Source: Elusimicrobiota bacterium
GTDB lineage: Bacteria; Elusimicrobiota; Elusimicrobia; FEN-1173
NCBI GenBank assembly: GCA_016788905.1
Contig: JAEURZ010000018.1
Span: 1 to 61,424, forward strand
DNA: 61,424 bases
Direction of reading: 5' to 3'
Shown one piece after another: positions 1 to 61,424 of this stretch (the stretch's first letter is position 1; each line of letters begins with the position of its first letter). The position numbers were made by a program, and so were the translations under genes. The notes under the pieces were generated by a model, which ran no database searches, was not told the DNA's origin, and saw only the letters and a list, made by a program, of their open reading frames with translations.

Positions 1-46
1 CCCTCAATGCTTTTCGTTGTCGACGGTAAATGCGCAATATTTTATT

Positions 47-268
47 TCAAAAGGGCTTGTCCCCCTGAACGGTTACGTTGTTTTCATTCTCCAGCAATTT
101 CAGCCGCCGTGCATCGTATACATCCATCCCGCTGAATTTAGCTTTCCATTTGTAGAAGCTAGCGTCCGACATCCCATATTTTCGACACAGCGCCCGCGTA
201 TCGGCCCCCGCTTCTGATTCCTTCAGGATTCCTATGATCTGTTCTTCTGTATACCGCTTTCGGGTCAT
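47..268 (-). pseudogene. IS3-family transposase OrfA, N-terminal fragment
   Basis: The frame encodes 73 residues. About the first 60 match the helix-turn-helix part of IS3-type OrfA proteins (MTRKRYTEEQIIGIL at the start, then a CRKYGMSDASFYKWK helix-turn-helix and DARRLKLLENEN). After LENEN the expected KLK leucine-zipper continuation is missing and an unrelated tail of about ten residues runs to a stop, so the gene is broken. An ATG with an upstream GGAGGG-type ribosome site starts it. It cannot make a complete transposase. Confidence 0.7.
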
Positions 269-345
269 GGTCTTGCCCTCCTGGGTTCTGTTTTATCATC
301 CCAGGACTCTACTTACAACCGGCTCAGTTTTGCGGGGGAGGACCA
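47..345 (-). mobile_element. Truncated IS3-family insertion sequence (left end and start of orfA)
   Basis: The stretch around 332-345, read on the minus strand, starts TGGTCCTCCCCCGC, which resembles an IS3-family terminal inverted repeat. It is followed by a short leader and by the 5' part of an IS3 orfA. The element breaks at about position 60-70. No orfB/DDE integrase follows before the window edge, so only a remnant is visible. It lies just downstream of the last gene of the legionaminic-acid operon, at the edge of the glycan locus. The IS3 assignment rests on the OrfA sequence and is fairly secure; the exact ends are estimated. Confidence 0.6.
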
Positions 346-407
346 GTTCTCCAACAGGATGGAGACAGGATTTAATTTTTTCCTCCTGTGCGGAATGATT
401 CACCCTC

Positions 408-1565
408 TTATAAAAAGGACAAAACGGCTTTCACGATTTTTATCTGATGCGACAAAGATAACCCAACAAAGGAAGGGAGGCTAACGGCTTGATCATAAAG
501 TGTGTTGGTAAAATCAATCTTAAAAGCTTCACAATCCCGATGAAAGGGGAGACGGAACAATGGTTTCCACAGCCGGCGTGCCTCTATGCCTCGCTGACGC
601 AAAAATGGAACGAGCCTGGATGCACCTCCACGACGCTTGAGACAAATGGTAAACAACCAATGCGTCGGAGAGGCCCATGCGGCATTCGGCATACACTCCA
701 AATCCGATATCCCGGCAAAAGCCTGCCTGTAATATTTTGCAATTCGTCTTTTTTCATTCAGGAACTCATCAAGAAGTTCCACTTGAGAGCATCCCAGAGC
801 AGCAGCGATATTGGAAAGGCGATAGTTGTAACCCACCTGATCGTGAATATATTCCTCTGGGTGCTTCTTCGCTTGAGTCGTCAAATGGCGAGCCCGGGCC
901 GCCCGTTGACGATTATCGGTAATGATCAGCCCCCCTCCCCCGGTCGTAATCACTTTATTCCCGTTAAAACTAAAGCAACCAATATCGGCGAGCCGACCAA
1001 TCGGTCTTCCCTTGTAGAGCCCCCCCAGAGACTCACAGGCATCTTCCACAACAAACAAACCGTAACGACGGGCGAGCTGCAGGATTGGGTCCATGTCGAC
1101 AGGGTGTCCCAGTAAATGGACGGGAATGATTCCTCTCACTCTTCTCCCCGTAGTTCGGTTGATGAGTTTCCCCTTTTGAATATCGCATCTCTGCTCAATG
1201 AACTCTTCCACTTTAAATGGGTCCAATCCCCACGAGAGAGGGGAAACATCGACAAAAACGGGTTTCGCTCCACAATACGTCACTGCGTTTGCGGTGGCCA
1301 CAAATGTCATTGCCGGAACAACGACCTCATCCCCAGATCCCACCCCCATCACCAAAAGAGCCGTATGAAGGGCGGCGGTCCCACTGGAGACCGCAACAGC
1401 GGATCCTCCGTCCAACCGATTTTGGATCATGGTCTCGAATAAATTTACGTAGGTCCCCGCCGAGGACACCCATCCGCTGTCGAGACAATCCTTTATGTAA
1501 TTCCACGCGTTCCCTTTTAGGCAAGGGACAGAGAGGGGAATGAATGATTTGGGATTAGACCGCAT
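408..1565 (-). CDS. legC: LegC-type aminotransferase (DegT/DnrJ/EryC1 family)
   Basis: This PLP-dependent sugar aminotransferase is predicted to act on the 4-keto product of LegB in legionaminic acid synthesis. The 385-residue protein has the DegT/DnrJ/EryC1 fold. The cofactor-binding EDAC motif is near residue 175 and the Schiff-base lysine near residue 204, in CFSFNGNKVITTGGGG. The N-terminus (FIPLSVPCLKGNAW...GWVSSAGTYV) is the pattern of LegC proteins. The open frame extends upstream to 1706, but that would overlap legB by about 150 nt. The ATG at 1565 gives a normal family length and an 11-nt overlap with legB (ATGCGGTCTAA), so I chose it. No strong Shine-Dalgarno is seen, which fits translational coupling. 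It is the last gene of the operon. Confidence 0.88.
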   Translation of the reverse strand: MRSNPKSFIPLSVPCLKGNAWNYIKDCLDSGWVSSAGTYVNLFETMIQNRLDGGSAVAVSSGTAALHTALLVMGVGSGDEVVVPAMTFVATANAVTYCGAKPVFVDVSPLSWGLDPFKVEEFIEQRCDIQKGKLINRTTGRRVRGIIPVHLLGHPVDMDPILQLARRYGLFVVEDACESLGGLYKGRPIGRLADIGCFSFNGNKVITTGGGGLIITDNRQRAARARHLTTQAKKHPEEYIHDQVGYNYRLSNIAAALGCSQVELLDEFLNEKRRIAKYYRQAFAGISDLECMPNAAWASPTHWLFTICLKRRGGASRLVPFLRQRGIEARRLWKPLFRLPFHRDCEAFKIDFTNTLYDQAVSLPSFVGLSLSHQIKIVKAVLSFL

Positions 1566-2535
1566 AGGAGGTGGATTGATAGCGCGAAGAGTTCTCTTCG
1601 ATCCATGAGATCGTTTCTCGAAGGCCATTTTCCAAAGAACAGGTGGGTTCCCAGCGGAGTAATTGTTTGGCAACGGCAGAATTGGCACACAAGCGCTCGA
1701 CTTCACTTCTGTGAGGACGAATTCGATGACGATCTGTGAGAATAGGATTATTTCTCCCCATTAGGCGTAGGATCTTTTTTGCCAAATCCCCAATGGAGAT
1801 TTCTCGACCGGACCCCAAATTAATGACACGACCGATCGCACGAGGAGTAACTCCCGCCAGTAAGAATCCTTCGACCGTATCCGTGACGAAGTTCAGATCC
1901 CGAGTGGCTTTGAGGTTTCCCAGTTGAATCTTTGTCCCATTCAAAATTTGACCGATAATCGTGGGAATCACGGCCCGCATGGATTGGCGGGGCCCAAAAA
2001 TATTGAACGGGCGAACCGTAACAACAGGCAATCCATACGAAAAGTGGAACGCCTCAACTATTTTGTCAGCGGCGATTTTTGAAGCGGCATAAGGCGATTG
2101 AGCTCGGAGCAAATGCTCTTCCGAAATAGGAACGGAACAGGCCGTTCCGTAAACCTCACTTGTTGATGTGTGAATAACTTTCGCACCCGAATCCAGTGCC
2201 AACTGGAGAACATTCAAAGTCCCCTCAATATTTGTTTTCACATAGGAAGCAGGGGTTTCGTAGGAATAAGGGATTCCAATGAGAGCGGCTAAATGAAACA
2301 CCACATCAATACCATGGAACGCTTTCTTTAATGAATCTTTTTCCCGGACATCCCCAGCAAAGATTTCAATTTCTTTTTTTTGATTGGAGTGATCCAGCCA
2401 TCCCCACGTCCCAAGAGAATTATATCTTACTAGAGCACGTACGCGGGCTCCCCTTATTAGCAATCGTTCCGCTAAATGACTCCCGACAAACCCCCCAGCC
2501 CCGGTTACCAGAACTCTTCTATTTTTCCATCCCAT
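1555..2535 (-). CDS. legB: LegB-type NAD-dependent sugar 4,6-dehydratase
   Basis: This SDR-superfamily dehydratase is predicted to convert a GDP- or UDP-activated GlcNAc to the 4-keto-6-deoxy sugar, the substrate of LegC. The 326-residue protein starts with a Rossmann motif (TGAGGFVGSH, residues 11-20) and has TSTSEVYG and the catalytic YAASK motif near residue 150. The ALVRYNSLGTWGWLD segment after the Rossmann motif is characteristic of LegB. An AAGGAGG Shine-Dalgarno lies 9 nt before the ATG. A 92-nt gap separates it from ptmE and holds no convincing ORF. LegB versus other 4,6-dehydratases is called from sequence pattern and the legC neighbour. Confidence 0.88.
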   Translation of the reverse strand: MGWKNRRVLVTGAGGFVGSHLAERLLIRGARVRALVRYNSLGTWGWLDHSNQKKEIEIFAGDVREKDSLKKAFHGIDVVFHLAALIGIPYSYETPASYVKTNIEGTLNVLQLALDSGAKVIHTSTSEVYGTACSVPISEEHLLRAQSPYAASKIAADKIVEAFHFSYGLPVVTVRPFNIFGPRQSMRAVIPTIIGQILNGTKIQLGNLKATRDLNFVTDTVEGFLLAGVTPRAIGRVINLGSGREISIGDLAKKILRLMGRNNPILTDRHRIRPHRSEVERLCANSAVAKQLLRWEPTCSLENGLRETISWIEENSSRYQSTSYAV

Positions 2536-2627
2536 TCGGAGTGGCCTCCTTAATCCTTCCGTCTATCTTTTTTTCTCTAACTTTCGAGCCAACATCTCGC
2601 CCTCAGGTTACTCAGAAAAAATCTTCA

Positions 2628-3776
2628 CTAGGTTCCGGTTCCGGGCACGACTGGCCCCTGTCGCTGGAAACGGATATTCTCCTTGAAGGCCTCCTTGGCT
2701 AATCGGTAACTTTGCGGAGTTCCGATATCCATCCAGGATTCATGAATTGGGAAACCCGCTACTTTTTTACCTTTTCGAAGAAGGATTCGGATCAAATCCG
2801 GCATCTCGAACCTACGTCGTTTTGGGATGAAAGACAAGGCCTTTGCATTCAGCAAACATATCCCCGCATAAATATGATTTTGAATCACCGGTTTTTCAGA
2901 AAAACTTTTAACCCGGTCCCCATCCAATTGAATGACACCAAAAGGAATCGAGGTCTCGTATCGCCGAACGCCCACAGTCATGATGGGTTTAACTTCGTTG
3001 TGAAATCGAGCCATAGCCCGATAATCCACCTGAGTAAGGATATCCCCGTTGACCACTAGAAATGGCCCGAGACCTTTGAGCCGTCGGAGAGAACCTGCCG
3101 TCCCCTGCGGTTGGGACTCTTGTAAGTAATTCACATTCAAACCCCAGTGTTCACCATCTCCAATATATTGGATGATCTTTTCCGATCGATAGTGCGTTGT
3201 CACGTGAATACGATGAATCCCGGCCTCTTTCAATTGCTTTAAGATACGCTCCAATAGAGGTCTCTTTCCAATCGGAAGCATGGGTTTAGGAGTTTTCCTT
3301 GTCAATCGGCTCAATCGCTTCCCAAACCCCCCGGCCATAACCACCGCCTGAAATCCCTGTTTATCGTGGTGGATTAAATCCCCTGCAATGGCCACCCCTA
3401 CGACGAAACCCCTCCGGTCCAGAAGGGGGACTTGAAGCACCTGCTTTTTCCTCATCAATCGATAAAGATCGTTTGTTGTCGCATTCCATGGAGCTGTCAC
3501 GGGTTTTGGGTAGGGAGAGGTGGACCGGCGTTTTTGCAACAGCCGAACCGGAGCTTCTAAACAAATTCCAGCGAGGAGAGCCCTGCGAATATCCCCATCC
3601 GTAATCACATCCTTCAGTCTTTTCGATGAATCCAGAACCAAAACAGAGCCCGTTTGGTTCTGGTCAATAGAAGCGATCACCCTTTGAAGCGAATCTTCTG
3701 GACGGACGATGAGCCCCTCCCGATCGATAGGAATCGAAAGAGGCCTTGGGTCAGACAAACTTTCCATGGGCTTCAT
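2628..3776 (-). CDS. ptmE: PtmE-like nucleotidyltransferase with tandem CBS domains
   Basis: The protein of about 382 residues joins two CBS domains (roughly residues 18-130) to a C-terminal NTP_transferase domain. The latter opens with VVMAGGFGKRL and a TPKPMLPIGKRP motif near residue 145-175. This architecture matches PtmE, the glucosamine-1-phosphate guanylyltransferase that starts the GDP-linked legionaminic acid route in Campylobacter. Its place between the amidotransferase gene and legB supports that role. The open frame extends to an ATG at 3800. I prefer the ATG at 3776 because it makes the same ATGA overlap with the upstream stop as the other junctions here. The nucleotide and sugar specificity are inferred, not visible. 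Confidence 0.8.
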   Translation of the reverse strand: MKPMESLSDPRPLSIPIDREGLIVRPEDSLQRVIASIDQNQTGSVLVLDSSKRLKDVITDGDIRRALLAGICLEAPVRLLQKRRSTSPYPKPVTAPWNATTNDLYRLMRKKQVLQVPLLDRRGFVVGVAIAGDLIHHDKQGFQAVVMAGGFGKRLSRLTRKTPKPMLPIGKRPLLERILKQLKEAGIHRIHVTTHYRSEKIIQYIGDGEHWGLNVNYLQESQPQGTAGSLRRLKGLGPFLVVNGDILTQVDYRAMARFHNEVKPIMTVGVRRYETSIPFGVIQLDGDRVKSFSEKPVIQNHIYAGICLLNAKALSFIPKRRRFEMPDLIRILLRKGKKVAGFPIHESWMDIGTPQSYRLAKEAFKENIRFQRQGPVVPGTGT

Positions 3777-5002
3777 TCGAGAGGGTTTCTCAATCGCCAT
3801 TTATCATTCTCTCGAACCCACAAATGAGGGGACCTGAACGCATCGCATAATTCATGGAACTTATCCGGGTTCAATCCAATATATTCCATCACTTCAACAA
3901 AATACCGATTGGGGAATTCTCCATCAAAACGCTTCACCAAAGAGACCCCTTCTTGGCGCGTTAAGTGTTTGTTCCTTATTTCTTGCGAAGCGTCGTAGCT
4001 CGCGCGCCCCAAACCGAATTTTATAAATGTTGTGTAGTAATGAAATCCATCTATTTTATCGTCAAGACTGTTGTATTTACTGTAGGTCCCTTCTGTTCGA
4101 ACGGGATTGGCTTCAAACCCAACGTTCTCAACCGAGTAGTAATAACTTTCTTGGGGAGTCCATTTTAGGTAATACCCTAAATAATGTACTTCAATAGGAG
4201 AGGCTTCGAGCTCTTTGGGTTCCGCTGGCAAATAGGCTCTCATATCGGCGAGCGAAATACCATGGTTTTCAACAAGTTCACGTATGCAGACCCCCCCTAA
4301 TCGCACGTCATTCAGGCTCTGAATGGTGTAGTAGGACTGGTCCCGAAGTGAAGTGGCTGTTTCCGCAATGGGATTTCCATATTCCGCTTCGCTTTCACCA
4401 TAAAAAATCAGTGGAACATTATACTGCAGGGCAATTTTAGGAGCTAGGTTTTTCTGCCCTAAAATAAAGGTTTGAAATGGGTGCAAAAGATTTTCAATCG
4501 ACAAACGAGTTAGCAATCGGTGCGTACGTCCATTGGGTTTAAAGGTGATGTTGTCAAACCCTCCGTTTTCAATCCAGGCTCTAAAATTTTTACGTCCGAT
4601 GTCCGTGTAGAGGAGAGGGGGCCAGGTGATCGTCAACGGGTGCATCCCGTATTTATACTTGAGCGTGTGAGCAGCAAAAACACTGTCCTTGCCCCCGCTT
4701 CCAGGAACAATACAATCGTAGTTTCCATCTGACCGACGGTGACGTTCCAACAAGGCCAGCAATTCCTTTTCCCTCTTCTCCCAATCGATCCCTAATTTAC
4801 GTTCAGCGTAACGGCAAGCATCACAGACACCCTCTTCGTCAAGATGAACGGTGGGAGTTCGACGCTCTTTGTCATGGCGAAATTCGGGATAGGAGCACGG
4901 TCTCTGATTTGAAATAACACAACGACGACAGAACCGGACTTCCTGAGGAAGACCAAATTTAGCTTCAGGAAGAGTTGACAATGAAGATTTTATCTCAGAC
5001 AT
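3773..5002 (-). CDS. N-acetyl sugar amidotransferase (PseA/WbpG family)
   Basis: This 409-residue enzyme belongs to the N-acetyl sugar amidotransferase family (PseA, WbpG). It converts an N-acetyl group to an acetamidino group, using ammonia supplied by a HisH/HisF-like pair. Two zinc-type cysteine pairs are visible (FCRRC near 24-28 and VCDAC near 59-63). A PP-loop ATP site, PGSGGKDS, lies near residue 100. It follows hisH with an 8-nt overlap (ATGTCTGA) and precedes ptmE with ATGA. The three adjacent genes hisF, hisH and this one form the known amidine-making set of P. aeruginosa O-antigen loci. The acceptor is probably legionaminic acid or a precursor, by context. Confidence 0.85.
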   Translation of the reverse strand: MSEIKSSLSTLPEAKFGLPQEVRFCRRCVISNQRPCSYPEFRHDKERRTPTVHLDEEGVCDACRYAERKLGIDWEKREKELLALLERHRRSDGNYDCIVPGSGGKDSVFAAHTLKYKYGMHPLTITWPPLLYTDIGRKNFRAWIENGGFDNITFKPNGRTHRLLTRLSIENLLHPFQTFILGQKNLAPKIALQYNVPLIFYGESEAEYGNPIAETATSLRDQSYYTIQSLNDVRLGGVCIRELVENHGISLADMRAYLPAEPKELEASPIEVHYLGYYLKWTPQESYYYSVENVGFEANPVRTEGTYSKYNSLDDKIDGFHYYTTFIKFGLGRASYDASQEIRNKHLTRQEGVSLVKRFDGEFPNRYFVEVMEYIGLNPDKFHELCDAFRSPHLWVRENDKWRLRNPLE

Positions 5003-5651
5003 GCTCCGTCTCCTTGCCCACTCGATTGGCGAAAGCCTTATAGATTTTCAATCCAGCGGGGCCGCTCCGTTCTGGATGAAATTGACACCCAAACACCTCA
5101 CCCTGCTGCACAGCGGCGCAATAATCCGTGTTGGAGAACCGACTCAATGCGAGGGAGGGCAAGCCTATTCCGGGACGCACGTGAAAGGAATGGACAAAAT
5201 AAAAGGATTCCCCCGTGGGCATCCCCTCTAGGAGTGTTCCGTTCCACTGACCTTCTGAACCCGGCCAAATTGGATACCAACCAACATGAGGGATTTTTAG
5301 CCTCTGATCACCGTCATTGTTTTCCAACCTGACAACGTCGCCCGGAAACACCCCCAATCCCGGATGGGTGCCAAACTCATTACTTTCAGAGAAAAGTATT
5401 TGGAAACCCAGACAGATGCCCATGAACGGCTTTCCAACCAATACCACATCCCGAAGGACAGACAATAGATCTCGACGTTTCAGGGCCGCCATTGCATCCC
5501 CAAAGGCCCCGACACCCGGAAGGATTACACCGGCCGAACCCATGATCTCTTTGGGATCGCTCGTCACGCTTACTTCAAGGCCGACGAACCGGCATGCGGA
5601 GCTCACGCTAAAAAGATTTCCCCGCCCACAATCAACAATGGCAACCCTCAT
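4995..5651 (-). CDS. hisH: HisH-like glutamine amidotransferase subunit (HisH2)
   Basis: This class I glutamine amidotransferase of about 218 residues hydrolyses glutamine to ammonia. The nucleophile cysteine is in GICLGFQ (about residue 82), with the histidine/glutamate of the triad in HPERSG near the C-terminus. It sits in a glycan operon with hisF and a PseA-like amidotransferase, and no other histidine gene is present. It is therefore most likely the dedicated HisH2 paralogue feeding sugar amidation rather than histidine synthesis. The frame opens 8 codons earlier, but the ATG at 5651 overlaps the hisF stop as ATGA and begins the normal MRVAIVDCG core. Confidence 0.85.
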   Translation of the reverse strand: MRVAIVDCGRGNLFSVSSACRFVGLEVSVTSDPKEIMGSAGVILPGVGAFGDAMAALKRRDLLSVLRDVVLVGKPFMGICLGFQILFSESNEFGTHPGLGVFPGDVVRLENNDGDQRLKIPHVGWYPIWPGSEGQWNGTLLEGMPTGESFYFVHSFHVRPGIGLPSLALSRFSNTDYCAAVQQGEVFGCQFHPERSGPAGLKIYKAFANRVGKETEHV

Positions 5652-6508
5652 TCCGGCCCCCCCAGAACACGACAAGGAATGCCTTCTCGAGACAATTCAG
5701 CCTTAATCTCCCCTAAGGATGTACCTGGGAACACGCGGGAACCCCTTCTCTCTTCAAGAAAAACTGTATTTCCTTCTTCGATTTTGTCAGGTTTTTCAAT
5801 TGGGAATCGATTTGCCAAGTTGTAATGCAACATGGACGCTACGGCAACAGCATCGGCCTTTCCTTTGGTCACGACGTCCGTAAGATGGACGGCCTTCCCC
5901 GCACCACCACAGGCAATAACAGGAACGGGGACAGACTCCACCACTCGAAGGATAAGTCCCTCATCGTATCCTCTTCCGGTCCCTTCCCGATCAATCGAGG
6001 TGACCAAGAGTTCCCCCGCACCAAGGGCAACGGCGCGAATGGCCCATTCGACTGCGTCCAACCCTGTTGATTCCCGCCCATAGTCCGTGAATACCTCGTA
6101 GCGTCCATCTTCTTTTTGAATTGCATCGATTGCCACCACAATTGTTGACGACCCAAAGCGTTGAGAGGCCTCCTGAATTAAATGAGGCTGTCGAACAGCC
6201 GCTGTATTAAGTGCCACCTTGTCGGCTCCCACTCTTAAAACAGCGCGAACATCTTCAACGGTGCGAATGCCTCCACCAACAGTGAGCGGTATGAATATTT
6301 CCTGTGATACTTTCTCAATCAACTGCAATAAACTATTGCGCCCGTACAAACTCGCAACAGCGTCCATAAAAAGAATTTCATCAGCGCCCTCTTCATAATA
6401 TCGTCGAGCAAAAAATTCAGGAACACCAAGAACCCGCAATCCTTCCAGATGAATGCCTTTCACCACGTGTGGCCCCTTGATGTCCAGTCGTGGAATAACC
6501 CGAATCAA
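5648..6508 (-). CDS. hisF: HisF-like synthase subunit (HisF2) for sugar amidation
   Basis: The protein has 286 residues and a (beta/alpha)8 barrel of the HisF family. Visible family motifs are MIRVIPRLDIKGPHVVKG at the start, LTVGGGIRT (about 75-85), DREGTGRGYD (about 172-181) and IACGGAG (about 200). It probably channels ammonia from the adjacent HisH to the PseA-like amidotransferase. The last 45 residues (after PIEKPDKIEEGNT) extend beyond the barrel of housekeeping HisF, as in the HisF2 paralogues of glycan loci. It overlaps legH upstream and hisH downstream by ATGA, so the three are translationally coupled. Confidence 0.85.
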   Translation of the reverse strand: MIRVIPRLDIKGPHVVKGIHLEGLRVLGVPEFFARRYYEEGADEILFMDAVASLYGRNSLLQLIEKVSQEIFIPLTVGGGIRTVEDVRAVLRVGADKVALNTAAVRQPHLIQEASQRFGSSTIVVAIDAIQKEDGRYEVFTDYGRESTGLDAVEWAIRAVALGAGELLVTSIDREGTGRGYDEGLILRVVESVPVPVIACGGAGKAVHLTDVVTKGKADAVAVASMLHYNLANRFPIEKPDKIEEGNTVFLEERRGSRVFPGTSLGEIKAELSREGIPCRVLGGPE

Positions 6509-7197
6509 TGAATATTCACCTTTTCAAAGGGAACCCGCTCGAATCGGCCCCTGGATTCTGCCGCGATTCCAACCACCCAAGTATTGGGAGGAACATCCCG
6601 GACAACCACCGCACCAGCGCCAACAAGAGACTGTGAGCCTATTCGAATTTTCTGACGAATAACAGCCCCAGCCCCAATATGGGATCCTTTGCCGACGTAA
6701 ACTCCACCACACAACACCGCTCCAGGGGCCACATGGACGTGCTCTTCAATAAAACAATCATGTTCCACAACCGCCCGACTGTTTATGATGACATTCTCCC
6801 CAATCACAGCACCCGCATTCACCACACACCCCGGGAGGAGCTGAACACCTGAACCTAATATCGCTCCTGGAGAAACCACAGCGGATGAATGTCGAACGCT
6901 GAATGGATCCAATCCAGAAGCCTTTAGCTTAACGAACAATCGCGCACGAGCCCTATTATCTCCGTTTCCACCCACACCAACAACATAGTGCGTTGCGCCC
7001 ATATTTAATATGGCCTGTAAAGAATCATCCCCTTTAAAAATTCGAATACCCTCCCACTTACTACCCCACTTTTTTCGATCTTTGTCCATCGCCCATTCTG
7101 GAAATGGAGCGGTGCAAGAACGCAATGCGTCCATTAGGACTCGTGCGTGTCCTCCTGTCCCAAGCAAAACGATACGAATTTGTTTTTTCTTTTTCAT
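6505..7197 (-). CDS. legH: LegH/PglD-type sugar N-acetyltransferase
   Basis: This NeuD/PglD-family enzyme is predicted to acetylate the 4-amino group made by LegC, using acetyl-CoA. The 230-residue protein has an N-terminal nucleotide-sugar-binding Rossmann-like part (VLLGTGGHARVL) and a C-terminal left-handed beta-helix. The helix shows hexapeptide repeats and the catalytic histidine in VVEHDCFIEEHVHVAPGA. It lies between legG and hisF with ATGA overlaps on both sides. LegH is chosen over PglD because the complete legionaminic set surrounds it. Confidence 0.82.
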   Translation of the reverse strand: MKKKKQIRIVLLGTGGHARVLMDALRSCTAPFPEWAMDKDRKKWGSKWEGIRIFKGDDSLQAILNMGATHYVVGVGGNGDNRARARLFVKLKASGLDPFSVRHSSAVVSPGAILGSGVQLLPGCVVNAGAVIGENVIINSRAVVEHDCFIEEHVHVAPGAVLCGGVYVGKGSHIGAGAVIRQKIRIGSQSLVGAGAVVVRDVPPNTWVVGIAAESRGRFERVPFEKVNIH

Positions 7198-8357
7198 TGA
7201 CCAAGGCCATCATAAAATTTTTTTTGAATGAGTTTTTGATCCAATGGAACGTCCATCAATCCCCGAACAATTTGTTCCGATGCGGACGTGCAGGGACGAT
7301 ACGGGTTTGTTAATCCTCTTAAGGCAGATCGAAAGGTCGGGGCCAACGCGCACCTCAACCCTTCCCCTATGGATTCCCGGTCGGGGTCTACATTGATCAC
7401 GTTTTTAGCCTGGGTTCGACCCCGTTGTCGACTTCCCACATTGACAACGGGCAGAGAAAACGATGGGGCCTCAATAAGGCCGCTGGAGGAGTTTCCTACC
7501 ATGGCGGCACATACAGCCATTAAACTAAAATACACCTGGGTACCCAAAGTTTTCGCAACATATACATTTTGGCGACTCAACGCAAATTCTTGAATTCTTT
7601 TAAAGATGACCTTTCCACGTGGGTCCGCGTTGGGACTCGTAAAAATAAGCGGACGTCCGGAGTTCGCCAGTGAAGCGAGAATTTCGTCGATTTGACGCGC
7701 GGGATCTTCCTCTTCGAGTGTTGCGGGGTGGAACGTCACCAGCAAGGATTGTTTGATTCCATTAATATTCAAACGATGCTCAAGATCTCTGGGAGATAGC
7801 ATTTGTATTGTATTCAAATGATCCAAACCTGGAGAACCCGAAACAATGATTCTCCATGGTTCTTCCCCCATGCGCTCAATTCGACGACCGTGTTCAACGG
7901 TTGAGGCAAAATGGATGTGAGATATTTTTGTCATCGCGTGACGGATAGCATCGTCCATCGCCCCTTCTGTAATTTCACCCCCATGGATATGCGCCACAGG
8001 GAGGCGAAAAGGAAGGGCCGCGATGGCAGCTGCAAACATTTCAAAACGGTCTCCCATGACAACCAACAGATCTGGCCGATTCAAGGCGAAACTTCGAGAA
8101 AACCCCTGAACCCCCAGTCCCAAAGAGAGCCCGACCTCTTCGTAAGTATCTGACGATGGAAAAGATTTGATCTGTTCGTCAATCTGAATCCCACCTAATT
8201 CAAGCTTCCCCCTCCCGCTTTCCATCTCTTGAGCGTAATAACATCCGAAAGCCAAAACCTTAATGAAAACATCAGGTGTTGTTCGAAGACGTTCTAAAAT
8301 AGGTGCGTATAGCCCAGCATCCGATCGGTCCACTGTTACAAGGGCAATTCTTTTCAT
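7194..8357 (-). CDS. legG: LegG-type hydrolysing nucleotide-sugar 2-epimerase (NeuC family)
   Basis: The enzyme removes the nucleotide and epimerises C2, giving the diacetamido-mannose precursor for LegI. The protein of about 387 residues begins MKRIALVTVDRSDAGLYAPIL, the typical NeuC/LegG start. It contains the family motifs VMGDRFEMFAAA, HIHGGEITEGAMDD and VGNSSSGLIEAP. The frame opens 26 codons earlier at 8435 inside legI. The ATG at 8357 overlaps the legI stop as ATGA and matches family starts, so it is taken as the start. GDP- versus UDP-sugar use cannot be told from the sequence; ptmE in the operon favours GDP. Confidence 0.88.
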   Translation of the reverse strand: MKRIALVTVDRSDAGLYAPILERLRTTPDVFIKVLAFGCYYAQEMESGRGKLELGGIQIDEQIKSFPSSDTYEEVGLSLGLGVQGFSRSFALNRPDLLVVMGDRFEMFAAAIAALPFRLPVAHIHGGEITEGAMDDAIRHAMTKISHIHFASTVEHGRRIERMGEEPWRIIVSGSPGLDHLNTIQMLSPRDLEHRLNINGIKQSLLVTFHPATLEEEDPARQIDEILASLANSGRPLIFTSPNADPRGKVIFKRIQEFALSRQNVYVAKTLGTQVYFSLMAVCAAMVGNSSSGLIEAPSFSLPVVNVGSRQRGRTQAKNVINVDPDRESIGEGLRCALAPTFRSALRGLTNPYRPCTSASEQIVRGLMDVPLDQKLIQKKFYDGLGQ

Positions 8358-9415
8358 CGAAACCATTCCAAGCGAAGGAGAGAACCAGAATCCACATTTC
8401 GATTGACTCGACGGCCGATCAATTTGGGAAGCCAATCGGGCGATAGTCCAGTACCCGGCCGAAGGATATCAACGGACAAGTGGTTCAACACTTCGCCTTT
8501 CACCAGGTCTCGTTTCGCCACCAAACTCCGCCGGGACATCCCTGCTGTTTCTTTTTCGGCTATAACCGGTTTCTTAACTCCATCCCCCATAGCCAAATGG
8601 ATGTCCCCTATCCCCTTGGACAAGGCTCTAAGTTCATCCGGTATTATAGAAATCTTTTGATCAGGGCCCGTGAGCGCACGATCCAATGTGAAATGTTTCT
8701 CAAGGATGGTGGCCCCCAAGGCGACCGCGGAGAGAGAGACGACAATTCCTTTTGTATGATCTGAAAAACCGACAGGGACATGAAATGTTTTTCGGAGCGT
8801 TTCCATAGCCATCAAATTCACATCCTTTGGTTCTGTGGGATAGGCGCTCACACAGTGAAGAAGAACGAGATTTTTATTCCCGGTCATTCGGACAGCGTGT
8901 ACTCCAGCACGCACTTCAGCCAGTGTGGCCATTCCTGTAGAGAGAATCATCGGTTTTTTTTTCTTCGCTACATAGGACAAGAATGGTAGGTTTGTCAGAT
9001 CACCGGAAGAAATTTTAAATGCACAAATTCCTAAATCGTCAAGAAAATCCGCGCTGGATTCATCGAACGGAGTTGATAGAAAAAGGATTCCCTGTCGTTG
9101 ACATTCCGAGAGTATGGAACGATAGATGGTCAGGGGAAGCTCCAACTTCTTAAGCATTTTGGCTTGAGACATTTCCCCACCTGTCCCATCTCGCTGGTAG
9201 AAAGCTGTTCGAGCACTTTTGGTCGTGAGCCTGGTTGTTTTAAATGTTTGGAATTTAATGGCATCTGCGCCAGCCCGTGCGGCCGCCTTCACAAGGCGCA
9301 TAGCCCGATGGGGACTTCCGTTATGATTAACTCCAGCTTCGGCAATTAAAAAACAACGTTTCCCCCTCCCGATCCGGTGAGGTCCAATGGTTAGAATGGG
9401 GTTACTTATTTTCAT
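8354..9415 (-). CDS. legI: Legionaminic acid synthase (NeuB family)
   Basis: The enzyme condenses the diacetamido-mannose sugar with phosphoenolpyruvate to form the nine-carbon acid. The 353-residue protein has the NeuB TIM barrel (LIAEAGVNHNG near residue 23, then DAIKFQTFKT and STPFDESSADFL). A C-terminal SAF/antifreeze-like domain starts at about residue 290 (SLVAKRDLVKGE...IGRRVNR). It shares ATGA overlaps with legF and legG. The NeuB superfamily is certain. The product (legionaminic rather than sialic or pseudaminic acid) is inferred from legB, legC and legG in the same operon. Confidence 0.9.
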   Translation of the reverse strand: MKISNPILTIGPHRIGRGKRCFLIAEAGVNHNGSPHRAMRLVKAAARAGADAIKFQTFKTTRLTTKSARTAFYQRDGTGGEMSQAKMLKKLELPLTIYRSILSECQRQGILFLSTPFDESSADFLDDLGICAFKISSGDLTNLPFLSYVAKKKKPMILSTGMATLAEVRAGVHAVRMTGNKNLVLLHCVSAYPTEPKDVNLMAMETLRKTFHVPVGFSDHTKGIVVSLSAVALGATILEKHFTLDRALTGPDQKISIIPDELRALSKGIGDIHLAMGDGVKKPVIAEKETAGMSRRSLVAKRDLVKGEVLNHLSVDILRPGTGLSPDWLPKLIGRRVNRNVDSGSLLRLEWFR

Positions 9416-10152
9416 TTTTTTTGACGAAACCAGTATTCGGCAAGGACGAGATCTTCTTCCGTATCGATATCGACACTGCGGGACCGCGGCATTCTACTCA
9501 CAGCAAAACGGGATAGAGCGAAAGGATTTTTTAAATGACTTAGTATGTTACGTTTTAAAGCGTATACGGCACCATTGAGGGCATAGACAGGGGGCGCGTC
9601 TTGTCGGCGCGTGCTTGCCTTTGGGTTTCCACACAAAGGACGGGCGAAAGGTTGTTTTTTGGAAGGAAGTTGAAGCATATTAAAATAGGGGTTATCATGG
9701 GATACCGTTACGGTTGCACATAAATCTGCGTTCAGCGCCCATAAACGACGAACGCACGCATCAATATCGCCCCCTGTACGCAACGGGGAGGTGGGCTGGA
9801 GAATGACAATAGTTTTAGGGATTTGAGATTTTTCTTTCTCCCAATAGGCCACAGCATGACGAATCGCCAGCCATACCGAACTTTTGTCTTTTGCCAATTC
9901 CGTTGGCCTCAGAAAAGGAACGGGGACTCCAGCATTTTTTACCACGCGAGCGATTCCGGGATCATCCGTGGAAATTATGAAATCTGTTACTGTTTTAGCT
10001 TTCCTGGCCGCGGAAACGGTATGGAGAATGAGTGGAATTCCCCCTAGCAAACACACGTTTTTTCCAGGCAAGCCTTTTGATCCCCCGCGTGCCGGAATGA
10101 TCCCGAGAACGGGAGTTTGAATCAGATTAGTTGTCCTTTTTTTATAATTCAT
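9412..10152 (-). CDS. legF: CMP-legionaminic acid synthetase (NeuA family)
   Basis: This cytidylyltransferase activates the nonulosonic acid with CTP for transfer. The 246-residue protein carries the IIPARGGSKGLPGKN motif (residues 18-32), LQPTSPLRT near 117 and DIDTEEDLVLAE near the C-terminus. All are typical of CMP-sialate/legionaminate synthetases. It is the first gene of the operon, behind a good promoter at 10176-10204. Its stop overlaps legI by ATGA. Confidence 0.9.
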   Translation of the reverse strand: MNYKKRTTNLIQTPVLGIIPARGGSKGLPGKNVCLLGGIPLILHTVSAARKAKTVTDFIISTDDPGIARVVKNAGVPVPFLRPTELAKDKSSVWLAIRHAVAYWEKEKSQIPKTIVILQPTSPLRTGGDIDACVRRLWALNADLCATVTVSHDNPYFNMLQLPSKKQPFARPLCGNPKASTRRQDAPPVYALNGAVYALKRNILSHLKNPFALSRFAVSRMPRSRSVDIDTEEDLVLAEYWFRQKK

Positions 10153-10175
10153 ATCGTTTAGAACTTTCTAAATAT

Positions 10176-10204
10176 ACTTTATGCCTCAAATGAGGTTCTG
10201 TCAA
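10176..10204 (-). promoter_or_regulatory. Sigma-70-type promoter of the legionaminic acid operon
   Basis: On the minus strand a consensus -35 box TTGACA (10199-10204) is followed by exactly 17 nt and a -10-like TAAAGT (10176-10181), about 25 nt before the legF ATG. The spacer holds the perfect inverted repeat CCTCA-TT-TGAGG, placed where a repressor could block polymerase. This suggests the leg operon is transcribed separately from the upstream glycan genes and may be regulated. Confidence 0.65.
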
Positions 10205-10261
10205 GGGGTGCCATTCTTCAAGTGAATTTCTCCCAAATAGAGAATTCAGGCTCTCCCCCAT

Positions 10262-11590
10262 TCAATCCAGCAAATGACGGTTTTTAAGCAAAAATTGCGA
10301 ACCTATACGAGATTGGAATGCCCCATGGTACCGGCTTGGGAGTGGAAACAAAGACCAAAATCGTTTTTGAAGTTCCTCGTCCTCTTCCGTATTCCTCCAT
10401 TTCCCCAGAAGACGATCGTCCATTTCCCGGGTCAGGGCCTCAATCTCATTAGAAGAATTCTCAACAACTTCAATTCCCAATCGAGCGTACGTTTCCTTTC
10501 GTAAATATTGAGTACCATTCGCGAGCTGAAATATTTCTCTGAAACGCAAGAAACGACGTTCACGCGTGAGCCAAAGTTTTTTGGGAATAAATAAATCCTG
10601 GGGCCCTTGACTAGGAGCTAGTTCCAGAGGAATAATGTTGGTATAAGCAATCGGACGTCGAAAGACACTCGCCACAGAATCAATTCCACTACCCGAACCT
10701 ACAAAAAACCGACAGTAAGCGCTAAGGAATATATCGAGGAATTCCGTTCTTTTTAACCTGGGATAATCAATTATCATTGGGTTTTTTGTTTTCAGACTCT
10801 CTTTAACAACGGCGCCCATTCGAATCGAAAATGTTCCTCTTCGACTCATTTCTTCAACGGCAGGGATATAGTTATTTATGCTGCAATCTCGGTAATCATG
10901 ATAACTGCAATCCTGATCAGGGTAAACCATCTTGAGGTATACCGAATCCCTTGCGTGGAAACATATAAATTGAGATCCGGGTGTTACACCCATCTTTTCA
11001 AGAGCACAAAATCCCTGTCGGATCTCTTCAGGTGTAAATTTTATATGAACATTTGTTCGAATGAGGAATCCTTCGATGTCCCGACTTCCGTAGGGCCGGC
11101 CCGCCAAGATATGAAATGCGTGATCCCCCCCCCCGGGTAAAAAACGATTAATTCTCTCCATGTAGCGAGTAAACCCTATTACATTCAATGTCCTTTCACA
11201 CATGATCTTCAGTTGGGTATTGCAAACGTCACCACTGTAGCTAAATACATCAATTGCCTTTATGGGATGAAGCCCCAGTTCCCTTTCACAAAGATAGAAT
11301 TCAATATCCGTTACAAAATGTCCGATGCGGTCACTAAACAATACTCCGAAACGAATCCATAATAACGGCCGAATCAATCTCACGAGAATTACTAGGAACA
11401 ACGCCAAGAGCCCCTTGATACATTTAAAGGCCAGGGACCTCCCACTTAACCATCCATGCCTTCTTATTAGTTGTGTCTCGCTGATCAATAATGTATTTGT
11501 TTTTTTAATGGCAATCCAAACACGATTTCTGAAATTTTCTGTTAAATTACGCATAGTGGAATATTTTAATATACATTGATTAACGAACAC
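10262..11590 (-). CDS. TIGR04372-type glycosyltransferase
   Basis: The protein has 442 residues, with one hydrophobic segment near residues 60-80. It contains blocks I associate with the TIGR04372 putative glycosyltransferases found in surface-glycan loci: FICFHARDSVYL, a DYRDCSINNYIPAVEEM block, and FFVGSGSGIDSVA where such enzymes usually bind the sugar nucleotide. The family role is predicted, not proven biochemically as far as I know. The start used is a GTG at 11590, preceded by AAGGG and overlapping the ABC gene by 11 nt. An ATG at 11554 is possible. It is the only clear glycosyltransferase here and the last gene before the leg promoter. Confidence 0.68.
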   Translation of the reverse strand: MFVNQCILKYSTMRNLTENFRNRVWIAIKKTNTLLISETQLIRRHGWLSGRSLAFKCIKGLLALFLVILVRLIRPLLWIRFGVLFSDRIGHFVTDIEFYLCERELGLHPIKAIDVFSYSGDVCNTQLKIMCERTLNVIGFTRYMERINRFLPGGGDHAFHILAGRPYGSRDIEGFLIRTNVHIKFTPEEIRQGFCALEKMGVTPGSQFICFHARDSVYLKMVYPDQDCSYHDYRDCSINNYIPAVEEMSRRGTFSIRMGAVVKESLKTKNPMIIDYPRLKRTEFLDIFLSAYCRFFVGSGSGIDSVASVFRRPIAYTNIIPLELAPSQGPQDLFIPKKLWLTRERRFLRFREIFQLANGTQYLRKETYARLGIEVVENSSNEIEALTREMDDRLLGKWRNTEEDEELQKRFWSLFPLPSRYHGAFQSRIGSQFLLKNRHLLD

Positions 11591-13349
11591 TTAACCCTTG
11601 AAGGTGCCCCATCCGATAAAACAGCCCTCTCTGATTCATCAATGAAGAATATGAGCCTTCTTCAGCGATTTTTCCATGCTGGAGGAGAATAATTTTGTCA
11701 GCATTAACGATTGTGGAGAGCCGATGAGCGACGGCTATGACTGTTGTCTCATGGGAGAGGGATTCCACCGCAGACTGAATCATCCTTTCCGAATGTGTGT
11801 CCAAAGAACTGGTTGCCTCATCAAGAATCAGAAGAAAAGGTTTCCGTAAGATTGCTCGAGCCAGGCTGATTCGCTGGGCTTGCCCACCGGACAATCGCAC
11901 TCCGCGATCCCCAACAAATGTGTCGAATCCTTGCGGTAGTTTTTCAATGAATTCGGTCGCGTTCGCGCGGCGGCACGCGGATCGGATATCATCTTCGCTT
12001 GCTTCCGCGTTGGCCCACAAGAGGTTGTCCCGGATGCTTTGATTGAACAGGACGTTTTCCTGGGGCACATATCCGATTCGACGGCGGTAGGAACCCACCT
12101 CGAATTCATGCAGCGGCACCCCATCCAATGTGATCCGGCCCCCGGTCGGCTCATGGAGAGCCATGAGGAGATCAACAAAAGTGGACTTGCCCGCACCAGA
12201 CTCCCCCACGATGGCGACGAACCGGCCCTTTGGGATTCGGAGCGTGATATCCGTTAAAATCGGCGGGCGGTCCGGGTAGGAAAAGGACACTTGATCAAGA
12301 ACGATCTCCCGCTCGAAAGAAACGAAGGGACGAGGCCCGGAGCGCTGAACCAAACGGCGCGCTTCTCCCCGCAAGCGCTCAATTTGCTCATACGCTGGGA
12401 GTAGGTTCTGGATATTGCTCTTATTCGATGCGAGATAGCCCACCTGGGGAATCATGTGGAGAAAGGCGAGCATCATCACTCCGATCTCCGAAAGGGGGAC
12501 CCCCAGGTGGCGGGAGAGCAGGAGGGTTAGGACAAGAATCCCCAATCCCAGCGGTTTGTAAGCGGCCGGGATGGCTTGGGTGAGCGTCTGAAACTTAATG
12601 GTCGCCTCGCAGTGTTTTTGGAACTCTCGGCGAAGGGCGTCAGAGTTTTTTTTCTGATTGCCATATCCCAGGACCACCTTAGCCCCCCCCAGACTGGCGT
12701 GGAGGAGCGCCATGGTTTCATTCGCTGTGTCCATGTTGGATTTTCCCAACCGGAAGGATATCTTCCCCAGCCGCAGGAAAGGCCAGGCCACCAGCGCCGT
12801 CAACCCCACGCAAAACAAGGTGATTTGCCACGAAATCGCGAGGGGAACGGCCATATAAGAGACCAGCCGGGCGCCAGCGATCAACAACAGCCCGATCCCC
12901 GAAAATGCGTTCCCGACCTGGACGACCGCGCTGGTGAAGGTGGTCAAGAGAGTTCCCTGGGAATTGCTGGAGAAGAAACTCCAACGGGCCGAAAAGAATT
13001 CGTCAAAGGCGTCCCCCATCACTTCACGAACAGCGGCGTATTTCGTCCGGAGAATTGAATGGGCGGCAAGAATGAACACCGCGCTAGACAATGCCTGAAG
13101 CGCCAGTAAGACGATCATCATGTTGCTCATTGTGGGCGTGAGGCCCACGCTGCGCAAAGTTTCAATAAAGCGCTGAGTGACGGGTCCTGCGGTCGAAAGG
13201 TTCGGGAGTGAAAAAAGGTCCACCACGGGGACCAACGTCAGCAGTGTCAGGGTTTCGAGACCCCCGGAAAGAAAGAGAAGAAAAACGCTGAGAAAAAATT
13301 CCCTTGGGAACCGCCTGCCCATCTCCCGAATGAAAACAATGGTCGTCAT
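11580..13349 (-). CDS. ABC exporter, fused permease and ATPase (MsbA/PglK-like)
   Basis: This 589-residue half-transporter has an N-terminal transmembrane domain (about 1-310, hydrophobic from residue 18). A C-terminal nucleotide-binding domain follows, with Walker A GESGAGKST (about 380), Q-loop YVPQENVLF, signature LSGGQAQR, Walker B LLILDEATSSLD and H-loop AVAHRLS. This is the architecture of MsbA and of PglK, which flips lipid-linked oligosaccharides. In a glycan locus without a visible Wzx flippase it is a good candidate for glycan or glycolipid export across the inner membrane. It overlaps the upstream methyltransferase gene by ATGA. The substrate is inferred from context only. Confidence 0.85.
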   Translation of the reverse strand: MTTIVFIREMGRRFPREFFLSVFLLFLSGGLETLTLLTLVPVVDLFSLPNLSTAGPVTQRFIETLRSVGLTPTMSNMMIVLLALQALSSAVFILAAHSILRTKYAAVREVMGDAFDEFFSARWSFFSSNSQGTLLTTFTSAVVQVGNAFSGIGLLLIAGARLVSYMAVPLAISWQITLFCVGLTALVAWPFLRLGKISFRLGKSNMDTANETMALLHASLGGAKVVLGYGNQKKNSDALRREFQKHCEATIKFQTLTQAIPAAYKPLGLGILVLTLLLSRHLGVPLSEIGVMMLAFLHMIPQVGYLASNKSNIQNLLPAYEQIERLRGEARRLVQRSGPRPFVSFEREIVLDQVSFSYPDRPPILTDITLRIPKGRFVAIVGESGAGKSTFVDLLMALHEPTGGRITLDGVPLHEFEVGSYRRRIGYVPQENVLFNQSIRDNLLWANAEASEDDIRSACRRANATEFIEKLPQGFDTFVGDRGVRLSGGQAQRISLARAILRKPFLLILDEATSSLDTHSERMIQSAVESLSHETTVIAVAHRLSTIVNADKIILLQHGKIAEEGSYSSLMNQRGLFYRMGHLQGLSVR

Positions 13350-14557
13350 TGTTTCTCAAATACCGAATAATGAACAGGCATCCCCCACATCCCGGTGAAC
13401 CCAGCATCGGTGTTACAAAATATCTTCAGGGCGTGCACATCTCCCGCAACCAATAGGTCCAAAATACTTTTAACACTCACGATCGACAGCAAAGCTTTCT
13501 TCCGGTCTGAGGGACGAGCGTAGAGCACTTCGTCCTCAACCCAGCGACTCAAATCCGCCAAGTAACTTTTTAATTCCTTGACCGCCTCCTCATTAACATT
13601 GTCGATTAATCCATCCACAAGGTGAAGCGTCTTTTCAAGACACGTTTCCAACGATGGACGAACCGAAAAGAGCGGGACACCAAAAAAATGACTGACGCGA
13701 CTCCGATGAAGAAAGGCTTTCGTAGAATCCAATTGCTCAAGCGCGGAAACCCGCTTTTTGTGCCAACCCAATTCCAACGCATTTCGATAGAAAGGCCAAG
13801 AGGAATATAGGGTAAATCCGCTAGATGACATTTTTCGACAAAGGTCGTAGGGCTCGAAAAGGAAATGCAAACGAACAAATGGATTTTCAATCACATCCAT
13901 CACCCACGATTCAAAGGAACGCGTATGGGGGATGGAATTCCATTTGGCCAAATATAGATCACGCGCCGATCGATTGGCCTCTATTCCCGTTAGCCGACGA
14001 ACATGATTGTGAATGACGCGAAGGAACAATTCAAAAAAACTCCCATATTTTTCCATGTAGGAGAGGATTACCACTCCCCCGGGCTTGAGCAGGAACGAAA
14101 ATAGATCCATCCATTGTTTTTCAGGACGAACCGTGTAAATAAAACCTTCCGCATCCACCACATCATATTGGCTTTTCTGATCCCCTGGCGCATGGAAAGC
14201 CGTCACATTGGATTCGCTTAACCCCGCTATTTGATGAGAAAGGTTAAATCTATCAAAATAGTCCAGCAAAACTGGATGCGCATTTTTGTTGGGCTCAACC
14301 AAAAAACAAGACGCACCCCACGTCGCAAAAGCGAGGGCATTTTCCCCGCTATCGGGTCCAAATTCAATGAGGCGGGCCCCCTGGAAAAATCGCGGGGCGG
14401 GTAAGGAAAGACGTTCAGTAAAAAACTTTCCCCTTTCCTTCTGGTGTTTTTCGAGATCGTCCCCTGAGGTGAACCGACAGTAGGTGGGCAAAATGATCTG
14501 GTCCCGATAATAGTCGATCAGACTCCCATAGGGGTTGGAAAACGAACTCACGGTCAT
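13346..14557 (-). CDS. SAM-dependent methyltransferase-like protein, glycan locus
   Basis: The protein has 403 residues. The middle N-terminal region has a class I methyltransferase core: LIEFGPDSGENALAFA resembles the SAM-binding glycine motif, CFLVEPN the acidic ribose-binding strand, and LLKPGGVVILSY the post-core strand. The last third (after residue 260) has no motif I recognise. It is coupled by ATGA to the genes on both sides, between a sugar C-methyltransferase and the ABC exporter, so it probably modifies the glycan or its lipid carrier. The acceptor cannot be named. Confidence 0.65.
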   Translation of the reverse strand: MTVSSFSNPYGSLIDYYRDQIILPTYCRFTSGDDLEKHQKERGKFFTERLSLPAPRFFQGARLIEFGPDSGENALAFATWGASCFLVEPNKNAHPVLLDYFDRFNLSHQIAGLSESNVTAFHAPGDQKSQYDVVDAEGFIYTVRPEKQWMDLFSFLLKPGGVVILSYMEKYGSFFELFLRVIHNHVRRLTGIEANRSARDLYLAKWNSIPHTRSFESWVMDVIENPFVRLHFLFEPYDLCRKMSSSGFTLYSSWPFYRNALELGWHKKRVSALEQLDSTKAFLHRSRVSHFFGVPLFSVRPSLETCLEKTLHLVDGLIDNVNEEAVKELKSYLADLSRWVEDEVLYARPSDRKKALLSIVSVKSILDLLVAGDVHALKIFCNTDAGFTGMWGMPVHYSVFEKQ

Positions 14558-15807
14558 ATTATTTTAATCCCCGGCATTCCCATGATAATAAAATGTCCCC
14601 CCCTTTCTAAATATTCTTTATTTTTCCGAATAATACCTTCCGAATATCTCCACGCCAAGAGAAGAACATGAGTGGGCATCCGTTGGCACAACTGATCTGG
14701 CGGGTAAACCGGGATGTGAAAACCAGGACTAAATAAGCCCTGCTTGACGGGATTGTCGTCAACGATAAAATCAATAAAAGAACCAATCCCAAAATGATAC
14801 AGGAGGGTGGTCCCGGTGATACACGCACCATACGCGGCAATGGAATTCCCTTGAACTTTCAATTTTTTGAGAATGGACAGAAGAGCGTCCTTCTCATGGG
14901 ATACCTTTCCCGCGAAGGATCGGAAAATGTCTGGGTGAAAAACACCCAATTCATTTTCTTCCGCAATTAATGCCTTGACCGCTGGAGATACGGGCCGAGG
15001 CCCCCCTCGCGGCTGAACATAATAGCGCACGGACCCTCCTTTGGTGGGAACTTTGAGAACATCCACTAGTTCCAAACCGTGCCGTTCAAAGAAATCCCTC
15101 AACGGCCTCACCGTGAAGCTGGAAATATGTTCATGATAGATAAAATCGAACACCATATTCCGCAGTATATCGGGAAGGTAATAACTCTCCATTACAAAAA
15201 TTCCCGAAGAGGACAAAAGCGCCCGAATTCCTTCCGTGAGATCAACGAGGTTGTCGATGTTGGCGAACATGTTATTGGCAGTGATAATGGAGGCGGGGCC
15301 GCGCTCCTGGCGGAGGCGAATCGCCACCTCGTGGGTAAAGAAAATTGGAAGGGTCTCGATCCCGGATGTCGTGACCCGTTGGGCGAGCTCCACGGCAGGA
15401 TCAACTCCGAGGACACGAAGTCCTCGCGCTTTAAAGAAACCAAGCAAAAGGCCATCGTTGCTCCCCAAATCCACGACCATCGATCCCGGAGGAGGAACCC
15501 ATCGCCCTAAAACGTCCTCTACATACCTCCGAAAATGGTCCCCCAACCCTTCCGAACTTGCCGTCACATACAGATAGTCTCGATAAAGAATCCTGGGATC
15601 GATCACGTCTCGCAACTGGGCCAAACCACATTCCCGGCATAGGAAAAGGTCGATGGGATAGAGCCTCTGTTGTTCACCAAGGCGGCTGGACGGAACAAAT
15701 GCGTCTCCGATCGGGGAGGGTTCAAGCTGAAGAGCCAGAACAAACGATTTGCTCCCGCACAAACGACACTCCTTTCGTCGATAAAGAGAGGACGACGGGG
15801 GGATCAC
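14554..15807 (-). CDS. Sugar C-methyltransferase (TylC3/NovU-like, zinc-binding)
   Basis: The 417-residue protein opens with a zinc-binding motif region (CRLCGSK at 14-20 and CRECGLAQL near 57). A SAM-binding core follows (VVDLGSNDGLLLGFFK, about 110-125), then a C-terminal domain with the AAYGACITGTTLL pattern. This three-part layout is that of NDP-sugar C-methyltransferases making branched deoxysugars. A second gene of the same layout lies at 17312-18523, with an SDR and a cupin between, so the locus probably makes a C-methylated deoxysugar. It is ATGA-coupled at both ends. Confidence 0.8.
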   Translation of the reverse strand: MIPPSSSLYRRKECRLCGSKSFVLALQLEPSPIGDAFVPSSRLGEQQRLYPIDLFLCRECGLAQLRDVIDPRILYRDYLYVTASSEGLGDHFRRYVEDVLGRWVPPPGSMVVDLGSNDGLLLGFFKARGLRVLGVDPAVELAQRVTTSGIETLPIFFTHEVAIRLRQERGPASIITANNMFANIDNLVDLTEGIRALLSSSGIFVMESYYLPDILRNMVFDFIYHEHISSFTVRPLRDFFERHGLELVDVLKVPTKGGSVRYYVQPRGGPRPVSPAVKALIAEENELGVFHPDIFRSFAGKVSHEKDALLSILKKLKVQGNSIAAYGACITGTTLLYHFGIGSFIDFIVDDNPVKQGLFSPGFHIPVYPPDQLCQRMPTHVLLLAWRYSEGIIRKNKEYLERGGHFIIMGMPGIKII

Positions 15808-16577
15808 GAACGGGTTACCTTGATCCTGCCCAAAGGGGTTAATGAGCGCGCCAGCGACTCATGGGCTTGAATCGAGACCCCTCCATCCACAACAAGATCC
15901 TGACCCGTAATGAATGAAGCTTTTGGACTACATAAGAAATCGACCGTCGAGGCGATTTCTTTCATTGTTCCGATTCGGCCCAACGGGATAATGGTCTTAT
16001 AGAACGCAGTAAATCCGGGGTGTCGTTGGTAAAATTTTTCAGATTCCGCTTTGACCACCGGCCCAGGCGATACGGAATTCACTCTGATTTTTTTGGCGCC
16101 AAACTTCACGGCGTAATACCGGACCATTTGAGTCAAACCCGCCTTGGCCACATGGTAGCCAACGGATTGCTCTCGAGCGATGAAATGATTGGCGATGGAG
16201 CTGATCACCACAATGGCCCTTTCCCCGGCAGGATCAAAATAATCTCCTGTTCGTTCCAAAATTTCTCGGGTCGCCGTTAGACTCACTTGGAGCTCTCCCA
16301 TCCAATCGTCCTTAATACCCCGGTAACGTTGAAAAAAAACTAGGGAAGACAATGCCCCCCTTCGACGAATAATATCCGCCATGAGTGGGCCCAAACTTCT
16401 CCCTTCGGTTAAATCCGTTCTCCAATGGTCCACCCTTAATAATCGCCGGTCAATCGCATTGGCCGAATGACGACCAACTACGGAGACGAATCGATCACCG
16501 TGCTCTGACCACATGTCAACAAGAGCCCGACCAATGCCTCTTGTCCCACCAATAATCAGCGAATGCTTCTTCTGCAT
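15804..16577 (-). CDS. SDR-family oxidoreductase
   Basis: This classical short-chain dehydrogenase of about 257 residues has an N-terminal IIGGTRGIGRAL NAD(P) site, an ISSIA strand, the catalytic YHVAK and an NSVSPGPV motif, ending in a GQDLVVDGG pattern. It is probably a ketoreductase acting on a keto-sugar, or a PtmA-like enzyme; I cannot decide. The frame extends to a TTG at 16601. The ATG at 16577 has an AGAGGGGGGG ribosome site just upstream and is the better start. The stop overlaps the next gene by ATGA. Confidence 0.78.
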   Translation of the reverse strand: MQKKHSLIIGGTRGIGRALVDMWSEHGDRFVSVVGRHSANAIDRRLLRVDHWRTDLTEGRSLGPLMADIIRRRGALSSLVFFQRYRGIKDDWMGELQVSLTATREILERTGDYFDPAGERAIVVISSIANHFIAREQSVGYHVAKAGLTQMVRYYAVKFGAKKIRVNSVSPGPVVKAESEKFYQRHPGFTAFYKTIIPLGRIGTMKEIASTVDFLCSPKASFITGQDLVVDGGVSIQAHESLARSLTPLGRIKVTRS

Positions 16578-16745
16578 GGCCCCCCCTCTTTTCCTTTCCA
16601 ATCAAATCAAGATTATTAAGCCTTACCGTAATCAGTTCGAGAATGTCTTTTTTTCTTAAAAATGAAATAGGAAATCATCAATACCGCTGTGGTCAACTTA
16701 AAAGCGAAGTCAGGGAGAGGAAAAGAACATTTCCCCAAGATTCGA

Positions 16746-17315
16746 TTAAGTTTTCTTCGGCTTCCTCTTCAACAATTTATTACCTGTTGATGCATAGAAT
16801 CTATTAATTTCTGCCTCCAACATCTTCATGAAAATTCGTTGTTCGTTTTTGGCTTTCGGGCCTGGGGCCCACGGGGCAAAAACAGTGTTCTCCCGCCGGA
16901 AAGGCCCCGTTGTCACTTCGTGAAATACGAAGGTCTCCGAACGGATGACAAGAGTATGGAACCTTGAGTCGTTTAACCGACAGTAGAAAATCCGACCGGA
17001 TGCATTGTCTCCCAGCGGAAGAACCCCGGTGAGACAACCTCGAATATCAAAAAAAAGAAGATCGGCAACTCCTTCAATGACGTGATAGGATTCTGGTTTA
17101 TTTTGATGTCGATGGGGTTGGACATAGGCCCCCTTCGTATGGACGATCAACATTTCGTGTAGTCGATTTTTAATATTGGGGTGAGTACACAAGCGTGACC
17201 TTCCAATCCTTGCGTTCAGACCAATTCTTTTTAATCGGACAATTTCATCCCCCCCTACACAAACAGGTGAACGAACTGCAAAATAGACACCGGGGCTCGA
17301 CCGTTTCATGATCAT
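16746..17315 (-). CDS. WbuC-type cupin metalloprotein
   Basis: The protein of about 189 residues matches the WbuC family of O-antigen loci, which have a single cupin fold of unknown exact reaction. The metal-binding histidines are in PHRHQNKPESYHVIEG (about residues 69-85). The later block ends with the FHEVTTGPFR motif typical of the family. The ATG at 17315 overlaps the upstream methyltransferase stop as ATGA and has GGAAG upstream. A second ATG two codons later is possible. A 168-nt gap follows before the SDR start, so the SDR group may have its own start signal. Confidence 0.75.
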   Translation of the reverse strand: MIMKRSSPGVYFAVRSPVCVGGDEIVRLKRIGLNARIGRSRLCTHPNIKNRLHEMLIVHTKGAYVQPHRHQNKPESYHVIEGVADLLFFDIRGCLTGVLPLGDNASGRIFYCRLNDSRFHTLVIRSETFVFHEVTTGPFRRENTVFAPWAPGPKAKNEQRIFMKMLEAEINRFYASTGNKLLKRKPKKT

Positions 17316-18523
17316 AAAGTCTTCCAAAAGGGAGGGAGGAGACTACTCGGAGGAAGGAGAGAAACGAATTCACCACCTCTCGCTTCAAAAACTGAGTGTT
17401 GAGAGATTACTTTGGTCTCGTTCTCAGCGTTCACCGCCAGCAAACATAAGTCGATTGATTTCTCTTCCAGGGCCGCAGAAGGAAGAATGGGAAGACGAGA
17501 TCCAGGTATGAATTTCCCTTGTTTTTCTAGTTGATCGTCCACGACAAACTCAATGAAGGGAGTCATTCCGGTAAAATTGATGAGGGAAATCGCTCGACAA
17601 CCCGCCCCATAAATGGCAATTTTTTTGCCTTGGTTATGATGTATTTTCAAAAAGCCCAGAAGACCGTCACGAAAACGGGGCCATCGTTCGCTGAAGGCCA
17701 TTACGGCGCTCCGTAAATCTTCCAGAGGGGCCATCGCGTTGCAAAACTCCATTCTGTCTCCGTTTCGCCCAATCACAACAAGTGCTTCTCCGCTGAAATT
17801 ACTCGTTTCTTCGCGAATCACTCTGATGTTATATTTCGCAAGGAGGTGGTGCAGTGTCTTCTGGAAAAAGTAGTTGACATGTTCCTCCCAGATCGCGCTG
17901 TAATCAGCGACCTCCACGATGAAATCGAAATGGGGCACCTCGATTAACACATACCCACCCGGCTTGACCAATCTCATGATTCCGTCACAAAAAGACTGCA
18001 AGTTTGGAATGTGTTCCATGACTTGGCGGGTAATCAATAAATCATACTGTCCTTGGGCAGAAACCAATGTATCAGCCAACGCCCGATCAAAAAAAGCGTT
18101 GACAACGGAAAACCCCCGCGTCTGGGCAACGACGAACGCATCCTCCGCGGGCTCAATACCGAAAAGGTGTGTGAATCCAGCGTCGCGCAGGGCATTCAAA
18201 AATACCCCGTCATTGCACCCCACTTCCACAATCCGGGAATTTTTATTTATATTCGGTAGCTCATCAATCAGCGTCAATAAGCGCGGGATGTGCGGCTGAG
18301 GTTTCCACGAACTGAGGCAAACATACTTTTTGTAGAGCATGTGGGAAGGCACCGGATCAATTAATTGAACCAAACCGCACGCATCGCAAAAATACATTTT
18401 CACCGGATGTTTGTATTCATTTTGTGAAGGATTCAAAACGAAGTGGTGCGCAATGGGATGACGTCCCATGTCCAAAAGGGGCGAAAGTCTTTCCCCTCCA
18501 CATAATCGGCAAACACATTTCAT
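17312..18523 (-). CDS. Sugar C-methyltransferase (zinc-binding, second copy)
   Basis: The 403-residue protein has the same three-part layout as the gene at 14554-15807. It has an N-terminal CRLCGGE/CDACGLVQL zinc region, a SAM core with IVEVGCNDGVFLNAL (about 98-112) and VLIEVPHFD, and a C-terminal IAIYGAGCRAISLINF domain. It belongs to the TylC3/NovU-like sugar C-methyltransferases. The two copies are clearly different proteins rather than a recent duplication, and may act on different positions or sugars. A 136-nt gap with no convincing gene separates it from the acyltransferase gene. Confidence 0.8.
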   Translation of the reverse strand: MKCVCRLCGGERLSPLLDMGRHPIAHHFVLNPSQNEYKHPVKMYFCDACGLVQLIDPVPSHMLYKKYVCLSSWKPQPHIPRLLTLIDELPNINKNSRIVEVGCNDGVFLNALRDAGFTHLFGIEPAEDAFVVAQTRGFSVVNAFFDRALADTLVSAQGQYDLLITRQVMEHIPNLQSFCDGIMRLVKPGGYVLIEVPHFDFIVEVADYSAIWEEHVNYFFQKTLHHLLAKYNIRVIREETSNFSGEALVVIGRNGDRMEFCNAMAPLEDLRSAVMAFSERWPRFRDGLLGFLKIHHNQGKKIAIYGAGCRAISLINFTGMTPFIEFVVDDQLEKQGKFIPGSRLPILPSAALEEKSIDLCLLAVNAENETKVISQHSVFEARGGEFVSLLPPSSLLPPFWKTL

Positions 18524-18659
18524 TCAAACCTCCCTGCTCCGTCAATCTCGCCCAGGAGGGCGGGCCTGTCGCACGACATCCAGAGCTTCGTTGATCTGTC
18601 CAAAGAAAGAGGGATAGATTATCAATTCCCCCATGTTTCGTCTCCGCACTTTCTAGGCT

Positions 18660-19772
18660 CTAACGGGCGGACGAAAGGAACTTTCGTTCAAATCCAAAAA
18701 AGGAGACCGCGGACAAGGCAGCGGTCATGCCAAAACAAATGACAAAGAGCAAAAGATTAAAAATAAAGTTATTTTGAACATGAACAAAACGAAGGAAAAA
18801 TTGAATGACACAGACATTGACCGCCCAATGAAAAACATAGAAACCATAGGAGATTTTCCCCATGAATGTTAAAAATGCGCTTTCGAGAGAAAAAAGCGGG
18901 AAGGGATGAAACGCAACGATCACGATCAAGAGGCTAAAAACAAGAGAATACACGGTGTCCGTGAATATTCCGTAACGCACTCCCACAACGAAATGCACCA
19001 GCGCCCAGAACCAGACGGCCCACGGGATCCATCTCCTCTGAAAAAGACATTGAAGCCATTCGTTTTTGTACATTCGAATCCAAGCGAACAAGGCGCCGAT
19101 GGCCATGCAATCAAACCGGCACAATGAGAAAATCGATCCGACCCATTGAATTGAAAATTTCAATATGAAATACCGAACCACCGGCATGACGAGGACAAAA
19201 CCGACCAAACCGAGAAGAAGCCTTGGTCGGGGTATATTTTTTAATAGGAGCGGCCATATCAAGTAAAAATATTCCTCCACCCCCACTGACCACAGGGGCC
19301 CCCCAAAGGGGGGATGAGAGTAAAGAGAAATCGCAATCTGTGGAGACAGGAAAAGAAACAAAAGAAACCGATGTAGAAAATAACCGTCAAGAACAGTTCC
19401 AAGCACAGGAAATTTCATAAACGGAATAAATGGGAAGACAAAAAAAACTAACAGAACCCAAGAATAGTACAAGGGCCAGATGCGGAGCATTCGACGCAAG
19501 TAAAAGGAGGGGAGATGGATTATCAATGTCTCGCCTTCTTCGCACAATAGAAGGTAAGTAATCAAAAATCCGCTCAAAACAAAGAAACACGTGACGCCAT
19601 CGGCCGCAACGCGGGTCCCCATGTGAAACATCCAGTTGGGAATTCCGGCCCAACCTTTTGCCTGTTCCAAATGAGCGTAAAAAACGGAAAAGGCCGCCAA
19701 AAAACGAAATCCATAGAGCCCGCGAAGGTAAACTTTCCCTTGGGAGACCATTACGGTTGATTCGCCGCACAC
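18660..19772 (-). CDS. Acyltransferase 3 family membrane protein (OafA-like)
   Basis: The 370-residue protein is rich in hydrophobic segments (about ten predicted helices by eye) and has the acyltransferase-3 start GLYGFRFLAAFSVFYAH with the catalytic-type histidine. It also shows TCFFVLSGFLITYLL and FYLRRMLRIWPLYY motifs. Members O-acetylate or otherwise acylate surface sugars from the cytoplasmic membrane. The frame starts at a GTG (19772) six nucleotides after the dehydrogenase stop; an ATG at 19751 is equally possible. Neither has a clear ribosome site. Confidence 0.85.
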   Translation of the reverse strand: MCGESTVMVSQGKVYLRGLYGFRFLAAFSVFYAHLEQAKGWAGIPNWMFHMGTRVAADGVTCFFVLSGFLITYLLLCEEGETLIIHLPSFYLRRMLRIWPLYYSWVLLVFFVFPFIPFMKFPVLGTVLDGYFLHRFLLFLFLSPQIAISLYSHPPFGGPLWSVGVEEYFYLIWPLLLKNIPRPRLLLGLVGFVLVMPVVRYFILKFSIQWVGSIFSLCRFDCMAIGALFAWIRMYKNEWLQCLFQRRWIPWAVWFWALVHFVVGVRYGIFTDTVYSLVFSLLIVIVAFHPFPLFSLESAFLTFMGKISYGFYVFHWAVNVCVIQFFLRFVHVQNNFIFNLLLFVICFGMTAALSAVSFFGFERKFLSSAR

Positions 19773-19778
19773 ACCATT

Positions 19779-20828
19779 CTATTCATCTTTCCCGATGGTG
19801 AGAAGGCATCGACCGGCCACACACCCTTTGCGCAAATCATCGATGGCTGTATTAATTTGATCGATAGGATAACGTTTTGTCACAATATCATCCAACCGCA
19901 ATTTTCCTGCCCGCAGCAACCTTTCCAGTTTTGGGATATCGAATTCTGGTCGGCAACTTCCCCCTTCGGAGCCCGTGAGGAATTTTTTAAAATGGAGAGG
20001 AAGAGTGTAGAACCTTGGCTGACGGGCGTTCACGGGGGGAACACCCACTAAAATGGTGCGGCCTCTCGGGCTCGTTACGTTGTAGGCCAACTCAATCACG
20101 TCGGCGACCCCCGTGTTTTCGATGGTCACATCCGCTCCAGGAGCGCCCACAATTCTCTGAATTTCGGCTTCGATGTCGCCCATTTTTGGATTGAGCGTAT
20201 AGGTGGCGCCAAGGCGCTTCGCCAATTCCAGCTTGTTGTCATACAGGTCGATAGCGACAATGGGATATCCCCCCACCATGGCCGCAAATTGAATCATACT
20301 TAGGCCAACCCCCCCGGCCCCAAACACGACAATAGATTCTCCAATGCCAAGACGGGCGTCATTATTTATAACCCCCATCGCTGTGGTGATAGCGCACCCC
20401 ATAAGAGCACCTATTCCTGGGTCCAACTCCCTAGACACGGGGGTGAGACGGTTTTCAGAAATCACAGCGTATTCACTAAAAGTGGTAACCCAACCGGCGT
20501 TCACAAGACCCAACTTTGATTGATACTGAGGGGGGGGCGATTGGAGACCCGCACCTTTGCGCCAGTGACAGACCACCCGCTGGCCCGGCTTTACCGTTGT
20601 GACCCCCTCGCCGCATTCCATGACTTCGGCTGTCGCTTCATGGCCCAGCAAGTGCGGGAGAAACTTATCGGGCCCCTTTACGGCATCGATTTCGTTGATC
20701 TGCGCTCCGCAGATCCCGGTACAGATTATTTTGACCAACACCTGACCATACTTAAGGACAGGGGCTTCCAGTTCCTCTATGACGAGTGGCTTGCGACTTT
20801 CGACGAGGACGGCGGCTTTAAATTTCAT
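19779..20828 (-). CDS. Zinc-type alcohol/sugar dehydrogenase (MDR family)
   Basis: This 349-residue medium-chain dehydrogenase has an N-terminal GroES-like domain with the catalytic zinc pattern CTGICGAQINEID and GHEAT, and a Rossmann domain with VFGAGGVGLS (about 180). The four structural-zinc cysteines of classic alcohol dehydrogenases are absent: that loop reads HWRKGAGLQSPPP. Relatives occur in glycan loci, sometimes with transketolases. The substrate here is unknown. The start ATG overlaps the stop of a 34-codon frame that fills the gap to the DUF1016 gene. Confidence 0.8.
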   Translation of the reverse strand: MKFKAAVLVESRKPLVIEELEAPVLKYGQVLVKIICTGICGAQINEIDAVKGPDKFLPHLLGHEATAEVMECGEGVTTVKPGQRVVCHWRKGAGLQSPPPQYQSKLGLVNAGWVTTFSEYAVISENRLTPVSRELDPGIGALMGCAITTAMGVINNDARLGIGESIVVFGAGGVGLSMIQFAAMVGGYPIVAIDLYDNKLELAKRLGATYTLNPKMGDIEAEIQRIVGAPGADVTIENTGVADVIELAYNVTSPRGRTILVGVPPVNARQPRFYTLPLHFKKFLTGSEGGSCRPEFDIPKLERLLRAGKLRLDDIVTKRYPIDQINTAIDDLRKGCVAGRCLLTIGKDE

Positions 20829-20929
20829 TCGCGAATGGAATTAATGGAGTCAAATTGGATCTGGACTCCATTGGTGGGCAACGGATTGGTGTATATGAAA
20901 TTCAGTGCATGGAGCGTTTTCGGGGTCAT
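20825..20929 (-). CDS. Possible 34-aa small protein between DUF1016 gene and dehydrogenase
   Basis: A 34-codon frame exactly tiles the gap. Its ATG overlaps the DUF1016 stop as ATGA, and its TGA overlaps the dehydrogenase ATG as ATGA. The peptide starts MTPKTLHALNFIYTN and resembles nothing I know. The double ATGA fit matches the coupling style of the locus. A frame of this length is not rare by chance, so it may be either a real coupled small protein or the 3' remnant of a gene cut off when the DUF1016 gene arrived. Confidence 0.3.
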   Translation of the reverse strand: MTPKTLHALNFIYTNPLPTNGVQIQFDSINSIRE

Positions 20930-22044
20930 TGGGTTTGTTTTGGTTTGGCCCAGCGCTTCAACAGAGACAGGCGGGTGCGATTGAGTTCCTCAACAATGGC
21001 TTTTTCTTCGGGCAAAACAGTCCTGTATTCAGCGGCCAGAACCTTGTTGGGCAAGTCCTCCAGAGAATATTTTGCCACGGATTCATCTTTCTGCGCGCAA
21101 AGGATTAGTCCAACGGGCGGATTTTCGTCTGGGTTGGTCCAATGAGCTTTGGCATAATTTAAATACATATGCATTTGGCCAGCATCGGAGTGAGTGAACT
21201 TCCCGAGCTTGAGGTCGATCAGCACCAAACATCGCAATCGTCTGTGATAGAAAAGCAAATCGATTCGGTACCACTCATCTCCAATTCGCATCCTCTTTTG
21301 CCTTGCCGCAAAAGTGAAATTTGCTCCCAACTCCAACAGAAAAGACTCCAAATGGAGAATCAATGCCTCCTCCAGTTGATTTTCGGAATACTCATCTTTC
21401 AGACCAAGGAATTCCAAAACATAAGGATCTTTGATTTCCTGTTCGGGGGTAAGAGGATTTTCTTCTCTCTGATTCTTTATTAGCATAGCCGCTTTGTTGC
21501 GCGACAAAGCCGTGCGCTCGTAAAATTGGCTGTCGATTTGTCGTTCCATTTGCCGAATGGACCACCCTCCGCGCAAGCACTCCGCTTCGTAGAATCGGCG
21601 CGCATTCTCATTTTTTACGTTCAGAAGTCGAACGTAGTGGGACCAAGAAAGCCTCAATTGTTCTGCGAGAGTCCTGAGCCCACGGGTCTCTGATTTCGCA
21701 GACAGTGTCTGCGAAATTGGCCATTGGAGATAGAAAGCCCGCATTTGTTCAAGATTTCTCTCTGAAAATCCACGCCCAAGGGGGGCCAAATCCCGAGACA
21801 ACTTTTCCACCAGGCCCTTCCCATAGGCTGCCCTTCTTTTTCCGTGTTGATCAAACTCCACAATCCGTCGGCCAATTTCCCAACAAGTGGCCACCAACAT
21901 TCCATTGACAGCACGCACCGCAGTCCGTCGGGCATTCTCCAGAAGGCCCCGAATACTTCCGACCAGGCGGCCATAACGGGTCGCTCCCCGCCTAACAGAC
22001 CGACGGCTAAAGGTCAAATGTTTCTCAGGTTTTTTTACTGCCAT
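20926..22044 (-). CDS. DUF1016/YhcG-type PDDEXK nuclease, copy 1
   Basis: The 372-residue protein has the DUF1016 architecture. An N-terminal helical domain (about 20-120, with CWEIGRRIVEF and ERNLEQMRAFY) is followed by a variable linker, a middle domain (LSWSHYVRLL) and a C-terminal PDDEXK nuclease core. The core shows RIDLLFYHRRLRCLVLIDLKLG and AGQMHMYLNY. The catalytic ELK position reads DLK, which could weaken or change the metal site. YhcG-like proteins are linked to DNA restriction and mobile regions, but their role is not settled. Start: GGAGA before ATG. Two other copies lie at 32774 and 34343. Confidence 0.85.
   Translation of the reverse strand: MAVKKPEKHLTFSRRSVRRGATRYGRLVGSIRGLLENARRTAVRAVNGMLVATCWEIGRRIVEFDQHGKRRAAYGKGLVEKLSRDLAPLGRGFSERNLEQMRAFYLQWPISQTLSAKSETRGLRTLAEQLRLSWSHYVRLLNVKNENARRFYEAECLRGGWSIRQMERQIDSQFYERTALSRNKAAMLIKNQREENPLTPEQEIKDPYVLEFLGLKDEYSENQLEEALILHLESFLLELGANFTFAARQKRMRIGDEWYRIDLLFYHRRLRCLVLIDLKLGKFTHSDAGQMHMYLNYAKAHWTNPDENPPVGLILCAQKDESVAKYSLEDLPNKVLAAEYRTVLPEEKAIVEELNRTRLSLLKRWAKPKQTQ
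21693..21717. repeat. Perfect 25-bp palindrome in the DUF1016 copy 1 linker
   Basis: The arms ATTTCGCAGACA (21693-21704) and TGTCTGCGAAAT (21706-21717) are perfectly complementary around a single G. The palindrome is inside the coding sequence, in frame, and encodes ISQTLSAK in the linker after the first DUF1016 domain. Copies 2 and 3 of the family carry different palindromes at the same place. Confidence 0.8.
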
Positions 22045-22065
22045 GAATTCTCCATCTGAAATAAC

Positions 22066-22731
22066 TCAAGACTCAAAATATATGAAACCATAATCTCCGG
22101 TGTAACCACAAAGCTTATAAAACCAGGCCCATTCCTGAGGTGTGTAGAAACTTTCGCAGGTGAGTTGCCAATAGAGCATATTGGCTTTTTCTTCCTCGTT
22201 TCGGTAGGATTCAACACAAATGTATTTGTTCATTTTTCCCACACGTTCGATTTCTTTCACCGCGTCATGAAGCTCATAATTGTAAAGGTTGTGAAGAGTT
22301 GTGTTGGAATAAACGAAATCGAAAGACTTGTCAGGGAAGGGTAATTGGGTGGCGTTCCCTACCTGAAGGAACGGCTTCACTTCTTCCTTTGCATTATCGA
22401 TGGCGTAAGTTGAAATATCAATCCCGGAAATTTGCAAGCCCGGGACCGCCCGTTGGAATTCGTACAACATATACCCTTTGCCGCAACCCACATCCAATAT
22501 TCTGTCCCCCGATTTCAAGCCATAATGTTTGGCGATGGTCTGGGCCAGGGGGAACCAACGGCCATCATAACGGTACCCTCCAAACCCGAACTTTCGGTCC
22601 CCGTCCCAGTATTCCGAACCGTATTTTTTAGCGATTCGAGCGGCCTGTGCCTTGGGGAATTCCGTGACACGGCCCACGTAGTCTCGTTTGGTGGATTTAT
22701 TTAAAACCTGAATAAAATCAATTTGTTCCAT
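22066..22731 (-). CDS. SAM-dependent methyltransferase
   Basis: This class I methyltransferase of about 221 residues has the SAM motif RILDVGCGKGYMLYEF (about residue 75), the acidic ISGIDIS strand and LPFPDKSFDFVYSN. The N-terminal block KRDYVGRVTEFPKA and the YWDGDRKFGFGGYRYDGRW segment are typical of methyltransferases in nonulosonic-acid and LPS loci. The frame opens at 22788. The ATG at 22731 has GGAGACGGGG upstream, starts where family members start (MEQIDFIQVLN) and avoids overlapping the upstream gene. The acceptor sugar is unknown. Confidence 0.78.
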   Translation of the reverse strand: MEQIDFIQVLNKSTKRDYVGRVTEFPKAQAARIAKKYGSEYWDGDRKFGFGGYRYDGRWFPLAQTIAKHYGLKSGDRILDVGCGKGYMLYEFQRAVPGLQISGIDISTYAIDNAKEEVKPFLQVGNATQLPFPDKSFDFVYSNTTLHNLYNYELHDAVKEIERVGKMNKYICVESYRNEEEKANMLYWQLTCESFYTPQEWAWFYKLCGYTGDYGFIYFES

Positions 22732-22766
22732 CCCCGTCTCCAATAAACAGTATTTTATAGAATTAT

Positions 22767-23741
22767 CTACCATCGCCAGAACTTCCATCCATGAGATTCG
22801 ATGCGTTGCCCAATTCGAAAGGTCACCCTTTGAAAAACATGAAGAATCAGCGCCCTTAGAGAAAGGGTTTCAAGAATAGAGCGCTGCCTCCCTTTTTTCG
22901 AGCGGTCCAGTAGCGGGACATAACTTCGACTGGGTGGATTTGGAAAAAACTGAAGCCGATAAGCATAATTCCCATCGGAACCCATACACTGATAGGCATA
23001 ACGGAAATCCTCTTTGGATTGCTTCTGAAAAACGTAACAAATCCCAAGGCAAGCCCCATCTTTTGACCATTGGAGAATGTCCAAGAGTTCATTCGAAAGC
23101 GGGATGTAAAACTGATCCACTCCATAATTGCCTTTCAATGCACGTGGAAGGATCCGGAGCTCTTCTTTATCGATATATTTCCGATTTAGCGTGACAAGAA
23201 AGGAGGAAAAAAGAACGCGATAACCATTGGCGGCCGCCATGCTTTCAAAAAATGAAAGGTCAAAATTGTGAAAACCGTTTCCGCCATAGAGACACTGACT
23301 GATGTGAATGATCCCGCCTGGTTTGCATAAACGATGCACTGTCCGATATGTTTCACCGATGTTGAATACGTGCTCATTGGTCCCATGATCGGTGACCATG
23401 TCAAACTGCCCCAGAAGGGTAGAATCCGTGAAAGGGAGATTCAGATCATGTGGTATAGCCCCATAGTTATGATTGAGATCAATGCACCGGTATTCCTCAA
23501 CCCCGAGAAGTTGATAAAAAGGCTTGGCCGGACAGCGGGGATCTCCTGGCCAATAATTTAAGTTTGAAAATGGTTTATGATCGTATGAAGTTATACCCGC
23601 TGCGTGAAGATATCCTTCAAATTGGTGGGGTGTCAGGTGCAATTCTTGCGAACCCATTTCAATAATCGACTTGACGTTTGAGAACAGGTTTCTTTGCCAC
23701 AACTCAAGATTCAGTTTGACTGCCGCAGGACCAAGTCCCAT
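22767..23741 (-). CDS. SAM-dependent methyltransferase-like protein
   Basis: The 324-residue protein has weak but recognisable class I methyltransferase features in the middle. These are the EYRCIDLNHNYGAIPHDLN strand-loop, QFDMVTDHGTNEHV and the LCKPGGIIHIS post-core strand. The glycine-rich SAM loop is atypical. The C-terminal 80 residues are basic. It precedes another methyltransferase gene, with a 35-nt gap to the start chosen there, in the nucleotide-sugar region. I cannot name the substrate. Confidence 0.6.
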   Translation of the reverse strand: MGLGPAAVKLNLELWQRNLFSNVKSIIEMGSQELHLTPHQFEGYLHAAGITSYDHKPFSNLNYWPGDPRCPAKPFYQLLGVEEYRCIDLNHNYGAIPHDLNLPFTDSTLLGQFDMVTDHGTNEHVFNIGETYRTVHRLCKPGGIIHISQCLYGGNGFHNFDLSFFESMAAANGYRVLFSSFLVTLNRKYIDKEELRILPRALKGNYGVDQFYIPLSNELLDILQWSKDGACLGICYVFQKQSKEDFRYAYQCMGSDGNYAYRLQFFPNPPSRSYVPLLDRSKKGRQRSILETLSLRALILHVFQRVTFRIGQRIESHGWKFWRW

Positions 23742-23759
23742 ATTGCTTTCTCCTTTTGC

Positions 23760-24797
23760 TTATCCTAGCATGTGGTCTAAAAAAAAGCCCTTCTCGATGG
23801 ATGCCGCCAGGACTTCCCATTGGCGTTTTGATTTATCAATTTGAAGCATTTTTCGTTCCCCAACATCGACTCCTGCGAATATCCGACGTTCCCCTTCCAC
23901 CTTAAGGAATTCATTAAGTAGTATGAGACACCATTTCAAAGCCAACATCGGATAAATCAACCGCAAACGGCGCAGGCCGTCCGAGGTTCCAGTCAACCGC
24001 TGGGACATTTCTCGGACAAACCTCGGGTGGAGATCCAGAGGCATCGGCACGGCCGGGTGCAGGCAAGAGTTGGCAATCATTTGCGCCGGATCATCCCACC
24101 CCGCGTATTCAAAATCCAGGAAAACCAAATGTCCCTCTCGCCTCAGTGTGTTCTGAAACCCGTGGTCGGCGGGGCTTAACGTTAGCTGAGCCGGATCTAA
24201 AACTTTGTCGATGGTGAATCCTGATTTCGCCTGATTCTTTAAAAAATTCTCTAAAGCTTCATACGCCCAAGAGAGCGGCCCGTTAATAAAATCGGCCGCT
24301 ACGGGGTCCATCCGTGGATCGATTTCCTGTTGCAAACGTCGAAAGCGGCGGGAGACATTCACCCAATATTCGGCTAACGAAGGAGCGTAATCCGATGCGG
24401 TCGGTAATCGTTGGGCTTCTGGTCGGTCTTTTCGATTATACAAATCTTCCAAAAATGTGATGAGCTGTTCCACTTCCGCCCATGAGATATCGGCGGGAGT
24501 CAACGGAATCCCATCGATATACTCATAGAGTCCCAGAGATTCCTCGCGAAACATCCCAAATGGCTGGGGGACACGATGCACCCCTGTTTCCCACAGAAAC
24601 GTTAACATCTTAAACTCGGTCCCCAGGCGATCTCGGGGATCGTCGGGGTGGCGAAAATAAATCTTTGCGACCCGGGCGCCTGCCGACAAATCCACCTTGG
24701 CCACCACGTTGTTGCCCACCCCGTTCAGGAGAGAAACCCCCTTAGGGCATTCGCCCGTAACGCGCTCCACAATGGAAGCCACGTCACCCGGCGTCAT
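23760..24797 (-). CDS. APH/choline-kinase-type phosphotransferase
   Basis: The 345-residue protein has an aminoglycoside-phosphotransferase-like kinase fold. It has LLNGVGNNVVAKVDL (nucleotide loop), YEYIDGIPLTP (hinge), a catalytic-loop equivalent LSPADHGFQNTLRR with D and N, and the metal-binding VFLDFEYAGWDDPA. In glycan clusters such kinases usually phosphorylate a sugar or small alcohol rather than a drug. The stop of the HAD gene overlaps its ATG (ATGA), so a kinase and a phosphatase-fold protein are co-translated. The substrate is unknown. Confidence 0.75.
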   Translation of the reverse strand: MTPGDVASIVERVTGECPKGVSLLNGVGNNVVAKVDLSAGARVAKIYFRHPDDPRDRLGTEFKMLTFLWETGVHRVPQPFGMFREESLGLYEYIDGIPLTPADISWAEVEQLITFLEDLYNRKDRPEAQRLPTASDYAPSLAEYWVNVSRRFRRLQQEIDPRMDPVAADFINGPLSWAYEALENFLKNQAKSGFTIDKVLDPAQLTLSPADHGFQNTLRREGHLVFLDFEYAGWDDPAQMIANSCLHPAVPMPLDLHPRFVREMSQRLTGTSDGLRRLRLIYPMLALKWCLILLNEFLKVEGERRIFAGVDVGERKMLQIDKSKRQWEVLAASIEKGFFLDHMLG

Positions 24798-25447
24798 GCC
24801 AGAAGATCCTCTTCAAACGCACGCGCGACATGGTCCCAGGTTGTAAAGGAACGGTATCCCTCCAATTTCTCTGGTGGTAGATCTGGAGCAAAAAGCCACT
24901 TCTTCACTCCCATTGGAAAATGGGGTTCAGCGAAGACCTCTTTCAAATCGTCGATAAAATGGGTACACCCAAGAGTGCGAATGCGGTTCAGCTTGTCCTT
25001 CCGTGTGGGCTCAAAAAAGACCTCATCACGGGATAAGGCAACCCCATCGTAGAATCCATAACTTTCCAACCAACGCTGTCCCGCTTCATGTAGATCGTGT
25101 GCTGGCCCACCCACGGCGTGGGGTGTCTTATGGCTAATGACATACACCGGGATTCCTTTTTGACGACACAGAACGAGAAACTCTCTCGCGCCTGGGAATG
25201 GGAGCGCTTCGGAGAGAAGAGGGCCATAAACTATTCCTTGCAATTCTGTCCATTCCGTATCGCGCCCTTGATCCCTCAAAATTTGGCGAACCGCGTCTTT
25301 CCCCCCGGAAAGTTCGGGCGGAATCATCCTACGCTCACAGGCGACCCGAAAAAAAAGGGGGGCGCAACAGACGAGCGTGTTGTCGAAATCAATTCCTATG
25401 CGCACAGAGCGCCCGTAACGATCCGAGGTATTCGACGGGACCGACAT
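24794..25447 (-). CDS. HAD-superfamily hydrolase-like protein
   Basis: The protein of about 217 residues starts its fold with IGIDFDNTLV, the HAD nucleophile loop (DxD). It has a VYVISHKT motif II region and a THFIDDLKEVF acidic motif IV. The frame extends upstream through a palindromic element to 25522. The ATG at 25447 has AAGGAG upstream and directly precedes the fold, so the upstream part is not coding. In context it could be the phosphatase of a sugar-phosphate pathway with the SIS isomerase and HldE-like fusion nearby. It is not a typical GmhB, so this is inference. Confidence 0.7.
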   Translation of the reverse strand: MSVPSNTSDRYGRSVRIGIDFDNTLVCCAPLFFRVACERRMIPPELSGGKDAVRQILRDQGRDTEWTELQGIVYGPLLSEALPFPGAREFLVLCRQKGIPVYVISHKTPHAVGGPAHDLHEAGQRWLESYGFYDGVALSRDEVFFEPTRKDKLNRIRTLGCTHFIDDLKEVFAEPHFPMGVKKWLFAPDLPPEKLEGYRSFTTWDHVARAFEEDLLA

Positions 25448-25492
25448 ACAGATCTCCTTCCTACCGTAATTCCACCCCCCCTCTCCCTTTCT

Positions 25493-25516
25493 CCCTCTCC
25501 CGCAAGCGGGAGAGGG
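25493..25516. repeat. REP-like GC-rich palindrome
   Basis: CCCTCTCCCGC-AA-GCGGGAGAGGG forms an 11-bp-arm hairpin in the gap between the transketolase stop and the HAD start. It resembles the common intergenic palindromes of many bacterial genomes. No run of T follows on the minus strand, so it is not a standard terminator. Related palindromes lie at 37491-37519 and 38395-38421. Confidence 0.65.
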
Positions 25517-25531
25517 AAACACTTTAAAATT

Positions 25532-26455
25532 CTAAATGGCCTTGAGAAACGACAACACCTTAGCGGCCATCGCTTCGGGAGAGAGGCCAACCCGTTCTCG
25601 GGCGGATTCATTGTCAACTGCTCCCCTAAAAAATTCGTCGGGGGTTCCGATTCGGCACAAGCGGGCTGGAGAAGGGTTGTCTGCTAGCCACTCGGCCACG
25701 CTTCCGCCAAGCCCACCTTGAACACTGTGATCTTCCACCGTGACCATTAGAGAAAATGCAGAAAACGCTTCCCGAAGGAAACCCTGATCCAAGGGCTTTA
25801 CCGTATGAAAACTGACCACTTGAGCGGAGACACCTTTTCGCTCCAAAATCTCTGCCGATTTCATTGTCAAAGAAAGAATGTGCCCATTGCTGAGGAGACA
25901 AACATGGGTTCCCGGTTTAACGACAATGGCTTTCCCAATCGTAAAAGGGGGAGGCTGGGAGTGGATTAGGGGTTCCCCCTTCTTCCCCAGTCGAAGAAAG
26001 ACGGGCCCCTCTTGCTGAAGAGAGGCGCGCAGAGACATACGAACTTCCATGGGGTCCCCCGGGCACACCACCGCCATGTTTGGCAGAACGCGAAGGGCGG
26101 CCACATCCTCCAAAGAATGATGAGTGGCTCCCAAAGAGGCGTAACTGAGTCCAGCCCCCACACCGACGAGAACGACCGGAAGGCAGTGATAGCATAAGTC
26201 GATCCGGATTTGCTCGTAGCACCGGGTCGTGAGAAAGGAGTTAATGGTATAGACGACCGGGCGAAACCCGGTCATGGCCATGCCCGCCGCCAGCCCGATC
26301 ATATTGGCCTCGGCCGCTCCGGCATTCACAAACCGTCCAGGCGCGGCCGCTTTAAAATCATCGAACAATCGGTTTCCAATATCGCCAGACACCAGAACAA
26401 CCCGAGGATCTTCTTTTGCGAGAGCGGTAATTTCAGAAGCGAATGCGTTTCTCAT
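25532..26455 (-). CDS. Transketolase, C-terminal subunit
   Basis: The 307-residue protein corresponds to the pyrimidine-binding and C-terminal domains of transketolase, encoded as a separate subunit. It shows GDIGNRL, the thiamine-activating glutamate region NAGAAEANMIGLAAGMA, GATHHSLEDVAALR and GVSAQVVSFHTVKPLD. Split transketolases in surface-glycan loci are thought to make specialised ketose phosphates. It is ATGA-coupled to the N-terminal subunit gene just upstream, so both halves are made together. Confidence 0.87.
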   Translation of the reverse strand: MRNAFASEITALAKEDPRVVLVSGDIGNRLFDDFKAAAPGRFVNAGAAEANMIGLAAGMAMTGFRPVVYTINSFLTTRCYEQIRIDLCYHCLPVVLVGVGAGLSYASLGATHHSLEDVAALRVLPNMAVVCPGDPMEVRMSLRASLQQEGPVFLRLGKKGEPLIHSQPPPFTIGKAIVVKPGTHVCLLSNGHILSLTMKSAEILERKGVSAQVVSFHTVKPLDQGFLREAFSAFSLMVTVEDHSVQGGLGGSVAEWLADNPSPARLCRIGTPDEFFRGAVDNESARERVGLSPEAMAAKVLSFLKAI

Positions 26456-27282
26456 AATTCCAGTTCCACTTTTGACTTCCTGACCTCTTCTTCCGTCGGA
26501 ATGCGGTAGTGCCAGTTGTTGTCGTCCTCCATAAATGAAACGCCCTTCCCTTTCACGGTGTGGGCAACTACCGCTAGGGGTTTGCCCGCAGGGTCCGGAA
26601 CACGGCTCATGGCGTCAATTAACGCCGCCACATTGTGCCCATCCACGTCAACAGCGTTCCAACCGAACGCTTGCCATTTTTCCTTTAACGGATTCATGGT
26701 CATTATTTCATGGCTACGCCCCGTGGCTTGCCACTTATTGTAATCAACGATGACAGCGAGGTTTCCTAGCTTTAGAGCGGGAGCCAAGAGAGCCGCTTCC
26801 CAGACGGACCCCTCGTTGGCTTCGCCGTCACTGATCACGACAAAAACACGGGAGCGTCTGCCTTGCAGTCGAGCCGCCCAAGACATCCCGAGCCCAACCG
26901 ATAATCCATGCCCTAACGAACCGGTCGCCACCTCTAGGCCGGGGACACAAGAGGGACTGGGGTGTTCGGGGAGGGACCCGCCAGGGACAGCAAATGTGTC
27001 CAGCAAATTGGTCGGAAAAAATCCTCGGTAGGCCAGAGTGGCATAAAAAGCGCTGATGGCGTGGCCCTTGCTAAAGATGAATCGGTCTCGATTGGGAGCC
27101 GAGGGATCCTTTGGGTCCAGGGAAAGAACTCCCCAGTAGGCCGCCACCAAGATATCCACGACCGAAAGGGCTCCACCCAGGTGTGCCGTTTTTCCTCGGT
27201 GAGACATTTCAATGACACGACCCCGGATGGTCCGGGCCATATTCTTTAATTCGTCTGCGGGGGGGCTTTCTCGAGAGACCAT
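26452..27282 (-). CDS. Transketolase, N-terminal (TPP-binding) subunit
   Basis: The 276-residue protein is the thiamine-diphosphate-binding half. It shows SHRGKTAHLGGALSVVDIL, FIFSKGHAISAFYATLA, LGHGLSVGLGMSWAA and the TPP motif ISDGEANEGSVWEA with IVDYNKWQATG. With the following gene it forms a two-subunit transketolase. It begins at an ATG overlapping the upstream epimerase stop by one base (TGATG). The pair is probably dedicated to glycan precursor synthesis. Confidence 0.87.
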   Translation of the reverse strand: MVSRESPPADELKNMARTIRGRVIEMSHRGKTAHLGGALSVVDILVAAYWGVLSLDPKDPSAPNRDRFIFSKGHAISAFYATLAYRGFFPTNLLDTFAVPGGSLPEHPSPSCVPGLEVATGSLGHGLSVGLGMSWAARLQGRRSRVFVVISDGEANEGSVWEAALLAPALKLGNLAVIVDYNKWQATGRSHEIMTMNPLKEKWQAFGWNAVDVDGHNVAALIDAMSRVPDPAGKPLAVVAHTVKGKGVSFMEDDNNWHYRIPTEEEVRKSKVELEL

Positions 27283-28283
27283 CAGCCGCCCAGGTTCGCC
27301 AGTTGCATGGTTTTGATGTTGTAGTAGAGCGGGTTCGTGAGAGGTTCTTTAAGGTGGCCTGCCAGAAAAGACGTGTGGATACTTTCAATGGCCTCTTCCA
27401 GAGTGTGGTGGGCGCGGAACCCGAGGACCCGCGCGATCTTGTCGGAGTTTACGTGGTAAGAGCGCAGATCGTTGGTGGGTTCCACCTTGATGGTAATAGT
27501 GGGGTCCTTGATTTGGCTTTTCACCATCGCGGCGATTCGGGAGAGGGACATGTTCTCATATCCGGCATTGAAAACATCCCCATGGATTTTGTCTTTCGGA
27601 GCTTCCAAGAGGAGCTTGTAGACATCGACCATGTCCAAAACATTAATGTTGGGACGCAATTGGCTGCCGCCGAAGACAGTGATCTGTTTTTTGATTAAAG
27701 CGTGGATGGTGAGGATGTTGACGGAAAGGTCCAGACGCATGCGGGGAGCGTAACCGCAGACGGTGGCGGGTCGGACAATCACATACTCCGCGCCACCCAA
27801 ACCGTCGGCGCGCAAGGCCTCTTCGCACATCAACTTGTAATTGGAATAGTCGGTCAGGGGCGTACAGGGTGTCTCTTCTCGAACATCGGACTCTTCTCGG
27901 AGACCGTAAACGCTGGAGCTTGAAGCGTAGATCAACCGCTGAACTCCCGCCCTTCGTACCGCCTTCATCAAACCGAAAAAAGCGTCGTAGTTGATGGACT
28001 TTCCTAGGGCGGGATCCAACTCAAAGCTAGGGTCGTTGGAGACGCACGCCAAGTGAATAACCGCGTCGCATCCCTGGGCGGCTTTGTCCAGAATAGCCTG
28101 GTCCCGAAGGTCTCCTTTGACCTGCTCAAGATTGGGATCTTTCTGAACATCCCGTAAGGGGTCTCCATAGAGATACAGGTCCAACACACGAACCGCGTGG
28201 CCGGCTTTTAGCAAGGCCGGTACAAGAGCCGAACCAACGTAGCCGGCTCCGCCGGTCACCAAGATTTTTTTAAATTTGACCAC
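27282..28283 (-). CDS. NAD-dependent epimerase/dehydratase (extended SDR)
   Basis: The 333-residue extended SDR has TGGAGYVGSALV, ASSSSVYG and the catalytic YSNYK, followed by RPATVCGYAPRMRLDLSVN. It resembles nucleotide-sugar epimerases/reductases found with heptose or branched-sugar genes. The start is a GTG with GAGGAG 7-8 nt upstream. It lies between the HldE-like gene and the transketolase genes, so it probably acts on the activated sugar made by the HldE-like enzyme. The exact reaction is not visible. Confidence 0.8.
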   Translation of the reverse strand: MVKFKKILVTGGAGYVGSALVPALLKAGHAVRVLDLYLYGDPLRDVQKDPNLEQVKGDLRDQAILDKAAQGCDAVIHLACVSNDPSFELDPALGKSINYDAFFGLMKAVRRAGVQRLIYASSSSVYGLREESDVREETPCTPLTDYSNYKLMCEEALRADGLGGAEYVIVRPATVCGYAPRMRLDLSVNILTIHALIKKQITVFGGSQLRPNINVLDMVDVYKLLLEAPKDKIHGDVFNAGYENMSLSRIAAMVKSQIKDPTITIKVEPTNDLRSYHVNSDKIARVLGFRAHHTLEEAIESIHTSFLAGHLKEPLTNPLYYNIKTMQLANLGG

Positions 28284-28293
28284 TATTGACTCC

Positions 28294-29817
28294 TCATTTC
28301 AGCATGGCCTCTGCGGCTTTTAAAAGGACCGTCTTATCAATGGAGGCTTTGTTGCCTATGATCGTGACCGCTTGTGCGCCTGCCAGATTGCCCAGAAACG
28401 CGGACACGTCTGGAGGAACTCCGGCCACCGCGCAAAGGGATGTGAGCGCGAGCACCGCGTCTCCCGCACCGATACGATCCAGCACCTTGACGGCGAAGGC
28501 CGGAGATTCATGGAAATCACCTCTCTGGTCATGGACCAGAATGCCCGCTCTGCCGCGGGTGACCGTCATCCGCTGGCAGGAGAGGCGACGTTCCAGATCG
28601 GTGACCATGGCCTTCACGGGACCCCTTCGACTTCGGTATTCCAACCTTAGCTCTGATTCTTGGATACAAACATGGTCGGCTTTGGGATAACGGGAAATCG
28701 CGTGGAACCCGATGTTGGCCGCATTGATCTGTGTATTGACCGTGAGAAAGGGCGCTTTTTGACAGGCCAGGGCCACCGCTTTTGGCGTCATGAGGCCATG
28801 CCCGTAATCGGCCACGAGGACAGCGTCGACATTGGAAAAAGAAGCTGCCATCGCTTCGCACAGGGCGTCTTCTGCCGGGCTCGTCAGTGCCTCGTCATCC
28901 ATATCATAGACTTCAAACATTTTTGACAACAAATAGGATTCCACGTATCGACGCTTAACGATAGTCGGGGCACCGGGTTTCTTTATGGCGGTTAACTGGA
29001 CTCGAGGATTCAGACTGCGGCGGACAAATTCTTCCTGTGTGTCTCGTTCCCCTAAGTAGGTGATGACCTGAACCTCGGCGCAGAACTGTGCGAGGTGGTT
29101 TGCGATGGCTAAGGCCCCCCCGGCGTATAATTCTTGGGAACGACGGAGGACGGCCAATGTGGGTTCCTTAGACGATTTCCCCATCGCGTCACAATAAACA
29201 TATTCGTCCAAAATGGTTTCTCCCACCACCGCCACGCGCAACTTGTTTAGGCTTTCAATGTGCCGAGTGATGTCTTCCTTGGTGTGCTTTTTTCGAAAAT
29301 CTCCTAAAAAGGCTTTGACCTCGGGGGGAAGAAGGTCCAAATGAAGGTTGGCCAAATTGGAAGAACTGAACGTCACATCATCCGTGAAACGGATCTCGCC
29401 ACCCACGGCTCGAACGGCTTCTTCTTCGCGAAGAATCCCGCCCGTCACGTCGTCCGCGGCCTTTCGATAATCCGGGCCTTTGGCGTAAACGTCGGGTTTG
29501 AAGAGACCAATCGATTCCACCGCAGAGGGCCAACGATTGATCGCGACGCCATCGACGACATCCAGGGCGGCCAAGACTTCCGCTCGAAGGTGTTGGGGAA
29601 ACGCGGGACGGTGAGGCCCTTTGTTAACCAGATGATCGGGGGTGAGGGTCACAATTAAATAATCTCCGAAACTTTTCGCCTCATTTAAATGACGAATATG
29701 GCCCACATGTAAAAGGTCAAAAACCCCGTGGCACTGGACAACACGTTTGCCCTGACGTTTCCAGTCTGCCACGCGAAGGGCCAATGAATCCAATTCCTGA
29801 ATTTTCATTGAATCCAT
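28294..29817 (-). CDS. HldE-like fusion in reversed order: nucleotidyltransferase then PfkB kinase
   Basis: The protein of about 507 residues has an N-terminal cytidylyl/adenylyltransferase-like domain (GVFDLLHVGHIRHLNEAK with the HxGH motif, about 35-50). A C-terminal PfkB/ribokinase-type domain ends in RIGAGDAVLA, with the catalytic aspartate near residue 455. HldE/RfaE has the same two activities with the kinase first, so this is the reverse fusion. It may both phosphorylate and nucleotidylate a sugar phosphate made by the SIS and transketolase genes. The ATG at 29817 follows the upstream stop as TAATG with AAGGGA upstream; the longer frame to 29847 is less likely. Confidence 0.82.
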   Translation of the reverse strand: MDSMKIQELDSLALRVADWKRQGKRVVQCHGVFDLLHVGHIRHLNEAKSFGDYLIVTLTPDHLVNKGPHRPAFPQHLRAEVLAALDVVDGVAINRWPSAVESIGLFKPDVYAKGPDYRKAADDVTGGILREEEAVRAVGGEIRFTDDVTFSSSNLANLHLDLLPPEVKAFLGDFRKKHTKEDITRHIESLNKLRVAVVGETILDEYVYCDAMGKSSKEPTLAVLRRSQELYAGGALAIANHLAQFCAEVQVITYLGERDTQEEFVRRSLNPRVQLTAIKKPGAPTIVKRRYVESYLLSKMFEVYDMDDEALTSPAEDALCEAMAASFSNVDAVLVADYGHGLMTPKAVALACQKAPFLTVNTQINAANIGFHAISRYPKADHVCIQESELRLEYRSRRGPVKAMVTDLERRLSCQRMTVTRGRAGILVHDQRGDFHESPAFAVKVLDRIGAGDAVLALTSLCAVAGVPPDVSAFLGNLAGAQAVTIIGNKASIDKTVLLKAAEAMLK

Positions 29818-30812
29818 TATTTTCCCTTCCCCAAATGGGCAAACCAATCCGCTGTCGCTTCAGCAATCGACGCGGGGGTCCACACCGGCGCGTTCCGCCA
29901 ATCTTCAAGATGTGCCATGACCCGGGCGACCCCTTCGTCAAAAGAAATGCGCGGCGCCCAACCTAAAACAGATTTAATTTTTTGAATGTCACCGTGGGTC
30001 ACGTCGGGCTCTCCGGGGCGTTTTGGAATTTCGACTCTCGGGCCCCCCACCAAACGGGCCAGCTCGTTCACCGCGATCGGGTTCCCCCTGGCTACGTTAA
30101 ACACACCGCCTGACTGTGTTGTTTCCCCCGCGGCCAAAAAGGCGTCCACAACATCTGTGACATAAATAAAATCCCGCCGTTGGGTTCCATCTCCAACAAT
30201 GGTCAAGGGTTTCCCGGCGAGTTTTTGCGCCAAAAAAACGCCAAAAACGGCGCCGTAGGCCCCGGTCGTTCGAGAACGGGGGCCGTAAACATTAAAGAGT
30301 CGAAGCGAAGTGGTTTGCAAACCATAAACACGCCCCCAGTGGTGGACCGCCTCTTCCCCCATCCACTTCGAGAGGGCATAGGGGTATTGGGGGGAAATAG
30401 GAGCCGTCTCCGGTGTTGGGAAGACGGATGGAAGACCATAACAGGAAGAAGAAGCGGCATAGACGATACGAAAGACTCCCGCGTGACGAGCCGCTTCCAG
30501 AACACGTAACGTTCCCGTGATGTTGGTCCGGCAATAGTTCAAGGGGCGTTGAATGGAAGGAACGATGTCTGCCAATCCCGCCAAATGGAAAACGACGTCG
30601 GCCTTGGTAAACCCTTCAGCCAAATCGTCCGACGCCACGTCTGCATGGATGACTTTGAGGAGGGGATGCCCAGAGAACGAGCGAATGTTTTCTAGTCGTC
30701 CAGTGGAAGCGTTGTCGACAATGGTCGTTGCAACCCCTCGACCCAACAGGGCTTCCGAGAGGTGGCTTCCGATAAATCCTAAACCGCCTGTGACGACCGC
30801 TTTTTTAATCAT
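29817..30812 (-). CDS. NAD-dependent epimerase/dehydratase (GalE-like)
   Basis: The 331-residue extended SDR has TGGLGFIGSHL at the N-terminus, AASSSCYG, the catalytic YALSK, and NVYGPRSRTTGAYGAV typical of UDP-hexose 4-epimerase relatives. Substrate cannot be assigned from sequence alone. It lies between the SIS gene and the HldE-like gene with minimal spacing. Two different SDRs therefore flank the HldE-like enzyme. Confidence 0.82.
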   Translation of the reverse strand: MIKKAVVTGGLGFIGSHLSEALLGRGVATTIVDNASTGRLENIRSFSGHPLLKVIHADVASDDLAEGFTKADVVFHLAGLADIVPSIQRPLNYCRTNITGTLRVLEAARHAGVFRIVYAASSSCYGLPSVFPTPETAPISPQYPYALSKWMGEEAVHHWGRVYGLQTTSLRLFNVYGPRSRTTGAYGAVFGVFLAQKLAGKPLTIVGDGTQRRDFIYVTDVVDAFLAAGETTQSGGVFNVARGNPIAVNELARLVGGPRVEIPKRPGEPDVTHGDIQKIKSVLGWAPRISFDEGVARVMAHLEDWRNAPVWTPASIAEATADWFAHLGKGK

Positions 30813-30820
30813 GTCGTTCC

Positions 30821-31453
30821 TTAATATCCCGATTTTTTTACGTGCGGATTGATGTAAATGATTTCCCGCAACATGGCATGGATCAAGATGAGATGACTGA
30901 CTTCCACCAACCCATACGCCCGCACGGGAACAAAAAAGTTGACATCCCCCGTTCGCCGAAGGGGATTGTCCGCTGTAAACCCTGAAAAAGTAATCACGCG
31001 GTTTCCCACAGAACGGGCCGCTTTAACAGCATTTAGAATGTTCGGTGAACGGCCGGAACTACTGATGGCCATTAGCACATCGCCCGGCTCGGCAAATCGA
31101 CGCACCGGCTCTGAAAAAACATTCTCATACCCGCAATCGTTTCCAATACAGGTCAAGAGACTTGCATCGTTAAACGTGATCGCTTTGATCCCCCCGTTTT
31201 TCCAAAAATCGACGGCCTGGTGGCTGGCAATCGCCGAGCTTCCGCCATTGCCCACAAAAATTAGTTTCTTTTTCCGGCGCGCTGCGTCGACCATCAAGGC
31301 CATCGCCATTGCAAACCCGTCCATAAGAGGGAGCACTGTGTTTCGTTTGATCGTCACCAGAAATTCCTTTTCAAGTTCCTCCAAGTTAACCAGGAAACTC
31401 ATGGCGTGGCGGCCGGTGGGTTTTTTCCAAGGGGGCGATTTTATTTTTTTCAT
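30821..31453 (-). CDS. SIS-domain sugar isomerase (GmhA-like)
   Basis: The 210-residue protein has the SIS fold with the phosphosugar-binding loop VGNGGSSAIASHQAVDF (about 67-83) and the second loop MAISSSGRSPNI. It resembles GmhA, sedoheptulose-7-phosphate isomerase, and similar enzymes in glycan loci. The neighbouring transketolase, HldE-like and epimerase genes suggest a heptose-like or other NDP-sugar route starting here. The ATG overlaps the lhgO stop as ATGA. Confidence 0.8.
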   Translation of the reverse strand: MKKIKSPPWKKPTGRHAMSFLVNLEELEKEFLVTIKRNTVLPLMDGFAMAMALMVDAARRKKKLIFVGNGGSSAIASHQAVDFWKNGGIKAITFNDASLLTCIGNDCGYENVFSEPVRRFAEPGDVLMAISSSGRSPNILNAVKAARSVGNRVITFSGFTADNPLRRTGDVNFFVPVRAYGLVEVSHLILIHAMLREIIYINPHVKKSGY

Positions 31454-32676
31454 GCGACCTTGACCTCCTTTTTCACTTCACTCCCCCGTTTCTCAAGCCC
31501 GTCAACAATTCGGCCAGCAAAAGCGAGAGAACAGGTGAACGCCGGTGAAATAGCGTTCAATACATGAAGAGAGTTGTCGGTCTGCTCGATATGGAAATCC
31601 ATTTCCAATCCACCGGAACGGCGGACCAATTGGGGGCGAATGCCGACATTATCGGAGGGGACGAGATCTTCCCCCGACAAGTTGGGGACCAGCCGTTGAA
31701 CGGCCTTCAGAAATATCGACTTGACGTAGTGACCCACTTCTCGATTAACCAATCGTCTAAAAGTGGCATCTTTTTGGAAGAACATTCCAGCGAGACGGCT
31801 TAAAATCCTGAGACTTTCGGCGGGGGCTATCCCTTGAAACAATCCATAATTTTCACGGCCCAGGGCGGGGATTGCTGTTGGCCCCACATAGACATCACCG
31901 CTTACGCCTCGTGTCAAGTGGATGCCCAAAAAGGGAAAGTTCAGGTCTGGGACGGGGTAAAGGCTTTCCCTGACCCAATGATCCCCTCCCTTTCTCAACT
32001 TCCAATATAGGCCTTTGAACGGGACCAACACATGGTCTTTGGCCAACCCAAAGAACCGCGCAACTTGATCCGCGTGGGCCCCCGCACAGTTGATCATCTT
32101 TTCATAATGGAAACGCCGTCCAGCGCGGGTGATCAACACAGAGTCCTCGGCCGCAATTACCTCCTCGCCGAAGAATAGACGAGTCCCGGAGGATTCTACC
32201 TTGTGGGCCAGGACGCGCATGACACCGGGGGCGTCCACCACGGCGGTGTCCAGACAGTGAATACCCTCCCCCGCAGCGGCGTGAGGTTCAATCTTCTTGA
32301 GAGCTTCAGCGGTTAACCTCAAAACCCGAATCCCATTGGCCCTGGCGTTATGCTCAAGGCGCTCTAACCCTGGAAGATCTTCCTGCCCTGAAGCGAGGAT
32401 GACCTTACCCCCCACGCGGTGGGTCACACCATTTTCTCTGGCAAAGGCCAACATCTGACGTGCGCCTTCGGCACAAAATTTCGCTTTGAGGGTTCCAGGG
32501 GAGTAGTAGATGCCCGAGTGCAAAACCCCGCTGTTGCGGCCGCTGGCATGACAACCAACCCGGGCCTCTTTCTCAAGCACTATGATGCGGGCATTGGGGT
32601 GGCGCTGGCGAATTTCTCGCGCCACGGCGAGGCCAATGATTCCGGCTCCGACAATGAGAAAATCTGAATATTCCAT
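31450..32676 (-). CDS. lhgO: L-2-hydroxyglutarate oxidase-like FAD enzyme
   Basis: This FAD-dependent oxidase of the DAO superfamily has about 408 residues. It has the N-terminal dinucleotide site IVGAGIIGLAVA, then KEARVGCHASGRNSGVLHSGIYY, typical of LhgO, and a C-terminal GIRPQLV block. The start ATG at 32676 has AAAGG upstream and overlaps a stop codon (TAATG). The longer frame to 32808 is part of an upstream remnant and is rejected. A 23-codon relic of its 5' end lies at 33892-33963, showing a duplication around the DUF1016 copy 2 gene. Its role in a glycan locus is unclear. Confidence 0.82.
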   Translation of the reverse strand: MEYSDFLIVGAGIIGLAVAREIRQRHPNARIIVLEKEARVGCHASGRNSGVLHSGIYYSPGTLKAKFCAEGARQMLAFARENGVTHRVGGKVILASGQEDLPGLERLEHNARANGIRVLRLTAEALKKIEPHAAAGEGIHCLDTAVVDAPGVMRVLAHKVESSGTRLFFGEEVIAAEDSVLITRAGRRFHYEKMINCAGAHADQVARFFGLAKDHVLVPFKGLYWKLRKGGDHWVRESLYPVPDLNFPFLGIHLTRGVSGDVYVGPTAIPALGRENYGLFQGIAPAESLRILSRLAGMFFQKDATFRRLVNREVGHYVKSIFLKAVQRLVPNLSGEDLVPSDNVGIRPQLVRRSGGLEMDFHIEQTDNSLHVLNAISPAFTCSLAFAGRIVDGLEKRGSEVKKEVKVA

Positions 32677-32757
32677 TAAATAACCTTTTTCGCTAACGCG
32701 AGAATGTTTGATACGGTGGTCAAGACGCCGGGAAAGGCCCTCGTTTTCTTTGCTGAA
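32676..32757 (-). pseudogene. 3' remnant of the 127-aa gene (duplicated junction)
   Basis: Read in one frame, this stretch ends AKKTR...VSNILALAKKVI followed by TAA overlapping the lhgO ATG. The same C-terminal residues (KKTR...VSNILALAKKVI) end the intact gene at 33963-34346. The two copies differ in about a quarter of the bases by eye. The fragment has no start and is the relic of a duplicated gene junction. Confidence 0.7.
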
Positions 32758-32773
32758 AGATTCTTTGGCGATC

Positions 32774-33895
32774 TCATCTGACGTTTCTCTCTTCCAGTAA
32801 GCGAACATCCTGGCGAAGAAAATTCTTTAATTCCTGAAGTGTTGGCAATTGCAACATGTAACGAGAGACAAAAAGTTTATTGTCCATACCGACGGTGGCA
32901 TACTTGACTTCAGCCTCCTCATCATGGGTGCATAAGATGATTCCAATAGGAGGGTTATCTCCTGGGTTCATTTCGTTCTCTCGCATGTAATTGAGATAGA
33001 AATTCATCTGTCCCGCATCCGTGTGGGAGAACTCCCTGATCTTTAATTCAATGAGGATATGACATTTTAGAATCCTGTGATAGAAGAGGAGGTCAATAAA
33101 ATAGTGTTGATTGTTTATGGTCAGACGCTTCTGACGGGCTTCAAAACAAAAACCCTTTCCAAGTTCTAACAAAAAATCATGGAGGTGCCGAATGAGAGCG
33201 GATTCCAGGTCGCTCTCAGAATAAGCGGCCTTATCGGGAATGTTCAAAAATTCAAAAACATAGGGGTTCTTGATGGCCTCGTCCGGGGTCAGAATTTCCC
33301 CCCGAATTCCTTTGATCAGTTTTGTCTTATCCCTCGATTTGGCAAGTCTTTCATAGAGCAAACTCCCCATCTGTCTCTTGAGTTCCCGGATGGACCAGTG
33401 AGCCTTGATGGCCTGGGTTTCGTAAAAAGACCGTTTGACCAAGTCCTTAACCTTTAAAAGCTCCACAAAGTGAGAAAAGGAGAGGTTCTCAAGCAATTGA
33501 ATCGGAGGAACACTCAATGGATCAGGCACTGTCTGATCAATTGCCCGCGTTTTTGATTTTGCCGGAGCGACATGAAGAGAACGATCCAAAGAGATATTGA
33601 AATGATCCGTCAGTGTCTGACGAATCTGGGGATAGGCCTTGTAGAATTCCCTGAAGAGAATGAGAGCGGTCTTTGAAACGCCCGGAACCGCACGGGCCCT
33701 CAGCTTCGCCGTCAATGTTTCCAAGAGACGATCGCCGTATTCAGCGCGATCTTCACCCTTTTGTTCAAACTCGACAATGTAAAAACCAAACATCCAATTG
33801 CGGATGGTGAGCGCGGTATTAACGCTCTGCGCCGCACGAGCCCTCAACGTTCGGTGCGCTGATTCGATGGCCAAAACCAGTTGCGTAAGTTTCAT
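32774..33895 (-). CDS. DUF1016/YhcG-type PDDEXK nuclease, copy 2
   Basis: The 373-residue protein has the same architecture as the other two copies. It has an N-terminal DUF1016 domain (MFGFYIVEFEQKGEDRAEYG), a long variable linker (about 95-160), LSFSHFVELLKV, and a PDDEXK core with FIDLLFYHRILKCHILIELK and AGQMNFYLNY. Here the ELK triad residue is intact. It is flanked by diverged direct copies of the junction between the 127-aa gene and lhgO, which suggests it arrived as an insertion. Its ATG overlaps the stop of the lhgO relic (ATGA). The linker holds two palindromes. Confidence 0.85.
   Translation of the reverse strand: MKLTQLVLAIESAHRTLRARAAQSVNTALTIRNWMFGFYIVEFEQKGEDRAEYGDRLLETLTAKLRARAVPGVSKTALILFREFYKAYPQIRQTLTDHFNISLDRSLHVAPAKSKTRAIDQTVPDPLSVPPIQLLENLSFSHFVELLKVKDLVKRSFYETQAIKAHWSIRELKRQMGSLLYERLAKSRDKTKLIKGIRGEILTPDEAIKNPYVFEFLNIPDKAAYSESDLESALIRHLHDFLLELGKGFCFEARQKRLTINNQHYFIDLLFYHRILKCHILIELKIREFSHTDAGQMNFYLNYMRENEMNPGDNPPIGIILCTHDEEAEVKYATVGMDNKLFVSRYMLQLPTLQELKNFLRQDVRLLEERNVR
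33520..33538. repeat. Near-perfect palindrome in DUF1016 copy 2 linker (first)
   Basis: GATCAGGCA-C-TGTCTGATC gives 9-bp arms with a single G/T mismatch, within the coding sequence of the linker. Confidence 0.65.
33604..33626. repeat. Near-perfect palindrome in DUF1016 copy 2 linker (second)
   Basis: The core CGTCAG-TGT-CTGACG (33608-33622) extends to 10-bp arms with one mismatch. It encodes the IRQTLTD part of the linker, matching the position of the palindrome in copy 1. Confidence 0.7.
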
Positions 33896-33963
33896 GGGTT
33901 CGATCTACCTGTGACAAGACCAACGATCCCGTCGCCAACAATGAGAAAATCTGCGGATTCCAT
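33892..33963 (-). pseudogene. 5' relic of lhgO
   Basis: After the TAA of the 127-aa gene (overlap TAATG) a 23-codon frame reads MESADFLIVGDGIVGLVTG. This is clearly related to the start of lhgO at 32676 (MEYSDFLIVGAGIIGLAVA). The frame ends at a TGA overlapping the DUF1016 copy 2 start (ATGA). It is the left part of a duplicated junction, cut by the DUF1016 gene. Confidence 0.75.
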
Positions 33964-34346
33964 TAAATGACCTTTTTCGCTAACGCAAGGATGTTTGATA
34001 CGGCACCCAGGGCACGGGTAAAGATCCTCGTTTTCTTTTCGCTTTTGTCCGCTTCGTGGATGAGTTTAGAAAGTTCAGATTGAGCGGTTCCCGCGCGGGC
34101 GATGAGTAATTTTGTTTTTTTATTCCACTCGGGGGTAACGGTTTGGCGAATTCGGGAGATTTCTAGACGGAGGACTTGGCCTTGGGCCGTCAACTCTTCG
34201 GCTAAAACATCGTTCTGCGCTTCTTTGGACTTTCGTGCGAATTGAAGGATGGAAATCCGAGACTCGGACAAGGTTTCAAGCAGAGACAGAGAAAAGGCGG
34301 GTTCCACTCCATTTGAAACCCGAGCCATGGGACGCTTGCGAGTCAT
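33963..34346 (-). CDS. Small unknown protein coupled to DUF1016 copy 3
   Basis: I do not recognise this 127-residue protein. It is charged and probably mostly helical, with heptad-like spacing from about residue 20 to 95 (SESRISILQFARKSKEAQ, LSKLIHEADKSEKK). It ends in an amphipathic or hydrophobic helix, LGAVSNILALAKKVI. Its ATG overlaps the stop of DUF1016 copy 3 (ATGA), so the two are co-translated and may work together. A truncated copy of its 3' end at 32676-32757 shows it was once next to lhgO in both copies of a duplicated segment. Confidence 0.6.
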   Translation of the reverse strand: MTRKRPMARVSNGVEPAFSLSLLETLSESRISILQFARKSKEAQNDVLAEELTAQGQVLRLEISRIRQTVTPEWNKKTKLLIARAGTAQSELSKLIHEADKSEKKTRIFTRALGAVSNILALAKKVI

Positions 34347-35521
34347 TGGGATTTCTCTCGTTCGCCGTGGAGATGGGTCTCCCTCACAACCGATAACAAT
34401 TGGCGTTCTGTTGGTAGCTTCCCCCTGAATTCTTTGGGAAGCTTGGATGTGAGGTGGTAGGAGGAAACCCCAATGGGATTGGTTTTTGATTTTAAGGAAA
34501 ACTCCACGTCCAGGTCATCCTTCTTGGCGCAAAGGATGATCCCGATGGAGGGATTATCGTGGGGAGATTTCTCTTTTGTGTTGAGGACGTTTAAATAAAA
34601 ATCCATCTTCCCAGCGTATTCCGGAAGAAAGGATCCTGCCTTCAGTTCAATGGCCACCAAAGACTTAAGAAACCGGTGATAGAACAAGAGATCAATAAAA
34701 TATTCCTTATGACCAAGAACAAGGCGGTGCTGCCTTCCAATGAAACAAAAGCCATACCCGAGCTCTAGGATGAATTTTTGTACGCGTTCAAGCAGGCGAT
34801 CTTCGATCTGCCGCTCTTTTACCTGACGGTCGATCCCTAGAAACTCCAGGTTGTAGGAACTCTTCAACGCTTCGTTTGCTTGCTCAGCGAGAAACTCTGG
34901 GAGAGCCACTTGGAAGTTATGGGTTTTCCCTTTCATCGAGGACCGTTCATAGGCCTCGGCCAGAATTTGATTCAAGAGGACATTCCGACTCCATCCAAAA
35001 CGCACGGAGGCGCGGATGTAATAAAGTCTCGCGAGAGGGGGTTTTATTTTTTCTAAAAGGAGTAAATGGTGGCCCCAGGGCAATTCTTCAACAAGCTGTT
35101 GAAGAAATGACGGGGCTTTCCTGGCGGGAACGGGAGCTGAAATCACGGATTTCTTTCCTAATTCTTCAACAGCCTGTTGAAGAAAATGATCATCTGTGTA
35201 TTCGACATAAAATCGCCGCATGGCCCACAGATTCGCCGCAGAGAGCCCTCGCAACCCCGGGAATCCCCTCTGAAGATCTTTTGAAAGAACTTCCACCACC
35301 GATTGCCCCCACCCACAAGCGGCTTGTTTTTCAACAATGCTTCGACCGATATCCCAGTAAAGACGGATGAGATGGCGATTGATGGACCGGGCGGCGCGAA
35401 CGCGCGAGAGAATAATCTTATTTTTTAGGTCAAGAAGGAAAGATTTATATTCCTTTGTGCTCAACAACTTTTTTTCTCCCCCACCGAATTCAAAAGCTCC
35501 GCCGCCGCGTTTGTCCGTCAT
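34343..35521 (-). CDS. DUF1016/YhcG-type PDDEXK nuclease, copy 3
   Basis: The 392-residue protein has an N-terminal DUF1016 domain (YWDIGRSIVEKQAACGWGQSVVE, LSAANLWAMRRFY), a linker, LPWGHHLLLLEKI, and a PDDEXK core (FIDLLFYHRFLKSLVAIELKAG and AGKMDFYLN). This is the classical YhcG pattern, with the ELK motif intact. The linker contains a duplicated FLQQ(A/L)VEEL peptide encoded by two perfect palindromes. The start overlaps the lipoprotein stop by ATGA, so it belongs to the operon that begins with the GbsR-type regulator. Confidence 0.87.
   Translation of the reverse strand: MTDKRGGGAFEFGGGEKKLLSTKEYKSFLLDLKNKIILSRVRAARSINRHLIRLYWDIGRSIVEKQAACGWGQSVVEVLSKDLQRGFPGLRGLSAANLWAMRRFYVEYTDDHFLQQAVEELGKKSVISAPVPARKAPSFLQQLVEELPWGHHLLLLEKIKPPLARLYYIRASVRFGWSRNVLLNQILAEAYERSSMKGKTHNFQVALPEFLAEQANEALKSSYNLEFLGIDRQVKERQIEDRLLERVQKFILELGYGFCFIGRQHRLVLGHKEYFIDLLFYHRFLKSLVAIELKAGSFLPEYAGKMDFYLNVLNTKEKSPHDNPSIGIILCAKKDDLDVEFSLKSKTNPIGVSSYHLTSKLPKEFRGKLPTERQLLSVVRETHLHGEREKSQ
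35084..35106. repeat. Perfect palindrome in DUF1016 copy 3 linker (first)
   Basis: TTCTTCAACA-AGC-TGTTGAAGAA has 10-bp perfect arms and lies in frame, encoding part of the FLQQLVEEL peptide. The same arms recur 78 bp away. Confidence 0.8.
35162..35184. repeat. Perfect palindrome in DUF1016 copy 3 linker (second)
   Basis: TTCTTCAACA-GCC-TGTTGAAGAA has the same 10-bp arms as the element at 35084, with a different 3-nt centre. The 78-nt (26-codon) offset keeps frame, and it encodes the FLQQAVEEL peptide. Confidence 0.8.
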
Positions 35522-36432
35522 CGGGACTTCTCCAAAGCTCGGGTGCGGCGGGCCACTTGCTCGGCGAAAGCGGCGAGGGTGGACAAGGCCTTGGGGGACT
35601 TGGCATGCACGGTAAGACCTTCCGCTAATTCGTGGTGGGCCATTGGTAAGTTATTGTAGAAATTGAAAAGGGTTTTGAGAGATTCCATGGCGTCGGCGTA
35701 TTGAGCGTTCAAATTAAAGATCGATCGGGCCAAGGTATTGCGGCCGGGCGTGCGTTTATCGTCCCAGCGGTTGTGGAGGGCTTCCATTCGGTTGGCGTAG
35801 GCGGCCTTGAGGTCCGCACGAATCAGATCGAGTAAAGCCAGGCATTGCACAGTGTAGGACTCGACCCAAGGCTGGTTTTTTTGGACAGCAGAACGGAGAG
35901 CTTTGGCGCGGCCGAATCGCTTACAATAGAGTATGTTTTCGACAGAAAACGCGGCGGCTCCCGCTGGGATAAGGGGGGAACTTCCCTTCGTTTGAACAAT
36001 CGTTGCTTGTGCCTCACGAAGGCTTTGATTCATCGTGGCGGCCAGGGCGTCGTGGTCTTGGGGCTCTTTGAAATGTCCCTCTGCCACCTGAGCGAGGAGC
36101 GTGGCATATTCCTTGAACGCGGCATTCATCTCTTCCAGGGCGCGGAGAGTAAGGCGTGTCTCCCAATGAGGGGAGGTCCCCGCCATTTTCCAGTCATATC
36201 CCTCGACTTCTTTTAGCATGTAATCACTTAAAGGGGCTTCTTTCGTTTCGGCCAGGGAATCGACGTCCGCTTCTCTCGTCCACGCCACGTCCCGGGCCAT
36301 TTCGGTTTCCAATCCTTTTTGCGCCAAACCAACAGAAGTTTCAAAGGATCGAAAGGATTCTGGTTTTAAGGATACACAGGACACAAGAGTAAAGCAGAGA
36401 AATCCGGACCATAGAAAATGGATGTTTCTCAT
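35518..36432 (-). CDS. Predicted lipoprotein of unknown function
   Basis: The protein of about 304 residues starts MRNIHFLWSGFLCFTLVSC, a lipoprotein signal with a lipobox ending LVSC, so it is probably anchored in a membrane. The rest is helical with no family I recognise, including a possible four-helix bundle region. The ATG at 36432 overlaps the metalloprotease stop (ATGA); the longer frame to 36459 is less likely. It lies between the protease and DUF1016 copy 3 in one operon. Confidence 0.65.
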   Translation of the reverse strand: MRNIHFLWSGFLCFTLVSCVSLKPESFRSFETSVGLAQKGLETEMARDVAWTREADVDSLAETKEAPLSDYMLKEVEGYDWKMAGTSPHWETRLTLRALEEMNAAFKEYATLLAQVAEGHFKEPQDHDALAATMNQSLREAQATIVQTKGSSPLIPAGAAAFSVENILYCKRFGRAKALRSAVQKNQPWVESYTVQCLALLDLIRADLKAAYANRMEALHNRWDDKRTPGRNTLARSIFNLNAQYADAMESLKTLFNFYNNLPMAHHELAEGLTVHAKSPKALSTLAAFAEQVARRTRALEKSR

Positions 36433-37538
36433 TTTGGATTGATCCCCACTGCCACCCACGCCTTCTTGACCACTTCGACCTCCCGCCCCCGAGGACCGAA
36501 AAGGGTAGAGGCTTTTTCAATGGTGGCCCGGGCCGCCGAGGCGAACGTGCTTTTGGGGGATAGGGAGACCAACACCTGATACCAAATGCGGCCCGCTTTT
36601 TCCCAAGATCGGCCCCCGATTCCCAGAGCGGCCAAATAAAACGCGTGATTGGGAATCCCCGAATTCATATGAACACCGCCGTAGTCCTCTTCCCCCACAT
36701 ACTTATCTTTCATGTGGGCCGGTTGAGGATCCGATCCGATGTCGGGATCGTTGCGATACGCTGTTCCGGGAGCGGACAAGCTTCGGATCGCCCGGCGTGT
36801 GGGGTTCTTAATTAAAATATCGTCCCCAATCAACCAGTCGGCTTGTTTCACCGTTTGTTTCCTTTTCCACTGTTTAACCAATGTCCCCATGACATCGGCA
36901 AAATGTTCGTTCAGGGCTCCGGGCTCATCTTGATACTCTAAATTTGCTGTATGGGCGATGACTCCATGGGTCAATTCATGGGCGACCACGTCCAAGGCTT
37001 TGGTAAAGCGCACAAAGGTGCGCCCGTCCCCGTCACCGTAGGCCATTTGTTCTCCATCCCAAAAAGCGTTGGCGTAATTCTTCCCAACATGGACACTTGA
37101 AATCAGCGACATGCCCCGATCGTCCAATGAATTTCGGCCAAAAACAGTGGCGAAGAAATCGTAGGTGTCTCCCGAATGGTCATAGGCTTCGTTGACGGCC
37201 TTGTCTTTTCCTTTCTTTTCCCCTTCGCTTCGGACCAGTGTTCCGGGAAGGGTGTGGGTGGGTTTGTTCTGGGCGTCATAGATGAGACGGTGTTTCTTCC
37301 GAGAGGGGGAGGGGATGGCGGCCATTTGGGAAAGGCTGGACAACGTGGTTCGTGTGGCTCGCGCGGCCGCGGAGGCGGCCAGATTTTCTCGGGCCCAAGA
37401 GCGGGTATCTTTATGGGGGGATTCGGCCATCCGTTGCAAAATGAAGGGGGGAAGAATGCCGTGAGGAGGATGTGAATCAACAACAGATTCCTTCCCCTCT
37501 CCCGAGAGGAGAAGGGAAGACCTCGTTACGAGAGCCAT
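36429..37538 (-). CDS. M4-family (thermolysin/protealysin-type) metalloprotease
   Basis: The protein of about 369 residues has the M4 zinc site HELTH with a downstream GALNEHFADVMG glutamate ligand and the active-site region GGVHMNSGIPNHAFYLAA. A short N-terminal region with GILPPFILQRMAE resembles the compact propeptide of protealysin-like enzymes. No signal peptide is visible, as in intracellular protealysins. The frame is open to 37790, but the ATG at 37538 is the only sensible start. It overlaps the regulator gene by 13 nt, and the coding sequence then crosses a REP-like palindrome. An emfourin-like inhibitor gene lies on the far side of the regulator. Confidence 0.88.
   Translation of the reverse strand: MALVTRSSLLLSGEGKESVVDSHPPHGILPPFILQRMAESPHKDTRSWARENLAASAAARATRTTLSSLSQMAAIPSPSRKKHRLIYDAQNKPTHTLPGTLVRSEGEKKGKDKAVNEAYDHSGDTYDFFATVFGRNSLDDRGMSLISSVHVGKNYANAFWDGEQMAYGDGDGRTFVRFTKALDVVAHELTHGVIAHTANLEYQDEPGALNEHFADVMGTLVKQWKRKQTVKQADWLIGDDILIKNPTRRAIRSLSAPGTAYRNDPDIGSDPQPAHMKDKYVGEEDYGGVHMNSGIPNHAFYLAALGIGGRSWEKAGRIWYQVLVSLSPKSTFASAARATIEKASTLFGPRGREVEVVKKAWVAVGINPK
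37491..37519. repeat. REP-like imperfect palindrome within the M4 protease 5' end
   Basis: CTTCCCCTCTC-CC-GAGAGGAGAAGGGAAG forms an imperfect hairpin. It lies inside the predicted N-terminal coding region and encodes LLLSGEGK. It resembles the palindrome at 25493-25516. Confidence 0.5.
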
Positions 37539-37996
37539 TGTGAAATGAACCCCATGGCCTTGCGGGACTTGGAGAGAAGCGATTGAAGTTCTTGAATTCG
37601 TTTCAGTGCAGAGGGAGGAAACTTTCCATTCCCATTTTTTTGAAGTCGAGTTAATTGCTCCTCGGCACGGGACAATCGTTTTGTCAGGCCTTCCCGCACC
37701 CGGCGAAGGGCGACCTCTTTGATGTCCCGATTCGCTTCGTAAAAGTCCTTCCGGCTCCCCACCACGGAAACAGATCGAACCGCGCCCCAAGATTCCAGGA
37801 GGCGGATATTAATACTGGCGTTGCCCTTACTCATGGACAAACGGGCACCCATGTCTTCTAGTGAAAGCGGGGATTCTTGCAGGTAAAGCAGTCCATAGAT
37901 TTGGCCCACGGACCGGTTGAAACTAAAGCTCTCGGCCAGCTCGCCGGCCAGGCGGGCAAACTCAGCGTCCAGAGGGATATCGGTTTTAGTCACCAT
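37526..37996 (-). CDS. GbsR/MarR-family transcriptional regulator
   Basis: The 156-residue protein has a winged-helix domain: SVGQIYGLLYLQESPLSLEDMGARLSMSKGNASINIR spans the first recognition helices, and KDFYEANRDIKEV the wing side. The C-terminal half is a helical dimerisation segment. This is the GbsR subgroup of MarR regulators. It directly follows a consensus promoter with a palindrome at 38009-38026, so it probably controls its own operon, which includes the M4 protease, lipoprotein and DUF1016 copy 3. The ligand is unknown. Confidence 0.82.
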   Translation of the reverse strand: MVTKTDIPLDAEFARLAGELAESFSFNRSVGQIYGLLYLQESPLSLEDMGARLSMSKGNASINIRLLESWGAVRSVSVVGSRKDFYEANRDIKEVALRRVREGLTKRLSRAEEQLTRLQKNGNGKFPPSALKRIQELQSLLSKSRKAMGFISQWLS

Positions 37997-38008
37997 ATCG
38001 TTTTGAAC

Positions 38009-38026
38009 GTTTAGCGCGTTCTAAAC
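38009..38026. promoter_or_regulatory. Palindromic operator-like site upstream of the GbsR-type gene
   Basis: GTTTAG-CGCGTT-CTAAAC gives 6-bp perfect arms centred just downstream of the -10 box, about 20 nt from the start codon. This is a good position for an autoregulatory GbsR/MarR dimer to bind. Confidence 0.5.
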
Positions 38027-38028
38027 AA

Positions 38029-38057
38029 TATATACATCCGGTCTTCCCGCTTGTCAA
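38029..38057 (-). promoter_or_regulatory. Sigma-70-type promoter of the gbsR-M4 protease operon
   Basis: On the minus strand TTGACA (38052-38057), a 17-nt spacer, and TATATA (38029-38034) form a near-consensus promoter. The -35 box touches the end of the emfourin-like gene. Transcription would start near 38020 and run into the regulator, protease and later genes. Confidence 0.75.
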
Positions 38058-38458
38058 GCCCCATGCGATGATTCAGGGGAAAGAGGACGGGATTGGGAGG
38101 ACAAAAAGGCGATGAGGGGCCGCGCCTTCGACGGAAGAGAGAGCTCATCCCACTGAACCAGGGATTCCTCTGTCGCCCCCTGAAAACGGAGGTGATAGAG
38201 AGTGCTATCGCGGGCGGCGGACATCTCCCGGCCTCTGTTCTTTAGCCGACGAAGGACCGACAAACCGGACCGAACCCGGGGGGGAAGGTCCTCTAGGCTT
38301 ACATCGCACCCCTTGCGAATACCGGTAAAACCACCCGATTGCGTGAACTGAATCCGTTCGCGTCCCGGTTGTAATGAAAATGTCTTCGGCCCCCCCTCCC
38401 CCGCCAGAGAAACCGGGGAGGTCCTACCTTTTTGTTTCTTTGGCTTTTGATTTACCAT
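38054..38458 (-). CDS. Emfourin-like protealysin inhibitor
   Basis: The 134-residue protein has a core (from about residue 36) reading RIQFTQSGGFTGIRKGCDVSL, then an LYHLRFQG strand, an LPSKARPLIAFL segment and a C-terminal tail. This matches the pattern I know for emfourin, the inhibitor of protealysin-type M4 proteases. The gene lies one promoter away from the M4 protease gene, and emfourin genes are normally next to their protease. The first 35 residues are basic and include a REP-like palindrome, so the true start may lie further in. It directly follows the RNase gene (TGAATG) and is probably read with it. Confidence 0.65.
   Translation of the reverse strand: MVNQKPKKQKGRTSPVSLAGEGGPKTFSLQPGRERIQFTQSGGFTGIRKGCDVSLEDLPPRVRSGLSVLRRLKNRGREMSAARDSTLYHLRFQGATEESLVQWDELSLPSKARPLIAFLSSQSRPLSPESSHGA
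38395..38421. repeat. REP-like palindrome in the emfourin-like gene
   Basis: CCTCCCCCG and CGGGGAGG are inverted arms about 10 nt apart. The element is in frame in the N-terminal part of the gene, encoding TSPVSLAGEG. It resembles the GC-rich palindromes at 25493 and 37491. Confidence 0.4.
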
Positions 38459-39886
38459 TCAATCGATGACGATCCGATAGTCCTCCCACGGGAGAGTGGG
38501 GTCAATCGCAATAGTGAGTGAGCGCTTTATGATCTTTTCGAGCCGCTCCTGCCGTTCCCGGACAAAATCGCCCACGCCGGGGGGGAGAGTGATCTGAAGC
38601 CGCCCCTCCGACCGACCTTGCGTCATTTCAAGGATCTCTTTTTGAAGTTTTAAATACATGGATTCACGGGACAGAACGTTTCCAGACCCCGCGCATTCCG
38701 TGCAAGGCTCTGACAGAAGAGAAAGGAGGGATTCCCGGCGACGTTCCCGCGTCATTTCAACCAATCCCAGCCGCGTGATCGGAAGAATCTTGATTTTTGC
38801 TCGATCGTTGCGGGTGGCTTCCTCCAAAACCTCAACCACCTTAATCTGGTTTCGTTTGCGTCTCATATCAATAAAATCAATCACGATGATCCCACCGATA
38901 TTTCGGATTCGAAGTTGTTTGGCCACTTCTTCGGCGGCTTCCAGATTCGTCGCCGTCACCGTTTCTTCCTGTGATTTATGCCCAATAAATTTCCCGGTGT
39001 TCACATCGATGGCGCAGAGGGATTCGGCTTCTTGAATAATGATGTATCCACCGGAAGGAAGATCAATCCGCTGTTGGCGGATATGGGCCAGTTCACGATC
39101 CACCCCAAAAGCTTGGAAGATGGGGGTTTTGCCCGTGTAGTGCTGAACTCGATCCGTAAATTCCGGAGCCAACATTTCCACAAACCCTTTCACATCCTTA
39201 TATTCGTCCCGGTTGTCCACGAGGAATATATTGGCGTTCTCGTTCAACAGATCCCGGGCCACTTGAAACGTCAACCCGAGTTCCCGATGAATCAATGTCC
39301 CGGACTGGGAATGTTCGAACTTTTTTTGAATTCCCTCCCACAAACGGGCCAGATATTTCATTTCACTGCGCAACTCTCCCTCGTCCGCCCCTTCGGCTTC
39401 GGTGCGAACGATCATGCCCCCTTCCAGATTCTCTTCTTCAATGATACGCCGCAACCGATCTCGCTCCGCGGAATCTTCAATGTTTTTGGAGACGCCCACG
39501 TGTTCGCTTTTCGGCATATAGATCAAGTAGCGCCCTGGAAGGGAAATATCCATGGTGACTTTCATCCCTTTGGTCCCGATCGCTTCCTTGGCCACTTGAA
39601 CCATCAAGTCTTCTCCTCGCTTCAACATCTTTTCAATATGGCGATCTTTCGATGAGCTCACCACATCCGTCACATAGAGGTACGCGTTTTTTTCGAAACC
39701 CGTATTGACGAAAGCGCTGGAGATGCCGGGAAGAACATTTTCAAGGCGACCCTTGTAAATGTTGCCCACTAATTTCGCCATCCCAAGCGCGGGACGCTCA
39801 ATCATAAACTCCGCCAAATGACCGTCTTCTAAAACGGCAATACGGGTTTCTTCCGGTAAAACGTTGGCAATGATTTCTCTTTTCAT
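38459..39886 (-). CDS. rng: Ribonuclease E/G family protein
   Basis: This RNase G-type enzyme of about 475 residues begins MKREIIANVLPEETRIAVLEDG. It has an embedded S1 RNA-binding domain (LVGNIYKGRLENVLPGISSAFV), the DNase I-like catalytic core with IDVNTGKF and VIDFIDM, and the zinc-link EPCTECAGSG. The ATG at 39886 has AGGGAG upstream; the longer frame to 40153 is only a shadow over rodA. It acts in rRNA/mRNA processing. It ends the cell-shape cluster and is followed directly by the emfourin-like gene. Confidence 0.93.
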   Translation of the reverse strand: MKREIIANVLPEETRIAVLEDGHLAEFMIERPALGMAKLVGNIYKGRLENVLPGISSAFVNTGFEKNAYLYVTDVVSSSKDRHIEKMLKRGEDLMVQVAKEAIGTKGMKVTMDISLPGRYLIYMPKSEHVGVSKNIEDSAERDRLRRIIEEENLEGGMIVRTEAEGADEGELRSEMKYLARLWEGIQKKFEHSQSGTLIHRELGLTFQVARDLLNENANIFLVDNRDEYKDVKGFVEMLAPEFTDRVQHYTGKTPIFQAFGVDRELAHIRQQRIDLPSGGYIIIQEAESLCAIDVNTGKFIGHKSQEETVTATNLEAAEEVAKQLRIRNIGGIIVIDFIDMRRKRNQIKVVEVLEEATRNDRAKIKILPITRLGLVEMTRERRRESLLSLLSEPCTECAGSGNVLSRESMYLKLQKEILEMTQGRSEGRLQITLPPGVGDFVRERQERLEKIIKRSLTIAIDPTLPWEDYRIVID

Positions 39887-39906
39887 ATAAAACTCCCTTT
39901 CACTAT

Positions 39907-41277
39907 TTACAAAATGTAACGACGCAAATGGATGGACATCAAGAGCCCTATGGCCATAAAGGAGCCCACGATCCCGGACCCTCCGTAAGACAAGAAGGGC
40001 AATGGCACCCCTGTCACCGGCATGAGACCCATGGCCATGCCGATATTGACCAGCCCTGAAAAAGTAAAAAAAGCACCGACCGCGGTGGCGAGGTAGCGGC
40101 CGAAATAATCTCGGGCGGTGCTGGCGATATCGAACGCCCGCCAGGAAACCCAAAAATAAACCCCCAACAAGAACAGGGCCCCCATGAATCCCGTTTCTTC
40201 CGCCACCAATGAAAAAATAAAATCCGTGTGCTTTTCCGGTAGGAATCCCAATTGGGTTTGGCTTCCAGAAAGAAATCCTTTCCCCACAAACCGGCCGGAC
40301 CCCACAGCGATTTCGGATTGGAGGATATTGTATCCCGCCCCCAAGGGGTCCACCGCTGGATCAATAAAAGCCATCAACCGTTTTCTCTGGTAAGGTTTAA
40401 TGGCCTTATCCACCACAAAGGACCCCGCCACCCCGGTCGCGATGATTAACAAAACCACGGCCAACGAAAAACCGCTCAAAGGCACCCGCCATCGACGAAT
40501 AAACCACCAAAGGAAAACGACGCCCAACGCCACCCCCGCCCACAACAAGAGAAGGGGACCTGTTTCCTGAAAAGCCCGCGAGAGGGCCATCATCACTTCG
40601 CTCCCTGACCAGCGGTTCCCGACAATTGAAAAATAGGTCCCCACCAGAGGGATCCCGAGAGCGATAGCGCCACTGGCCAAAAGTGTCGCTAAAAATCCAA
40701 CGGGCACCCCGGCCACAAAAAGAACCGCTAACGTCATCGGGCCCATGGTCAGTGAACTGGAGAGGTCCGGTTGAAGAAGGACCAGCCCAAAATGAACACC
40801 AGAGAGGAGAAGCAAAGGGATGGCTCCGCTCCAATAGCGAAGGTTCCGTGAACGGGCGACCGCGTACGCCGCCAAGGCAATGGCCAGACCCAACCGCGTG
40901 ACCTCCACAGGCTGAAAATAGACACTTCCTAAATCGATCCAAGACCGGCTTCCCCGCAAACGGGTTCCGACAACAAGGGTCAAGACCAAGAGGGCCACAC
41001 TGACGACGTAGACCCCTTTGGCGTAAGTTTGAAAAACCTGATAGGGCAGAAGTGTTAAGAAAACCATGGCCAGAAGACCAACACCCAATCCGAGACCTTG
41101 TCGCCATAAATAATTTGACGCGTGTCCTCCCTGAAGGGTTGCAGAAAAAACAAAGAGGATCCCCATCACCGACAGAGCCAAGACCGCGGCCAAAAGGCTC
41201 CAATCCACCCGTGCCAACATGCGAGGAGAAGGTGAAGAATTCCCCACACGAAAAAAATGCGGGACAATGTCGGCCAT
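39907..41277 (-). CDS. rodA: RodA, rod-shape peptidoglycan glycosyltransferase
   Basis: This 456-residue SEDS protein has about ten membrane helices. It shows LWRQGLGLGVG, TRLRGSRSWIDLGSVYFQPVEVTRLG and the C-terminal VTGVPLPFLSYGGSGI motif. RodA polymerises lateral-wall glycan strands with PBP2. The start ATG overlaps the mrdA stop by one base (TGATG). The 20-nt gap to rng shows the rodA-rng unit is co-transcribed. Confidence 0.95.
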   Translation of the reverse strand: MADIVPHFFRVGNSSPSPRMLARVDWSLLAAVLALSVMGILFVFSATLQGGHASNYLWRQGLGLGVGLLAMVFLTLLPYQVFQTYAKGVYVVSVALLVLTLVVGTRLRGSRSWIDLGSVYFQPVEVTRLGLAIALAAYAVARSRNLRYWSGAIPLLLLSGVHFGLVLLQPDLSSSLTMGPMTLAVLFVAGVPVGFLATLLASGAIALGIPLVGTYFSIVGNRWSGSEVMMALSRAFQETGPLLLLWAGVALGVVFLWWFIRRWRVPLSGFSLAVVLLIIATGVAGSFVVDKAIKPYQRKRLMAFIDPAVDPLGAGYNILQSEIAVGSGRFVGKGFLSGSQTQLGFLPEKHTDFIFSLVAEETGFMGALFLLGVYFWVSWRAFDIASTARDYFGRYLATAVGAFFTFSGLVNIGMAMGLMPVTGVPLPFLSYGGSGIVGSFMAIGLLMSIHLRRYIL

Positions 41278-43046
41278 CAGAGAGACTCCCGTGGGTAAAA
41301 CTCATTGATCATTGCCCGGGCGATGGGTCCCGCGGAGACAGATCCGTGCCCACCGTTTTCAACGAATACCGCCAAGGCCAAACCCGGTTTTTGTCCCGGC
41401 CGGCCCGCGTAAGCGGTAAACCAGGAATGGTCTTCTCCATGGGGATTCTGGGCCGTGCCCGTTTTGGCGCCAATCACGAGATCCGAACGCTGAACACCCC
41501 GTCCAGATCCCTCCAAAACAACGCCCTCCATCGCCCGACGCAATGTGGCCCAAACAGTCTCCTTCAAGACGACCCGCTGGCGTGGATCAGGATTTTGGTG
41601 AAAGAGGATTTTATTTTCAGGAGAAACAACACGGTCCACCACATAGGGGCGCCACACGGTCCCCCCGTTGGCCAAGGCCGCAAAAAATACCGCGGCTTGA
41701 AGGGGGGTCGCGGTCATGGCCCCCTGGCCAATACTAAAGTTTAACGTGTCCCCTTCAAACCACCCTTGGCGCATCACTTTTTTTTTCCAGGACCGGCCCG
41801 GGACCAATCCGGAGGATTCGCCGGCTAATTCAATACCGGTTTTCTCTCCAAACCCAAACGCCTTTGCCATGGCCTCGATCGGATCCGGGCCGAGGGCCCG
41901 GCCGATATTGTAAAAGTAGATGTTGCATGAAAACGCCACGGCCCCAAAAAATTCTTTTTGTCCGTGCTTGTTCCAACACCCGAATTCCCGATCTCCCAAC
42001 CGATAGGACCCCGTGCACAGAAAGGATTTACGGGTATCCCAATCGATGTCCTGAAGTCCCGTAGCGGCCGTCACAATTTTGAAGACAGACCCTGGAGGAT
42101 ATATTCCCTGAATCGCTCGATTGAAGAGCGGGAGAGCCTGGTCACTGAGATAGGCTCCTAAGTTTCCAGAGGAGTCATAGCCGGGAGCACTGGCCAGAGC
42201 CAAAACAGCCCCCGTTTGTGGGTCGAGAGCGACCGCCGCTCCGCGTCCCGAAATGGACGCCGCCAACCCCGCTTCCGCGACTGATTGCAGTCGGCGATTA
42301 ATCGTTAAATAAACATCATTCCCTGGGGAGGAGGGAATCCGGCGAACCACCTGAAGGTGACGGCCCATGGCGTCCACTTCAAATTGGAGGCCCCCATCGG
42401 TTCCCCGCAACAACTCATCGTAAACGCGTTCAATGCCATTTTTTCCCACCCACTGACCGTGTCGGAGCCCTTGGTCTCGAGATCGACGAAGTTCTGTTTC
42501 ATCCACTTCTCCGGCGTAACCCAGGATGTGGCATGCCAAAAACCCATAACGGGGTCTCCGCTGGGGTTCCACTAAAATATTCACTCCTGGCAGAAACAAA
42601 CGTCGTTCCATTAGAGCCAGAGCCACAGGGGAGGGAATGTCCGTGAGCACACGGGTAATTTTTCCTGATTTCCGGGCTTCGGCCAATTTTTGTTGAATGA
42701 TCTTAAAGGATTCAGGGAGGCGTTCTGAAAGTTCCCGTTTAATGCTTTCTATAGACGTGGTCGCCTTGTCACTGTAAGAATAATAAAGTGAAAATCGAGG
42801 GGCGTTTTCCAGAAGGGGTTCATCGGTGTTGCCATCACGGGCAAACACCAGCCCTCGGGGCGCAAGCAGGGGAAGGACCTGGGTACTGTTCATTTTGGCA
42901 CGACGTTCCATGTCTTGACCCCGTACCACCTGAAGATAAAAAAGACGGAGGAGGAGGGTAAAAAACACCACGGTCACGAACGACGACAAAAGGAAAATTC
43001 GATAATCTTCCCGGGAGGAGAACAAAGAAGAGGTCCGATTAAGCAT
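41277..43046 (-). CDS. mrdA: Penicillin-binding protein 2
   Basis: This class B transpeptidase of 589 residues has an N-terminal membrane anchor (about 16-38), a dimerisation/pedestal region, and a transpeptidase domain. The domain has SxxK in YPPGSVFKIVTAATG (about 320), SCN in VAFSCNIYFYN and KTG in GAKTGTAQNP (about 540). It cross-links side-wall peptidoglycan with RodA. It overlaps mreD by 8 nt. Confidence 0.95.
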   Translation of the reverse strand: MLNRTSSLFSSREDYRIFLLSSFVTVVFFTLLLRLFYLQVVRGQDMERRAKMNSTQVLPLLAPRGLVFARDGNTDEPLLENAPRFSLYYSYSDKATTSIESIKRELSERLPESFKIIQQKLAEARKSGKITRVLTDIPSPVALALMERRLFLPGVNILVEPQRRPRYGFLACHILGYAGEVDETELRRSRDQGLRHGQWVGKNGIERVYDELLRGTDGGLQFEVDAMGRHLQVVRRIPSSPGNDVYLTINRRLQSVAEAGLAASISGRGAAVALDPQTGAVLALASAPGYDSSGNLGAYLSDQALPLFNRAIQGIYPPGSVFKIVTAATGLQDIDWDTRKSFLCTGSYRLGDREFGCWNKHGQKEFFGAVAFSCNIYFYNIGRALGPDPIEAMAKAFGFGEKTGIELAGESSGLVPGRSWKKKVMRQGWFEGDTLNFSIGQGAMTATPLQAAVFFAALANGGTVWRPYVVDRVVSPENKILFHQNPDPRQRVVLKETVWATLRRAMEGVVLEGSGRGVQRSDLVIGAKTGTAQNPHGEDHSWFTAYAGRPGQKPGLALAVFVENGGHGSVSAGPIARAMINEFYPRESL

Positions 43047-43548
43047 TGGCTTTAGAGGGGCGGGGAACCCAGAAATCGCTCCACGCGGTCACCGCCCAAA
43101 AAACAGCGGGGGCGGCCAGCCCGTTTAAAAAGATATGAATCAAAACCAACCCCAACCCGGGGCGTCCCACGCGGGATTGGTCAAAAAAGGAGGCAAGAAT
43201 GTAAATTCCGATTTCCACAACACAGGTCGCGGCCACCGCTAAGGAAAGTTGGGTTCCGAACTTATCTTCGTTCAAATTTTTAGAGAGCGTCCCCGATACA
43301 AATCCAACGAACGCCAGGAGCCAGCCCTGAACCCCAAAAGCAGACATCCCGTGTACATCCAACGCCAATCCCCATAGAAATCCTAGCGTCATGGCAAGTT
43401 TCGTTCGCCCCTGAGACCCCAAGACAAGAGTCACCAGCAAAAGCCATTGGGGCGTTGGCCACCCCGTTGGAATAATATAGAGAAAAAGAATTTGGAAAAT
43501 CCACATGAAAAGCAAAGAAAGCGAAAAATAGGCCAGGAATCTCTTCAT
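43039..43548 (-). CDS. mreD: Rod shape-determining protein MreD
   Basis: This 169-residue hydrophobic protein has about five to six membrane segments (SLLFMWIFQILFLYIIP at the start, then MTLGFLWGLALDVHGMS). MreD links MreC and the cytoskeleton to the cell-wall elongasome. Sequence alone is weakly conserved; position between mreC and mrdA makes the call. It overlaps mreC by ATGA and mrdA by 8 nt. Confidence 0.88.
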   Translation of the reverse strand: MKRFLAYFSLSLLFMWIFQILFLYIIPTGWPTPQWLLLVTLVLGSQGRTKLAMTLGFLWGLALDVHGMSAFGVQGWLLAFVGFVSGTLSKNLNEDKFGTQLSLAVAATCVVEIGIYILASFFDQSRVGRPGLGLVLIHIFLNGLAAPAVFWAVTAWSDFWVPRPSKANA

Positions 43549-44390
43549 GGGGTTTTGTTTCGTGTTATCGATTTTTCATTCACGGGTGAAAGGATCAGGA
43601 GCTCACGCACAAAACCAAGGCGTGCGGCGGGGAAAACAGCCGCCCTTTTAGAACTGGCCCCGACGGGTTCCACCACATCTGTTACATGACCCACTAAAAC
43701 ATGGGGGGGATAAACGTCCCCTAACCCCGCGGTGACGATTTCGTCACCCGCTCGAACGGTGGAATCCGCATACAAGTAATTGAGTAAGAGTCGGGCCCCG
43801 CCACGCCCTTCCACCAACCCCTGCTCCCCTGTTCTGCCCACTTGGGCCGAGAGGGCCGAGAAAGGATCGGTCAGAAGGAGAACCCGCGCCTTCCCATCGG
43901 GAAGAAGTTCTTGCACTTGCCCCAGAACGACCGAGCGTCCGTCCTGAACGGTGATGACCGCATCGCCCATGGCGACAGTGGGGGAATCTATTTTAACAAG
44001 TAGAGAATGAAACCAGTCCGCCGGATCTCGAGCCCAGACGCGGGCTCCGGTGGCACGATACCCGGCCCCCACAGAGATCCCCAGGAGACCCGTGAGACGT
44101 TCGTTTTCCTCTTCCAATGTTTCCAAGCGGGCGGTGTCCAAACGATCTTGGATCCACTTGGATTCGAATTCTCTCGCTCGCTGATCGGCTCGAAAAAGGT
44201 CCGCCAATCGACCACCGAATCGTCCCGCCTGATCAAGTTCATCGATGACGGCCCCCCCCAGAGGAGACCAGAGCGAATAAAAAGTAATTTTAAGGGAGTG
44301 AACCACGCGATCCGCCGACCACGACAGGAAAGCCAGGCTGAGGAGAGAATAGAAACCGAAAAGAGTTAAGGTTTGGTGCCGATGAAACAA
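43545..44390 (-). CDS. mreC: Rod shape-determining protein MreC
   Basis: The 281-residue protein has a short cytoplasmic end, one membrane helix (about 8-25), a coiled-coil segment (residues 60-95, TARLETLEEENERLTGLL) and the MreC beta-domain (VWARDPADWFHSLLVKID, DEIVTAGLGDVYPPHVLVG). MreC scaffolds the elongasome in the periplasm. The start codon is a TTG with GGGAG upstream; no better ATG is near. Confidence 0.92.
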   Translation of the reverse strand: MFHRHQTLTLFGFYSLLSLAFLSWSADRVVHSLKITFYSLWSPLGGAVIDELDQAGRFGGRLADLFRADQRAREFESKWIQDRLDTARLETLEEENERLTGLLGISVGAGYRATGARVWARDPADWFHSLLVKIDSPTVAMGDAVITVQDGRSVVLGQVQELLPDGKARVLLLTDPFSALSAQVGRTGEQGLVEGRGGARLLLNYLYADSTVRAGDEIVTAGLGDVYPPHVLVGHVTDVVEPVGASSKRAAVFPAARLGFVRELLILSPVNEKSITRNKTP

Positions 44391-44449
44391 AAGGGGTCTC
44401 CCTGCGCCCCATGAGGGACGCGGTTCCGGAGGCGGGGAGAAAGAAGAAC

Positions 44450-45484
44450 TTACAGGAACGACGATCGGCCGCGGGAACGCTTGATGTTGTCAAGCTCTTC
44501 CAAGTAGCGGCCGCAACCCATCACAACGCAGGTTAAAGGATCAGACGCTCGGGTGACCGGTAATTCAGTCTCTTGGGAAAGAAGTTCGGGAATCCCGCGC
44601 AAAAGGCTTCCCCCCCCCGCCAGGACGATACCCCGGTCCACCAGATCTGCCGAAAGCTCCGCTGGGGTTTCTTCCAACGTCGCTTTAACCACGTCAACAA
44701 TGAGTTTGAGGGGTTCAGAAAGGGCTTGTCGGACTTCTTCTGACGATATGGTAATCGTCTTCGGAAGACCCGATACTTGGTCCCGTCCCTTCACCTCCAA
44801 CGACTGCTCGTCCACCAAGGGGAAGGCGCTACCGATTTTAATCTTGACGTCTTCCGCGGTTGTTTCGCCAATGAGCAGGTTGTACTTTCGTCGAAAATAT
44901 TGCACGATGGACTCATCCATTTCATCCCCCGCCACATCCAGGGACTTCGAGACCACCATCCCTCCCAAGGAAATCACCGCCACTTCGGTCGTCCCGCCCC
45001 CGATGTCCACGATCATGTTTCCCGTGGGCTCTGAAATGGGCATCCCGGCGCCAATCGCCGCGGCCTTGGGTTCTTCAATCAACTCCACGGATCGTGCACC
45101 CGCCTGATCGGCCGCCTCTTTGACGGCCCGCCGTTCCACCTCGGTAATGCCCGAAGGAATCCCGATCACTACCCGGGGATGGAGAAGGCTCCGGCGGTTG
45201 TGCACCTTCCGGATAAAGTATTTAATCATTTCTTGAGTCAATTCAAAATCGGCAATGACTCCATTCCGGAGCGGCCGAACAGCGTAGATGTTGGCCGGAG
45301 TTTTTCCCAGCATGCGCTTGGCTTCTACCCCGAAAGCCACGGGGTCACGTGTGTCTCGATTGATGGCGACAACAGAGGGCTCTTTCAGAACAATACCTTG
45401 GCCTTTCACATACACCAAGGTGTTTGCTGTCCCCAGGTCAATTCCCATATCATTGGAAAAAAGACTGAAAATATAATCAAACAC
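44450..45484 (-). CDS. mreB: Actin-like cell-shape protein MreB
   Basis: The 344-residue actin homologue has the phosphate-binding [16 protein letters not shown] start, [15 protein letters not shown] and the [18 protein letters not shown] second phosphate loop (about 160), then [13 protein letters not shown] near 290. It polymerises under the membrane to guide side-wall synthesis. The start codon is GTG with a GAGG element upstream. It is the first gene of the mre/mrd cluster, 97 nt after rplQ. Confidence 0.96.
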
Positions 45485-45581
45485 GTGAGAACCTCATTGA
45501 TTCACTGCCCATCAAGGAACCCATCGAATCATCAAATTGCCTGGATCGGGCATCGAAAGAGACCCCCGGATGGGCCATGGA

Positions 45582-45932
45582 CTATTGAACCAAACGAATC
45601 AGTGCCATTTCGGCGTTATCGCCTGAACGGGTCCCGATTCGGTGAATGCGCGTGCATCCCCCCGACCGGGTTTGATAACGCGGAACCAAAACGTCATAAA
45701 TCTTCCGCCGAACCAATTTGTCGTTGATTTCCCCCGACACCCGCCGCCGGCCTTCCAGTGTTTTTTGTTTGGCCAAAGCCAAAACTCCATCGGCAAATCG
45801 CGACAACTCTTTGGCTTTGGGAACCGTTGTACGGATTTGCTCATGCCGAAAAAGACTCACGGTCAGATTCCTAAGGAGGGACTTCCGTGCGCCCGTCGGC
45901 CGGGAAAGCTTTCGCCCGGCGTGCGTGTTCAT
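45582..45932 (-). CDS. rplQ: 50S ribosomal protein L17
   Basis: This 116-residue protein has the L17 pattern MNTHAGRKLSRPTGARKSLL, TVSLFRHEQIRTTVPKAKE and YQTRSGGCTRIHRIGTRSGD. It is of normal length and sits at the end of the alpha operon, overlapping rpoA by ATGA. It binds 23S rRNA near the exit tunnel. Confidence 0.96.
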   Translation of the reverse strand: MNTHAGRKLSRPTGARKSLLRNLTVSLFRHEQIRTTVPKAKELSRFADGVLALAKQKTLEGRRRVSGEINDKLVRRKIYDVLVPRYQTRSGGCTRIHRIGTRSGDNAEMALIRLVQ

Positions 45933-46939
45933 TTCGACTCTCCCGACCCGGCAGAAACGGGCGCCAGCATGCCCAAATGCATTCCGAGTTCCGTCAAGCG
46001 TTCTTTGATTTCTTCCAGGGATTTTTTTCCGAAATTCTTAAAACCCAGAAGCTCTTCTTCTGTTTTGGAGATGAGTTCCCCAATCGTTTTTATTTTCGCG
46101 GCCTTCAAACAATTGGACGCACGAACGGTTAATTCGATCATGTCCACCGGCTGACCCACCATGTCTTTCAGTTTCCCCGTTGGTTCAGGACGGAGCGCAA
46201 TGGGCGCCGCCACGTCACTTGAGGACGAAGCAGACACAGGGGCAACGGAAACAGGCGCTGGAGCAAACACGTGAACGGCGTCCTCTAGGATTCCTGCCGC
46301 CTGGGCGATGGCGTCCGCTGGGGAAATGGATCCATCCGACCAGACTTCGATAATCAGCTTATCGTAATCGGTGATTTGACCCACACGAGCGTATTCGACC
46401 TCATATTGAACTTTCGACACCGGGGAAAACAACGCGTCCACCGGGATGGTGTTCACAGGTTGCCCTTCACGCTTCAATCGTTCAGCGGGAACAAATCCTC
46501 GCCCACGGCTTACCTCAATTTCCACGTCCAGTTCACCTCCCGCGTCCAAACGCGCGATCACATGCTCTGGATTGAGCAGGTCCACAGAAGAGGTCATCTC
46601 GATGTTTTTCCCCTTCACTTCCCCGCCTTTTTTCTTGAGGGTAAGGGTCTCTGGACCCGGGGTGTGAAGACGGAAACGAAGTTGTTTGAGGTTTTGGATT
46701 AATGTGATCACATCCTCTTGAACGCCCTTCAGACTTGAAAATTCGTGGGGCGCTCCTTTAATACGCACGGCGGTTACCGCCGCGCCTTCCAACGAGGAGA
46801 GCAAAATCCGCCGTAGCGAATGCCCCACGGTATGTCCGTACCCTTTTTCAAAGGGTTCGGCAACAAACTTTCCGTAGGTTTCATTCGAAGCGGGATCGGT
46901 CTCCAGCTTCTGGGGCAAAACCAATCCAAGGCTGGTCAT
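45929..46939 (-). CDS. rpoA: RNA polymerase subunit alpha
   Basis: The alpha subunit has about 336 residues. Its N-terminal dimerisation domain includes EPFEKGYGHTVGHSLRRILLSSLEGAA. A Pro/Ala/Ser-rich linker (about 230-260) precedes the C-terminal domain (IELTVRASNCLKAAKIKTIGEL, FGKKSLEEIKERL), which binds UP elements and activators. The ATG at 46939 has GGAGGAG upstream; the TTG at 46966 is rejected. Between rpsD and rplQ, as usual. Confidence 0.96.
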   Translation of the reverse strand: MTSLGLVLPQKLETDPASNETYGKFVAEPFEKGYGHTVGHSLRRILLSSLEGAAVTAVRIKGAPHEFSSLKGVQEDVITLIQNLKQLRFRLHTPGPETLTLKKKGGEVKGKNIEMTSSVDLLNPEHVIARLDAGGELDVEIEVSRGRGFVPAERLKREGQPVNTIPVDALFSPVSKVQYEVEYARVGQITDYDKLIIEVWSDGSISPADAIAQAAGILEDAVHVFAPAPVSVAPVSASSSSDVAAPIALRPEPTGKLKDMVGQPVDMIELTVRASNCLKAAKIKTIGELISKTEEELLGFKNFGKKSLEEIKERLTELGMHLGMLAPVSAGSGESK

Positions 46940-46978
46940 CGGGTTAACTCCTCCTTCAAGGGTCAAAAATCGAATGGG

Positions 46979-47662
46979 TTACTTGCTGAAAAGCTCAACG
47001 ATGAACTGTTCGTTCACCGGGTAAGACATTTCTGTTCGAGTAGGCCAGGCCTTCATCGTTCCGGCCAGGGTCACACCATCGAGAGTGATGGCCTCGACAG
47101 ACCCCTTCAGCGCGCGGGCAATGGTTCCGTCCCACTCCAACCACGCCGGCAGTCCACGCTGGGAAGCCGCCTGAAGGGCCCGTTTGACAAAAAGATTTCC
47201 TCTCAATCCCTCTGCCAGGGAAACAGAGTCTCCCGGCTTCACTTGATAGGAAGGGATATCCACGAGTTTCCCGTTGACCCGAATGTTCCCATGGAACACC
47301 AATTGACGGGACGCTCGGGGCGAGGTGGAGAATCCAAGACGACGAACCACGTTATCAAGACGCGTTTCGAGCAACCGGAGAAGATTTTCCCCCGTGTTCC
47401 CCTTTTCATGAGACGCCACCGCAAATAAACGGCGAAATTGCCGTTCCAAAACGCCTGAAATTCGACGTGCCTTCTGTTTTTCACGAAGGCGCTTTCCGTA
47501 TTCCGTTGGTTTTCCCGCGCGCCGACGTGCGTGTTGCCCCGGCGGAACCGCGGCCCCTTCTTTATCAATAGGACATTTGGCGTAGCAACGATCACCCTTT
47601 AAAAAGAGTTTCACCCCTTCACGCCGACATAGTTTACAAACTGGACCTGTGTATCGCGCCAC
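46979..47662 (-). CDS. rpsD: 30S ribosomal protein S4 (zinc-binding form)
   Basis: The 227-residue protein starts MARYTGPVCKLCRREG with further cysteines (CYAKC) forming the zinc ribbon of C+ S4. Then come ERQFRRLF, the S4 RNA-binding domain RLDNVVRRLGF...ARQLVFHG-type segment and a longer C-terminal tail. It nucleates 30S assembly and can regulate the alpha operon in other bacteria. It is slightly longer than the usual ~205 residues. Confidence 0.95.
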   Translation of the reverse strand: MARYTGPVCKLCRREGVKLFLKGDRCYAKCPIDKEGAAVPPGQHARRRAGKPTEYGKRLREKQKARRISGVLERQFRRLFAVASHEKGNTGENLLRLLETRLDNVVRRLGFSTSPRASRQLVFHGNIRVNGKLVDIPSYQVKPGDSVSLAEGLRGNLFVKRALQAASQRGLPAWLEWDGTIARALKGSVEAITLDGVTLAGTMKAWPTRTEMSYPVNEQFIVELFSK

Positions 47663-47703
47663 GGAACCTCCGTACTTATTTTAAATTTTTAGTTCAACAA
47701 CCC

Positions 47704-48183
47704 TTAGACCCGTCGAGCTTTCGGCGGGCGACAACCATCGTGTGGGATGGGGGTCACATCTTTGATGGACGTCACCACTAACCCAGCACCTTGAAGAGCA
47801 CGAATTGCTGTTTCGCGCCCCGACCCCGGCCCTTTCACAAACACGGAAACGGTTTTGACACCAAACCCAATGGCTTTCTTTGCGGCATTATCCGCCGTTA
47901 CTTGAGCCGCAAAAGGAGTGCCTTTTTTTGTCCCTTTAAATCCCGCACTGCCCGCGGTAGCCCAGACCATCAGGTTTCCCCTCTCGTCCGTTATGCTGAC
48001 GATAGTGTTGTTGAAGGAGGATTGAATGTAAACGCGCGCGTTGGCCACGTCCCGCCACATTTTCTTTTTTAGTTTCGGGACCGCGGCCCCAGTGGGTCGG
48101 GTGGAGGGCTTCGGGGTGGGACTTCCCTTCCCCTCGGGCACCTGTCGCGCCGAATCCTTTTTTTTATCCGCTTGCTCAGCCAT
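47704..48183 (-). CDS. rpsK: 30S ribosomal protein S11 with N-terminal extension
   Basis: The 159-residue protein has the S11 core from about residue 42 ([50 protein letters not shown]). A 40-residue Lys/Pro/Ser-rich extension precedes it ([20 protein letters not shown]...), against about 130 residues in most bacteria. The start ATG has GGAG upstream. S11 helps form the platform that holds mRNA. Confidence 0.95.
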
Positions 48184-48264
48184 GAGTTTCTCCTAGAAAT
48201 TTCAGAAAAAATGCCGCACTGAATGGAGCCCACACTCCAGGACCCCGTTAAACACAACGACGCT

Positions 48265-48663
48265 TTACACTTTAGCGGCGGGAGCTCCGGTTGTCCCCGG
48301 CTTCGCCGATCCCACGGTACGCCGACGGCCACGCCGGGTGCGTCCATTGGATTTCGTTCGCTGTCCTCTCGCTGGAAGACTTCGCCGGTGCCGAGACCCT
48401 CTGTAACTTCCAATTTCAATGAGACGGCGAAGATTTCCGGCAACTTCCCGACGGAGATCTCCTTCTACTTTGAAACTTTTCCCAATCTCCGTATTAATTC
48501 TGGAGACTTCGGCCTCGGTGAGGTCTTTTACCCGTGTGGCCGGTTGAACGCCCGTGGCTTCAAGAATTTTCGCGGACCGGGCAGGTCCAATTCCGAAGAG
48601 ATAACGTAAACCGACGTCAACGCGCTTATGTTTGGGGAGGTCAATCCCCGAGACGCGAGCCAT
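48265..48663 (-). CDS. rpsM: 30S ribosomal protein S13
   Basis: This 132-residue protein has the start [26 protein letters not shown], the [27 protein letters not shown]-terminal RNA-binding segment and a normal length. It bridges 30S head and 50S. It follows rpmJ and infA in alpha-operon order. Confidence 0.96.
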
Positions 48664-48689
48664 AGTGACTCCTTAGTGGATTAATCGTA

Positions 48690-48803
48690 TCAGCCCTGGC
48701 GTTGTTTATGCCGGGGATTTGTACAGAGAACATAGATCTTCCCGTGCCGTTTTTGGACTCGACACTTGCTGCAAATGGGTTTGACAGACGCGCGAACTTT
48801 CAT
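48690..48803 (-). CDS. rpmJ: 50S ribosomal protein L36
   Basis: This 37-residue gene reads [20 protein letters not shown], then [17 protein letters not shown]. It has the C-x2-C...C...H zinc motif of standard L36. A GAGAGGAAA ribosome site lies upstream. It sits between infA and rpsM, its usual place. Confidence 0.97.
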
Positions 48804-48827
48804 GATTTCCTCTCTTCGTTATTCCGC

Positions 48828-49046
48828 TCATTTCTCCCGATACGTAATGCGACCCCGGGTCATATCGTAAGGAGACAATTCCACCTTCACTTTGTCACCC
48901 GGTAATATCTTGATGTAATGCATGCGCATTTTTCCTGAAATGTGCGCCAAAACCTTGTGCCCTCCCTCTATTTCCAAGCGAAACATCGCGTTGGGAAGAG
49001 ACTCCAGCACACGCCCTTCCATTTCAATTTTATCTTCTTTGGTCAT
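48828..49046 (-). CDS. infA: Translation initiation factor IF-1
   Basis: This 72-residue OB-fold protein has [40 protein letters not shown] and [13 protein letters not shown]. All are classic IF-1. It occupies the A site during initiation. It overlaps map by ATGA. Confidence 0.97.
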
Positions 49047-49837
49047 TCGTTCCTTTCGGATTCCTCATGGAGAACTTGTGTCAAAATTTCCGGCCCGGAT
49101 TCCGTGAGAGCCACCGTGTGTTCAAAATGAGCGGAAAGCCGATTGTCTTCCGTCACCACAGTCCACCCGTCCTTTAATACGTTCACTCGCCAGGTCCCAA
49201 CGTTCACCATAGGTTCCAGTGCAATCACCAATCCTGCTTCCAAGCGAATGCCCGTTCCCGCTGTCCCGTAATTTGGAACAGAAGGTTCCTCGTGCATATT
49301 TCGCCCAATCCCATGTCCCACAAAATCTCGGACAACCGAGTAGCCGCCGGCCTCCGCCACACGCTGGATCGCGCTCGAAACATCCCCAAGCCGTTGTCCC
49401 ACGCACATGGCCGCGATCCCTTTTTGCAGCGATTCGCGGGTCACACGGAGAAGATCCTCTGCTTCTTTGCTGATTCGTCCCACCGCAAAGGTGGCCGCCG
49501 TGTCCCCCACAAAACCGCCCAAGGTGGCCCCCACATCGACACCGACGATATCCCCTTCGCGCAAAATTCTTTTGCTACTCGGAATTCCGTGAACCACCTC
49601 TTCGTTGATCGATGTGCAGAGGGTCGCCGTGTAGCCACGGTATCCCAAAAAAGTGGGAATACCCCCGCCCGCTCGAATACATTTCTCGGCCAGGCGGTCC
49701 AGATCTTTCGTTGAAACACCCGGCCCCACCCTCCGCCCAACCTCCGCCAACGCTTGAGCGGCCAGCCGTCCCGCGCGACGCATCCGCTCAAGGTCTGCTG
49801 CCGATTTGAGCTCGATCTGACGCGTTGTTGACGCCAT
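49043..49837 (-). CDS. map: Methionine aminopeptidase, type I
   Basis: The 264-residue metalloenzyme removes the initiator methionine. Metal-binding residues are visible in [17 protein letters not shown] (two Asp), [15 protein letters not shown] (His), IALEPM and FEHTVALTE (Glu). Type Ia length with no extra zinc finger. It overlaps adk by one base (TAATG) and infA by ATGA. Confidence 0.96.
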
Positions 49838-50493
49838 TAACCCCGCGGGAGAGCGTCTAAAATTGTCGAAATGGCCTTGGTGACTTCCGCCATAGGTCGA
49901 TCCGCCGCAATCGTTTCCAAAAGATCAAGCCCATGATAGTAGGAAATCAACGGCTCGGTCAAATCATTAAACACGCGAAGTCGCTTTTCGATGGTCTCGG
50001 GTCGATCATCATCTCGCTGGAAAAGAGCGCCACTATCCACGTCACAGAGGTCCGGAACCCGGGGAGGTTTTGTCAAAACGTTGTAGACTTTCGTGCATTT
50101 TGAACATTGACGGCGACTGGACAAACGCCGGATCACTTCTGATTCTTTCAGGCTTAAGTAAATCACTTTATGAAGAGGGCGTTTTACATTTGTCAAGTAT
50201 CCGTCCAGGGATTCCGCTTGGCTCACCGTCCGCGGAAACCCATCCAAAAGGAAGCCTTTTTCAAATTCAGGTTGCCCCAACCGTGACGTCATGACTTCCA
50301 AAACCAACTCATCAGGAACCAAGCGACCGGAATTGACATATTCTTGCACTTTAAGACCTAAGGGGGTCAAATTTTCGATTTCTTCTCTAAAAATGTCGCC
50401 AGTCGAAATATGAGGGGTCTTGTAGCGAATCGAAAGCGGTTCCGCTTGAGTTCCCTTGCCTGATCCCGGTGCGCCCAGCAAAATAATATTCAT
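49837..50493 (-). CDS. adk: Adenylate kinase
   Basis: The 218-residue kinase has P-loop GAPGSGKGTQ (residues 6-15), an LDGFPRTVSQAE motif and a zinc-bearing lid (CSKCTKVYNVL then CDVDSGALFQRDDDRPET). The four ligands are probably Cys-Cys-Cys-Asp, a long-lid form. It interconverts AMP, ADP and ATP. It lies in the usual place between secY and map. Confidence 0.96.
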   Translation of the reverse strand: MNIILLGAPGSGKGTQAEPLSIRYKTPHISTGDIFREEIENLTPLGLKVQEYVNSGRLVPDELVLEVMTSRLGQPEFEKGFLLDGFPRTVSQAESLDGYLTNVKRPLHKVIYLSLKESEVIRRLSSRRQCSKCTKVYNVLTKPPRVPDLCDVDSGALFQRDDDRPETIEKRLRVFNDLTEPLISYYHGLDLLETIAADRPMAEVTKAISTILDALPRG

Positions 50494-50508
50494 AAGTGTC
50501 TCCTTAAG

Positions 50509-51846
50509 TTAGCTAGCCGCACCGACGTTAAACCAACGTCCTTTGACCCGACCTGTTTTTGAAAATCCTTCGTAATGACGCATAATGAGATGGGATTCCA
50601 ACTGACCCACCGTGTCTAACGCCACACCCACAACAATCAAAATAGATGTCCCACCAAAGTAAAAGGGAGTGTTCATCACGCGATGCATAATGTCCGGAAG
50701 AATAGCCAAAGAAGCCACGAAGAGAGCGCCCCCCAGAGTAATGCGCATCAACACGCTGTTGATATACGAGGCGGTCGGTTCGCCCGGCCGAATTCCTGGG
50801 ATAAAGCCCCCCCATTTTTTTAAGTTGTCCGCTAAATCCGTTGGATTGAATTGAACAGAATTATAAAAATAGCAGAAAAATATAATCAAGCCAGCGTACA
50901 AAGCTTCATACCAAAGCGCCCGTTGGTTCCACAACCCTAAAATCTTTTTCGATATCTCCCCCTCTGGGTTGAAGCTGGCGAAGGTCACCGGAACGGATAA
51001 AAGAGACACGGCAAAAATAACAGCGATCACACCGGATTGGTCAACTTTAAGAGGAAGAAATGTACTGGCCCCCCCATACATTTTTCGGCCCACCATCCGC
51101 CGTGCGTATTGAACAGGGATTTTCCGCTGAGCGGTTGCAACCCAAACCACCAACCCCACAACCACAATGACAAGACCCAATAGTCCGAGAGCCGTCAGAA
51201 GAGACATTTCTTGAAGTTCAAAAACCATCCTCCGCACTTGATTAATGGCCCTTGGCAGCCCCTCCACAATTCCCGTAAAAATCATCAATGAAATCCCGTT
51301 TCCTACGCCCATTTCCGTAATTTGTTCCCCAAGCCACATGATGAAAATTGTTCCCGCTGTCAGCGTGATGACCGTCGTAAAAACAAAAAGAGCGCCGGGT
51401 TCTCGCACCACAGCCAAATCGCCACCCAGGCGAATTTTGGTAATAAGCGTTGTTAATCCGAACGATTGAATAACAGCGAGAAACAAAGTGAAATAGCGTG
51501 TGATCTGATTCAAACGACGACGCCCGCTTTCTCCCTCTTTGGCCAATCGATCCAAATAGGGAATGACATGGGCGCCTTGAAGCAAACTCATTATGATGGA
51601 CGAGTTAATGTAGGGCATCACCCCCATGGCAAAAATAGACATTCGGCTCATGGCTCCGCCGGAAAACATGTCTAAGAACCCTAAAAAACTATTGGAATTC
51701 GCTTTAAAGATCTGCTGAATGGCCTCGCCGTTAATCCCTGGGATGGGAATAGCAACCCCAATTCGGTAGACAATCAATATCCCCAGAGTAAAAAAAATCC
51801 GTTTCCGTAGTTCGGGAATTTTAAAAATGTCCGCAAAAGATTGCAT
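50509..51846 (-). CDS. secY: Protein translocase subunit SecY
   Basis: This 445-residue membrane protein has about ten helices. The N-terminal GILIVYRIGVAIPIPGING, MPYINSSIIMSLL, the RRLNQITRYFTL loop and the C-terminal GLIIFFCYFYNSVQFNP are typical. It forms the channel for secreted and membrane proteins. It follows rplO and precedes adk. Confidence 0.97.
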   Translation of the reverse strand: MQSFADIFKIPELRKRIFFTLGILIVYRIGVAIPIPGINGEAIQQIFKANSNSFLGFLDMFSGGAMSRMSIFAMGVMPYINSSIIMSLLQGAHVIPYLDRLAKEGESGRRRLNQITRYFTLFLAVIQSFGLTTLITKIRLGGDLAVVREPGALFVFTTVITLTAGTIFIMWLGEQITEMGVGNGISLMIFTGIVEGLPRAINQVRRMVFELQEMSLLTALGLLGLVIVVVGLVVWVATAQRKIPVQYARRMVGRKMYGGASTFLPLKVDQSGVIAVIFAVSLLSVPVTFASFNPEGEISKKILGLWNQRALWYEALYAGLIIFFCYFYNSVQFNPTDLADNLKKWGGFIPGIRPGEPTASYINSVLMRITLGGALFVASLAILPDIMHRVMNTPFYFGGTSILIVVGVALDTVGQLESHLIMRHYEGFSKTGRVKGRWFNVGAAS

Positions 51847-51896
51847 GCGTCTACCGTGGGTTTCCCAGAGAGATGCGCTTAGAATCAGTCATCAGT

Positions 51897-52379
51897 TTAT
51901 TTTTTTCTTTTCCACAACTTAGGCCCAGGAAGGACTTCCCCTCGCCCACCGGCCTTTTCCAACTTCATTTTCGCCGATAAAGAAAAAGCATGCGCTTTCA
52001 CGATAAAAGCTTTATTCACATCCCCATCTCCTAAAACTTTAATGGGGTGCGATCCTTTGATGAGGCCAGCCCTCCGCAACGTCTCTGGGGTAACCTCTCC
52101 CGCTTTTTCAATGACCGCTTGGATGTCGCCAATATTGACCAATGAATACACCGTTCGAAAAGCCGTATTTTTAAAACCACGTTTGGGCACACGACGGATC
52201 AGAGGGATCTGGCCCCCTTCAAAACCTTGTTTCATGTGAGAATCGCCCGACCGAGCGGTTTGGCCTTTAAATCCACGTGTGGATCCTTTTCCCCCGTGAC
52301 CAGAGCCTTCCCCTCGTCCAACAATTTTACGCCGGTGACGGGAACCGGGCGCGGGTTTCAATGTGTTCAAGCGAATCAT
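51897..52379 (-). CDS. rplO: 50S ribosomal protein L15
   Basis: The L15 protein has about 160 residues, starting MIRLNTLKPAPGSRHRRKIVGRG. It has GEGSGHGGKGSTRGFKGQ and the C-terminal AGLIKGSHPIKVLGDGD pattern. The ATG at 52379 is a better distance from the AAAGG ribosome site than the one two codons upstream. It directly follows rpsE, because rpmD is absent here. Confidence 0.95.
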   Translation of the reverse strand: MIRLNTLKPAPGSRHRRKIVGRGEGSGHGGKGSTRGFKGQTARSGDSHMKQGFEGGQIPLIRRVPKRGFKNTAFRTVYSLVNIGDIQAVIEKAGEVTPETLRRAGLIKGSHPIKVLGDGDVNKAFIVKAHAFSLSAKMKLEKAGGRGEVLPGPKLWKRKK

Positions 52380-52402
52380 GATCATGTCCCTTTAAAAAAT
52401 AA

Positions 52403-52930
52403 TTATACGGCCGCGGAAGGAACCACCGGCGCGGCATTCGCCACCGGCAATTCTTTCCCGCGTCGACGGAAAGAATCTTCGCGAGTTTCTAAATCCTTCA
52501 GCCCCGCCAACGTGGCGTAGACCACATTAAAAGGATTGGTGCTCCGAAGAGATTTACTTAAAATATCACGAATGCCCACCGCTTCAACCACCGCACGAAC
52601 GCTTCCGCCCGCGATAACGCCAGTTCCCGAAACGGCTGGTTTAAGCAAAACAGTCCCCGCTCCAAAGATCCCTTTCACTTCGTGTGGAATCGTTCCATTC
52701 TTTAAGGGAATTTTAACAATGGTCTTTTTCGCGTGAGAAACCGCCTTCTGGATCGCCGCCTGAACCTCTTTGGCTTTCCCAATAGCGGCGCCCACATGAC
52801 CGGCCCCATCGCCAATCACCACAAGCGCACTGAATGAAAACCGTTTTCCACCTTTGACGACTTTGGCCACACGGTTAATGGTCACGACGGTTTCTTTAAG
52901 CGTTAAACTGTTGGCATCAATTCTTGGCAC
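52403..52930 (-). CDS. rpsE: 30S ribosomal protein S5
   Basis: The protein has about 175 residues and starts with GTG in [11 protein letters not shown], with AGGAG exactly at ribosome-site distance. It includes [23 protein letters not shown] and [23 protein letters not shown]. The longer open frame would overlap rplR by nearly 90 nt and is rejected. S5 works in fidelity and mRNA helicase activity. Confidence 0.95.
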
Positions 52931-52943
52931 ATGAACTCCTGCG

Positions 52944-53309
52944 TTAGAAGTGGAGACCCGCCGAGCGGGCTCCGTCGGCGACGGCTTTGATACGACCATG
53001 ATAGGCGCGACCGCCACGATCAAATACCACACCGGAAATATTCAGACCCTTGGCTTTTTCCGCGATCGTTTCGCCCACCTTTCGAGCCGCTTCAATATTC
53101 GCACCTGTTTTGAGAGATTTTTTTAAGTCCGACAACAAGCTGGAGGCTGCGGCCAAGGTCCGTCCGGCCGAATCATCCACCAATTGTGCATACATATGTT
53201 TTTGCGCACGATAAACCGATAAGCGCGGCTTCACCGCCGTTCCATGAATTTTGCGCCGAACGCGCAGACGACGAAACGCCAAACGCTCTAGAGGACTCTT
53301 CACACTCAT
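52944..53309 (-). CDS. rplR: 50S ribosomal protein L18
   Basis: This 121-residue protein has [26 protein letters not shown]-type sequence, [19 protein letters not shown] and [22 protein letters not shown]. It is of normal length. L18 binds 5S rRNA. It overlaps rplF by ATGA. Confidence 0.96.
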
Positions 53310-53884
53310 TTCTTCCCTCCTGTACCCGCGGATCCGGCCGCCGCTTTTCCTGCCTTGCGCCGAACGTGTTCTGTCGTGTATCGAATACCAACCGGTTCGT
53401 TGTTCGCCCAGTAGACGCCAGGCCTTCGAAAGCGGCGAATTTCCGCGGCCACCTGACCCACTCGTTCTTTATCAATTCCTTGAACCGCCAATCCCGTTTG
53501 CTTTGCGTCAACCGTCACTTTAATTCCCGCCGGAACAACATAATCAATGGGGTGAGAAAAACCAAGGGTCATCTGCAAGTTGCTCCCGGTTAACTGCGCC
53601 CGGAACCCCACCCCTCCAATTTTTAGTTCTTTTGAAAATCCTTTTTCGCATCCTTCAACCATGTTCAAAAGAAGCTTTCGGAACGTCCCATGCAGAGAAC
53701 GCTGACGTGTGCTGTCATCTCGACGGTCCAATACCAAAGCTCCCTTTTCCGACCGAGCGGTGAGGCCCTCCGGAAGGGTTCGACTTAACTGGCCCAAGGG
53801 CCCCGTCACACTAACCAGGCCCCCCTGAATCGACACTTTAACTTTTTCGGAGAGAGGAATCGGATTTTTTCCTAAGCGGCTCAT
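53306..53884 (-). CDS. rplF: 50S ribosomal protein L6
   Basis: The 192-residue protein has MSRLGKNPIPL at the start, two similar L6 domains and the C-terminal RFRRPGVYWANNEPVGIRYTTE-like tail, ending in a short Lys/Ala/Gly-rich segment. It forms part of the factor-binding region of the 50S. It overlaps rplR by ATGA. Confidence 0.96.
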   Translation of the reverse strand: MSRLGKNPIPLSEKVKVSIQGGLVSVTGPLGQLSRTLPEGLTARSEKGALVLDRRDDSTRQRSLHGTFRKLLLNMVEGCEKGFSKELKIGGVGFRAQLTGSNLQMTLGFSHPIDYVVPAGIKVTVDAKQTGLAVQGIDKERVGQVAAEIRRFRRPGVYWANNEPVGIRYTTEHVRRKAGKAAAGSAGTGGKK

Positions 53885-53902
53885 GAGATATGTTTTCTTC
53901 CT

Positions 53903-54298
53903 TTACCAGACGATGGCGATCACTTCGCCACCCAGTTTTCGTTTACGAGATTGCCGGTCCGTCATCAGTCCCTTCGATGTGGATACAATCGACATCCCCA
54001 AACCACCTCGAACTTTCGCCAGATCTTCATAACCACGATAGGCCCGCAACCCTGGCCGAGAAACCCTTTTTACTCCTTGGATGACACGGACTTTATTGGG
54101 TTGATATTTCATAAACAGCCGCAAAACGCCTTGTTTCCTGTCGGGCAAAACTTTATAATCCGCGATGTACCCCTCTTCCTTAAGAACATGGGCTATGTCT
54201 TTTTTAGCACTTGACGCCGGCAAATCCACCCGTTCCATGAATTTGTGGTTGGCGTTATTGATCATAGCGAACATGTCGCTGATCGGATCATGACTCAT
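53903..54298 (-). CDS. rpsH: 30S ribosomal protein S8
   Basis: The 131-residue protein has DPISDMFAMINNANHKFMER at the start and the conserved C-terminal MSIVSTSKGLMTDRQSRKRKLGGEVIAIVW-like region. It is of normal length. S8 binds central 16S rRNA and in other bacteria represses the spc operon. Confidence 0.96.
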   Translation of the reverse strand: MSHDPISDMFAMINNANHKFMERVDLPASSAKKDIAHVLKEEGYIADYKVLPDRKQGVLRLFMKYQPNKVRVIQGVKRVSRPGLRAYRGYEDLAKVRGGLGMSIVSTSKGLMTDRQSRKRKLGGEVIAIVW

Positions 54299-54326
54299 AA
54301 TTTCCCCTTGTTACCATTTTCGAACC

Positions 54327-54512
54327 TCACCAACTGGACTTTGTGACGCCGGGAATTTCTCCCCTTAGGGCCAAATTGCGGAAACAGATTCGGCACAACC
54401 CAAAATCTCGGTAAAACGCCCGCGGTCGACCGCACAACCGACACCGGTTTCGATATCGCCCTGCGTATTTCAGGGGCTTTCGCATTTTCGCGATCCACGC
54501 TTGAGTAGCCAT
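54327..54512 (-). CDS. rpsN: 30S ribosomal protein S14, zinc type
   Basis: This 61-residue short S14 has the zinc ribbon [20 protein letters not shown] (residues 24-43), then [17 protein letters not shown]. The short C+ form is the ancestral type; no cysteine-free copy is seen here. It follows rplE. Confidence 0.96.
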
Positions 54513-54527
54513 AGTCGAGTAAACTCC

Positions 54528-55118
54528 TTAGTTGAGCGCTGACTTCTTGTCGCGCTTGAAGGGCATTCCAAGCAGGGCCAATAACTCCAACCCTGCATCG
54601 TCTTTGCCAGCGGTTGTTACGACCGTCACGTTCATTCCCCGCGGCTTGTCGGATTTATCCAAATCGATTTCAGGAAAAACATATTGTTCTGTCAATCCCA
54701 AATTGTAATTTCCTTGACCATCAAACCCTCGATGGGGATCGAGCCCACGAAAGTCTCGAATACGCGGAATCGCAATACTCACCAGACGGTCCATGAATTC
54801 CCACATCCGACGCGACCGGAGAGTCACGCGCACCCCAATGGGCATCCCTTCCCGAAGTTTAAAATTAGATATGGCTTTTTTTGAACGTCGAACTTGGGCC
54901 TTTTGGCCCGTAAACGCAGCGATTTCCTGTGCGGCCAAATCCACCACTTTTGCGTTTTCTCGAGCTTCGGACAAACCAATGTTTACCACCACTTTTTTAA
55001 TTCGTGGCACTTGAAGAGCGTTGCCCCAACTCTGGCGTTTCATCATTTCAGGAACAACCGCCGTCCGATAAAGGACTTTCATTCGCGGTTCATTTTCTTT
55101 CGTTTTTTCATTTGACAT
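54528..55118 (-). CDS. rplE: 50S ribosomal protein L5
   Basis: The 196-residue protein has VPRIKKVVVNIGLSEAREN, RRSKKAISNFKLREGMPIGVRVTL and FRGLDPHRGFDGQGNY. It binds 5S rRNA and contacts the P site. It has a slightly longer N-terminus and a GAGG ribosome site. Confidence 0.96.
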   Translation of the reverse strand: MSNEKTKENEPRMKVLYRTAVVPEMMKRQSWGNALQVPRIKKVVVNIGLSEARENAKVVDLAAQEIAAFTGQKAQVRRSKKAISNFKLREGMPIGVRVTLRSRRMWEFMDRLVSIAIPRIRDFRGLDPHRGFDGQGNYNLGLTEQYVFPEIDLDKSDKPRGMNVTVVTTAGKDDAGLELLALLGMPFKRDKKSALN

Positions 55119-55189
55119 CGAACACCCTCACTTGGGACCCAGCCGAGGGGAGAGACCTCAATCGGTTTATCTCCCTCACAGAGGTCAAA

Positions 55190-55507
55190 TCATCCAATCA
55201 TTTCGCCGCATTGACGGCAGAGGCGCGCTTTGGTTCCATCGGAAATGGCCCCGCTCTTAAATCGTGTCGCTTTGGAACACTTGGGACAAACCAGCATCAC
55301 CTTTCCAATGGGCAAATAGGCTTCTTTTTCTTGGATTCCGCCTGGTTTTTGTCCTGTTCCTTTCGCGTGCTTTTTAACCATATTAATCTTGGCCACAAGA
55401 ACACGTCCTTTGCTCTTATCAATTTCTATGACTTCACCTTGCTTCCCTCTGTCTTTACCAGAAAGAACCCGAACCTTATCTTTTTTTCGAATAGGAGAGA
55501 TGGACAT
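55190..55507 (-). CDS. rplX: 50S ribosomal protein L24
   Basis: The 105-residue KOW-domain protein has KKDKVRVLSGKDRGKQGEVIE, VAKINMVKKHAKGTGQKPGGIQ and a C-terminal zinc ribbon (CPKC...CRQC), the C+ form. It initiates 50S assembly. A 71-nt gap holding a possible GACCTC/GAGGTC hairpin separates it from rplE. Confidence 0.96.
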   Translation of the reverse strand: MSISPIRKKDKVRVLSGKDRGKQGEVIEIDKSKGRVLVAKINMVKKHAKGTGQKPGGIQEKEAYLPIGKVMLVCPKCSKATRFKSGAISDGTKARLCRQCGEMIG

Positions 55508-55510
55508 GGT

Positions 55511-55879
55511 TTAAACCACCTCCGGGGCGAGTGAAATAATTTTAAGATAATTCCGATCACGCAATTCGCGGGCGATCGGCCCAAAAATACGGGTCCCTTT
55601 TGGTTCACCCTCATCAGTAATGAGAACAGCCGCGTTATCATCAAATCGAACATAACTTCCATCGGGACGGCAGCGCTCTTTACGCGTTCGAACCACAACA
55701 CATTTGACCACGTCCCCTTTCTTCACACTGGAGTCTGGCAACGCTGTTTGAACAGAAGCGGTCACCAAATCTCCCAAATAGGCGTAACGTCGTCGGGACC
55801 CACCGTGCATCCGAAACACCCGCACCAAACGAGCTCCCGAATTATCGGCCACACGCAAAATACTTCGCTCCTGTATCAC
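55511..55879 (-). CDS. rplN: 50S ribosomal protein L14
   Basis: L14 is 122 residues, the standard length, from a GTG start at 55879: (M)[27 protein letters not shown] lies 6 nt upstream and the start overlaps the rpsQ stop (GTGA). It has [21 protein letters not shown]. The longer frame is rejected. Confidence 0.96.
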
Positions 55880-56184
55880 GACTTGCCTCCCAGGGCTTGA
55901 TCCAAAGTTTCTCCCACAAGAGCTTGAGAAACGACACGGACCAACCGCCAACGTTTCAATTTGGAAAGAGGCCGAGCTTCCATCACCTGAATCCGATCTC
56001 CCACTTTACTTTCGTTTTTTTCATCATGGGCGTAAATTTTCGTTGAACGCGTCAAGACCTTCGCGTAACTGCTGTGGCGCAACCTACGCTCCACGGAAAC
56101 CACGCGGGTCTTATCCATTTTGTCAGAGAGAACAATTCCCTCCACCACCTTCCGTTCTTCCCGTACCAGCTTTGTCACGGTCAC
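55876..56184 (-). CDS. rpsQ: 30S ribosomal protein S17
   Basis: The 102-residue protein has [47 protein letters not shown] and an extended C-terminus ([17 protein letters not shown]). The start is a GTG overlapping the rpmC stop (GTGA). S17 binds 16S rRNA early in assembly. Confidence 0.95.
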
Positions 56185-56387
56185 GCGGAGACTCCCTTTT
56201 GTCGTAAGAACGTGAGCGCCCGAGCGATCACTCGCCGTGTCGTCCGAATTTCCCGCGGATTTTTGAGCGGAGCGGTCGTGTTCTGGAATTTGAGCTTAAA
56301 AAGTTTATCTTGGTTTTCTTGAAGCTTCAAGTGAAGCTCCTCTTTGGTTAGTTCAGAAAACTTGACTTCTTCATTTTTCTTAGCCAT
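56181..56387 (-). CDS. rpmC: 50S ribosomal protein L29
   Basis: L29 has about 68 residues and starts MAKKNEEVKFSELTKEEL, then KLKFQNTTAPLKNPREIRTTRRVIAR. The ATG at 56387 is chosen because the longer frame overlaps rplP. L29 sits at the tunnel exit. Confidence 0.94.
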   Translation of the reverse strand: MAKKNEEVKFSELTKEELHLKLQENQDKLFKLKFQNTTAPLKNPREIRTTRRVIARALTFLRQKGVSA

Positions 56388-56397
56388 GGCAACCGTC

Positions 56398-56811
56398 CTA
56401 GAAATGGTCCCGCGCCACAAGACGAGTGGCGATCGGCAACTTGTGCCCCGCGACCCGCATGGCTTCCTTCGCCTGCGCTTCGGTCACGCCTTCAATTTCA
56501 AAAAGAATCCTGCCCGGCTTCACCACCGCCACCCAAAATTCGGGATTCCCTTTCCCTTTTCCCATTCGCGTTTCAGCCGGTTTCTTTGAAACAGGCTTGT
56601 CTGGGAAAATGCGAATCCATACTTTCCCGCCTTTTTTCAGCGATCGGGAAAGCGTGATCCGAGTCGCTTCGATCTGTCGCGCGGTGATCCAATGGGCCTC
56701 TAACGCCTGAAGCCCAAATTCCCCAAAAGACACGAATCCACCGGCTTTCGTTCTTCCTTTTAGCCGACCGCGATGAGACTTTCTAAATTTAACACGTGAG
56801 GGCATCAACAT
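56398..56811 (-). CDS. rplP: 50S ribosomal protein L16
   Basis: This 137-residue protein has [43 protein letters not shown] and the C-terminal [19 protein letters not shown]. It is the standard length. L16 helps organise the A-site tRNA environment. It starts 3 nt after the rpsC stop. Confidence 0.97.
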
Positions 56812-56813
56812 GG

Positions 56814-57650
56814 CTAGTTCACATTCCCTTCACGTTTCTTGGCTTCGTCTTCTTCCGCTTGGATCTTGCTCATCACTTCTTCCTCGATCGCTTCCGCTTC
56901 CCGTTCCGGTTCCGCGGGGACGACCGGGTCCACAGACAATAAACCCGCTTCCGCCTTTTTTGCCAATTCTTCTTTTTCTTTTTCCTCAATCACGCGAACT
57001 TCCGCCATCAGATCGGCGTCCGTCTTTTGAAATAGTTCTTTACGGAAAATCCAGGCTTTCACCCCAATCGTCCCCATTTTAATTCGGGCTTCTGTCGTGC
57101 CGTAATCGATGTCCGCACGAAATGTTTGAAGAGGAACCCGCCCCTCTTTCATCCACTCGGTTCGAGCGATTTCTGCCCCTCCCAATCGCCCGGCCACCAT
57201 GACCTTTATTCCCAGAGCGCCCCCCTGCATAGCGCGTTCCATGGATCGTTTCATGGCACGACGAAATCCAATCTGTTTTTCCAACTGCATGGCCACACCT
57301 TCCGCGACCAACTGAGCGTCAATCTCGGGCCGTTTAATCTCAATGATCTGGACCGCCGTTTTTAACCCCGTCATCTCTTCGACCACATTGCGAAGACCTT
57401 CGATGTCGGCGCCTTTTTTACCGATCACCAGGCCGGGCCGGGCGGTGTAGATGTTGACACGAAGATACTTTCCCGTGCGCTCAATTCCAATTTTAGAAAC
57501 CGCTGCAAGTTTCAAACGGTCTTTCAGAAACTTCCGAATCTTAAAATCTTCCTCAATGAGAGCGGGCATCTCCTTAAGATTAAGCCACTTGGAGTCCCAC
57601 TCCCGGATATAGCCGAGGCGAATACCTTTGGGATGTGTTTTGTTGCCCAT
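56814..57650 (-). CDS. rpsC: 30S ribosomal protein S3 with acidic C-terminal tail
   Basis: S3 has [22 protein letters not shown], the KH motif [13 protein letters not shown] (about 76-88), and the C-terminal [31 protein letters not shown]. After residue 210 it extends into a Glu/Lys-rich tail, 278 residues against about 210-230 in most bacteria. S3 is part of the mRNA entry helicase. The tail is a lineage oddity. Confidence 0.96.
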
Positions 57651-57671
57651 CGAAAATTTTCTCCCTTTTCC

Positions 57672-57998
57672 TTAGTTGTCGCTGACAACAATTGTCAGAT
57701 GGCAGGTTTTGCGTTTAAACATGGCGCGCGATCCCATGGCCTTCGGCATGACTCTCTTTAACGCAGGCCCATGATTGGCCCACGCCTGAGAAACTTTCAG
57801 GCGTGTCACATCCGCATTTTTTCCCGCGTTGGAAACAGCGCTTTTTAATGTTTTTCCCACCAACACGCGGCAAGCGCGGGGAACCCATGGAAGAAGACCC
57901 ATGGCGTCGATAACCGATTTCCCCTTGATCAAGTTTAAGACCTGGCCGACCTTGCGATATGAAAAACGAGCAAAACGTGCGTGCGATATTGATTCCAT
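57672..57998 (-). CDS. rplV: 50S ribosomal protein L22
   Basis: The 108-residue protein has MESISHARFARFSYRKVGQVLNLIKGKS and the beta-hairpin end (ALKRVMPKAMGSRAMFKRKTCHLTIVV). It lines the exit tunnel. It lies between rpsS and rpsC. Confidence 0.96.
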   Translation of the reverse strand: MESISHARFARFSYRKVGQVLNLIKGKSVIDAMGLLPWVPRACRVLVGKTLKSAVSNAGKNADVTRLKVSQAWANHGPALKRVMPKAMGSRAMFKRKTCHLTIVVSDN

Positions 57999-58006
57999 AG
58001 GATCCT

Positions 58007-58294
58007 CTACGTTTTGGAGGAGGCTTCTTTCGTGTGCGCCTCCCCGTGTCCCCGGAAGTAGCGGGTGGGTGAAAATTCACCCAATTTATGCCCGACCATC
58101 TGTTCCGTTACAAAAACCGGCGTGTGCTTTTTTCCGTTATGAACAGCAAACGTTACCCCCACAAAATTCGGGGCAATCATGCTGGCGCGTGCCCACGTCT
58201 TGATCGGTTTTTTATCCCCCGATTTTCGCATGGCCTCTACTTTTTCGACCAAATTAGCGTCAATATATGGCCCTTTTTTCTTTGAACGTGACAT
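58007..58294 (-). CDS. rpsS: 30S ribosomal protein S19
   Basis: This 95-residue protein has [48 protein letters not shown]-like core and the [15 protein letters not shown] tail. It is in the 30S head. It precedes rplV. Confidence 0.97.
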
Positions 58295-58303
58295 AAACTC
58301 TCC

Positions 58304-59143
58304 TTACGACGCTTCCGCGGCGTTGGTTCGACGCCTTAAAATCATCCACTGATGCTGTTTGGGTGATCGTGTTTTATAGCCTTTGGCCGGTTGATTCCAA
58401 GGGGAACGAGGCTGGTTATTTCCTTTACTTTTCCCTCGGCCACCTCCGTGCGGATGGTCCACCGCGTTCATGGCCGTGCCACGAACGTGCGGCCTAAATC
58501 CGCGGTGACGATAACGACCCGCGTTTCCAATGGTTAAATTCTCATGTTCCGTGTTTCCCACCTGACCAATGGTGGCCATGCATGTGTCTGGAACCATTCG
58601 GATTTCTCCGGATGGCATTTTCAATGTGGCGAATCCGTTTTCTTTTGCCATAATTCGAACAGATGTCCCAGCGGAGCGAGCCATTTGGGCCCCTTTCCCT
58701 GGAATGAGCTCCACAGCATGGACAACTGTTCCGAGAGGAATGTTGGTCATCGGGAGAGCGTTACCAACTTTAATTTCAGCCGTGGGCCCCGAACTCAGTG
58801 AATCCCCAACTTTAAGACCGACGGGTTGTATAATATAGCGTTTTTCGCCGTCTTTGTAAAACAATAAAGCAATCCGCGACGTCCGATTTGGGTCGTATTC
58901 AATCGTCGCCACTTTTGCAGGAACACCAAATTTTTCCCGTTTAAAGTCGATGATTCGATACATCCTTTTATGCCCACCGCCTCGGAAGCGAACCATAATG
59001 GACCCGGTGTTGTTCCGTCCACCGGTTTTTTTTAGCGGTTCAAGAAGGGATTTCTCAGGCGTTGTTTTCGTAATTTCACTGAAATCCTCTACGGTAATAA
59101 ACCGCCGCGACGGTGTATAAGCTTTAAATGTTTTCATCGGCAT
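58304..59143 (-). CDS. rplB: 50S ribosomal protein L2
   Basis: The 279-residue protein has [21 protein letters not shown], the [22 protein letters not shown] segment and the C-terminal [21 protein letters not shown] with the catalytic-centre histidine. L2 supports peptidyl transfer. Normal length. Confidence 0.97.
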
Positions 59144-59147
59144 AATC

Positions 59148-59441
59148 TTACCCCTGCGGCTCCGCGTATTTGATGTCCTGGCCTTGTTTTAATGTCACGA
59201 TGGCCTTTTTCCACTCTGATTGATATCCCATCCGCTGACCACGGCGACGCAACTTTCCAGGAACACGCATGGTGTTCACATTCACCACATCCACCTTAAA
59301 AGCCGACTCAACAACTTCGCGAATCTGTCCCTTTGTCGCGTCCACAGCCACTTCGAACACAAATTTATTTTGTGTTTTCAACTGCGTGGATCGCTCGGTC
59401 ACCAGGGGACGACGAAGGATATGCGCAAAAGAGAGACTCAT
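59148..59441 (-). CDS. rplW: 50S ribosomal protein L23
   Basis: This 97-residue protein has [42 protein letters not shown] and [14 protein letters not shown]. It sits at the tunnel exit, where it docks SRP and trigger factor. It overlaps rplD by ATGA. Confidence 0.96.
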
Positions 59442-60088
59442 TTTGAAACCTCCACCGCGCTGGGATCGCCTAATCGCTTGGACAACTCCGCCAACGCGGC
59501 ACGGGTCACCACAAGTTCGTCGGCAAGTAAAGCCTGATAACTGTTCAAATCCCGGGCCAATCGGTATCGAACGGTCGGAATGTTACGGAGTGCCCGTTCC
59601 GTCACCTCGGACACAGAGGCGACAACCAAAAGAGATTTAGGCGCAAGATTTAAAGATTTAACAACGGCCATCCCTTTCTTTGTCTTTGGCTCTGAAAGAA
59701 CTAAATCATCAATGACCCTGAATTTTCCGTCCCGAAGAAATGAGGAGAGAACCGCTTTCAAAGCCAATCTCCTTTTGGCTGGAGGGATGGCTTGATTGTA
59801 AGACCGCGGCTTAGGTCCAAAAGCTATTCCTCCATGACGCCACAAGGGAGATCGGCTTGATCCAGCCCGCGCGTTTCCCGTGTGCTTCTGTTTCCATGGT
59901 TTAGCCCCACCCCCGGACACTTCACCCCGTGTTTTTGTGGAATGAGTCCCTCTCCGCTCGTTGGCCAAATAGGCCGTAACCACTTCATGGACCAACGAGG
60001 GGGTCGCTTTAACCTCAAAGACATCGGCGGCTAAAGTGACCGTGTCCACTTTTTCTCCTTTCATGTTCAAAACGTCGAGAGTCAGCAT
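59438..60088 (-). CDS. rplD: 50S ribosomal protein L4
   Basis: The 216-residue protein has TPSLVHEVVTAYLANERRGTHSTKTRGEV, the conserved GGGAKPWKQKHTGNARAGSSRSP loop, and the C-terminal VRYRLARDLNSYQALLADELVVTR. It lines the exit tunnel and in other bacteria represses the S10 operon. Confidence 0.96.
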   Translation of the reverse strand: MLTLDVLNMKGEKVDTVTLAADVFEVKATPSLVHEVVTAYLANERRGTHSTKTRGEVSGGGAKPWKQKHTGNARAGSSRSPLWRHGGIAFGPKPRSYNQAIPPAKRRLALKAVLSSFLRDGKFRVIDDLVLSEPKTKKGMAVVKSLNLAPKSLLVVASVSEVTERALRNIPTVRYRLARDLNSYQALLADELVVTRAALAELSKRLGDPSAVEVSK

Positions 60089-60097
60089 GATTTCCCC

Positions 60098-60871
60098 TTA
60101 CTTTTTCCCAGGGGCGGCTTTTGCCGGCGCCTTGGTCACTTTTTTGGCGGTCGCGGCGCGACCGGATGATTTGCTCGCTCGCTTAGGCCGCGTGGTCTTA
60201 TACACTCGGACGCAAGATCCCATAGGACCTGGAACTGACCCTTTAATCAGAATTAAATTTTGTTCGGCATCAACGCGGACAACAATCAATCGCTGCACCG
60301 TGCTCGGAACAGCACCCATGTGTCCAGGCCCGCGCTTCCCAGGCCACACCCTTTCCCGCCCGCTGGAGCCAGGAGCCCGCCAACGATCGGACTGACCGTG
60401 AGTCTGAGGCCCACCTTTAAATCGATGGCGCTTTACGGCTCCCGCAAATCCTTTTCCTTTATTGGTCCCCCGAACATCCACCACATCTCCCGATTTAAAC
60501 TGGTCCGCACGAATTTCCATGCCCTTCTCAAATCCCGTGGTTACCGAAACACGAAATTCTTCCACCCACTGGCGAGGAGAAACTTTAGCCATGGCGAAAT
60601 GCCCCACTTCAGGTTTAGACAGGTTTTTTCCTTTGGTCCCACCAAATCCGACTTGGATGGCCTCGTATCCATGGGCAACAGTTGTTTTAATTTGGAGCAC
60701 AGGACAGGGGCCCGCCTCTAGAACTGTCACTGGAACAACCTCCCCTTTCTCATCGAACACTCGGGTCATCCCAATCTTTTTGGCCAGAATCGCCTTGAGG
60801 GTTGGGACCGTTTTACTCTCTGGTCCTACTGTCTCGACGATTGGTGTATTTTCTTTCGTTGGTTCAGACAT
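60098..60871 (-). CDS. rplC: 50S ribosomal protein L3 with C-terminal Lys/Ala tail
   Basis: L3 has about 257 residues, with an N-terminal stretch of about 25 residues before AKKIGMTRVFDEKGEVVPVTVLEAG. The core continues HRFKGGPQTHGQSDRWRAPGSSG, and a 30-residue Lys/Ala-rich tail ends it. The ATG at 60871 has TAGGAAAA upstream; the TTG at 60898 is rejected. L3 organises the peptidyl-transferase centre. Confidence 0.95.
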   Translation of the reverse strand: MSEPTKENTPIVETVGPESKTVPTLKAILAKKIGMTRVFDEKGEVVPVTVLEAGPCPVLQIKTTVAHGYEAIQVGFGGTKGKNLSKPEVGHFAMAKVSPRQWVEEFRVSVTTGFEKGMEIRADQFKSGDVVDVRGTNKGKGFAGAVKRHRFKGGPQTHGQSDRWRAPGSSGRERVWPGKRGPGHMGAVPSTVQRLIVVRVDAEQNLILIKGSVPGPMGSCVRVYKTTRPKRASKSSGRAATAKKVTKAPAKAAPGKK

Positions 60872-60901
60872 TGTTGTTTTCCTAATTTTTAATGACAAAT
60901 T

Positions 60902-61228
60902 TTACAGCTTAATCTCCACATCCACACCGGCGGGAAGGTCCAGTTTCATCATTTCTTCCACCGTCTTTGCCGTCGGTTCTAAAATATCAATCAAGCGCTT
61001 GTGAATCCGCATCTCAAATTGTTCACGGGATTTTTTATCCGTATGAACAGACCTGTTTACCGTATATTTTTTGATGTGAGTGGGAAGCAAAACCGGCCCC
61101 GCCACCGTGGCTCCCGTTCGATGAGCGGCTTCCACTATTTTTGTCAAAGAATCATCCAACATGCGATGATCGTACGCCCGCAACCGAATCCTAATTTTTT
61201 GCTGCGCCAATGGGGCTGTTGTGTTCAT
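60902..61228 (-). CDS. rpsJ: 30S ribosomal protein S10
   Basis: This 108-residue protein has [65 protein letters not shown]-like core and [13 protein letters not shown]. It starts the S10 operon and also binds NusB in antitermination. A short possible ORF fills the gap to tuf. Confidence 0.97.
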
Positions 61229-61229
61229 A

Positions 61230-61328
61230 TCAGTTCACCGAAAAGGCGCATTGAAAATCCGCACCGGCCCGAGAGTCCCGCATATGCAACGTCACGAGAC
61301 TTTCCCCTGCGTAAAGATCAGCATTCAC
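61230..61328 (-). CDS. Possible 32-aa small protein between tuf and rpsJ
   Basis: A GTG start at 61328 with GGGAGA 7 nt upstream opens a 32-codon frame ending at TGA one base before the rpsJ start. It reads (M)[19 protein letters not shown] and resembles no family I know. An ATG at 61343 is in the same frame. A leader peptide is possible. Chance is also possible at this length, so confidence is low. Confidence 0.25.
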
Positions 61329-61347
61329 GATCGGATCTCCCATACCT

Positions 61348-61424
61348 TTAAGCCAAAATTTCGGTTACGACTCCGGCTCCGACGGTGTGACCGCCTTCCC
61401 GGATCGCAAATCGAACACCCGTCT
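61348..61424 (-). CDS. tuf: Elongation factor Tu, C-terminal end (partial)
   Basis: The minus-strand frame to the window edge reads TGVRFAIREGGHTVGAGVVTE, then ILA and a TAA stop. This is the conserved C-terminus of EF-Tu domain 3. Only 25 residues are inside the window; the gene continues beyond 61424. Position just before rpsJ is usual. Confidence 0.93.
   Translation of the reverse strand, partial: TGVRFAIREGGHTVGAGVVTEILA

Follow-up and report, generated by a model that had tools for sequence, protein, structure and literature searches.

The window analysed here, a stretch of 61,424 nucleotides from an Elusimicrobiota bacterium, contains three genes of the DUF1016/YhcG nuclease family, and each carries DNA palindromes at a corresponding place within its reading frame. 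What keeps a palindrome fixed in position and symmetry while its arms vary from gene to gene? The genes all lie on the minus strand: copy 1 (372 aa) at 20926..22044, copy 2 (373 aa) at 32774..33895 and copy 3 (392 aa) at 34343..35521, the last with a start that shares 4 nt with the stop of the preceding ORF. All three match PF17761 and PF06250 above cut-off, the palindrome region falling within the Pfam domain DUF1016_N. The PD-(D/E)XK motif of the YhcG_C domain (PF06250) is intact in every copy; D262 and K279 of this domain are invariant, D277 is nearly so, and its fold matches nucleases of the Cas4/AdnA/MGME1 type. Judged by their sequences, the three copies are full YhcG/DUF1016 members with a putative DNA cleavage activity. 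PADLOC labels the family as a candidate only (PDC-S02, putative anti-phage defence), and sequence searches of the PDB and of NCBIfam returned no match.

Copy 1 contains a perfect palindrome of 25 bp, ATTTCGCAGACACTGTCTGCGAAAT (21693..21717). The two palindromes of copy 2 are imperfect: the start-proximal one (33604..33626) spans 23 bp with 2 of 11 pairs mismatched and the second (33520..33538) spans 19 bp with 1 of 9 pairs mismatched. The start-proximal palindrome of copy 3, TTCTTCAACAGGCTGTTGAAGAA, is a perfect one of 23 bp (35162..35184); 78 bp away lies a second with the same arms (35084..35106) and one mismatched pair beside its centre. All five, on the minus strand like the genes, fall in the interval that runs from a conserved FYxxYP segment to the W[SG]H motif, which reads F-S in copy 2. 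The initial annotation had reported these palindromes, their location in the linker preceding W[SG]H, the identical-arm pair of copy 3 and the difference in arm sequence between copies; a recount of lengths and mismatches confirmed each of these points. It had further argued that protein coding is not enough to account for the palindromes, a claim to be given up if synonymous-codon shuffling produced them as often. Shuffled linkers matched the observed score in 0/200 cases for copy 1, 1/200 for copy 2 and 2/200 for copy 3.

The same test, extended to 210 DUF1016 genes, upheld that argument: in 173 of them no more than one of the 200 synonymous-codon shuffles equalled the linker's score. An odd, in-frame linker palindrome, usually of 17-31 bp, occurs across these genes and is spread across phyla, E. 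coli yhcG having three. A score of at least 21 was reached by the linkers of 113/210 genes, as against 2 N-terminal and no C-terminal regions, and about 2% of the other long ORFs of the same loci hold a comparably strong palindrome. The centre of the palindrome is in codon phase 0 in 197 of 200 cases and stands at a constant distance of 17 codons (IQR 17-17) from the predicted recognition helix. Linkers vary in length and in number of palindromes, and many DUF1016 copies are found per genome. When the Elusimicrobiota genome was searched by sequence patterns, the palindromes of copies 1 and 3 were found only in their own genes. In a survey of 199 genomes, most occurrences of the core pattern fell inside DUF1016 ORFs; the few stand-alone copies include some near DUF1016 genes.

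The arms follow the protein. The palindrome can be predicted base by base from residues 96, 99, 100, 135 and 163 (copy 1 numbering), and the arms would differ between copies because these recognition residues differ gene by gene. Arg96 is accompanied by G at −7 (53/55) and Trp99 by CT at −9/−8 (30/31), while bases −3/−2 go with residue 135, being AC for Ser, GC, CC or TC for Thr, CA for Gly and CG for Arg. On the tree, a change in residue 135 coincided 16 times with a change in bases −3/−2 along one branch, against 2.6 expected (p = 1e-11), and the S135 column ranked first of 273 columns. In E. coli, the alleles vary jointly at the helix and at the first palindrome, AKNLRQM going with CGC and TRNLWQF with GTG. 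In leave-cluster-out prediction, a gene's own palindrome stood at percentile 0.962, compared with 0.637 ± 0.051 for variability-matched random columns; here the specificity columns were picked on the test data set itself and the cross-validation covers the residue-to-base tables only. In the 48 genes with several palindromes, the start-proximal one fitted best in 19 and a downstream one in 6, with 23 ties (p = 0.015).

For copy 1, co-variation assigns R96 to −7, E99 to −8/−9 and Q100 to −5/−6. These residues belong to a predicted recognition helix, codons 95-107 (21724..21762, minus strand), indicated by an AF2 helix and by co-variation; the AF2 model is a modest one (pLDDT 71.6, pTM 0.42). 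Co-variation also singles out, on the same strand, the S135 codon in the W-X-H motif (21640..21642), paired with bases −3/−2, and the I163-R164 codons in the GWS-X-R motif (21553..21558), paired with bases −4 to −2. The copy 1 palindrome fits the code for R96, E99, Q100, S135 and I163, and replacing R96/E99 with Q96/W99 is predicted to shift binding from ATTTCGCAGAC to ATTCTCCAGAC.

A coding palindrome fixed just downstream of a DNA-binding helix, as in DUF1016, is also present in ORF6N (PF10543), RhuM (PF13310) and KilA-N (PF04383) genes, which differ from DUF1016 in protein family and in palindrome consensus. The palindromes of DUF1016, ORF6N and RhuM are odd, whereas that of KilA-N is even and reaches 32 bp. 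The ORF6N palindrome, too, is read by a code, there of a single residue: one position of the recognition helix reads bases −5/−4 (p = 1e-15), with Q, E, R and K going with CA, CG, GC and TC. RhuM genes, which like KilA-N genes carry similar coding palindromes, associate N, T and A or V with A, G and C at −4. Scans of viral contigs yielded two ORF6N loci and no DUF1016 relatives. At least three DNA-binding gene families besides DUF1016 appear to carry a palindrome for their own protein, and the design of a self-site within coding sequence is probably shared by four families in all, two of them with a demonstrated code.

Computation established the palindromes, their occurrence throughout the family, the constraint at the DNA level, the residue-base co-variation and the parallel in ORF6N. 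From these we infer, with a probability of roughly 0.85, that the reading frame of each DUF1016 gene includes the DNA site which the gene product recognises. This site would be an odd palindrome, some 25-27 bp long, with its centre 17 codons downstream from the recognition helix. Each subunit of what is presumably a dimer of the N-terminal domain would read one half-site, with residue 96 contacting −7, 99 contacting −8/−9, 100 contacting −5/−6, 163 contacting −4 and 135 contacting −2/−3. A change in a recognition residue would be met by the matching change in the palindrome; the arms would vary under fixed position and symmetry because the palindrome tracks those residues. One option offered by the initial annotation was that the nuclease targets or recognises the palindrome in its own gene; co-variation strongly supports the recognition part, cleavage being putative.

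What such a site is for is a matter on which we are more reserved. Its most likely use would be that of a portable intragenic operator for autoregulation, a role to which we give slightly less than an even chance. Helix and site, being adjacent in one ORF, would stay matched through horizontal transfer and recombination; the protein would bind its own gene and throttle transcription in any host operon that the gene reached, and private specificities would keep paralogues from silencing each other. Of the 105 DUF1016 genes with sufficient upstream DNA, 38 start within 40 nt of an upstream ORF or overlap it (a −4 overlap in 15). Against the explanation as a whole, self-recognition included, count the 23 of 48 multi-palindrome genes that show no preference between palindromes and the 6 in which a downstream one fits better. 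The upstream copy of the own core that a classical promoter operator needs is also rare: exact copies precede only 2 of 174 genes, and the idea of a general promoter copy was discarded. Autoregulation, moreover, leaves the nuclease domain unaccounted for. More tentatively still, and on odds that we consider poor, mobile single genes (the nuclease, ORF6N, RhuM, KilA-N, perhaps more) might carry their own target for incompatibility. A resident would then silence or cut newcomers of the same specificity, and the helix-plus-palindrome pair would be driven to diversify as in phage immunity or plasmid incompatibility groups.

The nuclease could also both bind and cut its own palindrome, in which case the genes of one specificity group would be targets of that group. 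We regard this as unlikely, together with its further steps: a use of the site for gene conversion, for homing-like spread or for keeping out newcomers of the same specificity, with conflict between copies driving diversification. The intact PD-(D/E)XK motif with its invariant D262 and K279, the nuclease-type fold matches, the private and diverse specificities, and the many copies per genome speak for cutting. So do E. coli alleles with a joint exchange of helix and palindrome and an in-frame deletion that fuses the halves of two palindromes. However, a permanent cut site in its own gene would be costly, and ORF6N genes have a like architecture, no DUF1016-type nuclease domain having been found in their proteins. 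Moreover, a homing endonuclease is expected to have a target that empty alleles keep and the occupied allele disrupts, whereas the palindrome, here the putative target, is intact within most of the genes themselves.

Readings that dispense with recognition of the DNA by the protein fare much worse. A hairpin of RNA or single-stranded DNA, acting in translation control, as an mRNA target or as a cruciform, would require selection on pairing itself and seems highly improbable. The stem has 11-12 pairs, with a 3-nt loop possible, and bases ±7 to ±9 vary among the palindromes of one gene yet remain paired. These bases, however, like the others, track recognition residues, in this instance 96 and 99, which weakens the cruciform or hairpin interpretation of their variation. 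Mismatched pairs number 13 GT/TG against 22 AC/CA in DUF1016 and 5 against 15 in ORF6N, so that G-U is no commoner than A-C; positions ±1 and ±13 are symmetric only as purine/pyrimidine; and the same pattern recurs with a canonical helix code in ORF6N, a second DNA-binding family. The mRNA hairpins suggested initially are disfavoured.

An even slimmer chance attaches to coupling at the protein level, by which the palindrome-encoded peptide would pack on the recognition helix and amino-acid covariation would mimic a DNA code. All base pairs of the palindrome involve coding positions, so that statistics alone cannot separate the two readings. Such coupling leaves unexplained the palindromy itself, which holds up against the synonymous shuffles, and the AF2 model predicts the peptide to be disordered. 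Distal palindromes, far from the W-X-H motif of the same gene, keep the −3/−2 code in 50 of 51 cases; non-coding copies upstream of two DUF1016 genes (L124 and L109) retain architecture and core; and the residue-base pairs agree with known recognition chemistry, as in Arg-G and Gln-A. Least probable of all, an in-frame insertion of selfish palindromic elements like those of Rickettsia, akin to the short palindromic elements that the initial annotation had suggested, or upkeep by template-switch mutation alone, would suit the stand-alone copies near some genes and the variable linker length and palindrome number, but neither predicts a recognition code, and insertion is disfavoured by the fixed codon phase and 17-codon distance, by the lack of copies elsewhere in the own genome for the palindromes tested, and by the failure to find many copies outside one gene family.

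The proposed self-recognition by DUF1016 proteins has partial precedents. Intragenic operators and self-encoded sites include lacO2 in lacZ, the galE operator and parS inside spo0J/parB; these too are protein-binding palindromes within coding sequence, and parS can sit inside the very gene that encodes its binder. They are isolated examples in which the site is conserved, whereas the sites described here are fixed features of entire families and co-vary with the recognition residues of each gene. Palindromes are likewise tied to a gene family or lie in coding frames in REP/RAYT and the Rickettsia palindromic elements, which are dispersed in many copies, unlike the DUF1016 site, essentially confined to the gene or its vicinity. 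The searched papers gave no function or DNA target for YhcG/DUF1016 (PF17761 plus PF06250; PADLOC PDC-S02), and full-text searches naming DUF1016 and YhcG found no report of an internal palindrome or recognition code.

These results provide, as a testable prediction, a DNA target and a readable code for a common uncharacterised nuclease family and for ORF6N proteins. They also suggest a design that the searchable papers do not describe, in which a stretch of coding sequence serves at once as a binding site for its own product. If binding is confirmed, each gene would announce its own specificity, giving thousands of protein-DNA pairs that could be used in recognition studies and as orthogonal regulators or nucleases. 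The long-standing question of the role of YhcG would become directly testable in E. coli K-12.

The three DUF1016/YhcG nuclease genes of the window (copy 1, 20926..22044; copy 2, 32774..33895; copy 3, 34343..35521; all on the minus strand) share the DUF1016_N plus YhcG_C nuclease architecture, and the whole genome yields five YhcG_C matches in total. Between the stop of the preceding ORF and the start of copy 3 there is a 4-nt overlap. The initial annotation had placed five palindromes in the variable linker between the N-terminal DUF1016 domain and the WSH/WGH segment, and all are present: at 21693-21717 in copy 1, 33520-33538 and 33604-33626 in copy 2, and 35084-35106 and 35162-35184 in copy 3. 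The palindrome of copy 1 (25 bp) and the one at 35162-35184 in copy 3 (23 bp) are perfect; the other three have 1, 2 and 1 mismatched pairs. In the codon-shuffle test that the annotation had proposed, 0, 1 and 2 of 200 synonymous shuffles matched the observed linker score in copies 1, 2 and 3, respectively. Within the genome, the palindromes of copies 1 and 3 are confined to their own genes.

The same control bore out the claim at the level of the family. Among 210 distinct genes (80 homologues from GTDB species genomes plus about 125 from the window's phylum), there were 173 linkers for which no more than one in 200 synonymous shuffles did as well. The linker, delimited by the FYxxYP and W[SG]H motifs and about 110 nt long, had a mean best palindrome score of 20.6; the domains on either side averaged 10.5 and 11.6. 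A score of 21 or more was found in 113 linkers as opposed to 2 N-terminal and no C-terminal regions. Other long ORFs of the same loci reached a score of 19 in 19 of 519 cases, at least 9 of these being DUF1016 or ORF6N genes missed by a crude filter. All five plasmid-borne genes read (Pseudomonas, Rhodococcus, Hymenobacter, Citrobacter, Curtobacterium) carried a palindrome. The yhcG gene of E. coli K-12 has three, and every E. coli match listed for one of them falls inside yhcG/DUF1016 genes. This gene is often disrupted in E. coli (loci L218, L219, L220, L223 and L225): IS1 lies at the left arm of palindrome 3 in L219, an IS629-group II intron insertion is found in L220, and in E. coli B a fragment terminates just past palindrome 3, beside a small transposase gene. 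It is possible that palindromes attract insertions.

Aligned by their centres, the palindromes conform to the consensus RATT-NNN-(5-base core)-R-S-Y-(core)-NNN-AATY. In 197 of 200 the centre falls on codon position 1, and that of the first palindrome lies 17 codons downstream of residue 100 (copy 1 numbering; IQR 17-17). From ±2 to ±12, the two arms are paired in 89-99% of sites; at ±1 and ±13 pairing is less frequent, yet there is almost always a purine on the left and a pyrimidine on the right, a pattern resembling a protein-DNA site, not a stem. Mismatched pairs show no G-U bias (13 GT/TG vs 22 AC/CA). In genes with several palindromes, cores match at 84-96% within a gene as opposed to 40-62% between genes.

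Protein columns, those of the linker left out, were compared with palindrome bases for changes on the same tree branches. The column of S135, the residue after a nearly invariant Trp, ranked first of 273, with 16 shared events against 2.6 expected (28 residue and 33 dinucleotide changes; p=1e-11). Residue 135 goes with bases -3/-2 from the centre as follows: Ser with AC, Thr with GC, CC or TC, Gly with CA and Arg with CG. Further associations link I163/R164 to -4 to -2, Q100 to -5/-6, R96 to -7 and E99 to -8/-9. In single-palindrome genes, Arg96 is paired with G (53/55), Trp99 with CT (30/31), Glu99 with C at -8 (18/19) and Gln100 with CA (37/38). The copy 1 palindrome obeys all five code positions. 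In an AlphaFold2 model of moderate quality, residues 96, 99, 100 and 103 are spaced like one face of helix 95-107, and S135 and I163 each lie where a helix begins; a Foldseek search with this model matched the nuclease half only. With parameters learnt from other 60%-identity clusters only, a gene's own palindrome ranked at the 96th percentile among all palindromes (60 variability-matched column sets averaged the 64th, maximum 75th), a test not fully blind since the code columns were picked on the whole data set. Coupling at the protein level, rather than DNA recognition, is a most improbable source of this covariation. Each palindrome base also codes, so that statistics alone cannot separate the two; however, the palindrome-encoded peptide is predicted to be disordered in the AlphaFold2 model, the -3/-2 code is obeyed in 50 of 51 palindromes distant from the W-X-H motif, and the same architecture occurs in two copies upstream, outside the gene.

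The ORF6N family (PF10543) was examined after a free-standing palindrome had turned up upstream of one of its genes. An odd coding palindrome just 5' of the FTEQG segment, such as AACTTGAGGTCACAATTTGTGACCTCAAGTT, was found in 79 of 81 ORF6N genes, one or two of the set being possibly mis-assigned; for 71 of the 81, no more than one in 100 synonymous shuffles equalled the observed palindrome. Bases -5/-4 are predicted by a single recognition-helix residue, X in TKRLN-X-AVRRN: Gln with CA (31/34), Glu with CG (13/13), Arg with GC (11/12) and Lys with TC (5/6). Changes at X coincide with dinucleotide changes in 21 of 26 cases (p=1e-15; next best column, 0.002). Pairing of Gln with A and of Arg with G is classical recognition-helix logic. 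Plasmid ORF6N genes beyond the phylum had the palindrome in three of four read. RhuM genes carry odd coding palindromes directly after the helix-turn-helix, with Asn, Thr and Ala or Val paired with A, G and C at -4 (20 genes; statistics ignore kinship). An even coding palindrome of up to 32 bp was present in all ten KilA-N genes read, with a GAATTC centre (TTTTAATTATGGCGAATTCGCCATAATTAAAA; L385-L394), making KilA-N the obvious next family for the residue-base test.

Arrays of free-standing ORF6N-type palindromes with differing inner bases (L296:4259-4375, L304:9612-9840, L295:18467-18815 and L300:4751; positions within each locus) are located near ORF6N genes, several of them on the upstream side, as though sites with a number of different specificities accumulated there. 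Three intergenic DUF1016-type palindromes with two different cores precede a Fic-family gene (L258/L259:1228-1350), and the 2.7-kb locus contains no DUF1016 gene. A perfect DUF1016-type palindrome, ATTATTCAGACAGTGTCTGAATAAT, is found some 150 bp 5' of recA (L256:1272), and a nearly perfect inverted repeat of 51 bp, CCCACTTGATTCCAACTGTCCGG-TAATA-CCGGACAGTTGGAATCAAGTGGG, precedes a DUF1016 ORF by about 75 bp (L015:2831-2881). In open-access full text no account of these palindromes was found, whether under DUF1016, YhcG, ORF6N or PDC-S02 or under intragenic or self-encoded operators; a report may exist elsewhere.

By computation, the bases of each coding palindrome vary in step with the gene's own recognition residues, and from these sequence patterns we infer that the encoded protein binds its own palindrome as a dimer. 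In some genes there are additional palindromes whose match to the gene's own helix is poorer. Where one palindrome is preferred, it is the start-proximal one in 19 genes and a downstream one in 6 (p=0.015). The extra copies may be relics of former specificities. A K-12-type helix AKNLRQM with CGC arms is replaced in another E. coli allele (L222) by helix TRNLWQF with GTG arms; a site adjoining the recognition helix would keep the pair matched when specificity is swapped by recombination. Genes of this kind are single and promiscuous, and are often embedded in operons: 38 of 105 DUF1016 genes with enough upstream DNA overlap an upstream ORF or start at most 40 nt from one, 15 of the 38 with a -4 overlap. 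This may account for the internal position of the site: an operator within the ORF would move with the gene and function under whatever promoter it came to lie. The nuclease may cut when bound, or may cleave foreign copies that share its specificity.
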